Part shown: positions 1-64,000 of the stretch, piece after piece
Numbering within the stretch: position 1 is the first letter of the stretch
Layout of the letters: every line of letters starts with the position of its first letter
Source of the DNA: Psilocybe azurescens
Lineage: Eukaryota; Basidiomycota; Agaricomycetes; Agaricales; Agrocybaceae
Length of the DNA: 64,000 bases
Assembly: GCA_023853785.1 (NCBI GenBank)
Contig: JAJIRX010000779.1
Span: 496,001-560,000 of the forward strand
Direction of reading: 5' to 3'
The notes under the pieces: generated by a model
Seen by the model: only the letters and a program-made list of their open reading frames with translations
What the model was told of the DNA's origin: nothing
Database searches by the model: none
Program-made: the position numbers and the translations under genes

Positions 1-161
1 TCGACTTCACGTATTTTAGCTCAAGAATTCCAATACTATTGCAATACTATTATATTTAAGTAGCTACGAACTGATATTCTTCTATGTAAAATGAAGACAA
101 AACAATGCAACAATGTGTGAAGGGTATCGACAGAAATATCGTCCGAACTTAGGCTGCCGAT

Positions 162-2191
162 TTAGAAGTTGGCATATTTTGATTTAGCTCTGATCTTGGC
201 ACCATTCTTCCACAGGTACCACAGGCCAGGCCAAAACGCGATTGTAATACCAGCAAGAAGGGAGCAACCGCCACCAATACCGAGAGACGTGTATAGTGAT
301 CTACCAAAGAGGCTATAAGAGGAAGAGTTTAGTCATACAGAAAGCAGCGGATTTGTTGAAAAATGAGACTTACGGGAATGCTCCACCAAGGAGAGCCCTG
401 GCCAGACCGTTGCCAGCCAAGATCGATGCCGCATATCTCGGATAAGACATGGGAAGATACACCACGGCACCTTGGAAGACGAGGAACAGACTGAGGATAT
501 GTCAGCGTCATGTTATGAGTCTATGAGAGAGTAAAAATGACATACCCAGGAAGGAACAAAGCAGCGCCAATGGTAGGTGCTATCCAGGGAATGCTCTCGC
601 GGGCAGTCCATCCAAAGATGAAGAGAGCGATAGGGCCGAAAGGAGCCGCGAAGAGAGCAATTGTGAGTCGCGATTCAGGAATAATAGCACCAGTGCGGAG
701 GAATGTGGCTTCAATAACGTATTTGTTGTATACGAGGTAGCAAATGCCGGTAAGGATGGCGGTGAGCAACAATCCCAAGAATGGCAAGGCAGATGCACCG
801 AGACTGAAGTGATAGATGTCGATGTAGACGAGAGGGAAGGCCTCAAACCACACTGCGAATGTGTATTAGAATGGTGCAGCACATGAAAATATGGACATTG
901 TAAATGCTTACAATAAAAGATGGCATAGCCAAGCGCAATATAAAGATTGAGATAAAGAATGACAGGCTCTGTCATGAGTTGGAACGGCCTTAGAAGTGAT
1001 TCAAAGATAATCGATGAGGCAGACAAGTGCGCTTGTTTGGCTTCGCTCTCGCTGGTAAGATGCTCCATCTGTGTCCTTTACGGATACGTTTGGCACGTTG
1101 GAGGAGGATAGTTTCCGCATTGGTCTCAGGGAACCAAAAGATCAATAGGAGGAGGGTGAAGCCAGTGAGCCACAAAAGTTCATAAATGGGCCATTTCCAC
1201 CCATTTGCTGCAGCTGCGTAGCCACCCATGATGGGACCGAGGAGAGCTAATGGTATGGGCGCTTAAGTAATTTGAATTGAAGATGTAATACGAAGAAGAC
1301 TCACGTCCACAAAGAGCGGTAACACTCCATAAAACCATGGCGTTGGGGAGCTTGATAAAGTGGAACCTGCACGAGAACAATGAGCCTCGGAAGACGTAAA
1401 AAAGAAATGAGTGGCACGTACATGTCCTGGATAGTTGCACCACCACTTGCAAGAGCTGGTGAGCCAAAGAAGCCTGAAAAGAAACGCATGGCAAGAAGAG
1501 TGTGGATGTTGTTGGCATATAAAGTAGGTACTTGTAGAGCCACAAATATTATGAGAGTGATAATATAAATCGGCCTTCTGCCAATGGAGGGAATTTCGGA
1601 GAGAGGGCTGAAGAACATAGGGCCAATACCGTAGGCAATAACATATAGGGATAGTCCGGCTGTTGCCGCTGTCTGTGAGACGTTGAATGTTTCCATGACA
1701 TCGGGGATGGATGCAGTGCTGCGTACTCATTAGCTTTAAACTCTGGAGGGGTACAAGATATAACTCACTAGATAGCGGATCCGGTGTACACGCTAGTTGT
1801 CAGAAGACAAGTCATAGCGACAACGAAGCAACGCTTTGTCAATGACCAGTTCCTGTAAGAAAAATTAGAAATTGTTTAAGATATACAAGTTATTCGAAAC
1901 TTACATTGGATTCTCTTGGTCATTGTCGTCGTACCAGCCCACTACAGGTTTATCCTGGACAGGCTTCTCCGTGACTTCTGCTGGACCCTTCTCAAGCTCT
2001 GTAGAGCTTTTCGTTGATGGAGCACGTGGTTTATCTATGTGAGTGTCGTCCGATGAACGCCCCGCAGGCGGGTTTCGTAAGTTCTCTGGAAGCACCCATT
2101 CTGGACGTTGGTCGGGATGGGGGAATAGGCGTCCGTTGGATAGGGTATTGAGAAGACTCCCAACCGTTGAGTCTCTGAAGATGTCGGACAT
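162..2191 (-). CDS. MFS drug/polyamine transporter (DHA1 family), multi-exon
   Basis: Plasma-membrane proton antiporter of the major facilitator superfamily; family members export drugs or polyamines. The start is chosen at MSDIFRDSTVG; a hydrophilic N-terminus leads to the family signature VVGWYDDNDQENPMNW, with a GT-AG intron inside the last Met codon. TM segments follow, then motif A as LSEIPSIGRRPIY, then RFFSGFFGSPALASGG (TM4-5 region). The C-terminal half continues through FWFPETNAETIL, a central loop, and TM7-12, ending GAKIRAKSKYANF with TAA at 162-164. At least seven short introns can be placed by frame changes with GT-AG borders. I saw no frameshift. Substrate cannot be told. Family assignment is firm; exact exon edges are approximate. 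Confidence 0.88.
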
Positions 2192-4757
2192 GGTAGGAAA
2201 TTATTAAAAGGAAAGTGTCGTGAGAGTAGCCTTGAGGAACGTAGCCTCGGGGGAATACTTTGGCTTCAACCATGAGTGACGCTGCAGTATTTAAACAAAG
2301 ACCTAGTCAGCATGGGCCCGATAAAATCATTGTTAAGAACACGACTCGACGATGCGGCAAGTCAGCAACCGTCCATACAACGGTCCATTTACACTCGGCC
2401 TGTTACGAAGACAATAAGAGCAAAAGTGTAAGAGTTGGGTAAAATTTGTCTTGACCGCAGCTCTTTTACCGCTACCTGAAGCAAAAACTTGAGTAAGCCA
2501 AGACTTTGGTCCTAGCCGAGTCTCGATTTGGAAGTACCATGTGCCATGAGTACAAATTTTGACACGATTCTTCGGTGACCACTTACGAAGCGGAGCAAAA
2601 CCGATTACCATTTCCATAAATAGTATTATGCACAGGATTATGGACACGAAAGGCCTGATCGCGCTGTCCCATCCTCTTCAGGTCTCCATGACTCTCCTTC
2701 TAAGTCTGGGCCATGACTCACCACTGTAAGAGACCAGTCTCATTCGGGCAACCAGAACCCCGAGGATGTTCAAGTCGACGCTGTAGCCGGCGCACATCCA
2801 TTGGTCCAAGCTTCAAGTTCTTTCTTCTTTGACTTGTCCTCCTCACGTTCGGGGTTAAATTTATACACCGACATTAACTCCACCTTGTAAGTGGCCTGTT
2901 TGGAATGCGTTTGAACAAGAAAGATGAGACGTGGCGCAATACTTGTAAGGGCACCTATAGCAGTAAGTCATTGCCTCTTGGAAAGTGTCTGATGGAAGAA
3001 AAAGGGACAATCGGTGTTATGACGTTGTGGTAATTTGTGCGCCAATTTTACTTATGTTGATAAATCACAAGAATTTCTTGTTGATATCCTTGGCATTTTT
3101 TCCCAATTAGGAAAAAATCAGGCAAATTCATGCTCATGCTTACAGGGCTTTTGCTCGTGCTCCTCCTTCATATTCGCATATCCGCCGATGTTATAACTGA
3201 GACATGCTAAGGCTTCCTGGCCCAAGAGCGTCGCTAAGTACAATCTTCCGGAAAAGAGATTCATTCAACCAGCCATGATTATCACCTCTTTTTGCAGCGA
3301 TTTTTGTCCGTTTTATTGTCCATCATAATTGATCCGCCACTGTCCATCTCATAATCATGTTCCTAATGCTTATGAATCGAATAAGGATCGTGAGATGACC
3401 GCCACTCTGACGTTAACAGCGAGCGGGGAGCATGAGAGCGGTGTCGGACTGTTGAGAAGCCGAAATGCAGTATACACACAACTCACCATAAATGATTTAT
3501 TTATCAGCCCGAAGAAAACGACGCGTCCAGACTCAGTCTACCTCAGGAACAGGGCGCCTATAATTTGCCTATAATACTAATAAGCGACGCCAGTCAAACG
3601 CTAATATGGCCGACGACCGACGACCATATAACAGCGGTCTTATATTAAAAAAGGACGATATAACAACCTACAGCAGCCCAAAGAAGCGTCTGAAGACCAA
3701 TAGCGAAAGATCCGACATACGCAGTAGGAGCCGTTAGCCGATGGGTTATCCAATGGCGTGCATCAATACAACGCGTCAGTCAACAAGCAAATCGTAGAGT
3801 CGCCGATGTTGGCGGAAGAAATGGAGCCTGCATATTAGCAGGCATGCAAGCCATGCATATTATATCGATCACTTACAATGCAATATGCACGTACACGATT
3901 CTTAGGGTCCAAAGGGTGGACAAAGCAATAAGCCTAAACCCGCGGAGTCAAAAGACACGAAACAAGTAGATCCATGTAACTTGAATGTAAGTATACAATT
4001 TGCACTAACACACGCTTGCGCGTTAAAGACGACTGTGCAAGATAAAAATAACAATGCAAGGGGGCCTATACAAAGAAGAAGTGGACTAAATAGATGTAAG
4101 TGCCAGGTTCCTAAAGGAACTGTGTGCTCAGTGCTCCAAAGAAACAAAAACAAAAAGTGAACAGTGAAGTGCGTGTGTGAGCGAGAGATCATGTGTCCTT
4201 ATGTTATGTAATAATGCAAAAAGGCGAGGAGATAGCGGGGGACAAGAAGAGACAACGATATGATGCAGATTGATTTAGACGACAGGCAAAAGAATGGGAG
4301 AGAGGGTTGAAACAGTCCAAATGAAACCATGAAATGGAAGGGAAGGGGCTATGAAAACACGGGTTGTGAGAGAAGCAGATAGTGGACCGGAATACGTACT
4401 CAAACTCAAGAGAGGCCGAGAAGAAAAGAAAAAACCACGAATGCAGATAGTAGAGCGTGAAGACAAGCGAGGTATCAACATACAAAAGTAAACGAATCTG
4501 GGAAAAGGAATTCAAGAAACAAAAATAGAACCGGAAAGAAAGACAAGAGAAAAACGGAAAGGAAAAAGGAGGTCTGAACACAACATATAAGAATGATGAA
4601 AAAGAGGCGAGAACGAGTCGAGAAAAGAAAAGAAAAAATCAGAGAAATGCCATCCTTCCTATATCCAAACATCGAATTGCAAGATAAGTAACTAACCCGG
4701 GATAATGCGAAGAAAAGGAAAAGAAAAAAGACAAGAAAAGGAAAGAAAAGGGGCACG
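2192..4757. other. Intergenic, no gene seen
   Basis: About 2.5 kb between the transporter start and the stop of the next minus-strand gene. The left part should hold the transporter promoter. The right part (about 4200-4757) is strongly purine-rich (AAAGAAAAG-type runs) and is probably the 3' UTR of the RNA-binding protein gene. No open frame here resembles a known protein and none has good splice structure. Confidence 0.6.
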
Positions 4758-7700
4758 CTATTGCGATGCTGATGCTGATGATGCTGATGATGGAAGAGAC
4801 GTCGACGAAGCTGAAGGTTGTTCGCCCCCGCCTTCGCCCTCGCCTCCCACTTCCACATACTCCGCGGCGGAGACTGTCCTCGCCGTAGGGGTGTGCACCA
4901 TCATGTCCTGTTTTCGACTCCACGGCACGCGCTCAGGCAGCCGCAGATTCAGCGGGGTGCTGCTCCCTCCGCCCTGGTGAAATTCGCGACATCACTCGCC
5001 AATGACCCATGCACGGGATCCGAATTCCCTCTTGACATTGTACCAGGGCCCTCGGCACTGGATGTCTCCTTCTCCTTCCTTTTATACCCCACCGAATGCG
5101 TGCGCGAGATCGTTGAGCCCTGATCAAGCATCGCGCTCACGCCCACCGTCTCATCCGAACCGGCCGTCCCCTCATCGCCGCTGTTCGATCTATGACCTTC
5201 TTTGTGATGTCCAGACTTATCAGCATCCGCGGACGCTGCATCGCCTGCAGAGGAAGCCATATCGCCAGTATTCCAAGAAGTCAACGAACTCCCGCTGCTC
5301 GCAGCAGACGCCTCCGTCCTAGTACTTGCACTCGCACTCACACTCGCCTCCCCAGGCGGACTGCTAAACTCCTCGGACTCCACCACCGCCTGGTCCTTCT
5401 TCTCCGCTGCGGCCGAGCTGCTGCTATTACCAGAGTCCTGGTCGCGCATGACCTCATTCGCCAGCCCGCTGCCGCCAACGCCAACGCCAACGCCTCCCGC
5501 AGGGAAAATACATGGGGTCGAAATAGCCTTTCGGCTCCATCCCCGACGGCGGGCCCTTCTTCGGGCTCGACATGGCGTAAAAATACGCGCCGTGCGTCAC
5601 ATGCGGGTGGCCCTGCCCGTACATGGGCACCATCGCGCCATGGCCAGGCGACCCCGCGCCGCCCGCGTGCCCGCCCACGCCAGCGCCGCCAGGCGAGTGC
5701 ACATGCACCGGCGCGCCGACCGCCGCGTTGATGAAGGGGTTCGGGTTCGGGACCTCCCCGGGCGCCCGTAGAACGTCCCGGGGGACATGACGACGCCCGG
5801 CGAGAACGCGCCCGGGATGCCTGCGAGGTTGAGCCGCAGGTGCGCGGGCGGCGAGGGCTGCGGCTGCTGCGCCGCGGCCATGTAGAGCCCGGGAGAGGGC
5901 AGCGGGATGATGAAGTGCTGGTTGGGCGTCGCGTAAGACGGGTATTGTTGCATGCTTTGCTGCTGCAGCTGTTGGTGGTGGTGGTGGTGGTGGTACTGTT
6001 GCTGTTGCTGTGGGTTGTTGATGTTCGCGCTGTCGGAGGAGGAGGATGAGGAGGATGAAGACGAGGAGGCGGCTGGGTTGGCAGCAGAACTGCCGCTTGT
6101 AGAAGAGTCTTTCGACAAGCTCAAGACGTGCGTCTGTTGATGTTGATGTTGACGCTGTGCGTGAGCTTGAGCAGGCTGATGGTGTCCGGGGTTGAACGAT
6201 TGCGGCAAGAAAGTGAAGGGCGGCATGGAGGGTGTGATAGGCGGGAGCCCGTGCGGTGTTAGAGGCACGATCTGAGGATGTTGTTGCTGCTGCTGCTGTT
6301 GGTGTTGGTATTGTTGCTGGTATACAGCGATATGTGCTGAGGGCGCGGAGGTCGAGTACATCTGGTAAGGCGATCCCATGCTCGGATGGTGCAGCGGCGA
6401 TGTCGACATCCCAACCGATGCTTGGGGTGTGTGGGGCGACAAGGGAAATATCGGGGGACGCAAAGGAGGGAGAGTGATGGGGCCTGGGTGGTGCGGATGT
6501 TGGTGTTGGTGTTGGTGCTGGAGGGATTGCTGTTGTTGGCTCTGAGCCTGTTGGCGAGCTTGCGCGGGGCTCGGAGATTGGGATACGGATGAAGCGGAGG
6601 TCGACCCCATAGAATGTTCCGACGACGAACTCGTATGGGTTGATGAAGCCGCTGTGCTTATTGGCGAGGGTTTGTGGGAAGATGCTGCTCGCTGACTCGT
6701 CTGCGATGTTTTCGAGAGGTGAGAGGAAGCTAGCGTGTTTGTCAAACTTTCGATATCCAGTGAAGGTTGTAAACTATACGCGTGAGACGGCGGCTGCATG
6801 CGCTGCTGCTGTAGAGGATGTTGTTGAAGATAATGTTGAGCCTGTGGCTGATGCAGCATCTGCGGTTGTTGACGGTGTTGTTGCTGTCGTTGCTGATGCT
6901 GATGTTGCTGCTGCAACTGAGAAAACATCTCATAAGGAGAAGTAGGGCCAGATGGAGGCACGTAATCAAGCGTAAAACCAGGAGGGAGCTTGATCTGCAT
7001 CGAATTTCCATACGACTGTCCTTGCTGGTTCGCAGTAATAGGAGATTCAGAGATATTTACAGGCTGGTTCGCCTGTGAAAACTTATCGTAGTTCACTTTT
7101 AAAATACGGTTGTTATATTCGTATCTAAGTTAAGGCAAGTTAGACGTGTAACAAATGTGCAGAGATGGAGATGGAGTCTGACCCGTTAAACATTCTGACA
7201 GCTTTTTCAGCATCGTATTCTGTGGCGAATACAACGGTCCCAAAGCCCCGAGACCTGCCATCCGGACCTAAGGCTACGTCGGCGCGTAAGATGGTCCCTG
7301 CTTGACGAAACAAATCTTTAAGATCTTGCCATTGACAATGAAAAGGAAGCTATGAAGTGAAAGAAGGGTACGAGAAAGACGGATTAGCACTGAACCTTGT
7401 TTGGCGAGCGAGCGAAGAGGCCGGCAATACAGAGCAAGGGCTTACGTTTCCAACGAACAGGTTTCGACATGAAGCAGGATCAGGGCTTTGGTACGTTGAC
7501 AAATACTCATGTTCCTCTGAGAAAGACGACGATAATCCTTGATGAGAAGATGTTGATGCCAAAGGATAGCTGGAGCTGCCAGTACTGGCGGGTGAACTTC
7601 CGGTAGTAACAGCTTGGGACTCGTACTCTGGCAACAGCCTGTCTAAACGGACTTCGAGCACCCGGGACTGCCATGAATAGCCATTGAACATGTCGACTGC

Positions 7701-8101
7701 ACGACCGGCGTCCTCTGCAGTAGCCAAAAGCACGGTACCAAAGCCCCGCGATCTGTTGTCGGGACCAAGGGATACATCGGCGCGTAGCACGGTACCAGCC
7801 TTGCGAAAGAGGTCTTTAAGATCCTGCCATCGTACCCTGTACGGTAACTAGATGCAGAAGGATGAGCTCTCGAGAGATAGATCAAGAAATATAAGGTGCG
7901 CACATTCCCGATAAATAGCTGCGTTCTGGTATCCCTCAAGGGTCTCACTTCCGCTGCCTGTCTCGCGGATGTTGCCTGCAAGATGACGGCCTCTATCGCA
8001 TCATCTGTGGGTGGCTGGATGGCTGGAGCTGGAGAAGAAGCGACGGATGTAAGGGGTGTCGACTGAGAATTGAAAGCGAAGTCACTGGGGAACCGATGCA
8101 T
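4758..8101 (-). CDS. Two-RRM RNA-binding protein, Gbp2/Hrb1-like, long Q/H/S-rich tail
   Basis: Likely binds mRNA. Start at MHRFPSDFAFNSQ (8101). RRM1 has RNP2 as LFIGN then LPYRVRWQDLKDLF and RNP1 as RSRGFGTV; RRM2 has LFVGN, LPFHCQWQDLKDLFRQ and a second RSRGFGTV, ending in NNRILKVNYDKF. Introns with clean GT-AG edges are at 7848-7903, 7350-7445 and 7125-7182. The tail of some 700 residues is rich in Gln, His, Ser and Pro. Two compensating one-base shifts are visible: near 5745-5765 (G/C run) the frame changes to read VPNPNPFINAAVGAP, and near 5508 (TTTT run) it returns to read GLANEVMRDQDSGN. A short 41-nt intron (4974-5014) would join the last exon, which reads NLRLPERVPWSRKQD and stops at 4758. 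The shifts look like sequence errors. The RRM assignment is secure; the start and the last intron are less so. Confidence 0.8.
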
Positions 8102-11100
8102 GAGGAAAAGAACACACGAGACGCGAGTCCATATATGGATAGCGAATGGGAAACAAGGGACGGAAATGCAAGCTCTACAACGAAGAGAAGCGATGGACGA
8201 TGAAGAAATTCGAAGACAGGACTCTTTGCTGGTCGTGTATGCAGCCAGAGTAGAGAATAACAAATAACACTCCTCAAATTTGCTTTAGTTGGATGCCGGG
8301 TCAATTTTTGCTCCACGCCGAGAACTCTGTCCACAAATTATATCTCGGCACCCTTGTCGCCCTTTTCCTCCTCTTCTTTATTTCTCTCTCAGTCTTCTCT
8401 CCGCTTCATAACCCCCATAACTCCCTGTCACCCGCTCTCCCTTGTTCTGAACCAACACCGTGACGTCATCACGTGTGAATTCTTTTAAACCATCACATTC
8501 ACACTTCAGGAAAATGGAATCCTGCTCGTCCTCACCACTTTTCTCCATCTCACTCTTTAAACGCTACAACACTGCGCCTGTTATGCCATTTCTCATCTTC
8601 ACCCTATTGCTATCCCATTGGACGCCACATTTCTCGAGGCACACAAAGTCTAGGCTTCCGTGCTAGATGTGCAACTTTTGTGGGACCCCGTCTTCGATTC
8701 TTCTTCCTCACTTTCATTCCATCAGCAGGATCGGCCTGGATCGGCATCCATGCATATCTAGTCCCCATCAGCCCCATCCTCAAAACAACATACTCAGCAC
8801 CTCCTGGAGCTCCAACATTGTGTGATTCTCTCACATTTACTTGACCAAACTGTCTTGTTCTTGCATTTCTCCGTTCGATCTGATGAGTCTAGGCCCTGTA
8901 CATTAACATTCGAACCCCCGGATTTATCATGGAGTTCAACCGTTGCTATTCGGTAGCCACTCGTCCCAAGCCCATTGGCCAGTCAATCTGTCTAAAAAAT
9001 TTCATTATGGTGCGGATTCGCTCTCTCTCTAAAAATATGTTTTGTCTTCTCCCTCTCAACCTGTCTCGCGTTCATTTCACTGTGCCTTGTTGCTTGTTTT
9101 TCCAAACTTACCTCGCTCAATTATAGCTCGTTATCCATTTATGTCATTTGGTCTGACAAACACAACGAATAACGCGCATCGGGCCTATCGGCAAGATGCG
9201 GCAGGATCGCCAAGGCGGCTTGACACGTTCTGTTGTTCTTGGCGCTTCTCATTCCGACGTCATAGATCATGTTTTTAATGCAAATGATCCCAATCTCATG
9301 CTCGCTCTCTCTCGCTTCTCATTGGCTGGGCTCTCCAGGAACGCTCAGCTCCAATTCAAAGCTCGACTCTGAGGCACTTTTGAGGACGTTGCGAGGCTTC
9401 ATCTTTACCTGTTGATTTCTTTTGGAGGCAGCTTACCCTGGGGCGGCTACACACGCATGTGTAGTCATTGCGAGCATTTTGGTGGAGCATCTCAAAAGTT
9501 CGACTTTTGGTGCTCTCAAATTATTGAATCTTCTTCCAAGCTCGAAGAAAAAATTGGCGCAGTTAAGATATTGCACACGATCAGTTAACCTCCAAGATTG
9601 CGGTTGCAAAATCCCTCTTCCAACCCACCCAGCGGCTCCCACGTTGCGAGCAGAGCTCTCTCAAAGCCGGCTTTTGGTTTCAAACAGTCAAATATTTATC
9701 GAATACCACAGCACCACATTGGAACAGGGCTCACAGAAGAACTGTGTTCGGTGCCCAATGTCAACGTTCAAGTCCTTTCTTGAATGTCCCCTGCGCTTTA
9801 ATTTAGCCTGTAGTCAATGGTTCTGACTCATATGTGGCCTGTGGGAAATGTTGAATGACTGTTAAATGAATCGCTCAAGCTAAAATTCTCATGGCCACAT
9901 CTTCCGTCGGCAGACCGTCTTGTCTCAGACAAAAGACCAGAGTTGCTGGTGGTTGGCATATCGCGCGCGAGCATTAGGTAGTGTAAGTACCAGTCAAGCT
10001 AGCTATATAACAAATATTAAACACTGTTTCCCTCAAGAAACACGGAATACGGGTCCCTTCGCACCTTTCCTCGAGCCGCAGCGCATTCAGGGTCGTGACT
10101 CTGTCGAAAGTCTTGCTGCATCCTAGGGTTACTTTCAAAACAGGTCCTCGGGCTGCGTAGACGCATAAACAGTCGGGCCCCCAAAGCGCAGTCGAAACAT
10201 GTTCGAGAGAGCAGGGGACCTACTTTATCTCCACGTTTAACAGAGCAGAAAAGGGAGAGGTACGAGGAAGGACATCTGCAGTCTACAGAAAGTGTTTGGG
10301 CCCTACCTTAATTTTTTTTTCTTGTACATCCAAATGTATCCTGACCGGAATTCTCGGGGGCGTATTCCTAGTACTATGAACATTGATACCCACTTCTTTT
10401 CTTCAAGCCCTGGGTCACAGCTGTTCGCTATATGTTATGCCCTGGGTACTGCATTTATCCATATCAGGCAGGACAGGGAGTAACCCGATAATATAACTTC
10501 TTTCTCTCCTTCTACAGGCAGCTAATCGACTGCGCTTGTTATGCGCATAGTTGTTAAACCACAAGCAAACATCTATCCTTAAAAAGCTCGAGGACATCGC
10601 TTAGACGAAAGCGAAATTGAAAACAACCTGGGTCCAGTGAGGTACTTTGACCTTCTGCAGGTAGAGGCTCTCGTTAAACCATAGGCAAAGACTCGCTACC
10701 TCCAGAATACCTCGACTCAAACGACTGCAACCTCTTTTAGCCGTATATTTCATTACAGAAGCTGAAGATTAAAAATTGAGAATACTTGGGTCCTGAGATA
10801 TTCGATCTTCTCACTGAACCGCAGCTAGCCTGTCGACTGCACTTCCGCATAGCGGCTAGCCGTTAAACCACAGGCAAAGATTGTCTCCAAAGTATTTCGG
10901 CGACCATGACCGTACTTGGTAGCTATACATCTAACAACCCGCGCCGAGTCTGCTCAAGATGTGTTTGAGAGAGAAAACCTGGGTCCTGAAATCGAACATA
11001 GCATTACTTGCCTCTGAGTCCCAGAAAAATTTTCATTGTACCCCTCCGAGCGTTATAGTTATCGTGAATGTTGTATCCCAAATATCAGTTGTTGCTCGAT

Positions 11101-13141
11101 CCCTGGTCTTCTGAGCACTGCACTTAGGACATCATTACTGTGCCTTTCGTTGCAGTATTTTTTCCCAAAAAGTGAGAATATGTACCCGAAAATTCCAGGT
11201 AATGGAACAGGACACTACTAGCGAGGCTTATGTTATTGATGCCAGTCGTCACTTGCAGTGCTCAGAATCCACTTGACATTGTCGTTTTTCAGCTCTTTGA
11301 AAGTTTGTTCGTACTGTGTATGGACGGGTACACTCGATCTGCACTGACTTATCCACCCAGGCCGGGGACGGATCGCCTCAGTGACGGCATTATCTTATCT
11401 AAAGGGTACAAGAAAATGCAGGTACGGACTTTAATACCATATTAATTAGTCCTCCTTTTATTCGGGCTCATAGCCTGTACGATTCGATGCTTGCGCTGTC
11501 TCGGCAAGAGCAGGCCCCCACACAAAATCTCGAGTTTCGACCATTATTTATAAGCTCCAAGTAAAATCTGTCGTAAGTCATCAAGGAGTGATAAAAAAGA
11601 CATGATAAACGTTGAACGCTATCTTTGGACCCGGTGTCCAAATGGAAGCGCGTAAGGTTTTGCACCCAGCGCATGCGCATTATGTCAGCAGTAAATGTAC
11701 CGGTGCGTTTGCGTGTCGCCGCAAGTGCTTGGAAAGCTGGCAGACGGCCATGTTCGACCATCCTGTGGGCGCTAGATCGCTGAGCACTGCGTGATGGAGC
11801 GAGTATATGCCTCCACAAGAGTCCACAACCTAGTTGCGGGTTTAGTGACCCTGAGAGTGAACCTGGGTCCTCTGAAATCATATATGCATACGCAAGCGCA
11901 AGCGCAGGCACGCTGGCAGTGCCCAGGCACACGCTCGACTCGGCGTTAAATGACGTAAGGCTACTGATGAGATTTTCCACCGAAATGATCATCGTCAACG
12001 GTCAGTCATCCAACTTGCCCACATACCACTTTCAAAAGCGGTGCCTCTTTCACCGAGGCCGCTTGACAGTTCTACAGGAGCAGTTTGTCTGATATAGAAG
12101 GCATGTTGTGAAGTCTGACACTGTCGATCTGCGTGTATTACAAACCGTTTGTCTGCAAACTGCTCTTCAATATCACGTAGAAGCATCCAAGATCAGCATC
12201 GACGTCGTCAACCGCTGGATATCAGATCTAGAACTGCTCTCGGGCTCTCGGCTATGTGAGAATCCACCATCGTCATGCTCAACTATGTGACAACTGACCG
12301 TTGGGACGTTGTGCCATGACTATGTGAGAATTTGCTGTCCTTGTGCTCTGGGAGTGCTTCTTTTGGCACATGAGAAGACTCGATTGATAAGTGGGATCAT
12401 TGGGTTTATAAGTCGGAAGATTTAGATGAGAATTTGCATGCAAAGCTTGTGCTGTGGTCATACCACAAGATGAACTGCTCTGAGTTCTCTCAGCCCTTGA
12501 GTGACTGAGCCATGTTCATGTGTACACTACAATGGCTACGTTTGGAATAGACTAAATCATGATTACTCAGGTTGGGCTTCTATTGACCATAAGAGAGAGT
12601 ATTGTGAAAAAAATTACGCTGATAACAATCTTGAGCAGGATTATGGGTGATTCTCCCCCCCTTTTAGGTTGGACACGCATATTCGAAACAACATGTATCA
12701 GCAAAAGTACTTCGAGAAGTATGAAAAACCAGAGTTTTCGGGTAAAATCGCCTTCAAGCCGTCCTGAAAATAGCACTGGATGCTTCATTCCGGAATTTTT
12801 ACTAATGAGCTGGACGAAAACTCGTCAAAACTTTCTGCCAGAGCGGCCACTCCTGACTCCGTCCTATTTGGGGAATTAGTTTTGTTAAGCGGACCGAATT
12901 GCGGTTTGAACTAACTATATTTGCCTTGAAATTTGCCTTTTTGGCGGGTACGTATTTGCATGCTCAAACTGTCTAGATACAATGCGAAAGGCTCGCTTCA
13001 TAGGAGGGAAGCATAGATTTATAAGTCCGAAGTTCTATATTTATAATTGACAACGAATCGGTGAGAAGTTACGCTTCGATAAACGAACTGTGGACATATA
13101 AAAAGCAGCACTGCTGGTCCTCATCTACATCATCGATATTC
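8102..13141. other. Gene-poor 5 kb region
   Basis: Between the divergent RNA-binding protein and P450 genes. The first few hundred bases should be the RNA-binding protein promoter; they are pyrimidine-rich on the plus strand around 8350-8460. Open frames at 9422-9826 (134 codons) and 11468-11998 (176 codons, minus) show no domain, composition or splice pattern typical of the neighbouring genes. A degenerate direct repeat lies at 10545-11000 (listed separately). Nothing else was supported. Confidence 0.5.
10545..11000. repeat. Degenerate dispersed direct repeat
   Basis: Three copies of a short box GTTAAACCAcAgGCAAAGA (near 10552, 10674, 10862) alternate with three copies of a box CCTGGGTCCtGA (near 10627, 10788, 10978). 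A further CCTGGGTCC lies near 11867. Spacing from first box to second is about 76, 116 and 116 bp. A third shared element, TCGACTGC followed by GCATAG, precedes copies one and three. The units are too diverged for a simple satellite and have no coding sense. Confidence 0.45.
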
Positions 13142-15348
13142 ATGGCTCTCACTTCTTCTTTCGTATACTTTATCTTGGCTGCGTTGGCGCTCAGAAAGTT
13201 GGCCGACATATTGTCGTCCAAGGCAAAACGGGCGCCTTATCCCCCTGGTCCCAAGCCTCTTCCTTTGATTGGAAACGCACTTGATTTTCCTTCAGAGAAA
13301 TTTGCACAGACATACGCCGAATGGGGACAGAAATATAACAGTGAGTACCAGATAAATGCAGAATATTATTGACTAACTTTATACAACGCATACAGGCCCC
13401 ATTGTCCATGCAGAATCGTTAGGAAACCATGTCGTCGTTCTTAACAAACTCGAGGATGCAATTGAGCTACTTGAGCAACGCGCGAAACTGTATTCTGACA
13501 GACCTTCGCTGCCTATCTTCCCGTTGTGAGTGTCCAATCTACTTGACGCCCCTAAATTTTTGATTAATTTTTCCTTTCATTAGGATGGGATGGGATTTCA
13601 ATGTTGCATTGATGCCTTACGGTGATGCATGGAGACAACACAGGAGACTCTGTCAACAGAATTTCAACCCTCAAGCAGTACGGAAATATGAGCCGCTACA
13701 GACTGAGAAAGTTCAACGGTTCCTTCGATCTCTTCTTGATACGCCGGAGGAATTTGAAACCCATAACAAAATGTAAGTAACATTTTTACATACATCACTT
13801 ACGATTCTCTAATATCTTCTATGATCGTCTTCGTTTCTTCTCTTCCACCAGCTTCTCTGTCTCCCCTCACCACGTGCATGATGTATGGATATGACATCAA
13901 GTCCATCGATGACCGAGTTATTGAGGTCGCAGAAGAAGGCAATGTCATTGGAGGCCGTCTAGTCGTGCCTGGCGGAAGTCTTATTAATATTTTCCCTATG
14001 CTCCGACACATCCCATCATGGTTTCCAGGAGCATCATCACACAAAGCAGCAGTGGAATGCAAGAAATTGACCGAGGAGATGATGAGAATTCCGACAGAGT
14101 ATGTTAAGAGGAGTTTGGTAAGTCGTTCAAGTTCTCGCTTAGGACAAAGTCTCTGACGTCAATACTTCGATAGGCTGATGGTACCGCTGTCCCATCGCTG
14201 GTTACTGACTTCTATGAGAGAAAATATGCTGTGGGCGCTTCCGAGGAAGAAGAGGAATTGATCAAGAATGTCGCCTACACGGTTTATGGAGGTAAGTAAA
14301 TCTTGATATCGTCAAAAGCTAAACCTCACCGATCTTCTTCTTCCTCTAGCCGCTTCAGATACTGTACGCTCAGCCTTATATTTCACCAATAGTACAACTT
14401 GACTTACCATAATTGGCAGACAATTTCTGCCTCCAACACATTTATCTGCCAGATGGTTCTAAACCCAGACATCCAGAGAAAGGCTCAGGCTGAAATCGAT
14501 CGAGTGATAGGCAACAAACGCCTTCCGACACTGGAGGATCGTAAATCTCTGCCTTATCTCGAAGCGATATATCGGGAAGTCTTGCGATTCAAACCCCCAT
14601 TCCGATCAGTGTGGCGCACGCTGTCACAGAAGACGATCATTATAAAGGATACTTGATCCCCAAAGGTACGGGTATCTCGGTTGCCTGGAGCTATTCTGCT
14701 CAGTAACTGACCGTTATTTCTTATCTAAGGAACCATTGTCTACCCCAACATCTGGTAAGGCGTCAATTTCTCGATGCCTGACTAAATTGATTTAAATTGT
14801 GTCTGTCAGGGCCATGTCACACGACGAGGAAGTTTATCCCGAGCCGTTCGCGTTCAAGCCGGATAGGTACTTCGATGCAAACGGAGAACTGAACAATGAT
14901 GATAGGATATTGGCGTATGGCTTCGGTCGCAGGTCAGCTCAAATTCAGTGATTCAAAGGCATGGTCAAAGAATAACATATACGATGTCCACAGAATTTGT
15001 GTGGGCAAGTCTGTCGCTAGTACTTCGGTGAGTTCATGTGCAAATGATCGCTCTTTTCATAGAAGTTCCAATTGCTCACTAATTGCGTTCTGCAGCTGTG
15101 GCTCCAGATGGCGTCAACACTCGCATGTTTCACGATGTCAAAAGCTAAGGATGCTGACGGGAACGAAATAGAAGTCGACACCAACTACGAAGAGTCAGGC
15201 TTGCTGATGTGAGTAAACACCCCCATTGTTTTTGGAAACGTGGCTAACTCAACGTCGTTTTCCCACACAAAGTCGCAAAGAGAAATACACTTGTTCGTTC
15301 TCCGTCCGATCTTCTGCTGCCCAGAAACTGGTCTTAGATCCAAATTAA
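13142..15348 (+). CDS. Cytochrome P450 monooxygenase (microsomal), with two apparent frameshifts
   Basis: Heme-thiolate monooxygenase anchored in the ER. Starts MALTSSFVYFILAALAL (membrane anchor), then the Pro hinge YPPGPKPLPLIGN. Exons 13142-13340, 13396-13525 and 13584-13772 are clear, followed by several more. Visible motifs: WRQHRRLCQQNF (C-helix), YGAASDTT (I-helix oxygen-binding motif, split by an intron), YREVLR (ExxR), FKPDRYF, and the heme loop YGFGRRICVG with its Cys, where an intron splits the second Arg codon. Ends VRSSAAQKLVLDPN. Two single-base breaks: an extra C in the CCCC run near 13868, and a missing base near 14603, after which the frame PISVAHAVTEDDHYKG resumes. Both sit in short homopolymers, so either sequence error or recent loss of function. 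It is the best preserved of two P450s in the window. Substrate unknown. Confidence 0.82.
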
Positions 15349-15535
15349 TAATGATACGAATACGCAGTCAAGAAGATTATAATACCGGAGCTAATCTTTT
15401 GAAATATATGTAATTTAATGGGCAAAACAAGACCACCAAATATATAATCCATTTCCTCTGTCAATGATACCCTAAATTCTCGGCCCTTTTATCTGGCAAC
15501 CCTGACCCGCATGGCTAAACCCTCGTCGGGATCAT
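15349..15535. other. P450 3' flank
   Basis: Short AT-rich sequence after the P450 stop, likely its 3' UTR and terminator region. It runs into the target-site copy of the LINE fragment at 15536. No gene seen. Confidence 0.4.
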
Positions 15536-15549
15536 ATCTCTTCGACCAT
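15536..15549. repeat. Target-site duplication, left copy (ATCTCTTCGACCAT)
   Basis: Exact 14-bp match to 16352-16365, immediately outside the poly(T) end of the LINE fragment. Direct evidence for target-primed insertion. Confidence 0.85.
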
Positions 15550-16351
15550 TTTTTTTCTTGTTGATTTATGTCTATTGGGGCTTGGCCCCATGCAGACCTA
15601 ACTAACCATTACAAACGTGATAACGATACACTTCGTATTGCTCCTTTCCCATGAGCCCTGTATGCACCGCTGAGGTACGACTGTAGAGTCGGACTACATC
15701 GATCCCCTCCCCAGTCGGCTGAACACGGAAACATTGTTTCCGGGCACTCATATCTTGTCGGGTGGGTTATTTCGGTTGCTGTTTTTCATTTTGTTGTTGT
15801 CTGGTGTATGTTTTTTCTGCTGAGCGCCCTGTCGATGTGGATTGGTGAGCGCGTTTGGGGTCTGTTACTCGGTTTGCGGGGGTGTTGTGTTCAGATGGTG
15901 TTTCTGGGGCCCTGTGAGTCGAGGGCTTGGTGTGGTCGGGGAGGTTGTTAGGGTGGGTTTCTGTCGTGGTGTCTTTTATTTTTAGTCCCCGTTTTCATGA
16001 TTGGTGAGTACTTCACCTGGTGATGTCCGTAGTCGTTTGGTTTGTGCTATGTATTTTAGTAGAATTTTCATGTGTGGTTTGCCGCTTAGAATTTTTCGTG
16101 TGCTCCTGGCGTTTCTCCCTAGTGCGTGGTCCATTTCGACTCGTTCCCAGGCATATTTGGGGCATTCGTACAGGTAATGTGTTACGGTTTCTTCGATTAC
16201 GCCTCGGTTTGCTGATCTGCACATGTCGCATCGACTTGAGTCCGATTTTCCGAAGCGATGTAGGTAGCTGTTTAGTGGTATGTGTCCTGTGCGTAGTTGC
16301 ATGTAAATGTTAGCTTTAGTTCTGGTCATAGTGTTTTGAATCTTCCTGAAG
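15550..16351 (-). mobile_element. 5'-truncated LINE (non-LTR retrotransposon) fragment, family 1
   Basis: Minus-strand LINE 3' end. A T8 run at its left edge is the poly(A) tail in reverse. It encodes the C-terminal tail of a reverse transcriptase/RNase H polyprotein: QLRTGHIPLNSYLHRFGK, CDMC, then THYLYECPKYAWERV, a Cys/His zinc-knuckle region after RNase H, and LLKYIAQTK. The same block in the full-length LINE at 41370-47783 reads TGHIPLNAL and LLRYIAQTK, so this is a related but distinct family. The insert is flanked by a 14-bp direct repeat and lies inside a K-family kinase relic. Confidence 0.8.
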
Positions 16352-16365
16352 ATCTCTTCGACCAT
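16352..16365. repeat. Target-site duplication, right copy
   Basis: Same 14 bp as 15536-15549, at the truncated 5' end of the LINE fragment. The kinase relic continues directly to its right. Confidence 0.85.
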
Positions 16366-16860
16366 ATCTTCTGTGATAAATATGCTGGCTTAAGTGAACT
16401 AGAAAGATCTTGAAACTTTTGACGACGTTCTGCAGCAGTAAGTCTTGCGTTAGGATCGCGATACGGCATGACGGCCCAGTAGCTGCAATGACTGTACTAG
16501 GCCTTCGTATTTCTTCATTCATATTACAGGTTCGTCAGTTTGAATAAGTTATAAGTTAACTAATGAGTTAAGACACGTCGATAAGCTCATACAGAGGAGA
16601 TCCTAGCTGTCACATATCAAGTTTGAAAGGATCGTAAGGAATAGTGGTCGACATATCAGGGATGTCTCTCACTTGGCCATATCTGCCCACGGAACCGACA
16701 TTTGGAGGGAAATAGTCAGCTGTCTCCAAAGTGATCATACAATATCTCACCCTTTCAATCGAGCATCTGTCCTTGTACGTGATCCCGTTGGAAGCTAGTG
16801 GAAGTTGGGTCTTTTGGATCCGTCATAAAAAGCGTCTTTGTTGGTCTAATGTTGAGAGGG
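16366..16860 (-). pseudogene. K0: decayed K-family kinase-like relic
   Basis: Nucleotide similarity to K1 (17135-18471) runs from the C-lobe segment ATAAATATGCTGGCT back to the start of the C-lobe exon, where the minus strand reads MTDPKDPTSTSF. Several stops and shifts interrupt the frame, and the piece matching YETADYFPP is degraded. N-lobe exons are missing; the LINE fragment occupies the distal end. No function expected. Confidence 0.7.
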
Positions 16861-17134
16861 AAATTACGCTGTATTAGCGCACACAGCCTATGTGCAATTC
16901 TATGCTCGCGCGAAAATACAGCTCCCTGTTGTCTTTGCTAAGAAAGTGTAGCTTGGATAAACCATTTAATTGATGTGTAAAGGAAGCGAACGGAAAAATA
17001 AAACAAGCATTCGAATCGAGTAAGTTAGAATGACACCAGACAGAGTCGAACTGTACCCTGAGCTTTAATGTAACGATGACCAGCTTTAAAGAGTAAATCA
17101 ACTGCGTGTCTACTAGTAGTGCAGAAGAGATACA
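16861..17134. other. Spacer with residual K-like sequence
   Basis: AT-rich. Immediately right of K0 is a short match to the HEHRIAHR exon (reading IAHRLC, near 16880-16900). The rest has no gene and should include the K1 3' UTR. Confidence 0.35.
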
Positions 17135-18471
17135 CTATACTGATAAAAGACATCTATAAATACCAGATAACCGTTTCTTACAAGAGGTAAAGACTCCAGT
17201 CCTTTTGACCGTAGGGGGCGAATGCATGGCCCGTTGTATAGCTCTACGCTCAGCAGCGGTGCAGACTTTAAGCCATATCTCGTGAGATAAATATGCTGGC
17301 TCTAGCGAGCTAAGGAGCTCCTGGAATTTTTGAAACGATTCTGCCGCAGTAAGTCTCGAGTCGGGACTGTGATGCATCATCGCCTCGCACAGTGGCTGTA
17401 AGAATTCTAGCCCATCATATTCCTTATCCAAAAGCTGATAGTCAGTAGTTGAATCGTACTGAGTAGGAAATGAACTTACTTCAAAAATTCCTGTACCTGA
17501 CATCCTAGCTGGTATACATCCAGTTTGAATGGGTCGTAAGGTACATCGAGTGACATTTCCGGGACGGTTTTTACTTGCCCATATCGTCCCACCGATCCAA
17601 CATTTGGAGGGAAGTAATCAGCAGTCTCGTAGTCAATCATATAGTACTTCACTGGTGAGGCAGAGCACCGGTCCTTATACACGACTGGAGATATACCGTC
17701 GGGCTGGCGGGTCCTGTCGCCAAAGTGGAAGCTGCTAGGAATTGTATTTGTCGGATCCATCATGTAATTGAGGTAGCACGCATCCCTAATAAATCGATTG
17801 AGAAGACAAAGAATCAGTATTATTGAAGAAACGTACCTATGAGCAATTCGATGTTCATGAAGAAATACGATGCCCTACAGAAAAGTGAGTGACAATTGCG
17901 GTCAAATAGAAATTTTCAGACCTGCATGAGCTGGTCGAGAGCTTCCACAACTTCCTTGACATGTTGGAATGGAAAGCTCCATGTCGTGAGAGGGAAAAGC
18001 AAAGGCATTATGAGGAGCACTGCCGAGTCCCGCGATTTGGCCAGTCCGCACTGCTCCGATAAAGGTATCACTTCGAGAAGAGGGACAGTATTATTCCTTG
18101 GGTCTTTGCGCATTTCTGGAGAATTCAAATATTCCAGCAGGGGTACATTATCTTCCTCGAGAAATACCCGTTTCATCACCACCCTTGCGCCGTCGCTGAC
18201 TCGGATGGCATCCATGATGTTGTACCTCTAAAATATAGTCAATATAGTTAAGCATCGTGCATGGCTATTATAAACGACAGACATGTATTGAGAGATAGTC
18301 AGGACATTCACACGTGAGCTTGTAGAAGTTCCAGGGTTTCTTCCAAGAAGGCTTCCAGTTTGGATGGTATCTAGGACGAAGTTTATATCCATGTTGGAGC
18401 AGGAAAGGTTGTATCTCGACCCATAATGATTCCAGTGGCGTGATAAGTCCGCAATGTGGGGATTTTCCCAT
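17135..18471 (-). CDS. K1: atypical protein-kinase-like protein, best preserved copy
   Basis: Five exons: 18471-18283 (MGKSPHCGLITPLES..., then YHPNWKPSWKKPWNFYK), 18227-17922 (RYNIMDAIRVSDGARVVMKRV, holding the VxxK lysine), 17874-17837 (GIVFLHEHRIAHR), 17785-about 17480, and about 17445-17135. Introns are 47-55 nt with GT-AG ends. The catalytic loop HRDACYLN keeps Asp and Asn of HRDxxxxN; the metal motif DFG is replaced by DYE in YYMIDYETADYFPP; VPYDPFKLDVYQLG matches kinase subdomain IX. No glycine-rich loop is evident. The fourth donor is ambiguous: the frame runs EFLK then stop, so either the donor lies earlier (after QLGC Q) or one base is missing. About 360 residues. Probably a kinase or pseudokinase of a fungal-specific family; target unknown. 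Confidence 0.75.
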
Positions 18472-19689
18472 AACAAACAATTTCGAGAGGTCTTATATGT
18501 TCCAATGCTTCAGATGCGTGACTTTTGAACGCTATAAAGAGTCGACTAAGGGTCGGGGGGAAAGGGTAAGGTGCTGTACAACTGGCTTTCTAAAATTTGA
18601 ATCGAACTTTTGATTACAAATGATCTAGCTTATCATATTCCCATGTCCAATACGTCGCTTAGATTCCAACTTACTTGCCACTGGCATCAACTGCCTCTTC
18701 TTCTGTAAAATTCTTCCCTACTGACTGGCACCACCCATTATTGAAGGAGAACTTAGGTAGAAGAAAATCATGCTGCGTTGCAAAGTTGTGATATGATACT
18801 ACTAGTAATAACAACATGATACACGTGCGGGTGTCCCGCCAGCAGTACAGTATTTTTGACCGCTGGCCTGACGTGTCTAATACTCCCTTTCCTCTTCCAT
18901 ATTTTACTGCACGTTTCTCTAAGGAAGCTCAGTAGCACAACGCACGAGATTTCTACAATGAAGCCGAGATCTCGCCCCACCCATGAGTCACAGTAAGCAG
19001 AAGGAGTTAACAGATCACAAATTAGGATGCCTCTCGTCTCGAACTGTGTCTTTGATGTCTTGCTAATAGTACCAGAATTATGGATCTTCAAGTTTCATAT
19101 GCTCAACATGGCTTATCCTTTTGTGTAACCGGATTTACTGCGGCTTACATACGTTCAAAAAATGTGAGTGGTTACTTACATCCTCTCGTCGTTCTTACTT
19201 GATCTTTGAATTAAAGCAAGCGTATATAAATTTGGCTTATATATCGTCATAGAAGTCCCAAAGGTCCACTTTATTGTCCTGGGATCAGTAACCGAGAACT
19301 CAAACTTGGCAATGTGGGCGCTTAACCCCGACGACTTCTCATTCTCATATCGAGATAATTCATGAGTTATTTTACTATTTCTCTCACAGTCTTTCAACGC
19401 CCGGCACCTTTTATTCCAATCTCAATATTTTTGTAGATCTAACCAATAACAAAAATTAGCGTGAGTATCAAGTGTATATTGCAATCTGCCCTTTGCGTTC
19501 GATGTTCCCTTTTTAATACAGAATGACTCGATCTGATTACTGACCAGACCAGTGGATTCACAACCAAAGGACTTAATAACCCTCATTTGGCCTACGCTCT
19601 AGAGGTCGTGTATGCATAAATAGTCGTTTCTCAGAGCGAGCATTTGACGCTCGACCACAGCCCCCGCTTGTACTGTTGATTTCAACCTT
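18472..19689. other. Divergent K1/G1 promoter region
   Basis: About 1.2 kb between the start of K1 (minus) and the start of G1 (plus). Close to K1, the stretch TTTCGAGAGGTC...CAGATGC is shared with the K2 relic upstream region at 22680-22740, so it is a conserved K promoter. No convincing gene in between; the 107-codon minus frame at 18768-19091 has no recognisable content. Confidence 0.5.
19314..19325 (+). promoter_or_regulatory. Conserved GTGGGCGCTTAA box upstream of G1
   Basis: GTGGGCGCTTAA about 365 bp before the G1 ATG. The same core (TGGGCGCTT) occurs upstream of G2, G3 and G4, followed within about 30 bp by a CTTCTCAT-like stretch. Candidate shared transcription-factor site; no binding data. 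Confidence 0.5.
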
Positions 19690-22331
19690 ATGGCACCCAA
19701 CGAGGACGATTACTCCGTTGAGCTCACTGTAGCGGAGAAGCTGAGGAAACTGGAGGATCACCTCGACACAATCAATACATTTCGTGCGCTTGCGATATCA
19801 GAAAATTGGGCCTCAGATGAACTTCAGCAATTTCTTGCCCGAATTGATCTGTAAGCCTATCCGCTAAGAATATTTTCTTCCAGTGCACTCATACCAGTTG
19901 TACTTCTAGCCTAGAAAATGATGTCGAGAATTTAAAAACCAGTTTGAAATCAAAATTTCAGCTTGTTCTTCGTCTTGGTAAACCTTCAAAAATAGGGGAC
20001 AAGATGATAGCAAATATTCCGAAGGTTGAACACGACCTTGAAAAAGACTTCAGAGTATGTGTTGGTTACCGATATTTTAAAAACTCCACTTTAACTGACT
20101 TTTCATGCATAGAAGGCCTCAGAGCTTCAACAACGAGTTAACGCGGACCGAGAATTTGTCAATAAACGGCAGGAAGACGCTAAGAAGCACAAGAGAACAG
20201 AATCAGATGTTGTATTTAGAGCTTTCAGGGATGGCAGGCCAACGACGCGGTGAGTTTCATAAATCCATTACGCTCCATATTTCTATGATCATAGTTTTCT
20301 CTCTCCAGATTGAATCCCCCATATCATTTGATCCCGACAACACCCTGGAAGGATATAGGTATGTACTGTCATCATTTTGGATTCAGAAAATTTGAAAATT
20401 CACCATGGCTTGTCCGTCATAGGAAGGGAAGGTAAGCACTTCTAACGGAGGTTACTGCACTGTCCCTTATGTCTATCAAGCGGTCCAGTTATGCAACCTC
20501 TTCACACCCAACAATACTTTCGGTACGTCGTCGTTTGCTGAGCTCATAAAATTTAAATTTGCCTGGAAACACTGACTAGAAAAATTAGTCAATATTTGCC
20601 GCGAGATTCGCTTGACAGTGTGGAATATCAATTTTTAAACGACGATGGTTCTACAGAGGTTGCGCCTTCCTCTATTTCGTCGCGGTATGTTTCTTTATGA
20701 CTTTACTGTCATTGCATTGTCAAGAAGATGGCTTCCTTACGCGTTAGTGCTCATTTGTATGCAGACCTCAAATTAATTTACCTCCAACCGGTCACCCTCA
20801 TAATCGACCATCAATTCGAGAGCCTTCTAAACAGTCTCAAGAACTTCAAGCGGATGGTAGCAAGGCCCCTAGCACAGTACCAACAGAAAGCTCCAACCTA
20901 TGGTCAAAAAGATCTTCACCCCATATCATTCAAGATAAACTCATGAACTCGACCAAGAGAAAGGAAGAGCAGACCACTGGCAATTTCCTGTAAGTGAACC
21001 CCATTTTAAATTGGGCGCTATCATCGGTTGATCCATGCTAGGAGCAACCCTTACATGCATCACTCACTGCACGATGACGGTCATAAGCACAAGTTTGAGA
21101 GCCGAACTTCTCCCAGTCATCACACAGATCGGAATGCCCGGGATGACCACCACCCCGTGGGAAGGTATGTGATCATAGAGCTATAGTCGACGGCTCCCCT
21201 AACAATACACATTCAATAGACAGCACAGCTCTCAGTATATAGGCCAACTTTCCCATGTGGGCGACAACACCAGGGCACCTGAGCAAGCTGGTATGATCAC
21301 TCAGAATTTTAATCAGCCTATCCTCGAAAGGTCCAACTTTAGTGTTTTACTGAAAGAATACGGACTAAAAATTTTCTTCCAAGACGCATTCACGACCCTC
21401 ACGCCCCCGTCCCTAGAGACCGTGCACCACGGCCACCTGGAACCCATCTGTCCACCACTCAAGCATTCTCTAGTGCCCATTTTCAATTCCAAGGACAGGG
21501 ACTATACAGGTGTGCTTTACATTTTTCTGTACTCATGTGGATGTACGTCGTCCATTTAATATTGTATTTAATTGAACAGCCAGCAAGTTCAAACACTCGG
21601 CGATGAAGCTTACTTGAACGAGAGCTTGCCTCCGCCTCCGCGGCGGTCTCCCCGCGACCGTGCACTGTCTGTGGGCACTCGGAACTCTGTTCGGAATCTC
21701 GTCATCGGAAGGTACGCTTTTGAGATTAGGATAGAAAAAGATATTCATGTATTATCGAGGTCCAATGACTCTGTTCAAGCTGGGTTGGAGAACAGAAGGG
21801 TGTTCCAAGGACGTTCGGGTGTCGCTCGTACGCAAAATAATTATAATTTCCCTGCAGGGTCAGTGCCTTAAATTTTCACTTGTTAACCCAATGAAACTCA
21901 TATGTCTCTTACAGTCCCACTGGCTCTCCTTGTGCTCAACACGTAGATGACGAAAATGTCTTTGGACCACATTTGAATCATCCTGCATCATCAGTTCAGT
22001 ATTATCCGATATTCCACTCCGAAAGGTAAATTATTTAATGGGTTTCCCGAGACTGTGCCTTTTTTCTCAAAATGTTTCCGCTAATAATTTGTCTGACTCT
22101 TTGCACCAACGTAGGTCCTATACGTCTAATAATCAAACCGCTACTCAAGCCAATCATTCCGACCAAGCCCATTCTACTGGCCAGCGTCATGCACACAACG
22201 CGCACAATTTTTCAGTTTCGTCTTCAAGAACTTTCGGATATGGAGAGGTTAGTAACCACGAAGAAGGCGAGGGGCCAACATATTCTGGCTGGGTCAACGA
22301 TGATGATGATGATATCTACGGCTCAGATTAG
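19690..22331 (+). CDS. G1: family G protein (helical N-terminus, disordered middle, acidic tail)
   Basis: Not recognised. At least 12 exons with short GT-AG introns; supported ones include 19690-19850, 19910-20054, 20113-20249, 20309-20358, 20581-20684, 20765-20989, 21042-21174, 21220-21330, 21384-21509, 21580-21711, about 21755-21855, about 21916-22025 and 22115-22331. The N-terminal ~150 residues (MAPNEDDYSVELTVAEKL...LENDVENLKTSLKSKF) are charged and helical, coiled-coil-like. The middle is rich in Ser, Pro, His, Gln and Asn, with the family block NESLPPPPRRSPRDRA. The C-terminus reads NFSVSSSRTFGYGE and ends WVNDDDDDIYGSD. Roughly 580 residues, no signal peptide or membrane segment. It converges on the K2 relic 100 bp downstream. 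The frame is open through all exons examined; a tiny exon near 20423-20431 and one near 20490-20525 are uncertain. Likely a scaffold, substrate or regulatory protein (inference). Confidence 0.65.
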
Positions 22332-22429
22332 ACATTTCACTTGAATCCAACATCTCTTATGCCTGCTCTCTCATATGAAGGATTATTACTTTGATACTCT
22401 GGGAATACAAATATAATATCAACACTTAC

Positions 22430-22710
22430 ATAGAATAAATTTTATGACCGTACGAGAGCCACTTCAGCAGTGGCAGGCTTGCTCCGACGAAGGTACCTAA
22501 ATCTACTGGCACAGATAAAATGACCCCAGAAACTGGGATAAAGAGGGGAAAGAGGTGTAACGTGTTCGTAATAGCCGGAGGACCTTCACAGGAAGCCGCA
22601 GTGCAATGTATGTATCCAACCCATAATGATTCCAGTGACGTGATAAGTCCACCATATGGGGGTTTTCCCATAACAAGCAATGTCGAGAGGTCGCCTATGC
22701 GATTTCAATG
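22430..22710 (-). pseudogene. K2: collapsed kinase relic (C-terminal end, spacer and N-terminal end fused)
   Basis: From left: 22430-22530 matches the 3' end of K7 (CTAAATCTACT, GAAACTGG). 22545-22595 matches the region just upstream of K9 at 53700-53760 (GAGGGGAAAGAGGT, GCCGGAGGACCTTCAC). 22600-22680 encodes the K start, MGKPPYGGLITSLESLWV, in reverse. The kinase core is gone. The order suggests deletion between two neighbouring K units. Not functional. Confidence 0.65.
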
Positions 22711-22748
22711 ATTCAGATGCCTGATTTTTGAACGGTGAACGCTAAGAA

Positions 22749-23130
22749 TCAACTGGGTCTAGGGAAAAGGTAAAGGGACACGTTGGAGGGCACACTGATC
22801 GTGAACTTCCCATGCAGGTCTCCCACGGCAAGACATCCGCCTGCACAGTGACTAGACTCGTGAACCAGCCGGAGAAAAATCTCACCAGCAAGGACCCATG
22901 ACCTCCTCAAGATAACGAGTTCCTCCAGGGTCTGTACAGTAGCCAAGAGCTTCCTCAACACTTCCGGCTAGACCTAGTCATCTTGATTGAGCGGGTCCAA
23001 GAGCCTCTACATCTTTAATTTCACAAGTATCTCCGCTGTTAGACTCATATTTTCTGCAGAAAGGAGTAACATCCCCTTCAGGAATAGGCATGCCAAATCT
23101 AAACTCTCAAGGCAGTATTTTTCAATCAGA
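22749..23130 (-). pseudogene. Unrecognised coding-like relic
   Basis: Reading right to left from about 23110, the minus strand gives FGMPIPEGDVTPFCRKYE then NSGDTCEIKDVEALGPAQ before a stop, and nearby frames give GYCTDPGGTRYLEEVMGP. Cys-containing, protein-like sequence of this kind is unlike the spacers elsewhere, but I do not recognise the family. No full frame or start could be built. Probably the remnant of a gene displaced when the K array expanded. Confidence 0.25.
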
Positions 23131-23336
23131 CAGCGGCATGAGAGCTAATTTGAGGACAACTCAGACGACTCAGATATATATGTCAAAAGAAAGGCAGGGA
23201 AATCCCGATAGAGAGTCTATAGATCTGACCGGCCTTTCAATATAATAAAATGTTGGTCCTGTTGTCTGTGTACCAAGCAACTACGAAACCACTTTGCGAG
23301 ACAAGATTATGCTACAGAATAATAATGTTACCAGCT

Positions 23337-24647
23337 TCATACACATTCGTAAACATGATTTAATGAATCCATTGTTGACATTGGGGGCATATTCTGAGCC
23401 TTACGTTCTTCGATAGCGGGTTCCCTCAGCCAAATCTCTTGCAATAGATCGGTTGGCCCAAACGAGGAAACTAGATGTTGAAGCAATTGCAGTGCGCCTG
23501 CTGCAGTGGGTCTCATTTCAGGGTCATGATGCGTCATGACTTTAGATAGGGTTTCCAGAAAGTCCAATCCTTCGTACTCCTAAGTGGAATACATCAGGAA
23601 TAGCGGATAAAGAAAAATTGATACTTACTTCGGCGAATCTTCCAACTACGTCTCCTAGTTGATAAACATCCAGCTTGAAGGGATCGTATGGTATCGTAAG
23701 CGAGGAGCCTGGAACATTTTTAACTTGGCCGTAGAATCCAACACACTGCTCGCCTGTGTCAAGTAGTCGGCTGTCTCGTAGTCGATTAGATAGTACTTGA
23801 TGGGTGCAGCTGAGCATCGATCTATGTACTCGATTCGTGTTTTACCATCAGGCTGATAGTAGTTATCTGTGTAGTGAAAGCCACTTGGGATAACATCTAT
23901 GGGGTCCATCATGAAGTTAAGCAGACAGGCATCTCTTATACATAAACACTGAGTATGCTGTTAAAATGGACACTCCGAACACGCACCTATGAGCGATATT
24001 GTGCTCGTGTAAGAACTGAATTCCCTGAGCAGAACAAGGTCACCATAAGATCTTAATTTCAAAGTCACAGTAAATACCTGGATGAGCTGGTTAAGGGCGT
24101 CTAGAACCTCTTTGACATGCAGGAATGGAAGATAACGAGACATGAGAGGAAAGAACATCGGCATGACAAGGAGTACGGATCCCTTCTTCGAGGGGGAGTT
24201 CAATATTATCGGGCAGAGGTAGTACATCGAGGGAGGGGAACGGTATTATTTCTCGGATCCTCGAGCATTTCTGGTGTATTCAAATACTCGAGAATCGGAA
24301 CATTGTCGTTTTCGAGAACGACCCGTTTGATGACCACTCTCACGCCGTCATACTCTCGCACTGCATCGATAAGGTTTATTTTCTAGAAATTAGTCATTGA
24401 GCATCATTGAGCACACCGATTAAGCAGACAATCGACGCTCACAGGTGTTATTCCAAGATAATCAGGGCAGTCGCGCATATGCTTGTAGAAATTCCAGGGT
24501 CTTGTCCAAGAAGGCTTCCAGTTGGGATTATACCGAGGGCGCAACCTATAACCATGTTGTTTCAAGAAGGGCTGTATCATAAGCCAGTCTGCTTCCCAAG
24601 GCTCGGAGTCCATCGTCATGATAGGGGATATTTTTGGTTATCAACAT
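23337..24647 (-). pseudogene. K3A: kinase-like gene with several frameshifts
   Basis: All five K exons are present: MLITKNIPYHDDGL and YNPNWKPSWTRPWNFYKH; REYDGVRVVIKRVVLEND; GIQFLHEHNIAHR; RDACLLNFMMDPIDVIPSG to IDYETADY; and the terminal exon ending SLNHVYECV. Against its twin K3B, it has two extra Gs (near 24185-24200 and 24230) and lacks two bases in the first exon near 24602. Both copies break in the activation segment after ETADY, where the frame to CVGFYGQVKNVPG is lost. Catalytic Lys, Asp and Asn codons remain. Probably non-functional, but the G-run differences could be sequencing errors. Confidence 0.7.
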
Positions 24648-25041
24648 TAGGTGCCGCTGATTGGATAAGGCAGTGATTACTGGCAAGGTGTATGACAAGG
24701 TTCAAGCTGATAACACTTCAGTTACAACTGCAAGCGCTGGGTTTCAAGAAGCCGCGTTCTTGGACTCTTCCTCAGGCCTGAGGGAAAGTAATACTGTCGT
24801 GGCCGGTTGTGTTGCTGTTCGAATGATGAGACCGTGGTATTCCCACAGGGGTCACGAAATTTACAATCGACGATGACAAATAAGTACATACCTCAGCACT
24901 CAGCCTGATTTAGAGCTGACCAGACTGGCTATGATAACATCTATTAGCCATTAATTTCTTGTCTCCTAATGTCCATGGTAGTCACTGGTCTCAGATTCTC
25001 ACCCATCGAATATATACGATGGTATCATGTAAAGGTACCAT
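24648..25041. other. K3A upstream spacer
   Basis: Non-coding region between the K3A start and the K4A stop; it should hold the K3A promoter. A 71-codon frame at 24661-24876 (MDKAVITGKVYDKVQAD...) is identical in copy B (39855-40070), but so is the surrounding DNA, so identity alone is no proof of coding. Confidence 0.4.
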
Positions 25042-26427
25042 TCAAAATTTTATTTTCTTATCGACAAGGCGTTCGAAGGCCTTACAGAAAAGATATCTCA
25101 ACCTACTGATATGTGAAAATAAACAATGGGAACCAGCCTTAACGTCTGGTGGCACGGTCTGGATTACGCGTAATGAAGGAGTACTGTTTCTTAGCCAAAT
25201 CTCTCGGGAAAGATCGGTTTCTTTTAGCGACGAAACAACAAGTTGCAATCTTTCGAGAGATTTTGTCGCAGTCAATCGTACCTCAGGGTTATGAAACGTC
25301 ATGGCTACTCCAAGCGGTTCCAGAAAGTCCAATCCTTTATATTTCTGAGCATCGAATAAGTAAGCAGATTGGCCAGAAACTTCAAGAGATGGTAAATCAC
25401 CTCGACAAACATTCGTACCAACGTTCCAAGTTGGTATATGTCGAGTTTAAAAGGATCATATGGAGCAGTGTGCGATAACTCGGGACATCCCTCTCCTGCC
25501 CGTAGAACCCGACACATAGAGTGGTTGGAGGAAAGTAATCCGCTGTCTCGTAGTCGATTATATAGTATTGAACAGGGCGCCAACTGAGCAACGGTCCCTA
25601 AAATCGATGCAGCGTCTTGCCATCAGGTTGGTAGAAGTCTTCCGGCGTGGTGAAAGCTACTGGGAATTACACCCGTCGGATCCATCATGAAATTGAGGCT
25701 GCATGCATCTCTAGAGAATCGGTTCAATCTGAGTGAGTGAAACCAAGCCCAACTGACATTATGCTACAGCAATACACACCGATGCGCTGATATTGTGCTC
25801 ATGTAAGAATTGAATGCCCTAAAAATACAATCTTTAAGTGAATACGTCATAACATTTTGAGTTATAAACAAGTACCTGGATGAGTTGCTCAAGAGCGTCT
25901 ACAACTTCTTTAGCATGTCGGAATGGAAGATGCGACGACACCAATGGAAAAAGCATTGGCATAACAAGGAGAACAGAGTGCTTTGAATCAACTTCAACGG
26001 TATCAGGTAGAGGTATCACTTCAAGAAGGGGAACTGCGTTGTTCCGGGAGTCCATACGCATCTCGGGAGAGTTTAAATGTTGCAAGATCGCCACATTGTC
26101 GTACTCGAGTATTACCCGCTTTATCCCTACTTTAGCACCATCTTTCATTCGTATTGCGTCGATAAGGTTGGGTCTCTATGCAGACATACATCAGCGAGTA
26201 TAAAACTGACAGATACAGTATCATACTCGTAGTCCAATCCAGTCAGGACAGTCACACATATGCTTATAGAAGTGCAAGGGCCTTTTCCAAGATGGCTTCC
26301 AGTTTGGATGGTACCTAGGGCGCAGCTCGTATCCATGTTCAAGCAGCAGAGGTTGTAGCTCCACCCAACGTGCCTCTGTAAGTGAGAGGAGTCCGTCGGA
26401 ACACTGATCCTTGCTAAGTAACGGCAT
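25042..26427 (-). pseudogene. K4A: kinase-like gene, frameshifted
   Basis: Start MPLLSKDQCSDGLLSLTE, then YHPNWKPSWKRPLHFYKH; second exon RPNLIDAIRMKDGAKVGIKRV and onward to LEQLIQ; terminal exon LDFLEPLGVAMTFHNPE to KKIKF. The HRD exon carries one extra base (HNI then frame loss, where paralogues read HNIAHR), and the next exon shifts after PSSFHH and again near 25570. Differences from K4B include single Gs at 25475, 25567 and 25610. Likely a pseudogene, with some uncertainty from homopolymer errors. Confidence 0.68.
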
Positions 26428-28015
26428 CCGTAAACGCTTAAAGTCTGTTTACAGCAATCTAAAATGTGAAATATTGTGTTCGAACGGCTGGGAGGCCTTA
26501 AGAGGCCAAGAGGTAGGCCTTTTCAAGAGAGCGCGTGTTGGTTTAGACTCGAACCCAGTGAGGTAGAACATCCCTACCTCATTGTGTTGTTTAGTATGAA
26601 CCATGAGAAATAACAAATATCTGAGAACATGCCTGATGAGATGATATCGATGAGACCTAAGGCCTAGATTCCTGCCAGGCACAGTGGACGGGAATTATCG
26701 CAGAATGCCAATCTTGCCGAGTACCCGATCCATCAACAACGACAAATTGTGTGCCCGCAGACATGTAAAATCCTGTGCAATCGAATTAAGGGCATCATCG
26801 ATAGCTAGTCTCTCCCAAAAGGTCTTCCACGTGGCTGGGATGGCTTTTTCTTTACGGGACTAGCTTCGCTCCCCCATATCTTTAATCCTTCTGGCTTCCT
26901 CTCCTGGCTTTGCACTCGAACCGTGGAAATGCTATCATCAAGCTTCTCGCATCTTTCTGGACTTTCAAAACCACCGACTACTCCACAGAAGTCTCTGTGG
27001 TGCCACGGTCCACCGTGGAATAGCTTCTCGCGGGTGTGAACCCTTCTTATTTAGGTCGACGAGACGATTGGTAGGGATGGTCACAATTGCGCTTGACCCA
27101 CTGGCAGTACGTCAAGATGCTTGATAGGTGTAAAGGCACATTTTATGGTATGTGTGAGTCTATCTTGCGGTATCTTTTGTTCTTTCTTACTGATACCAAT
27201 CTCGATTTACACCATTTATTTCCTTTCTCCACGCCATCCTTTTTGCCAGACAATAATTCTGTCTCAATCGTCATCATGTGGAAGCTGTGTCCACGATGAG
27301 ATATTATAATTGGATCCTCTCATCACAGATGTCTCAAGATTGAGTCCGCGACAATCTCCATCTTTGACTCTAAATTTCCAAGAATTAGGCTTCTTCATCT
27401 GACTAGCATGAAGGATGGCTATCCTTTTAAATCATCCTATGGTTTCTGTTCTCTTGACCGTGTGATCGACAGGCTTTTGATTTACAATTTCTCTGCATGA
27501 CGCGTCATTTTAAGACGATTATTTGTATCCGGTCTTTCTGCGGCCTGGTTTCGATCTACATCAAGCAAGTCGCTACCTGCTTCTGTTGTGGTCGAAACAC
27601 GGCAGACAATCAAACCCTGGTATCCTGTGTGCTCCGCATGGCAGGCATGTCTTCTGGGTTTGGGTACCCCTATCTAAAAATCCGCGGACATTCAGTCTTT
27701 TCGAAGGAAAAACTATATTTCCGGGCCATTCCTCTTTGTTTTTCCTATGATAGATACGATTGAAACTTTCTAAACCGTCCAATGGAAAACATGAAAAGAC
27801 GAGAGCTACGTTCATAAACGAACTTGGTGCATACTAGAGTGGGCGCTTAAGCCTTCCACGTTATTTCCCATGGGCACTGCACTTTAATACACGAGTACGT
27901 ACACATGTGTAATCTGATCCTCGAGTGGGAGATGAGATATTTCCGAGTCTTTCTTTGGCGTTCGGCAACGTGCCCGAGTGATCCAATGTGGCTGTCCTTT
28001 TGTTGTTCCACCACT
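26428..28015. other. Intermodule spacer, no gene supported
   Basis: 1.6 kb upstream of K4A. It is nearly repeated at 48050-49690 in copy B and, more diverged, at 53830-54840. It contains a promoter-like cassette ending in a TGGGCGCTT box (27837-27852). Short frames, such as 27497-27763, are shared by both copies but appear in DNA that is conserved throughout, and they are broken in the more diverged copies. Confidence 0.5.
27839..27850 (+). promoter_or_regulatory. Orphan GTGGGCGCTTAA box (copy A spacer)
   Basis: GTGGGCGCTTAA identical to the G1 box, at the end of a ~300-bp cassette, but no G gene follows. A K5 fragment lies downstream instead. Twin at 49498-49509. Confidence 0.4.
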
Positions 28016-28370
28016 TCAGCCGCATATCCCTTCATTCGGTGTGAGTAATATTGACGCACTTTCAGAAAATACTCGAGAAACCTCGTGAGAATGTTCCGGT
28101 ATTTGCGTGTAGCTTGTAGTAAAAATAGCTATTTTATGTACAAATAACAGTACTGGGTCGCTTTCGATGGCCAATGGGAGGATCCTTCGACTGTAGAGTG
28201 CTCTATAGCAAATCTCTTCGGCTAAGTTGGCAGGCTCAAGCGAGGAAGTAGGATGCTGAAAGTTATAGAAACAGCTTTCTGCGGTGAGACCCATTACATG
28301 ATCATGCCTCGGCCCTGGTCATAGATTCTGTGAGTTATGCCAGGAATTCAAGTTCATGCCCAACGTATTC
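28016..28370 (-). pseudogene. K C-lobe fragment (copy A)
   Basis: Minus strand reads MGLTAESCFYNFQHP then SSLEPANLAEEICYRAL, aligning with K1 RLTAAESFQKFQELLSSLEPAYLSHEIW. Only the last exon survives. Twin near 49690-50090. Non-functional. Confidence 0.6.
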
Positions 28371-28473
28371 CTAAATCACTGTGCGATATTAAGTGGGTCT
28401 TGCTATGATAGATAGGATAACGTACATATGTGTAAACCAACGGTATGTGCACAAGAAGACGCTATACAGTACT

Positions 28474-29809
28474 TTACCATGTCCACTGACACCTGAGAAA
28501 TCTGCTCTTGACTTTAGGAGGTAGATCCTTTGCTCTTATAGCCATTCGTTTCTTCTCAGAATATTTCCTCGGCCATATCTCATTTAGTAAATCTTTCGGC
28601 TCAAGTAAACCAACAAGACTGTGGAAGATTTGGAGAGAATCTGCAGCAGTTGATCTCTGATCAGGGTCACGACATCGCATTGTCTTCACTATTGGTCGCA
28701 GAAATTCCAGCCCCTCGTATTCCTAATCAAACTATGAATAAATCAGCGAATCCAGTTTCATTGAAGAGGCCACAAACTTTAATGAGTTCCCGTATTAGAC
28801 TTCCTAACTGGTATACGTCCAGTTTAAAGGGATCGTAAGGAACTGTGAGGGTCATTTCCGGGATGTCTTGTACTTGCCCGTAAAATCCCACAGTGCCAAC
28901 ACCTGGTGGAAAATACTCAGCCGTCTCGTAGTCAATCATGTAGTACTTTACTGGTGCCACTGAGCACCGATCCTTGTACTCTATCCGAGATTTCCCATCG
29001 GGCTGGCGTGTATTCCTAGCATAGTGGAAACCACTGGGTATAACATCTATGGGATCCATCATAAAATTGAGGAAGCAAGCGTCTCTAATAGTTCGGATAA
29101 TAAGAGGTTAAAGAGGGTACGGGTTATCATTTTTGAAAATATAAATAAAAACAAATGAAAAAACAAACCTATGAGCGATTCGAAGTTCGTGAAGGAATAC
29201 AAGGCCCTAGGGAAAGAGATGTCAAGGTATGGCAAAGTACAAAATCATCGATTCGAACCTGAACCAACTGGTCGAGTGCCTCAACAATTTCCCTAACATG
29301 GCGGAATAAAATATGTGACATGAAAGGGAAGAGCATGGGCATCACAAGGAGCACGGGCGTCGTCAGCTGGCGAGACTTCTCCTTGTCGCTTTGGTAAAGC
29401 TATTACTTCAAGGAGCTGAACGGTGTTGTTCCTAGGGTCCTGGGCGCATTTCGGGAGTGTTCAAGTATTCCAGAACGGGGACATTATCATTCTCGAGGAT
29501 GACTCGTTTTATCACTACCCTCGCACCGTCACGTACTCGGATAGCATCGATGAGGTTGGATCTCTAGAAAGTCACAGTTAGTAAATATGCACAACAGACA
29601 TCTACTTCTTACTGACAAGTATTGAAATAAAATCAGGACATTCAGTCATATGCTTATGAAAGTTCCAGGGCCTTTTCCAGGAGGGTTTCCATTTAGGGTC
29701 GTATCTAGGACGTAGTTTGTATCCGCTGGCTGAGCAGGAAAGGTTGTATTTCGACCCAAAACAATTCTCCAGAGGTAATAAGACCTTTTGTGGGTGACGT
29801 TTGTCCCAT
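28474..29809 (-). pseudogene. K5A: kinase-like gene, N-lobe frameshifted
   Basis: C-lobe is intact: HELRIAHR, RDACFLNFMMDPIDVIPSG, APVKYYMIDYETAEYFPPG, VGFYGQVQDIPEMTLTVPYD, FKLDVYQLGSLIRELIK, then EYEGLEFLRPIVKTM and the end LRCQWTW. The activation segment keeps its frame here, unlike K3, K7 and K8. The N-lobe exon starts RVRDGARVVIKRVILEND but shifts at extra Gs near 29439-29450 and 29369, and the first exon (MGQTSPTKGLITSGELFWVE) shifts near 29735. Copy B differs at just these G runs. Status uncertain: pseudogene or error-laden gene. Confidence 0.66.
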
Positions 29810-30015
29810 GACCAGAAGTGTTGAGCTCTTCAACTGTTCGATATCAGTGGGATTCGACCAAGAAACAAGAATACGCTGGATTGTATGAACGAACAAGGTC
29901 GAGAACGAACGCCTGGCGAGGGCTAGCTTTTCGATTCTCAACGATGACAAAATATATTCCCACACTGTACTTGTAGCTCCGAATCGTGTGTATGATCAAC
30001 TGATGCGATATATCT

Positions 30016-30488
30016 ACGTGCACCTTGGGTTTGCCTGAAGTTGTGGCTGCATGCATCTCTAGATAATTGATTTAATCAAAGTGAATGAAACCAAGCCCAA
30101 CTGAGGTTATGCTACTGGAAGACATACCGATGCGTGATATTGTGCTTATGTAGGAATCGAATGCCCTGTAAGTACAATTGATAAATGAATTCGTCACAAA
30201 ACTTTGAGTCATAAACAAGTAGCTGGATAAGTTGGCCAAAAGCATCTACAACTTCCCTGACGTGTTGGAATGCAAAATTCCAGACCAACAACGGTAAAAG
30301 CATGGGCACGAAAAGGGGAGCAGAGTGCTTTGAGTTACCCTCAACTGAATCAGGCAGAGGTATCATTTCCCCATGAATCCTTGGCGCATCTCGGGAGAGT
30401 TTAGACTTTGCAAGATCGGCAAGTTGTCGTACTCGAGTATCACCCGCTTTATCACTACATTGACCCCGTCATTTATTCGTACTGCGTC
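30016..30488 (-). pseudogene. K6: N-lobe relic, copy A remnant of K9
   Basis: Reads NDGVNVVIKRVILEYDNLP and SLNSPEMRQ, then frameshift, with LLPLLVWNFAFQHVREVVDA and GIRFLHKHNITHR further left. The phrase LLPLLVWNF is otherwise seen only in K9 (53108-53640), so this is what is left of that gene in copy A. The start exon and C-lobe are absent. Confidence 0.6.
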
Positions 30489-30789
30489 ATCTTAGAACGA
30501 ATTGCTTATCTTCGGTCTTTCTGCTGCCTGTTTTGTTCTATATTCATCTCAAAAACATGGTAGATATTCAAATCTTGGTATTCTGTGCACTGCACATGGC
30601 ACGCTTGCCTCCTGAATACGGGTACCCATATATAGGATGCTATACCGCTTACCGAAGGGAAAACCGCATCTCTGGGTTGCGGCTCTCCATTTCTTCTGTA
30701 GACTGAATCTCGTTTAACGTGTACAGTGGATAATTTGACATTACCAGAATGAGAGGTGTGTGCATAACATAATTCGTTACATATATTGA

Positions 30790-30801
30790 GTGGGCGCTTA
30801 A
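30790..30801 (+). promoter_or_regulatory. GTGGGCGCTTAA box in cassette (copy A)
   Basis: Exact copy of the G1 box; twin at 54830-54841. About 1.7 kb before G2, so it may be a displaced or duplicated promoter element. Confidence 0.4.
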
Positions 30802-32300
30802 ACCCTTCAATCTTATATCCCACGGGTGCAGGAAATCGAATTATTAAAAGAATTGACCTTGAGCGACGGTATAATAATAGTTTACCATGCCCACAAAACC
30901 TAACTAAGGAATCTGGTCTTAACTTTGGGAAGTAGATCCTGTGTTTTTTTAATGGCTGCAACTGAATCATGCGATTACGTCTAATCTTTAGTGTCTCAGA
31001 CTGCATTGGTACAACTTGAATGTCCAGATCATCAAGTCCAGATGACTATCGTCGTGTGACCGCATAGCTTCATCGATCCTACATTCCTTTTTGACTTATC
31101 TTGACATTAATACCCAAGCCCTAGCGTCTCTAAAATACAAATTGCTCAGACTCTCCGAGGAATTTGACAGCCTCAGGACCAGTAGACACTTTCAGATCAA
31201 GCCATGCATTGAGTAAACTTGAGGAGGTAAAGAGCAAATTAGTGCCGGCGTTGTAACTCGTGGAATTATGGCGTGATGAAGTTGGCGCCCGAATGCTGTG
31301 TTGGTTGGTGGGCTGTATCCTTTAGTTCCTCTTCTGTACTTGCTCATCTTATTCCATATTCTCATATCTTGATTCATCATTCAGATAATTCAGCCAAGGT
31401 AATACTCTGATTGCAAACTATATATACCATGGTTCTAGGTTTCTCCTTCTAGCTGTATTTGACCCACTGCAAAAGCAGGTCTTCTTTTTCAAGTCGAATC
31501 CAAGCCCTCTGTCATGAGAATCTGATATACAATTTATCCACAGGTACGAAGTCATTTTGTACGATTCTACGATACCCGGCTGCATTGCGGCTTTCTCGAT
31601 CTATATTCAGTAATTGTTACCCACTTCTCTTGAAAATTCTCATGCTCATCTCAATTATCAAGATCAAAGAACAATTTTTTAAACCTACTGTTACACGCAG
31701 CATACGTGCAGTGTGCTTCATAAGACTTTCTCTCAGTTCTGAGTCAAGAATGCATGCTGTGCAAGCCAACAACACAGAAAGTTTTTGAAGGGAAAACTGC
31801 ATATTTTAGTTATTTTTCCTGTTCTTTTTTGTGGGTTGTCTGTCTGACTCTTGGTGAAGCTCTTCCTTGCAGCTAAATTGGTGTATCACTATATGGGCAC
31901 TTAGCATCAATCGATTTACAGGCAAAAAAATTGAATCTTGATGTGCTTATGTACGCCTTAAGACCATGCATTACGACGAGTCATCTTACAAGCAACACTA
32001 AATTTGGAACTATCGTGGCTGGGTTATATATGCTCCTTGTAGGTGGACACCCATCTTCTAGCATCCTTACTCATCTGTAAAACAGAAAAACGGTGGAAAG
32101 CTTCCGTTACGCGTGTGCCCAACACGGCCACCATTATCCCTAAATCGAAGGTGACTCCAGATCAGATTGTGTGAGAGAAACAAAAACTACACTTGTCCAC
32201 ATCTTCCCCTTTTGGTGCAATCTATCCAACCGGGGTACGTTTTGAACATCTGACGTTATAGGAGCAGGGAATGCACAAACGACGAAAATCAGGGTAACAA

Positions 32301-32310
32301 GTGGGCGCTT
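32301..32310 (+). promoter_or_regulatory. GTGGGCGCTT box upstream of G2
   Basis: Lies 182 bp before the G2 ATG and is followed by TTCTTCTCATGTTCACAACA. The G4 promoter has the same order and spacing. Confidence 0.5.
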
Positions 32311-32482
32311 TAATTCTTCTCATGTTCACAACACGTTGGTGTACAAGTCATAATAATGTGCTCCGGAGTGAATCCATATTGGGGTTTACTGTAAAAATTT
32401 GCATAAAAGCCGTCTTCCCTCAAAGGACAGAAAAGCATCGCCAACTAGAATTGATCCCTCCTGCTTGAACCAGACCTCCAGT

Positions 32483-34311
32483 ATGCCGTCTCCTCCAAAA
32501 GACCCAAAGGACATTGAATCAGAAGTAGAGATTACACTTCAAAGCCGCGAAAGAGAAACTAGCCAAGCTCCAAGAAATTTCCCGTCGCATCGTGAGAGAG
32601 CCGTGCCACGGTTGCAGAAGAACCTGATGAAAGGATTCGCACCCACTTCCTCTCGAGGCTTGACATGTAACCCATTGATCATGATCTCTCATGCTGAACT
32701 TGAATTAAACTGTATTCAGGCTAGAAGAATTCATCGAAAAGTTGAAAAAGAGTCTAAAAACCGCATGGTCGAATGTGTTCAATAGGAAGCCAGTAGACGC
32801 TGTAAAACTAGCGGCCCTCGATGAGGCCTTGAGGTTGCTCAACAAGGATTTTGAGGTAAGCACTTTATATTGTAATACCCACTCCAACAGCATATTGATG
32901 AAATACTAGAAAGCGTCCTACGATAGCTGAACTCTACAGGACATTATTACTCGAAATGATCGTTCTGTTGCCAGTCTGCATCAGCCTTCATTCATTCGAC
33001 AACCACAGAGTCCTGAACTATACTCCAGGCGGTCATTGCCCCATTTCTCTGAAAGTAAGTTCCAGCAAGAATCCGCCAAATGGAAGGATGAGTTGGCCAA
33101 CAATTATCCGTAAGTACACCTTATTTATCCAATCAGTTACATCACAAAATCAATGTTCTACAGTCATCAGCCGGCCGCTAGACAGCACCTTCCAAGAAAG
33201 TCCAATGCGACCTGTTCCTTCCAATTTTCGAACTGGGCAACACACCCATAATAATGACCATACCGTCAGGAGGTATGAAACTACCTTCATAAAAAGGATG
33301 CGGATGATTAGTGAGCTATATATATGTAGTAGACAGGAAGGCCTTCAGAAATCGGGCCCGCCAAGGTGGAGGCCTGGTCAGACTCCGGTTACAGGCCCTA
33401 CTACTGGTCAGCATTCCATGATCGGAAGGTACGCTATCGAAGTTTTTTTCATATTAACGTGAAGGACATCATGTTCTCAGGATTAATCACGACTCTCGGC
33501 ATCCCGTGTCAGAGCCTGATGGTGCCCAAGAGATGCGTGAAAATCCATACCTCCCATATAGGAATAGGGGAAACTTTCCTCCTTCTCGTCCTTCTGCAAA
33601 TGAAACGCAGTCATTATCAAGGTATGCTGCTTAAAATTCTGCGCTCCTCTATGCTTTCTTCTAAATAAAACACTACTATTGGCATTGCAAGGCACCCCCA
33701 CGATTCTGAACTTGAAGGCTTTGAGCGCTGCCGTTGTACCGCAGGAGAGTCTACCTCCACCTCCACGGTCACATCGGTTCCCACCCCCAAACTTCACCAA
33801 TCAAGCAGCAGATACAGCTCGTGGGCATACAGGAGCTGGTCCGCATAATAGTCAGTATCCCACAGGAGTAAGGTACGCATGTTGTTTGGGGACAGGAACA
33901 GAGACGCTCATACTGCATTTTCAAGGCCTATTCATACCACCCGTCCTTTCTCTGGTCTCCAAATCTTTGGACAAAATATTGATCCGAGCTTGCTGGATGT
34001 ATCATTATTATCCTCCTCTTCATCACGATCGGGAAACACAGAAAGGTGCCTTAAGCCTCAAAATACCTTTTGCTATCCATCACAGGTCTGATTCATTGTA
34101 CTGATACTACAGATACCACATGTTTAATCCGGCTGCTCAAGCCAATCGTTCCAGCCAAGGTCATCCTACTAGCCTGCGCGGCGGACACAATCCACTGAAC
34201 CTCTCAGTTTCATCGTCAAGAACTTTCAGAAACGGAGATGGTTCCGACAAAGATGAGAATGAGGCGGCGGCAGATCTTGACTGGACTGACCATGATGATA
34301 TCTACGATTAG
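32483..34311 (+). pseudogene. G2: family G protein gene, frameshifted
   Basis: Starts MPSPPKDPKDIESEVEI and follows G4 until an extra G in AGCCGCGAAAG (near 32549). Second exon about 32722-32853 reads LEEFIEKLKKSLKTAWSNVF to LLNKDFE. The next has an early TGA (near 32929) before RNDRSVASLHQPSF and KWKDELANNYP. Later exons carry the family block ESLPPPPRSHRFPPPNF, then LNLSVSSSRTFRNGDG and the acidic end LDWTDHDDIYD. The exon-intron pattern is that of G1 and G4. At least two lesions make it a probable pseudogene. It converges on K7. Confidence 0.6.
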
Positions 34312-34353
34312 GCATTCTACAAATCCAGCATTTCTTAATATTCTTACCATGTC

Positions 34354-34583
34354 TGTTTTTTTTCTTTTCTTGTCAATTTATTTCTATTAGAGCGTAGCCC
34401 CATGCAGACCTAACTAAGTACAACTGATCTTTAGACAGGACCCTGTGTTTTTTCCAGACCCGAGGACCCCATGTGCGCCGCTGAGGTACGTCTGTAGCTC
34501 GCTACAGTGATCCCCCTCCCAAACGGCCCAACACGGAAACATTGTTTCTGGGTGTCCTTGTCTTGTCGGGTGGGCCACACTAT
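34354..34583 (-). mobile_element. Short LINE 3' fragment, family 1
   Basis: Minus-strand copy of the 3' end seen at 15550-15780: shared CCCCATGCAGACCTAACTAA, CGCCGCTGAGGTACG, AACACGGAAACATTGTTTC and CTTGTCGGGTGGG. A T run at the left edge is the poly(A) tail. Flanking ATGTCTG/ATGCCTG are an imperfect target duplication; the equivalent unbroken site downstream of G4 (58408) has one ATGCCTG. About 230 bp, in the G2-K7 intergenic gap. Confidence 0.75.
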
Positions 34584-34656
34584 GCCTGTTTACTCTCCCT
34601 TATAAAGATTGTGCATTTTCACTCCTTGAATTATCACATCTTCAGTACAATAAATA

Positions 34657-35996
34657 TTACAACCGTGAGAGAGCCGCTTTAGCAATGGAGGGCCTAAATC
34701 TACTAAAACAGACAAAATGATTCCAGAAACTGGTCTTAACTTTTACTACAGGAGGCACTGTCTGAATCACGCGCAGTTCAGGTGTACTGTCTCTCAGCCA
34801 AATCTCTCTGGAAAGATCAGTCCCCTCTAGCAAAGAGACAATATGCTGCAATTTCTCGAGAGATTTTGCTGCAGTTAATCTCATCCTGGGATCATGGCAT
34901 CTCATGGCTTCGCCAAGAGGTTCCAGAAAGTCCAATCCTTCATATTCCTAATGAATACCAAAGTGAGTAGATTTCCAAGAGGATTCAAACAGAAGTGAGA
35001 TCACCTCGATAAACATTTGTACCACCGTTCCAATTTGGTATATGTCCAGCTTGAACGGATCATAAGGAATGGTGTTCGACAACTCAGGGACATCCTTCTC
35101 TTGACCGTAGTATCCGACGCAAAGAGTGTTTGGGGAAAGTAATCTGACGTCTCATAGTCGATTATATAGTACTTGACTGGTGCTACTGAGCAGCGGTCCC
35201 TAAAATTGATGCGAGTCTTGCCATCAGGCTGATAAAAGTCAAACGAGTGGTGAAAGCTGCTGGGAATGACATCCGTCGGATCCATCATGAAATTGAGGCT
35301 ACATGCATCTCTAGATAATTAATTCAATCGAAGTGAGTGAAACCAAGCCCAACTGAGGTTATGCTACTGGAAGACAGACCGATGAGCAATATTGTGCTCG
35401 TGTAGGAATTGAATGCCCTGGAAATACAATTGAAAGTGAGCACGTCGTAACACTTTGAGTCATAAACAAGTACCTGGATGAGTTGGTCAAGAGCGTCTAC
35501 AACTTCTTTAGCATGTCGGAATGGAAGATGTGACGACAACAATGGAAAAAGCATCGGCATAACAAGCAGTACAGATTGCTTCGAGTCATCTTCAACTGAA
35601 TCAGGCAGGGGAATCACGTCAAGAAGAGGAACCGCATTATTCCGAGAATCCTGGCGCATTTCGGGAGAGTTTAGATGCTGCAAGATCGGCACGTTGTCGT
35701 ACTCGAGTATTACACGCTTTATCACAACTTTTTCACCATCTTTCATTCGTATTGCGTCGATAAGGTTGGGTCTCTATGCAGATATACATTAGCGGGTATC
35801 AAACTAGGCAGATAAAGTGTCATACTCGCAGTACAATAGCGTCTGGGCAGTCAAACCTATCTTTACAGAAGTTCCATGGCCTTTTCCAAGACGGCTTCCA
35901 GTTCGGCTGATACCTAGGACGTAGCTTGTAGCCATGGTGAAGTAGCAGAGGCTGTAGCTTGGCCCAACGTAACTCTGCAAGGCTAAGCAAAGGCAT
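34657..35996 (-). pseudogene. K7: kinase-like gene with activation-segment frameshift
   Basis: Start MPLLSLAELRWAKLQ, then YQPNWKPSWKRPWNFCKD; exon 2 RPNLIDAIRMKDGEKVVIKRV to DALDQLIQ; GIQFLHEHNIAHR; then MMDPTDVIPSSFHHSFDFYQ to YYIIDYETSDYFPQ. Here TTTCCCCAAACACT lacks one base relative to K4 (TTTCCTCCAACCACT), and the rest (CVGYYGQEKDVPELS, FKLDIYQIG) is read in another frame. The terminal exon is open: LDFLEPLGEAMRCHDP to AALSRL. K8 has the same break, so it predates the duplication or marks an unusual feature. Converges on G2. Confidence 0.68.
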
Positions 35997-36534
35997 CACT
36001 CTTTCCTGTTCACTGGTTCGCCGTAAGCTGTATGGTATGTACTGTGTAAGGGGTTTTTAAAAGCTTAGAATAAAGCCTTAACCTTGAAGAACGACGGGTT
36101 GGCTTCAGGATAATTTGTCGTGGGATGAAGATTAAAGAACAATTAATTTGTGATTCGGGCGGTGCTGAGCTTCAAATGAAATTACCACGGACTGCGAATG
36201 TGAATACATATCTCTGGTGGTTCCATTGCGCTGATGCCAAAGAGGCCACCATGGCTTATATCATCTGACCCACGCCAAACGGATGCCTTATCCCTTTTAT
36301 TCTAAGCATTCATTGGCAAACAATGCTCCAGGGAAGCCTGCTCACAATGCTCGGTTGAACCTGTCTGTTCAGATTTTCTATCCCAACGTAGTGATGTTAT
36401 TGTGGGACCTAGTATGTACATAATATATATTCGTTATTTTGAAGGGTGAGGCGCGGTTAAGATAAGGTATAAGTTACAAAAGATATTCATGTACGTCGAC
36501 ATCGACGCTATAAACGAATGATTTACCTCGTTCA
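35997..36534. other. K7 upstream region
   Basis: Promoter side of K7. The first ~170 bp match the K8 upstream region (59841-60010), including GGCTTCAGGATAA and AAAGAAC. The remainder has no gene. Confidence 0.4.
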
Positions 36535-36632
36535 TTCACTGACACCCAAAAAATCCGGTCTTAACTTTGGGAGTGGTTCCTTTAGTCTCATAACCATTCG
36601 CTTCTTCTCAGAATAGCTTCTTGGTCATATCG
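36535..36632 (-). pseudogene. K C-terminal fragment at P450 junction
   Basis: About 98 bp matching the end of K5 (28488-28585): AAATCYGGTCTTAACTTTGG, CTCATAACCATTCGCTTCTTCTCAGAATA. It abuts the 3' end of the P450 relic, marking a rearrangement breakpoint. Confidence 0.55.
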
Positions 36633-36639
36633 TTGCCAT

Positions 36640-38375
36640 CGACGATCATCCTGAGGATCTCATGAGATCGAACTCGAAAGCTGCACTCAAATTTGGTTTT
36701 TTGACTGGAGGAGAATATAAGTGATGGATCGATGAAAACATGAACGCTGCAACCCACTTGACCACACCATAATCTTGAACCTGTCGTCGATCTCAATGTC
36801 GTTACCATGTTCGTCTTTGGATTTTGTGATATCGAAGCAGGCGATTACCGAAGTTATCATCAGCCACATCTAGTTGTCATTCATTCATACAGGTTATACC
36901 AGCGTGTCTGAAACTACAATTTCAAAGAAGACTCACGGTGGAGCTAGCAACGTATTTCCCAACACAAATCCTAGCAATGGACATTTAAAGTCTGTAATCA
37001 TGTTTCGTCGAAGTTAAACTTGCCTGAGTCCAAAGCCATAGGCTAATATCCGATCATCACCATTCAGCATTCCGTTGTCGTTAAAGAATCTTTCTGGTTT
37101 AAAGGTGAACGGGTCTGGATATACTTCTTCGTCCTGCGTCATCGCCCTGTTAAAGAGTGAGGCATTGAATCAAATATTCAGGTGCAAAAGAGAATCTCGA
37201 TCACTGACCATATATTAGCGAATAAGATTGTTTTTCTTTAAGTTAGCAAGCAGATTTTTTGCGCTTGAGATGTCAATGAATACCCTTTGGGATGAAGTAC
37301 CCCTTGTAATAGTCGTCCTCCGTGACTCTGTGGCCCCCACCAAGAGGAAGTGGAGGCCTCAGCCGCATTACTTCACGATATATAGCCTCTATATAAGGGG
37401 AGCGATCCGCGATCTTCAAACGTCGGGAGACGGTTTGACCCAATGACTTGGTCGATTTCACACTACCTTCTTTTGTACGTCAGGATTTACAGCCATTGTA
37501 TAAAGAAATGTCCCGGTGGCGGATATTGTCTGCACAATCATGCTTAGATAAGAGGGATATTTGTCTTACATTTGTCGCTCACTAGTGGAATACGTACAGT
37601 ATCAGATGCTCCTGGTAAATTGATCTGTAAGATGGATGTACTGGAGATGACATACTGGGCTTACCCCATAAACCGAATATGCGATCTTCTTGATCATATC
37701 TTCTTCTTGTGAGGCGCCCGTGGTCCCGTTTTTTCTCATAAAATTCAGTAACCTGAGATGAAACGGCCATCCCTTCTTCCTGGAATGACCAAGTTGATCA
37801 ATCATCAGGGCATTACTCGGACTGTCAAGCTACTCACAAGGCTCTTCTTCACGTACTCCATCGGGATTGTCATAATTTCATTAGCCAACTTCTTCACAAT
37901 CTCGGCAGTCTTGTGAGATGAAGCTCCTGGAAACCAAGACGGAATATGTTGGAGTATGGGGAAGATGTTAATGAGAGTGCCGTCCAGGTACAATAAGTGC
38001 AGAGCCAAGCCTTATAGCTTCATCCGCCATGGTGACAACTGGCTCTTCAATGGATTGGACCTCGTATCCGTACATCATCGACATTGTAAGGGATATTGAA
38101 AACCCGATGAGAAATCAAGATTAGTCACATGTAGAAAACAGCCAAAACATCTGACATACCTCTTACTGTGAGCGTCAAAATGTTCTGGCGCATCGTGCAA
38201 GGCCTGGAGAAATCAACGTACTTCCCTTGCTTGAAGTGGATGATAGGTCCGCTGACGCTTTCAGATTGAAGTTTTGCTGGCAGACCTTCCTGTAGCGTCT
38301 CCATTCATCTCCATACCGCCAAGAGAGCAATGTTGTAATCATCCCAGCCTAGTCTGTTTGAAGTCAGAGGAGATA
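36640..38375 (-). pseudogene. Decayed cytochrome P450, N-terminus missing
   Basis: From the right: WRYGDEWRRYRKVCQQNFN (C-helix), MMYGYEVQSIEEPV, FPILQHIPSWFPGASSHKTA, EFYEKKRDHG, then YREVMRLRPPLP (ExxR) and TEDDYYKGYFIPKG, DPFTFKPERFF, and the heme loop FGLRICVGKYVASS with its Cys. It is clearly related to the P450 at 13142-15348 (the second shares IPSWFPGASSHK). Stops and shifts occur in most exons, and the first exons (anchor, proline hinge) are absent: the duplicated K block starts at about 38385-38431 instead. Not functional. Confidence 0.78.
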
Positions 38376-38525
38376 AGCCTGTAGTCATGTATACTGACAA
38401 AACATCTCACAGCTTAGTGACAGGCATTGTAGATCTGTCAGAATCGCCTGTTGTCTATGTACCAAGCAACTACGAAACCGTTTTGCGAAACAAGATTGTG
38501 CTACGGAGTAATGGTGTTACCAGCT

Positions 38526-39841
38526 TCATACACATTTGTAAACATGATTTAACAAACCCATTGTTGACTTTGGGAGGCATATTCTGAGCCTTACGTTCTT
38601 CGATAGTGGTTTCCCTCAGCCAAATCTCTTGCGATAGATCGGTTGGCCCAAACGAGGAAACTAGATGTCGGGAAACAATTGAAGTGCGCCTGCTGCAGTG
38701 GGTCTCATTTCAGGGTCATGATGCATCATGGCTTTAGATAGGGTTTCCAGAAAGTCTAATCCTTCGTAGTCCTAAGCGGTGTCTGTCAGAAATATTCGAT
38801 AAAGAATAATTGGTACTTACTTCGGTGAACCTTCTAACTACGTCTCCTAGTTGATAAACATCCAGCTTGAAGGGATCGTATGGAATTGTAAGCGAGGTGC
38901 CTGGGACATTTTTAACTTGGCCGTAGAATCCAACACACTGCTCGCCTGTGTCGGAAGTAGTCGGCTGTCTCGTAGTCGATTAGATAGTACTTGATGGGTG
39001 CAGCTGAGCATCGATCTATGTACTCGATTCGTGTTTTACCATCAGGCTGATAGTAGTTATCTGTGTAGTGAAAGCCACTTGGGATAACATCTATGGGGTC
39101 CATCATGAAGTTAAGCAGACAGGCATCTCTTATACATAAACATTGAGTATGCTGTTAAAATGGACACCCCGAACACGCACCTATGAGCGATATTGTGCTC
39201 GTGTAAGAACTGGATTCCCTGAACAGAACAAGGTCACCATTAGATCTTAATTTCAAAGTCACAGTAAATACCTGGATGAGCTGGTTAAGGGCGTCTAGAA
39301 CCTCTTTGACATGCAGGAATGGAAGATAACGAGACATGAGAGGAAAGAACATCGGCATTACAAGGAGTACGGATTCCTTCTTCGAGGGGAGTTCAATATT
39401 ATCGGGCAGAGGTAGTACATCGAGGAGGGGAACAGTATTATTTCTCGGATCCTCGAGCATTTCTGGTGTATTCAAATACTCGAGAATCGGAACATTGTCG
39501 TTTTCGAGAACGACCCGTTTGATGACCACTCTCACGCCGTCATACTCTCGCACTGCATCGATAAGGTTTATTTTCTAGAAATTAGTCATTGAGCATCATT
39601 GAGCACACCGATTAAGCAGACAATCGATGCTCACAGGTGTTATTCCAAGATAATCAGGGCAGTCGCGCATATGCTTGTAGAAATTCCAGGGTCTTGTCCA
39701 AGAAGGCTTCCAGTTGGGATTATACCGAGGGCGCAACCTATAACCATGTTGTTTCAAGAAGGGCTGTATCATAACCCAGTCTGCTTCCCAAGGCTCGAGG
39801 AGTCCATCGTCATGATAGGGGATATTTTTGGTTATCAACAT
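38526..39841 (-). pseudogene. K3B: kinase-like gene, one clear break
   Basis: Start MLITKNIPYHDDGLLEP; N-lobe exon is fully open: REYDGVRVVIKRVVLEND to LNQLIQ. GIQFLHEHNIAHR and RDACLLNFMMDPIDVIPSG follow. The break is after YETADYF, where TTCCGACACAGG loses two bases relative to intact paralogues, putting CVGFYGQVKNVPG out of frame. The terminal exon is readable but has a few extra bases near 38670 relative to K3A. Catalytic HRD...N and the DYE motif are kept. Confidence 0.7.
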
Positions 39842-40235
39842 TAGGTGCCGCTGATTGGATAAGGCAGTGATTACTGGCAAGGTGTATGACAAGGTTCAAG
39901 CTGATAACACTTCAGTTACAACTGCAAGCGCTGGGTTTCAAGAAGCCGCGTTCTTGGACTCTTCCTCAGGCCTGAGGGAAAGTAATACTGTCGTGGCCGG
40001 TTGTGTTGCTGTTCGAATGATGAGACCGTGGTATTCCCACAGGGGTCACGAAATTTACAATCGACGATGACAAATAAGTACATACCTCAGCACTCAGCCT
40101 GATTTAGAGCTGACCAGACTGGCTATGATAACATCTATTAGCCATTAATTTCTTGTCTCCTAATGTCCATGGTAGTCACTGGTCTCAGATTCTCACCCAT
40201 CGAATATATACGATGGTATCATGTAAAGGTACCAT
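39842..40235. other. K3B upstream spacer
   Basis: Almost base-for-base copy of 24648-25041. No gene supported. Confidence 0.4.
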
Positions 40236-41357
40236 TCAAAATTTTATTTTCTTATCGACAAGGCGTTCGAAGGCCTTACAGAAAAGATATCTCAACCTAC
40301 TGATATGTGAAAATAAACAATGGGAACCAGCCTTAACGTCTGGTGGCACGGTCTGGATTACAGCGTAATGAAGGAGTACTGTTTCTTAGCCAAATCTCTC
40401 GGGAAAGATCGGTTTCTTTTAGCGACGAAACAACAAGTTGCAATCTTTCGAGAGATTTTGTCGCAGTCAATCGTACCTCAGGGTTATGAAACGTCATGGC
40501 TACTCCAAGCGGTTCCAGAAAGTCCAATCCTTTATATTTCTGAGCATCGAATAAGTAAGCAGATTGGCCAGAAACTTCAAGAGATGGTAAATCACCTCGA
40601 CAAACATTCGTACCAACGTTCCAAGTTGGTATATGTCGAGTTTAAAAGGATCATATGGAGCAGTGTGCGATAACTCGGGGACATCCCTCTCCTGCCCGTA
40701 GAACCCGACACATAGAGTGGTTGGAGGAAAGTAATCCGCTGTCTCGTAGTCGATTATATAGTATTGAACAGGCGCCAACTGAGCAACGGTCCCTAAAATC
40801 GATGCGCGTCTTGCCATCAGGTTGGTAGAAGTCTTCCGGCGTGGTGAAAGCTACTGGGAATTACATCCGTCGGATCCATCATGAAATTGAGGCTGCATGC
40901 ATCTCTAGAGAATCGGTTCAATCTGAGTGAGTGAAACCAAGCCCAACTGACATTATGCTACAGCAATACACACCGATGCGCTGATATTGTGCTCATGTAA
41001 GAATTGAATGCCCTGAAAATACAATCTCTAAGTGAATACATCATAATATTTTGAGTCATAAACAAGTACCTGGATGAGTTGCTCAAGAGCGTCTACAACT
41101 TCTTTAGCATGTCGGAATGGAAGATGCGACGACATCAATGGAAAAAGCATTGGCATAACAAGGAGAACAGAGTGCTTTGAATCAACTTCAACGGTATCAG
41201 GTAGAGGTATCACTTCAAGAAGGGGAACTGCGTTGTTCCGGGAGTCCATACGCATCTCGGGAGAGTTTAGATGTTGCAAGATCGCCACATTGTCGTACTC
41301 GAGTATTACCCGCTTTATCACTACTTTAGCACCATCTTTCATTCGTATTGCGTCGAT

Positions 41358-41369
41358 AAGGTTGGGTCT
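41358..41369. repeat. LINE target-site duplication, left (AAGGTTGGGTCT)
   Basis: Matches 47784-47795; single copy at the orthologous site 26164-26175. Confidence 0.9.
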
Positions 41370-41544
41370 GGACCGCTCCTTGATCCGTTACCACGACCAT
41401 CGGCAAAGTTCCCACGCTCATAACAGAGCGAGGCGACTAGTCGAGGGAACGAGCAACAGATAATAGTAGAGCCTTAAGCTCCCTCTTCTCCAATCTAATC
41501 TTACAAAGAACGCTAAAATTACACTACAATCTACATACTTAAAT

Positions 41545-43024
41545 ATGAACATCACTAGCGGCACAGCACGAAACAGGAAAGTCACCCCAGTAACCAGCAC
41601 ATCAGGCAGCAAGGATGCAACGAAGGCACCCGGGAGACAGACCAGAGCCAATGGTCCTGCAGAACTGGTAGAAGGGATTGAGGCTATCAAGAGCTCTAAA
41701 GACGGACGGGTTTTTCTCGAAAAACGGCAGCTACTGGTACCCGAAGGTCGCCCTCTCACCATGGCTATGGCTGGATCCTGCCTCCACCAAGTCATGGAAC
41801 TCTCGCCAAATGTTCCACTACTAGTAATGCAAGGGATGAGGGCCCTGGCCTACTTGATGGAAGATGCAGATCAGGAAGAGGCGACTCAAACATACCACGA
41901 TGGATTCAATTCAGAGCTAGAATTCTTCACGTCAGAACTCACTCAACTTATCAAACACACTCAGTCGAAGGTCGATGCAAAGCTGGACGAAATCTCAAAA
42001 GTCACCGAGGACTTGGCAAAATCAGCCAGGACATCAGATCCACAGAGGCAGAACACCCTAATCGAACCCGCACAAATACTAGGCCGGCCATCGTACAGTC
42101 AAGTTCTTTCCCAACTGCCTGCATCGGCAAGCCCCAGAATGTTAGCAAGACATGGAATACGGCGGCGTCAGCTCATGTTCAAAGGCATCGGACCCAACTC
42201 CAGTATAGAAGGACTGGGCGACCGCGAAATCCGCAACAAACTTAACAAGGCACTCAAGGATTCTGAATCGGCAGATGTTCATTTATGTTCAGCAACAAAA
42301 CAGTGAAACGGGGGACTACTGGTGGAATTCGACTCAGATTATGGAGCTGCATGGGGAAGGAAGGAGGAAAATGTTGCCAAAATCTGCCGAGCAATTGGAG
42401 AGGGCGTGGAGACGCAGAGAAGATCATACCAGCTGATCGCCAAGTTTGTGCCACTCAGCGCAGAACCAGACGACCCCAACTTCATAGGAGAAGTGGAAGA
42501 ATCAAACAGGATGGAGGCCGGAGTCATCACTTCAATGCGATGGGGCGAAGGCTGTCGAAAGACGAAAAGCGAATCAGAAATGGGCTCACCTTATTTTATC
42601 CACTGATAATGTCAACGAAGCTAATCGAATTATTGCTCTAGGAATCTACATTGCCAACAAGAAGGTCTCGGTGGAAAAATGTAAAGTCGACCCTATCCGA
42701 TGCCTGAAATGTCAAGGATATAATCACTATGCAAAAGACTGCAGCGCGGCCGTCAATACATGCGGACAGTGTGGCGAGAAGGGCCACCGAACAAAAGAGT
42801 GCTCAAGCCAAAAGAAGTACTGCGTATCGTGTGCATCAGGGGACCATACAAGCTACGACAGAATGTGCCCCACCTTCCAGAAGAAAGCAGCTGACAAGAA
42901 CCTAGTCACACCGGAGAACGCCCTACCCTTCATCCCCACAGATGAACCATGGACCTGGTCAAACAATCCAGACGCACCACCTGGCACAACACAACGAGAC
43001 GATGCCAACACGGGCGCCAGCTAA
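41545..43024 (+). pseudogene. LINE ORF1, gag-like zinc-knuckle protein, frameshifted
   Basis: Starts MNITSGTARNRKVTP; a 250-residue N-terminal part ends near 42306. A frame change leads to EFDSDYGAAWGRKEENVAK and KFVPLSAEPDDPNF, and a second change near 42590 leads to DNVNEANRIIALGIYI. The C-terminal part has CCHC knuckles: CLKCQGYNHYAKDC, then CGQCGEKGHRTKEC, then a third Cys-rich unit CVSCASGDHTSYDRMC. Family role: binds the element RNA. Ends before 43024; ORF2 follows after about 240 bp. Confidence 0.78.
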
Positions 43025-43262
43025 CCCACATCAGCAAAGCCAGAAGAACACCTCACGAACAAACATGCAACGACGAGCAGAGATCGATGCCATCATTGCA
43101 GCAGCCTCCAGTCCATCGGCAACAGCATCCTTGCCCAGTGCAACCCTTGCCCCAGCCAGCACTGATCAGCTGGACAGCCTGGTAGGCAACACACCTGGGA
43201 GATGGGGCGACACCCCCCTCGAAGACGGCGAGCTACCATCACCTCAACTCACTCAAATTTAA

Positions 43263-46200
43263 ATGACCGAACGACAAGAGGGGCAACCAGACCTGAATCA
43301 GCTGCGAATACTACAGATAAACCTCAACAAATCGGAGGTCGCCCACAAGGAACTGCTAAACAGTGGTCTCAGCTCGAAATACGACATAATATTAATTCAA
43401 GAACCCCATATTACATTCTATGGCCATATAATAACTAATAACTATTTCCGACAGGTATACCCACCAGATCGACACACCGCAAACACGACAGTCAGATCAG
43501 GAATATGGGTCAACAAGAAACTAGACACCGGCAGCTGGAAGGAGGTACCCATAACAGGTACCAACGATATCACTGCCATACAGCTGAAAGGCCAATATGG
43601 ACGACTCACCATATTCAACATATACAACCCATGCGACAAAGACAACACAACAAATGTATTGGACACCTTTCTCAACAACCAAATGCGAGGGATAGTAGCG
43701 ACAGAAACGGATCATATGATCTGGGCAGGGGACTTCAACCGACATCACCCGTTATGGGACAAGGATGAAGACGATCGCCTCTTCACTCGGGCAGCCCTAC
43801 GAGCAGCCGACACTCTAATAAATCTATTAGGGAAATATGGACTCACGATGATGCTACCAAAAGGCATACCCGACGGCTGGAGCACATGGTCACAGGCCGC
43901 ACTTCACGACCAGACAACGTCTTTGCCTCGGCCGGCCTGCACGATAGGCTAACACAATGCAATGTGGATTTTGACTCCCGTCCAGCAAACACTGATCACT
44001 ACCCAATCGTCACCACCTTAGACCTACAACACGCAAACACAGGAGGAACACCATCCTACAACTTTCGCACAGCCGACTGGGAGGACTTCACAGAAAACCT
44101 GGAGATCAGGCTCAAGGAACTCCCTGACGCGAGGCCACTGTACACCAAGGACGACATCGATCTTGCCGCTAGATCATTGAAGGAAGCCCTTCAGGACACG
44201 ATTCGGACCAGAATAAAACTCCAGAAGCCGCTGCCAGACAAGAAAACGCTGGTGGACCAGCAAACTTGAAGATGCCAAACGACACAAGAACAGGCTCGGA
44301 AGCCTTCACCATAAGCTACGAGCATACGAAGAGCACCCCTGTCATCGACAATTTAAGGAAGCAAAATCCTCGTTCGCAAAGCTGATCATCGAGACAAAAG
44401 GAAACACTGGAATGACTGGTTATCCGAGGCGAGTACAAAAGACATGTGGACAGCTAACAAGTACCTAAGGAACCCAACCGGCGACGGAGGACAACCTAGG
44501 ATCCCTACACTGGAGGTGATTGACCCCTTCACTGACGGAAAAAGCGGAAGTCACAGCAAATGAGGAAAAGGCACAACTGTTCGCCTCCAACTTCTTCCCC
44601 AGGAAGCCGGCCCAGTCAAACACACCCACCAATTTTGAATACCCAGCTCCACTACCAGACGTGGGCCCAATCACAAAGGAACAAATCGAGCGGCAGGTGA
44701 AGCGACTCTCCCCACACAAGGCATACGGTCCAGATGAGATACCAAACATTGTCATCCAGAAATCGCTAGCACTAATAATCTACAGACTGTTATTTTTATT
44801 CAACGCAATAGCCACTACAGGTCACTACCCAGAAGACTGGAAGCAATCCATCACAGTCGTACTTCGGAAACCAAACAAACCCAACTACAAGACTGCAAAA
44901 GCATATCGCCCAATCGCACTCTTGAACACCACACCAAAGATTCTGACAGCAATAATTGCGGAAAACATCAGCCATTTGGTGGAGACACACAACCTTCTTC
45001 CAAACACACACTTTGGAGGACGCCCCAGGTCGAACAACAACTGACGCTGTTCACTATCTCGTGCAAAAGGTGAAAGACAGCTGGAGGGACGGGAAAGTGG
45101 CCTCAATCCTCTTTCTTGACGTGGAAGGCGCTTTTCCGAACGCAGTCACAAACAGACTCATTCACAACCTAAAAAGCGTAAGATCCCAGAAAACTATGTG
45201 AAGCTGATTAGGGAAATTCTAAATGAACGACGGACGCAACTAAAATTCGACGACTACATCTCACCCTCAATCACTATCGACAACGGCATTGGTCAAGGCG
45301 ACCCACTATCTATGATTCTCTACATAATATACAACGCTGACCTACTTGAAATTGTTAACAGAAACAACGGCGAAGATGCAATAGGATATGTTGACGATGT
45401 CACCATAATCGCGACAGGAGCCGACCTCTGACGTAAACGACGGACAAGCTATCGATGCTAATGAACGACCAAGGTGGCGGGCTGGAATGGAGCGAGGAGC
45501 ACAACTCCAAATTTGAACTATCAAAACTGGCCATAATGCACTGCCTACCCACCTACAAGGCCAAGCGTAGCGACGGCAATCACCTGAGACTAGAAGTCAA
45601 CGGCACCCTGGTCAAAGAAGTAGAAAACTTCAAACTACTCGGGATCCACATAGACAGCCAACTCAAGTGGAACTGTCAAATTCAGAAAGCCGTCAGAAAA
45701 AGCGACAAGATGGGTACTAAATTTCATCAGACTGACTAGACCTACCTCAGGTATAGAAGCGAGACTCATGCGACAACTGTACATCGCCACTGTCATCCCC
45801 AAAATGACTTATGGCCTCGAAATATGGTACATGCCACCAACAAAGCCAATAGGCCATGCCCACAATGTCGGGTCGGTATCGGGTCTTTGTCAACTGACGC
45901 AAATCCAACGCAAAGCCAGCGTTAGCGATTGCCGGAGGTCTCAGGACAACACCTAACGAATTACTCGACGCTGGCATGCAGGTATATTTCCAATGGAACT
46001 AACACTACTGAAAATATGTCATAGAGCCACGGTCAGGCTGGCCACGCTACCAGCCCAACACCCACTCCATCAAGTGATGCGATGCACACGACGATTAACC
46101 CCAAACCTGCGATACAAGACATCAATCGACAACCTCCTGCGGATATTCGATATCGACCCCTCGCGATTCGAATCAATTCATCCGGCAGCAACGGTACCAA

Positions 46201-47398
46201 CGTACTGCACCCCTTTCACCATCCCGAATTGACACAAATAGGGAAGACTCAATGGCACACGAAGTATCCGACATTGCAAACTTCAGAGTATACACTGACG
46301 GCTCCGGTCACAGCGGCGGCGTAGGTGCATCAGCAGTCCTGTACAGAAAAGGTCTTGCAACACCGATCGCCACCTCAAAAGTATACATGGGGCGAAAAAA
46401 CCGAACACAACACTTACGAAGCCGAAGCTGTTGGGGGTATCCTGGCCATGTGGCTCCTTAAGGCGGCAAACACGTCCCCAGCTGACATCATTTCAATCTA
46501 CATCGACAACCAGGCACTTCTCAACACAATAAAATTCCCGAAGGCAAAGTCGGGACAGTGGCTAGTTAACGAAATCGTAAACAATGCTAGGGAGGTCCTA
46601 GGACGAATCAGAATGGCCTGGATCTCAGGCCACACCAACGTCGAAGGAAATGAAGCAGCCGATCAAGTGGCCAAAGTCGCAGCCAGCGGTGCAAGCAGCC
46701 CAAGAGGGGGGATGCCCCCGTGCCTCCGGAGGAAGCTCCCAATCAGTGCATCGGCCGGAGAAACAAGCGTACAGAGAAGAACTGAAAACGATATGGAAAG
46801 AAAGGTGGGACAACTTCGCCGAGAGCAACCCGCTTCAAGCTTGTCGACCCAGACTTCTCGTTCGCGAAGTTCAGAAAAATCAGCTTCAGTCTTAATAGAG
46901 CGCAATCCAGCTTACTAGTACAGGTGCGAACCGGACACATCCCACTAAACGCCCTATTTACACAGGATAAACAAATCTCCAACGAACAAATGCCCTAACT
47001 GCTGGGAGCAACGAGGAGGAGAACGAGCCACAGAAACAGTCAAACACTTCCTCTTCGAGTGCCGGGCATTCAGAAGACTGCGAAGCGAAATGTATCTCAA
47101 ACTCAAAACCGACCGTCCCAGCCTTGAGGAACTCACAACTAAACTGAACATGGCGAAGCTACTATTGAGGTATATTGCCCAAACGAAGGCGTTTCAAATC
47201 CTACAACGATGGACTACTAGAAAGAAACATATCTGGATACGAAGACCAGGACGACAACTAAAACTACGACAATCACGAAATCCCGACCGACACCGACACT
47301 ACGACGACGGGCGACATCAAGAGACGACCACAACAACCCACCCGCCCACCCAAGACCTACCGCTCGACCACCTAACTAACCTTCTACCATCTAGATAG
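43263..47398 (+). pseudogene. LINE ORF2: endonuclease, reverse transcriptase, RNase H; frameshifted
   Basis: N-terminal AP-type endonuclease: LRILQINLNKSEVAHKEL, IILIQEPHI, AGDFNRHHPLWD. A frame change near 43885 leads to the end of that domain (TDHYPIV). Reverse transcriptase from about 44690: LSPHKAYGPDEIPN, AYRPIALLNTTPK, FLDVEGAFPN, GIGQGDPLSMILY and the catalytic YVDDVTIIATG (45385-45420). RNase H from about 46270: VYTDGSGHSGGVGAS, TYEAEAVGGI, IYIDNQALL, ISGHTNVEGNEAADQVAK, all four acidic positions present. C-terminal: TGHIPLNALF, then TVKHFLFECRAF and LLRYIAQTK. Six or more frame changes are needed. Enzyme motifs are intact, suggesting recent activity or homopolymer errors. Confidence 0.82.
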
Positions 47399-47783
47399 AC
47401 GTAGCCATCAACCGAACTGTGGAAACCCACCCAAAAACATCGAACATCCGTGGACGAGATCTGAGCACCGATACGGTCAAAAGTGCCTTCCAAGTAATTG
47501 GACGGGTGCGCTGGAGCAGAAAGATAAGGAAGAAAAGATAAACAGTAGGATAGAATGTACAGACTCACCGGCTTAAGAGGTGGGCCCCCAAACGGCAGGG
47601 GAACTGTCGGGCCTAGAAGGGGGACGTGAGGGCCCTCTGAGGTGCTGAGGGCAACCAAAGACAAAGCGGCGAGTGGCCCAGTCAGACTGGGCCAAAATCT
47701 TAGATGTAAGTAGATACTAAGCCAAGGTAGGGGACCGCCCCTCAGAGGCTATAAAATAACATAAAAAAAAAAAAAAAAAAAAA

Positions 47784-47795
47784 AAGGTTGGGTCT
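47784..47795. repeat. LINE target-site duplication, right
   Basis: Begins within the end of the A run, so the two leading A bases could belong to either the tail or the target. Confidence 0.85.
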
Positions 47796-48049
47796 CTATG
47801 CAGACATACATCAGCGAGTATAAAACTGACAGATAAAGTATCATACTCGTAGTCCAATCCAGTCTGGGCAGTCACACATATGCTTATAGAAGTTCCAGAG
47901 CCTTTTCCAAGATGGCTTCCAGTTCGGGATGGTACCTAGGGGCGCAGCTCGTATCCATGTTCAAGCAGAAGAGGTTGTAGCTCCACCCAACGTGCCTCTG
48001 TAAGTGAGAGTAGTCCGTCGGAACACTGATCCTTGCTAAGTAACGGCAT

Positions 48050-49689
48050 CCGTAATCAGGTTTACAGCAATCTAAAATGTGAAATATTGTGTTCGAACGG
48101 CCAGGGAGGCCTTAAGAGGCCAAGAGGTAGGCCTTTTCAAGAGCGCGCGTGTTGGTTTAGACTCAAACCCAGTGAGGTAGAACATCCCTACTTCATTATT
48201 ATTTAGTATGAGCCATGAGAAATAACAAATATCTGAGAACATGCCTGATGAGACCTAGATATCAGATTCATGGCAGGCACAGCCCCAATCATCCAGATTA
48301 GTTGGGTCGAGACTAGCGTTGGTTCGATGAATCATAATGTGTAGGCGGAATGGATGGATGGGAATTATCGCAGAAATGCCAATCTTGCCGAGTACCCGAT
48401 CCATCAACAACGACAAATTGTGTGCCCGCAGACGATCATCGATAGCTAGTCTCTCCCAAAAGGTCTTCTACATGGCTGGATGGCTTTTCTTTACGGAACT
48501 AGCTTCAGCTCCCCCGCATATCTTTAATCCTTCTGGCTTCCTCTCCTGGCTTTGCACTCAAACCGTGGAAATGCTATCATCAAGCTTCTCGCATCTTTCT
48601 GGACTTTCAAAACCACCGACTACTCCACAGAAGTCTCTGTGGTGCCACGGTGGACAGTGGAATAGCTTCTCGCGGGTGTGAACCCCTTCTTATTTAGGTC
48701 GACGAGACGATTGGTAAGGATGGTCACAATTGCGCTTGACCGACTGGCAGTACGTCAAGATGCTTGATAGGTGTAAAGGCACATTTTATGGTATGTGTGA
48801 GTGTATCTTGCGGTATCTTTTGTTCTTTCTTACTGATACCAATCTCGATTTACACCATTTATTCCCTTTCTCCACGCCATCCTTTTTGCCAGACAATAGT
48901 TCTATCTCAATCGTCATCATGTGGAAGCTGTGTCCACGATGAGATATTATAATTGGATCCTATTATAATTGGATCCTCTCATCACAGATGTCTCAAGATT
49001 GAGTCCGCGACAATCTCCATCTTTGACTCTGAACTTCCAAGAATTAGGCTTCTTCATCTGACTAGCATGAAGGATGGCTATCCTTTTAAATCATCCTATG
49101 GTTTCTGTTCTCTTGACCGTGTGATCGACAGGCTTTTGATTTACAATTTCTCTGCATGACGCGTCATTTTAAGACGATTATTTGTATCCGGTCTTTCTGC
49201 GGCCTGGTTTCGATCTACATCAAGCAAGTCGCTACCTGCTTCTGTTGTGGTCGAAACACGGCAGACAATCAAACCCTGGTATCCTGTGTGCTCCGCATGG
49301 CAGGCATGTCTTCTGGGTTTGGGTACCCCTATCTAAAAATCCGCGGACATTCAGTCTTTTCGAAGGAAAAACTATATTTCCGGGCCATTCCTCTTTGTTT
49401 TTCCTATGATAGATACGATTGAAACTTTCTAAACCGTCCAATGGAAAACATGAAAAGACGAGAGCTACGTTCATAAACGAACTTGGTGCATACTAGAGTG
49501 GGCGCTTAAGCCTTCCACGTTATTTCCCATGGGCACTGCACTTTAATGCACGAGTACGTACACATGTGTAATCTGACCCTCGAGTGGGAGATGAGATATT
49601 TCCAGTCTTTCTTTGGCGTTCGGCAACGTGCCCGAGTGATCCCCTGTGGCTGTCATTTCGTTTTTCCACCACTTCAGCCGGATCTCCCT
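48050..49689. other. Intermodule spacer (copy B)
   Basis: Twin of 26428-28015. It holds the orphan promoter cassette and TGGGCGCTT box. No gene supported. Confidence 0.45.
49498..49509 (+). promoter_or_regulatory. Orphan GTGGGCGCTTAA box (copy B spacer)
   Basis: Same as 27839-27850; followed by GCCTTCCACGTTATTTCCCA in both copies. Confidence 0.4.
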
Positions 49690-50100
49690 TCATTCGGCGT
49701 GAGTAATATCGACGCACTTTCGGAAAATACTCGAGAAACCCTCGTGAGAATGTTCCAAGTATTTGCGTATAGCTTGTAGTAAAAAGTGGCTATTTTATGT
49801 ACAAATAACAAATACTCCGAGATTGCTCATAACATTGTCATCTCCGGAGATCCAAATTCAGAAACAACTAGCCTAGCCTGTGTACTGGGTCGCTTTCGAC
49901 GGCCAATGACAGGATACTTCGACTTTAGAGTGCTCTATAGCAAATCTCTTCGGCTAAGTTGGCAGGCTCAAGCGAGGAGGTAGGATGCTGAAAGTTATAG
50001 AAACAGCTTTCTGCGGTTAGACCCATTACATAATCATGCCTCGGCCCTGGTCATAGATTCTGTGAGTTATGCCAGGAATTCAAGTTCATGCCCAACGTAT
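49690..50100 (-). pseudogene. K C-lobe fragment (copy B)
   Basis: Counterpart of 28016-28370, with an additional ~60-bp stretch near 49815-49880 absent from copy A. The reading corresponding to AEEICYRAL is at about 49940. Non-functional. Confidence 0.55.
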
Positions 50101-50205
50101 TCCTAAATCACTGTGCGATATTAAGTGGGTCTTGCTATGATAGATAGGATAACGTACATATGTGTAAACCAACGGTATGTGCACAAGAAGACGCTATGCA
50201 GTACT

Positions 50206-51539
50206 TTACCATGTCCACTGACACCCAAGAAATCTGCTCTTGACTTTAGGAGGTAGATCCTTTGCTCTTATAGCCATTCGTTTCTTCTCAGAATATTTCC
50301 TCGGCCACATCTCATTTAGTAAATCTTTCGGCTCAAGTAAACCAACAAGACTGTGGAAGATTTGGAGAGAATCTGCGGCAGTTAATCTCTTATCAGGGTC
50401 ACGACATCGCATTGTCTTCACTAGTGGTCGCAGAAATTCCAGCCCCTCGTATTCCTAATCAAACTATGGATAAATCAGTGAATCTAATTTCATTGAAGAG
50501 GCCACAAACTTTAATGAGTTCCCGTATTAGACTTCCTAACTGGTATACGTCCAGTTTAAAGGGATCGTAAGGAACTGTGAGGGACATTTCCGGGATGTCT
50601 TGTACTTGCCCGTAAAATCCCACAGTGCCAACGCCTGGTGGAAAATACTCAGCCGTCTCATAGTCAATCATGTAGTACTTTACCGGTGCCACTGAGCACC
50701 GATCCTTATACTCTATCCGAGATTTCCCATCGGGCTGGCGTGTATTCCTAGCATAGTGGAAACCACTGGGTATAACATCTATGGGATCCATCATAAAATT
50801 GAGGAAGCAAGCGTCTCTAATAGTTCGGATAATAAGAAGGTAAAGAGGGTACGGGTTATCATTTTTGAAAATACAAATAAAAACCAATAAAAAACAAACC
50901 TATGAGCGATTCGAAGTTCGTGAAGGAATACAAGGCCCTAGGGAAAGAGATGTCAAGGTACGGCAAAGTACAAAATCATCGATTCGAACCTGAATCAACT
51001 GGTCGAGTGCCTCAACAATTTCCCTAACGTGGCGGAATAAAATATGTGACATGAAAGGGAAGAGCATGGGCATCACAAGGAGCACGGCGTCGTCAGCCGG
51101 CTAAACTTCTCCCTTGTCGCTTTGGTAAAGCTATTACTTCAAGGAGCTGAACGGTGTTGTTCCTAGAGTCCTGGCGCATTTCGGGAGTGTTCAAGTATTC
51201 CAGAACGGGGACATTATCATTCTCGAGGATGACTCGTTTTATCACTACCCTCGCACCGTCACGTACCCAAATAGCATCAATGAGGTTGGATCTCTAGAAA
51301 GTCACAGTTAGTAAATATGCACAACAGACATCTATTTCTTACTGACAAGTATTGAAATAAAATCAGGACATTCAGTCATATGCTTATGAAAGTTCCAGGG
51401 CCTTTTCCAGGAGGGTTTCCATTTAGGGTCGTATCTAGGACGTAGTTTGTATCCAGCGGCTGAGCAGGAAAGGCTGTATTTCGACCCAAAACAATTCTCC
51501 AGAGGTAATAAGACCTTTTGTGGGTGACGTTTGTCCCAT
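50206..51539 (-). pseudogene. K5B: kinase-like gene, N-lobe frameshifted
   Basis: C-lobe intact as in K5A: MMDPIDVIPSGFHYARN, YYMIDYETAEYFPPG, DIPEMSLTVPYD, LDVYQLGSLIRELIK, and the terminal exon ending LGCQWTW. N-lobe: VIKRVILENDNVPVLEYLN then RQDSRNNTVQLLEVIALP, a longer open stretch than in K5A, but lost near 51085-51110. Start MGQTSPTKGLITSG. Of the pair, this copy needs fewer corrections. It could be a functional gene if the remaining shifts are sequence errors. Confidence 0.66.
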
Positions 51540-52555
51540 GACCAGAGGTTTTGAGCTCTTCAACTGTTCAATATCAATGGGATTCGACCGAGAAACGAGA
51601 ATATGCTGGATTGTTGTGAACGAGCAAGATCGAGAACGACCACCTGGTGAGTGCTAGCCTTTCTCAACGATGACAAATTATATTCCCACCATACTTGTAG
51701 CTCCGAGTCGTGTGTATGATCAACTGATGCGATGTCTCTGCGTGCACCTTGGATTTGCCTTGGGTTCAAATTATACCTATAGGGGCACATTTATGTCACA
51801 TTACATCATTTAAGAGTTTCTACGCCCGTGTAATTTTGCTGATTTCGGATTCTTTACACTTTCCTCACTTCTGTCTTTACCTATTTTGTCTTTGCTATCA
51901 TCCACCGGACTAGTGCCCTCCATTCCTGTATGTAGTATTGGACCTGCAGGCCAGAAGCTATGAAGATTGAGCTTGCGATCCCGCAGCACTTTCCTAAAGC
52001 CCTTCAACTGCCTTATCCAAGGATGACTCACCCTTTACTGTTCCTGGAGGTTCCTTCGTCTTGATTGTGTAAGCACTAGTGACCAATTATACTTACAGAA
52101 TGTTCTTTCGATTCAAATTCAGGGCATGTTCAATCTATCTCCAGTAAGTGGCCACCTGAATTCTCTTGACAGCTACCTTCTCACATCAGGATCACGGAGA
52201 AGATCTAGGCAGCGTAATGATATGTGCTCCGCAAGGTGTGTTACTCTGTATCTCTTGAAGATCTTTAGGGTGGTTTGTTGTAGTAACAGAAGACACAGAA
52301 TCTGATGGGAAAAGGAAATCAGTGCACATGCTGACTGGGCGCTTACACACAATGGATCTTCCTCGTGTCCACGGCATGATGATACCACAGCCTGGAGTTC
52401 GAGTCACCGAAGAAACAAACTTCTGAAGGGCCCAAGGTACCCATATTTAGCAGCTAATACGGTGGATTGAACATTTGCATAAATAGGTTCTCACTACTCA
52501 ATAAATCCAATACCCCAACTGGTACCAAGTCGTTCATTAATTATTGCAGACTGAC
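51540..52555. other. K5B/G3 divergent promoter region
   Basis: About 1 kb. The left 220 bp match copy A at 29810-30040; the remainder is private to copy B and leads to G3. Holds the G3 box. No gene supported. Confidence 0.45.
52335..52345 (+). promoter_or_regulatory. CTGGGCGCTTA box upstream of G3
   Basis: About 220 bp before the G3 ATG, followed by CTTCCTCGTGTCCACGGCAT, comparable to the CTTCTCATGTCCAC stretch of G4. Confidence 0.45.
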
Positions 52556-53030
52556 ATGTCTTCTGGGAAAGACGAGAGAAACACAAGCAACTCAGGAATC
52601 TATCAAGACGACCCGGAAGACGATATTGATCTCGTCAATTTTCTGGTGTCCGACTCGGACGACGTTTCAACAGACTTCAATGAAGGTGGAGCTACCGACA
52701 ACAGTCGACGGAAGAAACTGTGTAAGCTAGACAAGTATCTTCAGGATACCGCCAAGCTTAGGAAGGCTGTTTATAACCAGCTATGGAGTGAGGATGTACG
52801 AAAGCCAACACAGGTCTTATACGTCTAACAATCAAACCACTGCTCAAGGCAATCATTTCGACCAAGGGCATTCTACTGGCCAGCATCATGCACACCACGC
52901 GCACAGCTTTTCAGTGTCATCTTCAAGAACTTCCGGATATGGAGAGGTTAGTAACCCCGAAGAGGGCAAGGGGCCGACACGCCCTGGCTGGGTTAACTAT
53001 GATGATGATGATATCTACAGTTCAGATTAG
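52556..53030 (+). pseudogene. G3: family G gene with internal deletion
   Basis: First exon reads MSSGKDERNTSNSGIYQ, an acidic stretch and KLDKYLQDTAKLRKAVYNQL, matching the N-terminal helix of G1 (KLEDHLDTINTFRALAISEN). At about 52797 it jumps directly to the last G exon, SYTSNNQTTAQGNHFDQG, then HSFSVSSSRTSGYGE, ending NYDDDDIYSSD at the TAG. The two parts are in different frames and the 18 bp between GT and AG is too short for an intron. All middle exons are gone. It could make a short N-terminal protein of about 90 residues. Confidence 0.6.
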
Positions 53031-53107
53031 ACAATTCACACGAATCTAACATCTCTTATGCCTGCTGTCTCTTATGGAGATTGTACTCTTTGGATGAAAA
53101 TATGATA

Positions 53108-53640
53108 TCAACAGTAATGGAACGCTAAATCTACTGGCACAGATAAGTCAAAAGCGTCGACAATTTTCCTGACATGTCGGAATGGAAAATTCCAGACTAA
53201 CAACGGTAAAAGCATGGGCAAGAAAAGGAGAGCAGAGTGCTTTGAGTCATCTTCAACTGAATCAGGCGAGGTATCATTTTTCCGAGAATCCTTGCGCATC
53301 CCGGGAGAGTTTAGATGTTGCAAGATCGGTGAGTTGTCATACTCGAGTATCACCGGCTTTATCACTACGTTGACCCTGTCATTTATTCGTACTGCATCAA
53401 TAAGTTTATGTGTCTATGGCGGTATATGTTAGCAAATATATACATTTAGCAAATAATGTGTCGTAGTCGCAGTACAATGAAGTCAGGACAGTCAAACCTA
53501 TATTTATAAAAGTTCCATGTCCTTTTCCAAGACAGCTTCCAGTTTGGCTGATATCTGGAACATAGCTTGTAGCCATTTTAAATCAGCAGGGGCTGCAGCT
53601 CCGTCCAACGTGCCTCTGCAAGTGAGAGGAATCAGTTAAT
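53108..53640 (-). pseudogene. K9: kinase-like relic lacking the C-lobe
   Basis: Start-exon sequence near 53470-53610 (PSWKRTWNFYK-like, degraded) and an N-lobe piece: NDRVNVVIKPVILEYDNSP, LQHLNSPGMRKDSR, LLPLLVWNFPFRHVRKIVDA. After that it runs straight into the short 3' end sequence (CTAAATCTACTGGCACAG). The catalytic loop and activation segment are deleted, and the lysine motif is VVIKPV. Partner G3 in the same module is also internally deleted. Confidence 0.6.
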
Positions 53641-54829
53641 GACTGATTTTTGTTATGCGACGGCATCAATAAATGCTAAAGTCCGGTTTAGAACAATCAG
53701 CAAAGAGGGAAAGAGGTATATCATATTCGCAATGGCCGGAGGACTTTCACTGGAGCGCGTGGTGGATGGAGGAATGGATGCCTAGAGACGATTTTACGGT
53801 CTCAATGTGCAGGAAGCTCTCTTCGCTTCGTGGGATTGTCCACGAACGCCCTATTTTGCCGAGTTCCCGAGCCATCGGGCATCACGTTTGAACATTTGAA
53901 CCATGACAAATTGCATGCCCCAGTGTGCAAAAAAAACAAAAGGTATTCTTGCTCTCTCCTAAAATGTCACTCATGTGGCATACACTCAAATCCTGGAAGT
54001 GCTATCGTTCATCCAGGCTTCATGCGTCTTTCTTGGACTTGTAAAGCTGACACCGGCTACTCCACGTCACTCAAACATGGGGGTATAAACTTTTGTTGCT
54101 TGGATCAATGGGACGAGTGGTAGTGCTTGTCGCCATGTATTGCACTCAACAAAAGCCACCAATACGTTGAGATGGTAGATAGGGATAAAATCACATTCTG
54201 GTGTGTGAGAGTGTGTATTTTTCCGTATATTTTACCCATTTTACTGACCCAAGCCTCGATTACTATCGATTTACCCGTTCTGACATCGTCACTTTTCCCT
54301 GATAATAATTCTACCTCGGTCGTCATCACCCGGACCCCTCATCGTAGATATCTCAAGATTGAGTCCACGAAAATATTCACCATCTTTCACTACTGGGCTT
54401 CTTTGACCGACCATCAGGATGACTTTCCTTGTTAATCATCTTATGAACGCTCTTGTCCTGTACATGTGATCAGGCCCTTGATCAATGATTTCTTTACCGT
54501 GACGAATCATCTTAAAACGAATTGCTTATCTTCGGTCTTTCTGCGGCTTGTTTTGTGTCTATATTTGTGTCAAAAGCATGGCAGATATTCAGATCTTGGT
54601 GTTCTATGCGCTCCACATGGCACGCTTGCCTCATGAATACGGGTACCCATATATAAGATGCTATACCGCTTTACGGATACCGAAGGGAAAACTGGATCTC
54701 TGGGTCGCTGGCTCACCGTTTTCTTCTGTAGACTGAAGCTTACTTAACGCGTACAGTGGATAGCTTGACATAACGAGAACGAGAGATACGTACATATAAG
54801 AATTCGTCACATATATTGAGTGGGCGCTT
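53641..54829. other. K9 upstream spacer
   Basis: Diverged relative of the 26428-28015 spacer (shared TTTTGCCGAGTTCCCGA-like, ACGACAAATTG-like and CTACTCCAC stretches). No gene supported. Confidence 0.4.
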
Positions 54830-54841
54830 AAACCCTTCGAT
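54830..54841 (+). promoter_or_regulatory. GTGGGCGCTTAA box in cassette (copy B)
   Basis: Exact match to 30790-30801. A variant (TGGGCGCCTAG) lies near 55886, matching 31893. Confidence 0.4.
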
Positions 54842-56513
54842 CTTATATCCCATGGACGCAGCAAATCGAATTATTGAAAGAATTGACCGTGAGCGACGGT
54901 ATAATAATAGTTTACCATGCCTACAAAACCTAACCAAGAAATCTGGCCTTAACCATGGGAGGTAGATCCTTTGTTTGTTTTAATGGTTGCAATCGAATCG
55001 TGCGATTACGTCTAATCTTTAGTGCCTCAGACTGCATCTGTGCAGCTCGAGTGTTCAGATCATCAAGTCCAGATGACTATCGTCGTGTGACCACATAGGC
55101 GGCTTCATCGATCCCACGTTCCTTTTTGGTTTATCTTGACATTAATAGCCGAGCTCTAGCGTCCCTAAAATACAAATTGCACAGAGTCTCCGAGGAATTT
55201 AACACCCTCTGGATCAGTAGACACTTTCAGATCAAGACATCCATTGAGTAAACTTGAGGAGGCGAAGAGTAAATTAGTGCCGACGCCGTAACTCGTCAAT
55301 CATGGCGTGTTGAAGTTGGCGTCGAATGCTGTATTAGTCGGTGGGCTGTATCCCCTAGTTCTTCTGCGTTTGCTCATTCTGGTTCCATATTCTCACATTT
55401 TGATTCATTATTCAGATTATGCAGCCAAGGTAATACTCTGATTGCAAACTACATATACCGTGGTTCTAGTTCTAGGTTTCTCCTTCTAGCTGGCCCCCTG
55501 CCATGAGAATCTGACATACAATTTATCCACAAGTACGAGTCATTTTGTAGCGATTTTGCGATATCCGGCTGTATTGCGGCTTTCTCGATCTATATTCAGT
55601 AATTGTTATCTACTTCTCTTAAACATTCTCATGCTCGTCTCAATTATCAAGATCAAAGAACAAATGGTCTAAACCTACCATTACACGCAGTATACGTGCT
55701 GTGCGCTCCATAAGATCTTCTCTCAGTCCCGAGTCAAGAATGCACTGCTGTGTAAGCCTACAGCATCAGAAGTTTTTGAAGGGAAAACCGCATATTTTAG
55801 TTGTTTTTCCTGTTCTTTTTTTGTAGTTTGTCTGTCTGACTCTTGGAGAAGCTCTTCCTCGCAGCTAAATTGATTCACCACTGTATGGGCGCCTAGTATC
55901 AATCGATTTGCATGCAAAAATGTTTGAGTCATGACGTGCTTATATACGCCCCAAGATCATGCATTACGACGAGTCATCTTACAGGCGACTCTAAATTCGA
56001 AACCATCGTGTCTGGGTTATATATACTCCTTGTAGGTGGACATCCATCTTCTAACATCCTTACTCATCTGTAAAACAGAAAAACAGTAGAAAGCTTCCGT
56101 TGCGCGTGTGCCCAACACAGCTGCCGTTATCCATAAATCGAAAGTGACTCCAGATCAGATTGTTTGAGAGAAACGGAAGCTCAAACATGAACGGAAAACT
56201 GCTCTTGTCTACATCTCCCTTTTTCGGTGCAATCTATCCAACTGGGGCATGCCTGAACACCTGATGCTATAGGAATGGAGAATGTGCGAACGACAAGATT
56301 CAGGGCAACTAGTGGGCGCTTGAACTCAATTTACTTCTTCTCATGTCCACAACACGATGGTGTATGAGTCACAATGATGCCCATCCTTCGCACCCAGAGT
56401 GAATCCATATCAGGGTTTACTGTAAAGACTTCGCATAAAAGCCGTCTTCCTCAAAGTACAGAAGAACACCGCCAACCACAGTTGATCCTTCCTGCTTACA
56501 CCAGACTGCCAAT
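54842..56513. other. G4 upstream region
   Basis: Counterpart of 30800-32482, with promoter-like cassettes and no gene supported. Confidence 0.45.
56312..56321 (+). promoter_or_regulatory. GTGGGCGCTT box upstream of G4
   Basis: Lies 193 bp before the G4 ATG, with CTTCTCATGTCCACAACA 20 bp further on. Confidence 0.5.
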
Positions 56514-58381
56514 ATGTCTCCTCCTCCAAAGAACCCAAAGGACATTGAGGCAGAAGTGGAGATTAAACGCCAAAGCCGCAAAGAGAAGCTGGCTAAACTC
56601 GAAGAAATTTCCCGTCGCATTGAGGAGAGCCGTGCCAAGATTGAACAAGAGCCTGACAAAAGGTGAAAAATGACTACCTCTCGCAGCTTGACGAGTAAGT
56701 CACTGATTATGATTTTTCACTCTGAACTTGAATTATATTGTTTTCAGGCTTCAAACACTCATCGAAAAGTTGAGAAAAGGTTTGAAAACCGTATTTTCAG
56801 ACTTGTTCAATAGGATGCCTGTAGACTCCGCAAGACTCATCTCCCTCAACACAAACTTAACAACGCTCAACAAGGATTTTGATGTGAGCATTTTATATTG
56901 TGATTCTCACTCCAATATATTGATGAAGTAGTAGAAAGCATCCCAGGATAGTCGGGCGCTCTACGGGATACCATCCTGGGGCATAATATTTCCTATGCCA
57001 GTCTACGTCAGCCTTTCATCACTCGGCCGCCCGAAAGTCCTGAACTTCATTCCAGGCAATCCTTGCCCCATTTCTCAGGAGGCAGGCACCAGCAAGGGTC
57101 TGCCAAATGGAAAGATGAGTTGGCCAAAAATTATCCGTAAGTGCAACTTATATGCTTCACCAGTTATATCATAAATTGATGTTCTACAGTCATCAGCCGA
57201 CACCAGATAGCACATTTCAAAGTCAAGCGCAGCAATTGCCATCCAATTTTCAAACTGGGCCACATGCCCATAATAGTCAGTATACAGTCAGGAGGTACGA
57301 AGCATAATACCGCACTATAGTGCGGACAAATCCTGAGATAATTATAAGCAACAGACAGCAAGGCCCTGAACAATCAGGCCAACTTGAGTGGAGACCAAGA
57401 CCTGATCTGGATCAGGCGACTACTATAAGTCTCGGAGGTCAGAACTCCATGACTGAAAGGTGCGTGTTCGAGTTTATTCGTTTTTTCAGACATTGAAGAG
57501 AAGAATGTGTTCTCAGAAGTGATCATGACTCTCGGTATCCCACATCAGAACCCCATCTCCCTGAGGCGCTGTAGAAATCCGTACAGGAGCGTAGGAACCT
57601 TTTCTCCCTCGTCGTTCTGCGAACGAGATGCAACCAGCATTAAGGTACGCCACTAAAAATTCAATACACTCTCACACCCTTCTAAATTAAATTTTGTTGG
57701 TGATTATCGGCATATTCTAGCAGCCAAGAATTACCATCTGTGGGTTTCCCCCGTGGCCCGCCGCTGCCATGGCCATCCCGAGATCCTGAAGACTTGCAAA
57801 ACGCCATTGATTTACAAGAGAGTCTACCTCCGCCTCCACGGTCACACCGTTTTCTGCCTCCAAACTTTGCCAATCAAGCAACAGATCGAACTCGTAGGAA
57901 TACAAGAACTAGTCAACATAGTGATTGTGATCCTACAGGAGCCAGGTACATATAATCCTTGAAGACGGGAATAGAGACGCTCACAATGCATTTTCAAGGC
58001 CTATTCACACCGGTCGTCCTTTCTCTGGTCTCCAAATCTTTGGCCAAACTATTGACTCGAGCTTACTCGATGCAGCGGCATTATCCAATTCTTCATTCCA
58101 AACAGAACACACTGAAAGGTGCCTTGAGTTTTTAAAAAATATTCCGCTGTCATCATATATCTGACTCCTTGCACTGATACCACAGGTCCTATATGTCTAA
58201 CCCGGATGCTCAAGCCAATCGTTTCAGCCAAGGTCACACTACTGGTCGGCGTGGTGGACACAGCTCACTTAACCTCTCAATTTCTTCTTCAAGAACTTTC
58301 GGAGTTGAAGATGACTCCGATGAGGAAGAGGCGCCGACACACCCTGGTTGGCCTGCTAACCATGACGAATTCTACGAGTAG
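56514..58381 (+). CDS. G4: family G protein gene, mostly open
   Basis: Starts MSPPPKNPKDIEAEVEIK; the first exon is a strong coiled-coil (KLAKLEEISRRIEESRAKIE). Second exon LQTLIEKLRKGLKTVFSDLF to LNKDFD. Further exons: SLRQPFITRPPESPELHS, KWKDELAKNYP, PSNFQTGPHAHNSQYT, the family block ESLPPPPRSHRFLPPNF, and the last exon LNLSISSSRTFGVEDDS ending WPANHDEFYE. Introns are short with GT-AG edges; one junction near 56960-56985 seems out of phase. It converges on K8, with 115 bp between stops. No known domain. Either functional or only lightly damaged. Confidence 0.55.
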
Positions 58382-58495
58382 ACATTCTACAAATCAAATA
58401 TCTCATATGCCTGTTTTCTCTCTCTTATGAAGATTGTACATTTTTACTCCTTGAATACAATGATATATCACAACTTAAAACAAAAGATGTTACAA

Positions 58496-59838
58496 CTATA
58501 TGAGAGCCGCTTTGACAAATGAAGGCCTGCTCTGAGCCAGGTATCTAAATCTAGTGGCACAGTGAAAACGATTACAGAAACTGGTCTTAACTTTAGGAGG
58601 AACAGTCTGTACAACTCGCATCTCAGGAGTACTGTCTCTCAGCCAAATCTCTCGGGAAAGATCGGTCTCCTCTAGCAAGGAGACTATATGCCGCAATTTC
58701 TCGAGAGATTTTACTGCAGTCAATCTCATCTCGGGATTCTGGTATGTCATGGCTTCGCCGAGAGGTTCCAGAAAGTCTAATCCTTCGTATTCCTAGAGAT
58801 AGTAAAGTGAGTAGAATGCTAGAGGATTTCGAGCAGTAGTAAAATCACCTTGATAAACATCTGAACTACCGTTCCGAGTTGGAAAATGTCCAGCTTGAAT
58901 GGATCGTATGGAACGGTGTCCGACAACTCAGGGACATCCTTCTCTTGACCGTAGAATCCGACACATAGTGTGTTTGGGGAAAGTAATCTGACATCTCGTA
59001 GTCGATTGTATAGTACTTGACTGGTGAGACTGAGCAGCGATCCCTAAAATCGATGCGCGTCTTGCCATCAGGTTGGTAGAAGTCTTTTGAGTGGTGAAAG
59101 CTACTGGGAATGACATCCGTCGGATCCATCATGAAATTGAGGCTACATGCATCTCTAGAGAATCGGTTTAATCAAAGTGAATGAAACCAAGCCCAATTGA
59201 CATTATGCTATTGAATACACACCGATGCGCAATATTGTGCTCATGTAAGAATTGAATACCCTGAAAATACATATTTAAGTGAATATGTCAACACTTTGAG
59301 TCATAAACAGGTACCTGGATGAGTTGGTCAAGAGCGTCTACAACCTCCCTGACATGTCGGAATGGAAGATGTGGCGACATCAATGGAAAAAGCATTGGCA
59401 TAACGAGGAGCGCATAATGCTTTGAATCATCTTCAACTGAATCAGGCAGAGGTATCACCTCAAGGAGGGTAACTGCATTGTTCCAAGAATCCTTGCGCAT
59501 CTCGGGAGAGTTTAGATGTTGCAAGATCGGCACATTGTCGTACTCGAGTGTTACTCGCTTTATCACTACTTTGGCACCATCTTTCATTCGTATTGCGTCA
59601 ATGATGTTGCGTCTCTAAGGAAGCATACATTAGAAAGTCTATAAATTGGGCAGATAGTAGGTCGTACTCGCAGTATAATGGAGTCCGGGCATTCAAACCT
59701 ACTTTTATAGAAATTCCATGGCCTTTTCCAAGACGGCTTCCAGTTCGGCTGATATCTTGGACGTAGCTTGTAGCCATTGTCAAGCAGCAGAGGCTGTAGC
59801 TTGACCCAATCTAACTCTGCATGGGTAAGCAACGTCAT
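58496..59838 (-). pseudogene. K8: kinase-like gene with activation-segment frameshift
   Basis: Start MTLLTHAELDWVKLQP, then YQPNWKPSWKRPWNFYK; exon 2 MKDGAKVVIKRVTLEYDN to LDQLIQ; GIQFLHEHNIAHR; MMDPTDVIPSSFHHSKDF to YYTIDYEMSDYFPQ, where TTTCCCCAAACACA again lacks one base; then in another frame CVGFYGQEKDVPELS; terminal exon LDFLEPLGEAMTYQNPE to SFVKAALI. Otherwise fully open. If the C run were one base longer the whole gene would be intact, so this copy deserves re-sequencing. Convergent partner is G4. Confidence 0.68.
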
Positions 59839-60118
59839 CACTAAAACTCTGGTTCGGCGCAAGCCTGTAGTATGGGAGATAGTGTGTAGGGATGGCTGTG
59901 GAATTTCCAAAGGCAAAGAAAGGAAGCCTTCAGTTTGAAGAGCAGCGAGGGTTAGGTTCAGGATAACTTGCGGGGTGAAAAATAAAGAATGATCGATAGG
60001 TTGTGGGATGTGAACAGCCCAGTACAGTACTTGGTACCTTAATTGCGGGCAACTTGCGATTGGTGCTGACAAATTTATTCCCACAACTTCCGGAGACAGG
60101 GCGCCCGTTAAGTGCTTA
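59839..60118. other. K8 upstream region
   Basis: Promoter side of K8, matching the K7 upstream region. Ends at the TTA target site of the inverted-repeat transposon. Confidence 0.4.
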
Positions 60119-60552
60119 CACATCGGGAGTTTTGATGTTCAGGTGTAGTTAAATTATGGTCGTAAAACATATCAAATACAGATTGATTTTAAAGATTGCA
60201 AAACATATTTTTGGAAGGGAAACTTGAATTTAGCATAAGACTTTACATACATGTCAATCTACACAGGAGCTTTGTAAGATATCTAATATTTTAAACACAA
60301 AGTGAGTTTGTAGAGCCCACTATATATTAAATTTGGGACACCCTCTTTGGCACCCAAATATTTTATCTACATACCTATCTTCAAAGGGATTTTGTATTTT
60401 AAATTCAGGGGAATCTTCAAAGGACCTTTGAATATGAATTGCTATTTTAAATACAAAGTTCCTTTGTTAGCCAGCTTGTAGCTCAAATATTAAATGACCT
60501 TCAGGATCAATTTGTATTTGAAATACAAAGGTTCTTTGTATGATGTAAAACA
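60119..60552 (+). repeat. Left terminal inverted repeat arm
   Basis: Pairs with 62870-63321 in reverse; AT-rich, with internal CTTTGTATTTTAAAT-type palindromic motifs. Confidence 0.75.
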
Positions 60553-61242
60553 TATGTAGTTCAAGTACAAAGTAAATTTTTTTTTTTTTTTTTTTATGTT
60601 ATTTTATAGCCTCTGAGGGGTGGTCCCCTACCTTGGCTTAGTATCTACTTACATCTAAGATTTTGGTCCAGTCTGACTGGGCCACTCGCCGCTTTGTCTT
60701 TGGTTGCCCTCAGCACCTCAGAGGGCCCTCACGTCCCCCTGCTAGGCCCAACAGTTCCCCTGCTGTTTGGGGGCCCACCTCTTAAGTCGGTGAGTCTGTA
60801 AATTCTATCCTACTGTATATCTTTTCTTCCTTATCTTTCTGCTCCAGCACGCCTGTCCAATTACTTGGAAGGCACTTTTGACCGTATCGGTGCTCAGATC
60901 TCGTCCGGCGGAACAAAGTAATTTTAAATGTGTACATTGTAGATTGACCTGTAGTTCATCGACAGGTTTCTTTTGAATTATGTGCCCACTCATCACCCAC
61001 TACCTTACCCAATGTGTGCTCACCCTCAAAAACAGCAGGTACTTGGGACATTATGTCATAAAAATTCAAATTAGCACCTGATGCAGGTGACATAATGTTC
61101 TAAAGGCATGCCATTTTGAGAGTGGGCACACATCAGGTAATGTAGTGGGTGACAAGTGAGCACATAATTTAAAGGAAGCCTGTAGATGAACTACAGGTCA
61201 ATCTACAATGTACACATTTAAAATTTCTTTGTACTTGAACTA
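60553..61242. repeat. Inner palindromic (MITE-like) segment, split by a LINE fragment
   Basis: TAGTTCAAGTACAAAG at 60557-60572 pairs with CTTTGTACTTGAACTA ending at 61242. After the LINE insert, TTTTAAATGTGTACATTGTA (60917 onward) pairs with TACAATGTACACATTTAAAA ending near 61224, arms about 100 bp each. No coding content. It may be a separate MITE or the centre of the larger palindrome. Confidence 0.55.
60576..60912 (-). mobile_element. 5'-truncated copy of the 6.4 kb LINE
   Basis: Reverse complement of 47440-47785: a T run at the left (tail), then CCTCTGAGGGG, CCACTCGCCGCTTTGTCTTT and GGTGCTCAGATCTCGTCC. Flanked by 9-bp direct repeats ACAAAGTAA at 60567-60575 and 60913-60921. About 337 bp. 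Same family as the LINE in K4B, so that family was mobile after the inverted-repeat element arrived. Confidence 0.85.
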
Positions 61243-62851
61243 CAGTGACTCAAAAAACTGTCCGGATGTTTTTGAAATTGAACTTAAATTGACCATAATG
61301 TCATGTAATCCTTATGAAATTACATGATTTAAAATGTACTGTAAAGCCCTGGATCACAGCTTTCAGGAGATATAGCATATGTTTGTATTTGTTTGGTTCA
61401 TCTATTATTATTAAATACTTTATAAAAATAACACATCCGGACAGTTTTTTGTGGCCTGTTGGAATTAACACAATATGGTTTTTATTATTGTAAACATGTA
61501 AAAAAATATCAAATGAATGAAAACATGTTGGAAGTATATAACAAAGACTGAAACTTTACATTCCCCAAGTTTATAGCCAATTATTCTCTACTACACAGTC
61601 ATGTATTCTCTCTCTTTTAAATTATACTCTAACATCATCTTTATGCCAGAAAATGGTGATTATATTTGAAAAACTGATGTCAAACTAAGTGTTTTGAAGT
61701 CAAATATTTGGGTGATATGTTTTGGGATAGGGTTACTGATGAAAAACAATCATGAAGACCATTTTTCTAAGCTCACTCTCCATGACTACTGCCACCTAGT
61801 TTGACTTGTCTCCACTGGAAAGGCTGGTACTTCCACACAACTCTGCTGCCAGCTTTTCACTATCACTAACACATCTATCTCCATCTAAACCATTCAAAAT
61901 TCACTCAAAAAAGGATCTTGTAGCACAAGTCAAGATCAAAAGCCATTCCTCTCTAAGAACAATATGAAGGCTTGCTTGAAATTTGTCCAGAAGTATGAAA
62001 ACTGAACAGAAAAAGACTGAAAACATGTGGTGTTCACAGATAAGACCAATATCAATTGAATTGGGTCAGTTGTAAGGCAGTAGGTGAGGAAAAGGCTGGT
62101 TCTCCTCTCCAAACTCAGCATGTAGAAAACCATCAAATTTGGAGAAGGACATATGATGATTTGGAGTCATATAACATCAAGTGGTGTTGGATACATGTGC
62201 AGGATAGAAGGCAAGATGTATGGGGAACTCTATGTAAGCATTTTGGATGACTATGTCTTCCAAACTCTGTAGTATTACAACCTTAATCAGGATAATTTCA
62301 TCTTTTAGCAAGATAATGACCTCAAGCACACATCCAAAAAGGCTTGGAAAAGGCTTAAAGACCATAAAATAGAGCTTGTGGACTGACCAGCATAATAACT
62401 AGATCTCAATTCAATCAAAAATTTGTGGCATATTCTCAAAATGTGCTTTGGAGAATACAAAAATGCTCCAAAGGGTATCCAGGCGTTGTAGGGCAGAATA
62501 CTGGAGGAATGAGAGGAAATACCCAAGGAAGACTATGTGAAATCAATCAATAGTATGTCTAGAAGAGTTTTAGATGTTTTGAAAGCAAAGTGGGGTCACA
62601 CAAAGTACTAGTTTATATAGATACCCATATTCCAACAGGCCGCAAAGAAACTGTCCGGATGTGTTATTTTTATAAAGTATTTAATAATAATATATGAACC
62701 AAACAAATACAAACATATGTTATATCTCCTGAAAGCTGTGATCCAAGGCTTTCTAGTACATTTTAAATCATATAATTTCATTAAGATTACATGTCATTAT
62801 ATTCAGTTTAAGTTCAATTTCAAAAACATCCGGACAGTTTTTGAGTCACTG
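61243..62851 (+). mobile_element. Tc1/mariner transposon copy
   Basis: 1.6 kb; ends CAGTGACTCAAAAAACTGTC and its inverse, bordered by TA on each side (61241-61242, 62852-62853). The terminal repeats are about 220 bp long (to about 61470 and from about 62625), with the sequence TCCGGACAG occurring twice in each. Inserted inside the larger inverted-repeat element. Confidence 0.85.
61750..62610 (+). pseudogene. Decayed Tc1/mariner transposase (DDE)
   Basis: Plus-strand remnants in changing frames: VFTDKTNIN (first Asp region), FxQDNDLKHTSKKAWKRLKD (second Asp), then VD-P and LDLNSIKNLWHILK, where the family has SPDLNPIENLW. The expected Glu is Lys here. Many stops and shifts; not functional. 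Confidence 0.75.
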
Positions 62852-62869
62852 TATATAGGTAATTATAAA

Positions 62870-63321
62870 TTTTATATGTTTTGTACTATAAAAGGCCCCT
62901 TTGTACTTTAAATATACATTGATCCTGAAGGTCATTTAATATTTGAGCTACAAGTTGGCCAACAAAGGAACTTTGTATTTTAAATTACAATTCATATTCA
63001 AAGGTCCTTTGAAGATTCCCCTGAATTTAAAATACAAAATCCCTTTGAAGATAGGTATGTAGATAAAATATTTGGGTGCCAAAGAGGGTGTCCCAAATTT
63101 AATATATAGTGGGCTCTACAAACTCACTTTGTGTTTAAAATATTAGATATCTTACAAAGCTCCTGTGTAGATTGACATGTATGTAAAATCTTATGCTAAA
63201 TTCAAGTTTCCCTTCCAAAAAATATGTTTTGCAATCTTTAAAATCAATCTGTATTTGATATGTTTTACGACCATAATTTAACTACTTCAAAGGTCACCTG
63301 AACATCAAAACTCCCGACGTG
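62870..63321 (-). repeat. Right terminal inverted repeat arm
   Basis: Reverse complement of the left arm with about 90 percent identity by eye. Confidence 0.75.
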
Positions 63322-63324
63322 TTA

Positions 63325-63768
63325 CTTCCCTCCCCATGGTGGACAAACAATGATCAATTTTCTGGTTTTCTGAATCGAGAATGCTGAGAGTGCCAACCTA
63401 CGGCCTTGCATGGTGTTGTCGGGATCGAATGACATAGGGTGATTCAAACTGGAAAGAGAAATTTATGGCCACTGTGGAAACGGAATATAATGGGTTGACA
63501 TTTTTACCGGAGACTGTCATGGACGTCATTTGCACTTCGATTTTACTGCAGTCTCTAGTATGACACTCTACGGCGATGGACACTGCTAATTCATGTGATG
63601 GCCTAATGGTTATGAACTAGGTCCTCGTTTCCATGCAAACAAGCATTCTTGGAGAAAGCCTTACTTACAAGGACATGACCGAATACTCTGATTAGATTAC
63701 GACGGGGTATTTATTGATTGATACTGCCGCTCGATGTCATTGCTGGAAGTTTTTGGAGGATTTCAGAC
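63325..63768. other. Right flank of the inverted-repeat element
   Basis: About 440 bp without a recognisable gene; precedes a plus-strand K fragment. Confidence 0.35.
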
Positions 63769-63941
63769 TTATAGATGTTGTGCAAGTTCGCGACGGTGGC
63801 AGAGTAGTGATAAAACGGGTGGTGGCAGAGGAGGGTAACCTTGCTGTTCACAAGAATTTAAACACTCCAAAATGCGTGAAGACTGTAGTCAATAAGTTAC
63901 TTTTGCCTCGTAAGGTAACAGTGGACAGTCATGCATGTTAG
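63769..63941 (+). pseudogene. K10: kinase N-lobe fragment, opposite orientation
   Basis: After an acceptor-like TTTCAG, reads LIDVVQVRDGGRVVIKRV then AEEGNLAVHKNLNTP, aligning with K1/K3 exon 2 (VRVVIKRVVLENDNVPILEY). The match fades after KCVKTVVNK and a stop follows at 63939-63941. It is the only K copy in the window on the plus strand. No further K exons before the window ends, so a truncated relic is likely. Confidence 0.6.
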
Positions 63942-64000
63942 GGTTTTGGCGCGTGAATAACAAGAGTCGAAATCGCCAATGTATAGTTCAATACCACATG

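Follow-up and report, generated by a model that had tools for sequence, protein, structure and literature searches.

A convergent G–K gene junction copied within a tandem array of kinase-like genes in Psilocybe azurescens

The window, a stretch of 64,000 nucleotides (C666:496001-560000) from the 70.4-Mb Psilocybe azurescens genome (937 contigs), contains between 17 and 60 kb an array of genes of two kinds: a kinase-like family, here called K, and a second family, here called G. The models of both were made from hand-assigned exons followed by protein-guided prediction; a splice-scoring gene finder performed poorly for G1, G2, G4 and K4. Self-comparison and tblastn recovered 12 K places within the array, all on the minus strand, and 4 of these have a G partner. 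The count includes the relics at 22430, 30036 and 53108, and the K halves at 40342 and 47784 were scored as a single copy, divided by a LINE-like insert. The features are the following:

17488..18432, minus strand: Ka, K copy without G (BLAST extent)
19690..22331, plus strand: G1 (ATG at 19690, stop codon 22329-22331), 15 exons according to the P. cyanescens model; orthologue CVT25_013671, 584 of 585 codons placed, 97.9% amino-acid identity
22430..22710, minus strand: K1, truncated relic; K-tail homology of 22055-22536 with 58119-58584 and of 22611-22776 with 18410-18571
23258..24559, minus strand: Kb, K copy without G
25042..26522, minus strand: Kc, K copy without G, five frame breaks
28787..29767, minus strand: Kd, K copy without G (BLAST extent)
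30036..30488, minus strand: Ke, K relic without G, 87.5% to K3 over 264 columns
32483..34311, plus strand: G2 (ATG at 32483, stop codon 34309-34311), 9 exons; orthologue CVT25_013672, 454 of 454 codons placed, 97.8% amino-acid identity
34657..35996, minus strand: K2 (stop codon at 34657), 5 exons; orthologue CVT25_013668, 97.3% amino-acid identity
38447..39782, minus strand: Kf, K copy without G, duplicate of Kb
40342..48253, minus strand: Kg, K copy without G, duplicate of Kc, split by the LINE-like insert
50519..51497, minus strand: Ki, K copy without G, duplicate of Kd (BLAST extent)
52556..53030, plus strand: G3, short (ATG at 52556, stop codon 53028-53030); own first exon and G1-type last exon, 22106-22424 matching 52805-53113 at 83%
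53108..53640, minus strand: K3, relic, exons 1-2 only
56514..58381, plus strand: G4 (ATG at 56514, stop codon 58379-58381), duplicate of G2; 59.6% amino-acid identity to CVT25_013672, several codon gaps
58496..59838, minus strand: K4 (stop codon at 58496), duplicate of K2; 83.2% amino-acid identity to CVT25_013668

The first-pass annotation of this DNA had described four plus-strand G genes, each converging tail-to-tail on a K gene or relic of the minus strand, and its coordinates were borne out. The gaps between stops, put there at about 80-350 bp, were found to be 98 (G1), 345 (G2), 77 (G3) and 114 bp (G4) from the G stop to the nearest minus-strand K feature, the distances at the K1 and K3 relics being taken to the feature start of that annotation. 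Its listing of the pairs was incomplete in that it named only the K genes beside a G: the four pairs exist, and 8 of the 12 K places are without G. Because all 12 K lie on the minus strand, the shared orientation of the pairs adds nothing. Extra K-like pieces outside the 12 were found at 16706-16937 (minus) and 63605-63929 (plus). The insert in Kg (41388-47783) we take to be LINE-like, with RNA-binding, endonuclease, reverse transcriptase and RNase H-like frames that look broken. The relic Ke (30036-30488) is 87.5% identical to K3 (53142-53399); K3 has G3 and Ke is without G, a possible case of G loss.

The four pairs of the window are copies of one another. Positions 30487-36139 match 54507-59989 in three pieces at 76-81%, and G2-K2 and G4-K4 are therefore one duplicated segment; with the insert removed, 23258-30036 matches 38447-51760 at 94-97%. 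G1 and G3 have their last exon in common at 83%, and no match to any other G was found for the first exon of G3. The G-K spacers of all four window pairs align, that of G2 with an extra insert of ~200 bp; the G2-K2 gap is longer because a ~215-bp repeat (34361-34574, with a relative at 15549-15766, 72%) lies between the two genes. Given the duplicated segment and the four aligned spacers, a single ancestral junction was copied, and it is almost certain that the window pairs share a history. The duplication as a whole (23258-36139 against 38447-59989) is a mosaic, with a first part at 94-97% and a second at 76-81%, which suggests either two events or patchy gene conversion.

A database search with the G1 model retrieved a single protein at E<=1, the P. 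cyanescens CVT25_013671, and CVT25_013672, the orthologue of G2, was added by alignment search. No G relatives were found at E<=1 beyond the P. cyanescens proteins P0001 and P0122 (7992 and 7991 word-sharing candidates scored), and none at E<=1 in P. cubensis, the search being word-limited and able to miss a diverged or unannotated G. The models of G1 and G4 matched no Pfam family at E<=0.05, and thus no nuclease or other known domain; that G fits no known family, as was suspected at first sight, is in agreement with these results, the only relatives being those of P. cyanescens. As far as seen, G appears to be lineage-restricted, to the P. cyanescens side only, with two genomes so far. The orthologues of G1, G2 and K2 (CVT25_013671, CVT25_013672 and CVT25_013668) carry no annotation beyond hypothetical or kinase-domain protein, and neither a literature search of titles and abstract openings nor one by four locus tags returned a paper, on this array or on the tags, respectively.

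The codon-based dN/dS of G2/G4 is 0.36 (0.28-0.47, 440 codons). In the plain DNA alignment the ratio is 0.39 in the true frame versus 0.84 and 0.94 in the wrong frames, of which only the contrast between frames is usable, the exon dS (0.67) exceeding the intron divergence (0.40) and absolute dS being untrustworthy. By these sequence measures, i.e. predicted orthologues in a second species and frame-specific constraint on G2/G4, G is a real protein gene. The blocks said to be shared by the G proteins are shared in part: the SSR box and the Asp/Tyr end occur in all four, ESLPPPPR occurs in G1, G2 and G4, and the last exon is all that G3 has in common with G1. The SSR, Trp, Asp and Tyr of the G end are kept in every copy, including the one on contig C758 (see below). 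An alignment of G1-type with G2-type proteins spans 106 residues at the N-terminus (32%) and the last 60 (52%). The structure predicted by AlphaFold for G (two sequences) consists of N-terminal helices followed by mostly low-confidence coil (pLDDT 42), a predicted fold too weak for a fold search.

For K, 122 related proteins were retrieved at E<=0.001, with more than 40 species names among the 120 matches listed; the recognisable names among these we take to be Agaricomycetes. Residue conservation was scored on an alignment of 64 of the 120 listed relatives: D171, N176, D221, P245, E246 and D259 are kept in 64/64, position 76 is Lys in 58/64 and Arg in 6/64, and position 223 (the Gly of DFG) is Gly in 36/64 and Glu in 24/64. 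The HRD is followed by A or C (mostly C) and then x-x-N, without the TK-type AARN. Position R295-296, if it corresponds to the fourth place of the FslK GXR(L/M) motif, is Pro in 48/64 and Leu in 12 and in P0002. The K exons of the window retain the Lys, HRD, Asn, Asp and PE signatures, so that the kinase signatures noticed earlier were found both in the exons and in the 64 aligned relatives. The predicted structure of P0002 has a kinase fold (pLDDT 90.5), and the best 50 matches listed in a PDB search with this model are all kinases or kinase-domain proteins (E from 2.3e-10, query TM ~0.37-0.49). In its catalytic residues and predicted kinase fold, K has the features of the protein kinase superfamily. 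The K model of C758 scores below the cut-off for PF00069 (Pkinase; 23.4 bits, cut-off 31.7), and P0002 bears a precomputed PF00069 label. For FunK1 (Pkinase_fungal, PF17667), like K a fungal kinase-like family with expansions, the K model reaches 12.6 bits at a cut-off of 24.1. Judged by its sequences, K is a kinase-like family of Agaricomycetes whose catalytic residues are conserved.

In a tree that took ten K copies of this genome and left out the relics K1, K3 and Ke, the ten are divided among three lineages (supports 0.92, 0.94 and 0.85), all of which also include P. cubensis sequences, and the K expansion is therefore older than these species. Seven P. cubensis K form the sister group of the G-linked K lineage (support 0.95). 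One 3.3-Mb contig of P. cubensis carries eleven tagged K (JR316_0008845 to 0008945), and no G was detected with them (E<=1, word-limited searches). The codon dN/dS is 0.22 (0.15-0.30) for K2/K4 and 0.18 (0.12-0.25) for K2 and the C758 K; for the recent pairs Kb/Kf and Kd/Ki it is 0.78 and 0.57, with intervals that reach 1. The codon-model estimate is the sole basis of the constraint value for K2/K4, the plain-DNA ratios (0.38, 1.41 and 0.55 in the three frames) being unusable with the break in K2 uncorrected and 8 stops in the reference.

Every K copy, as well as G1, G2 and G4, has at least one frame break with respect to the P. cyanescens proteins: one in G1 (at 20322), four single-base insertions plus one in-frame stop in G2, one break in K2 (at 35135), four in G4 (with respect to CVT25_013672), five in Kc and at least four in Kg; K2 and K4 lack one and the same base in a C run. 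As a control, a gene of the same assembly that we call RPB2 from its sequence was read directly and has two 1-base breaks in ~1.1 kb. For HSP70, 5 of ~11 places have touching matches in different frames that leave no room for an intron, as judged from coordinates only; a control with PF00009 was too fragmented for use. Indel errors of one base seem to be numerous in the assembly and, since RPB2 and HSP70 carry similar indels, the frame breaks in the array prove little about decay. In the light of the RPB2 and HSP70 control, an initial reading of the K copies of the window as pseudogenes was abandoned. Indel error alone does not explain the in-frame stop of G2; truncation marks K1, K3 and Ke as relics, and Kc and Kg are the likelier pseudogenes. 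The fast decay that the first-pass annotation saw in the array is partly assembly noise, and its hint at a conflict or self/non-self locus therefore loses much support. Pseudogene calls made from frame breaks in this assembly need such a control. The frame changes in RPB2 and HSP70 lie at C582:364834-365919, C477:737133-738369, C719:12800-14013, C454:770222-771294, C434:291891-292462 and C631:13658-14487.

Outside the window, a fifth convergent pair was found on contig C758, where a G runs into a convergent K, so that 5/5 G places found in this genome adjoin a convergent K. The rest of the genome contained G pieces on C758 only, save a chance-level match on C41 (E 0.5), and the genome search found no G away from a K. 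On C758, identity to the P. cyanescens proteins is 75% for K (against K2) and 34% for G (against G2); G diverges faster than K, the G figure coming from a poor, heavily gapped alignment. The C758 spacer gave no clear alignment with the four window spacers, and we infer that the C758 pair descended from the same junction as the window pairs. Distant K relatives are present on C529, C426, C320 and C425, the fetched stretches of which contained no G, and distant K-like matches also occur on C201, C603, C683, C695 and C438. In P. cyanescens, the predicted orthologues of G1, G2 and K2 (98, 98 and 97%) are all on one contig of 24,966 bp, and their tag numbers (CVT25_013671, _013672 and _013668) do not simply follow the order of the window. 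Co-inheritance of G and K where both are seen is supported by the sequences at hand. The earlier claim of one co-inherited system is in line with the 5/5 adjacency and the shared P. cyanescens contig, and is weakened by the window pairs going back to one junction and not being independent. A search of relatives gave co-occurrence of the three orthologues in P. cyanescens on one side, and a K that is widespread without detected G on the other.

The account that we propose, and regard as evenly balanced between right and wrong, is that of a Psilocybe tandem K cluster in birth-and-death turnover, in which the G-K junction arose once and was then copied by segmental duplication. An ancestor of the G-bearing lineage would have acquired, on a single occasion, a tail-to-tail arrangement of G and one K lineage, and segmental duplication would then have multiplied that junction. 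More tentatively, and with more doubt than confidence, we suggest that G may be a disordered substrate or adaptor of the neighbouring kinase K: the helical N-terminus and PPPPR motif of G would bind K, the conserved C-terminal SSRTF...DDIY box would be phosphorylated by K, and the two would stay together because they are used together. The conserved catalytic residues of K, the predicted disorder of G and the many Ser, Asp and Tyr residues in its conserved end fit a kinase and its substrate. An obligatory pair is argued against by the many K without G in the window and in P. cubensis, and by Ke, which is related to K3 and stands alone. The low AlphaFold confidence for G and the unclear alignment of the C758 spacer also count against the proposed account. 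G can be viewed as a candidate substrate or regulator of a mushroom kinase, and the locus as a concrete case in which a lineage-restricted, mostly disordered (predicted) protein is physically coupled to one branch of the mushroom kinase expansion.

Linkage within duplicated blocks is expected even without shared function, and it is only a little less probable than its opposite that G and K are each functional, functionally unrelated, and neighbours only via block duplication in an all-minus K array. The pairs as copies of one junction, the 8/12 K places without G and the K found widely without detected G all agree with such unrelated neighbours, against which speak the persistence of the G-K neighbourhood on C758, where K has gone to 75% identity with the K2 protein, and the failure to find a G away from a K. 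That the array consists mostly of pseudogenes, the pairing having no present function, would account for the relics K1, K3 and Ke, the LINE-like insert in Kg, the frame breaks in most copies, the in-frame stop of G2 and the dN/dS of Kb/Kf and Kd/Ki; it is improbable in view of the intact predicted orthologues of G1, G2 and K2 in P. cyanescens, the constraint on G2/G4 and K2/K4, and the comparable breaks in RPB2 and HSP70. Still less probable is antisense control, by which the convergent 3' ends would overlap and each gene would damp the other: gaps of 77-345 bp in 4/4 window pairs suit it, but close convergent genes are commonplace in fungi.

A two-gene killer/antidote or self/non-self system, suggested by analogy, would fit the location of a kinase next to a lineage-restricted, fast-diverging G, in an array with much turnover. 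In SPOK of Podospora, a putative kinase domain is required for resistance (PMC9972908), and SPOK and K are both fungal gene families with a kinase-like domain. SPOK combines nuclease and kinase domains in one protein (PMC9972908), whereas G and K are separate genes and no nuclease was found. As G matched neither a nuclease nor any other known domain at E<=0.05, and as the apparent decay is partly assembly noise, we consider a conflict system highly improbable, and equally so its variant in which a disordered effector G would be controlled by the neighbouring kinase K and diversified in the Psilocybe cluster. Among described kinase groups, FslK is the nearest to K; the functions of the large mushroom kinase expansion are called undetermined in its description (PMC3937382). 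Like FslK as described there, K combines expansion in the Agaricomycetes with recent species-level duplications, truncated copies, largely kept catalytic residues and absence of the TK-type AARN motif; unlike in FslK, many K members have Glu for the Gly of DFG, and the sections of the FslK description consulted mention no G-like neighbour (PMC3937382).

At the right edge of the array (60118-63322) inverted AT-rich repeats of 80-97% identity occur, one of which also matches 47452-47781. Pieces at 13025-14939 and 36632-38444 are presumably P450-like, and have relatives in the flanking stretches L028, L030 and L031 that are up to 92% identical.
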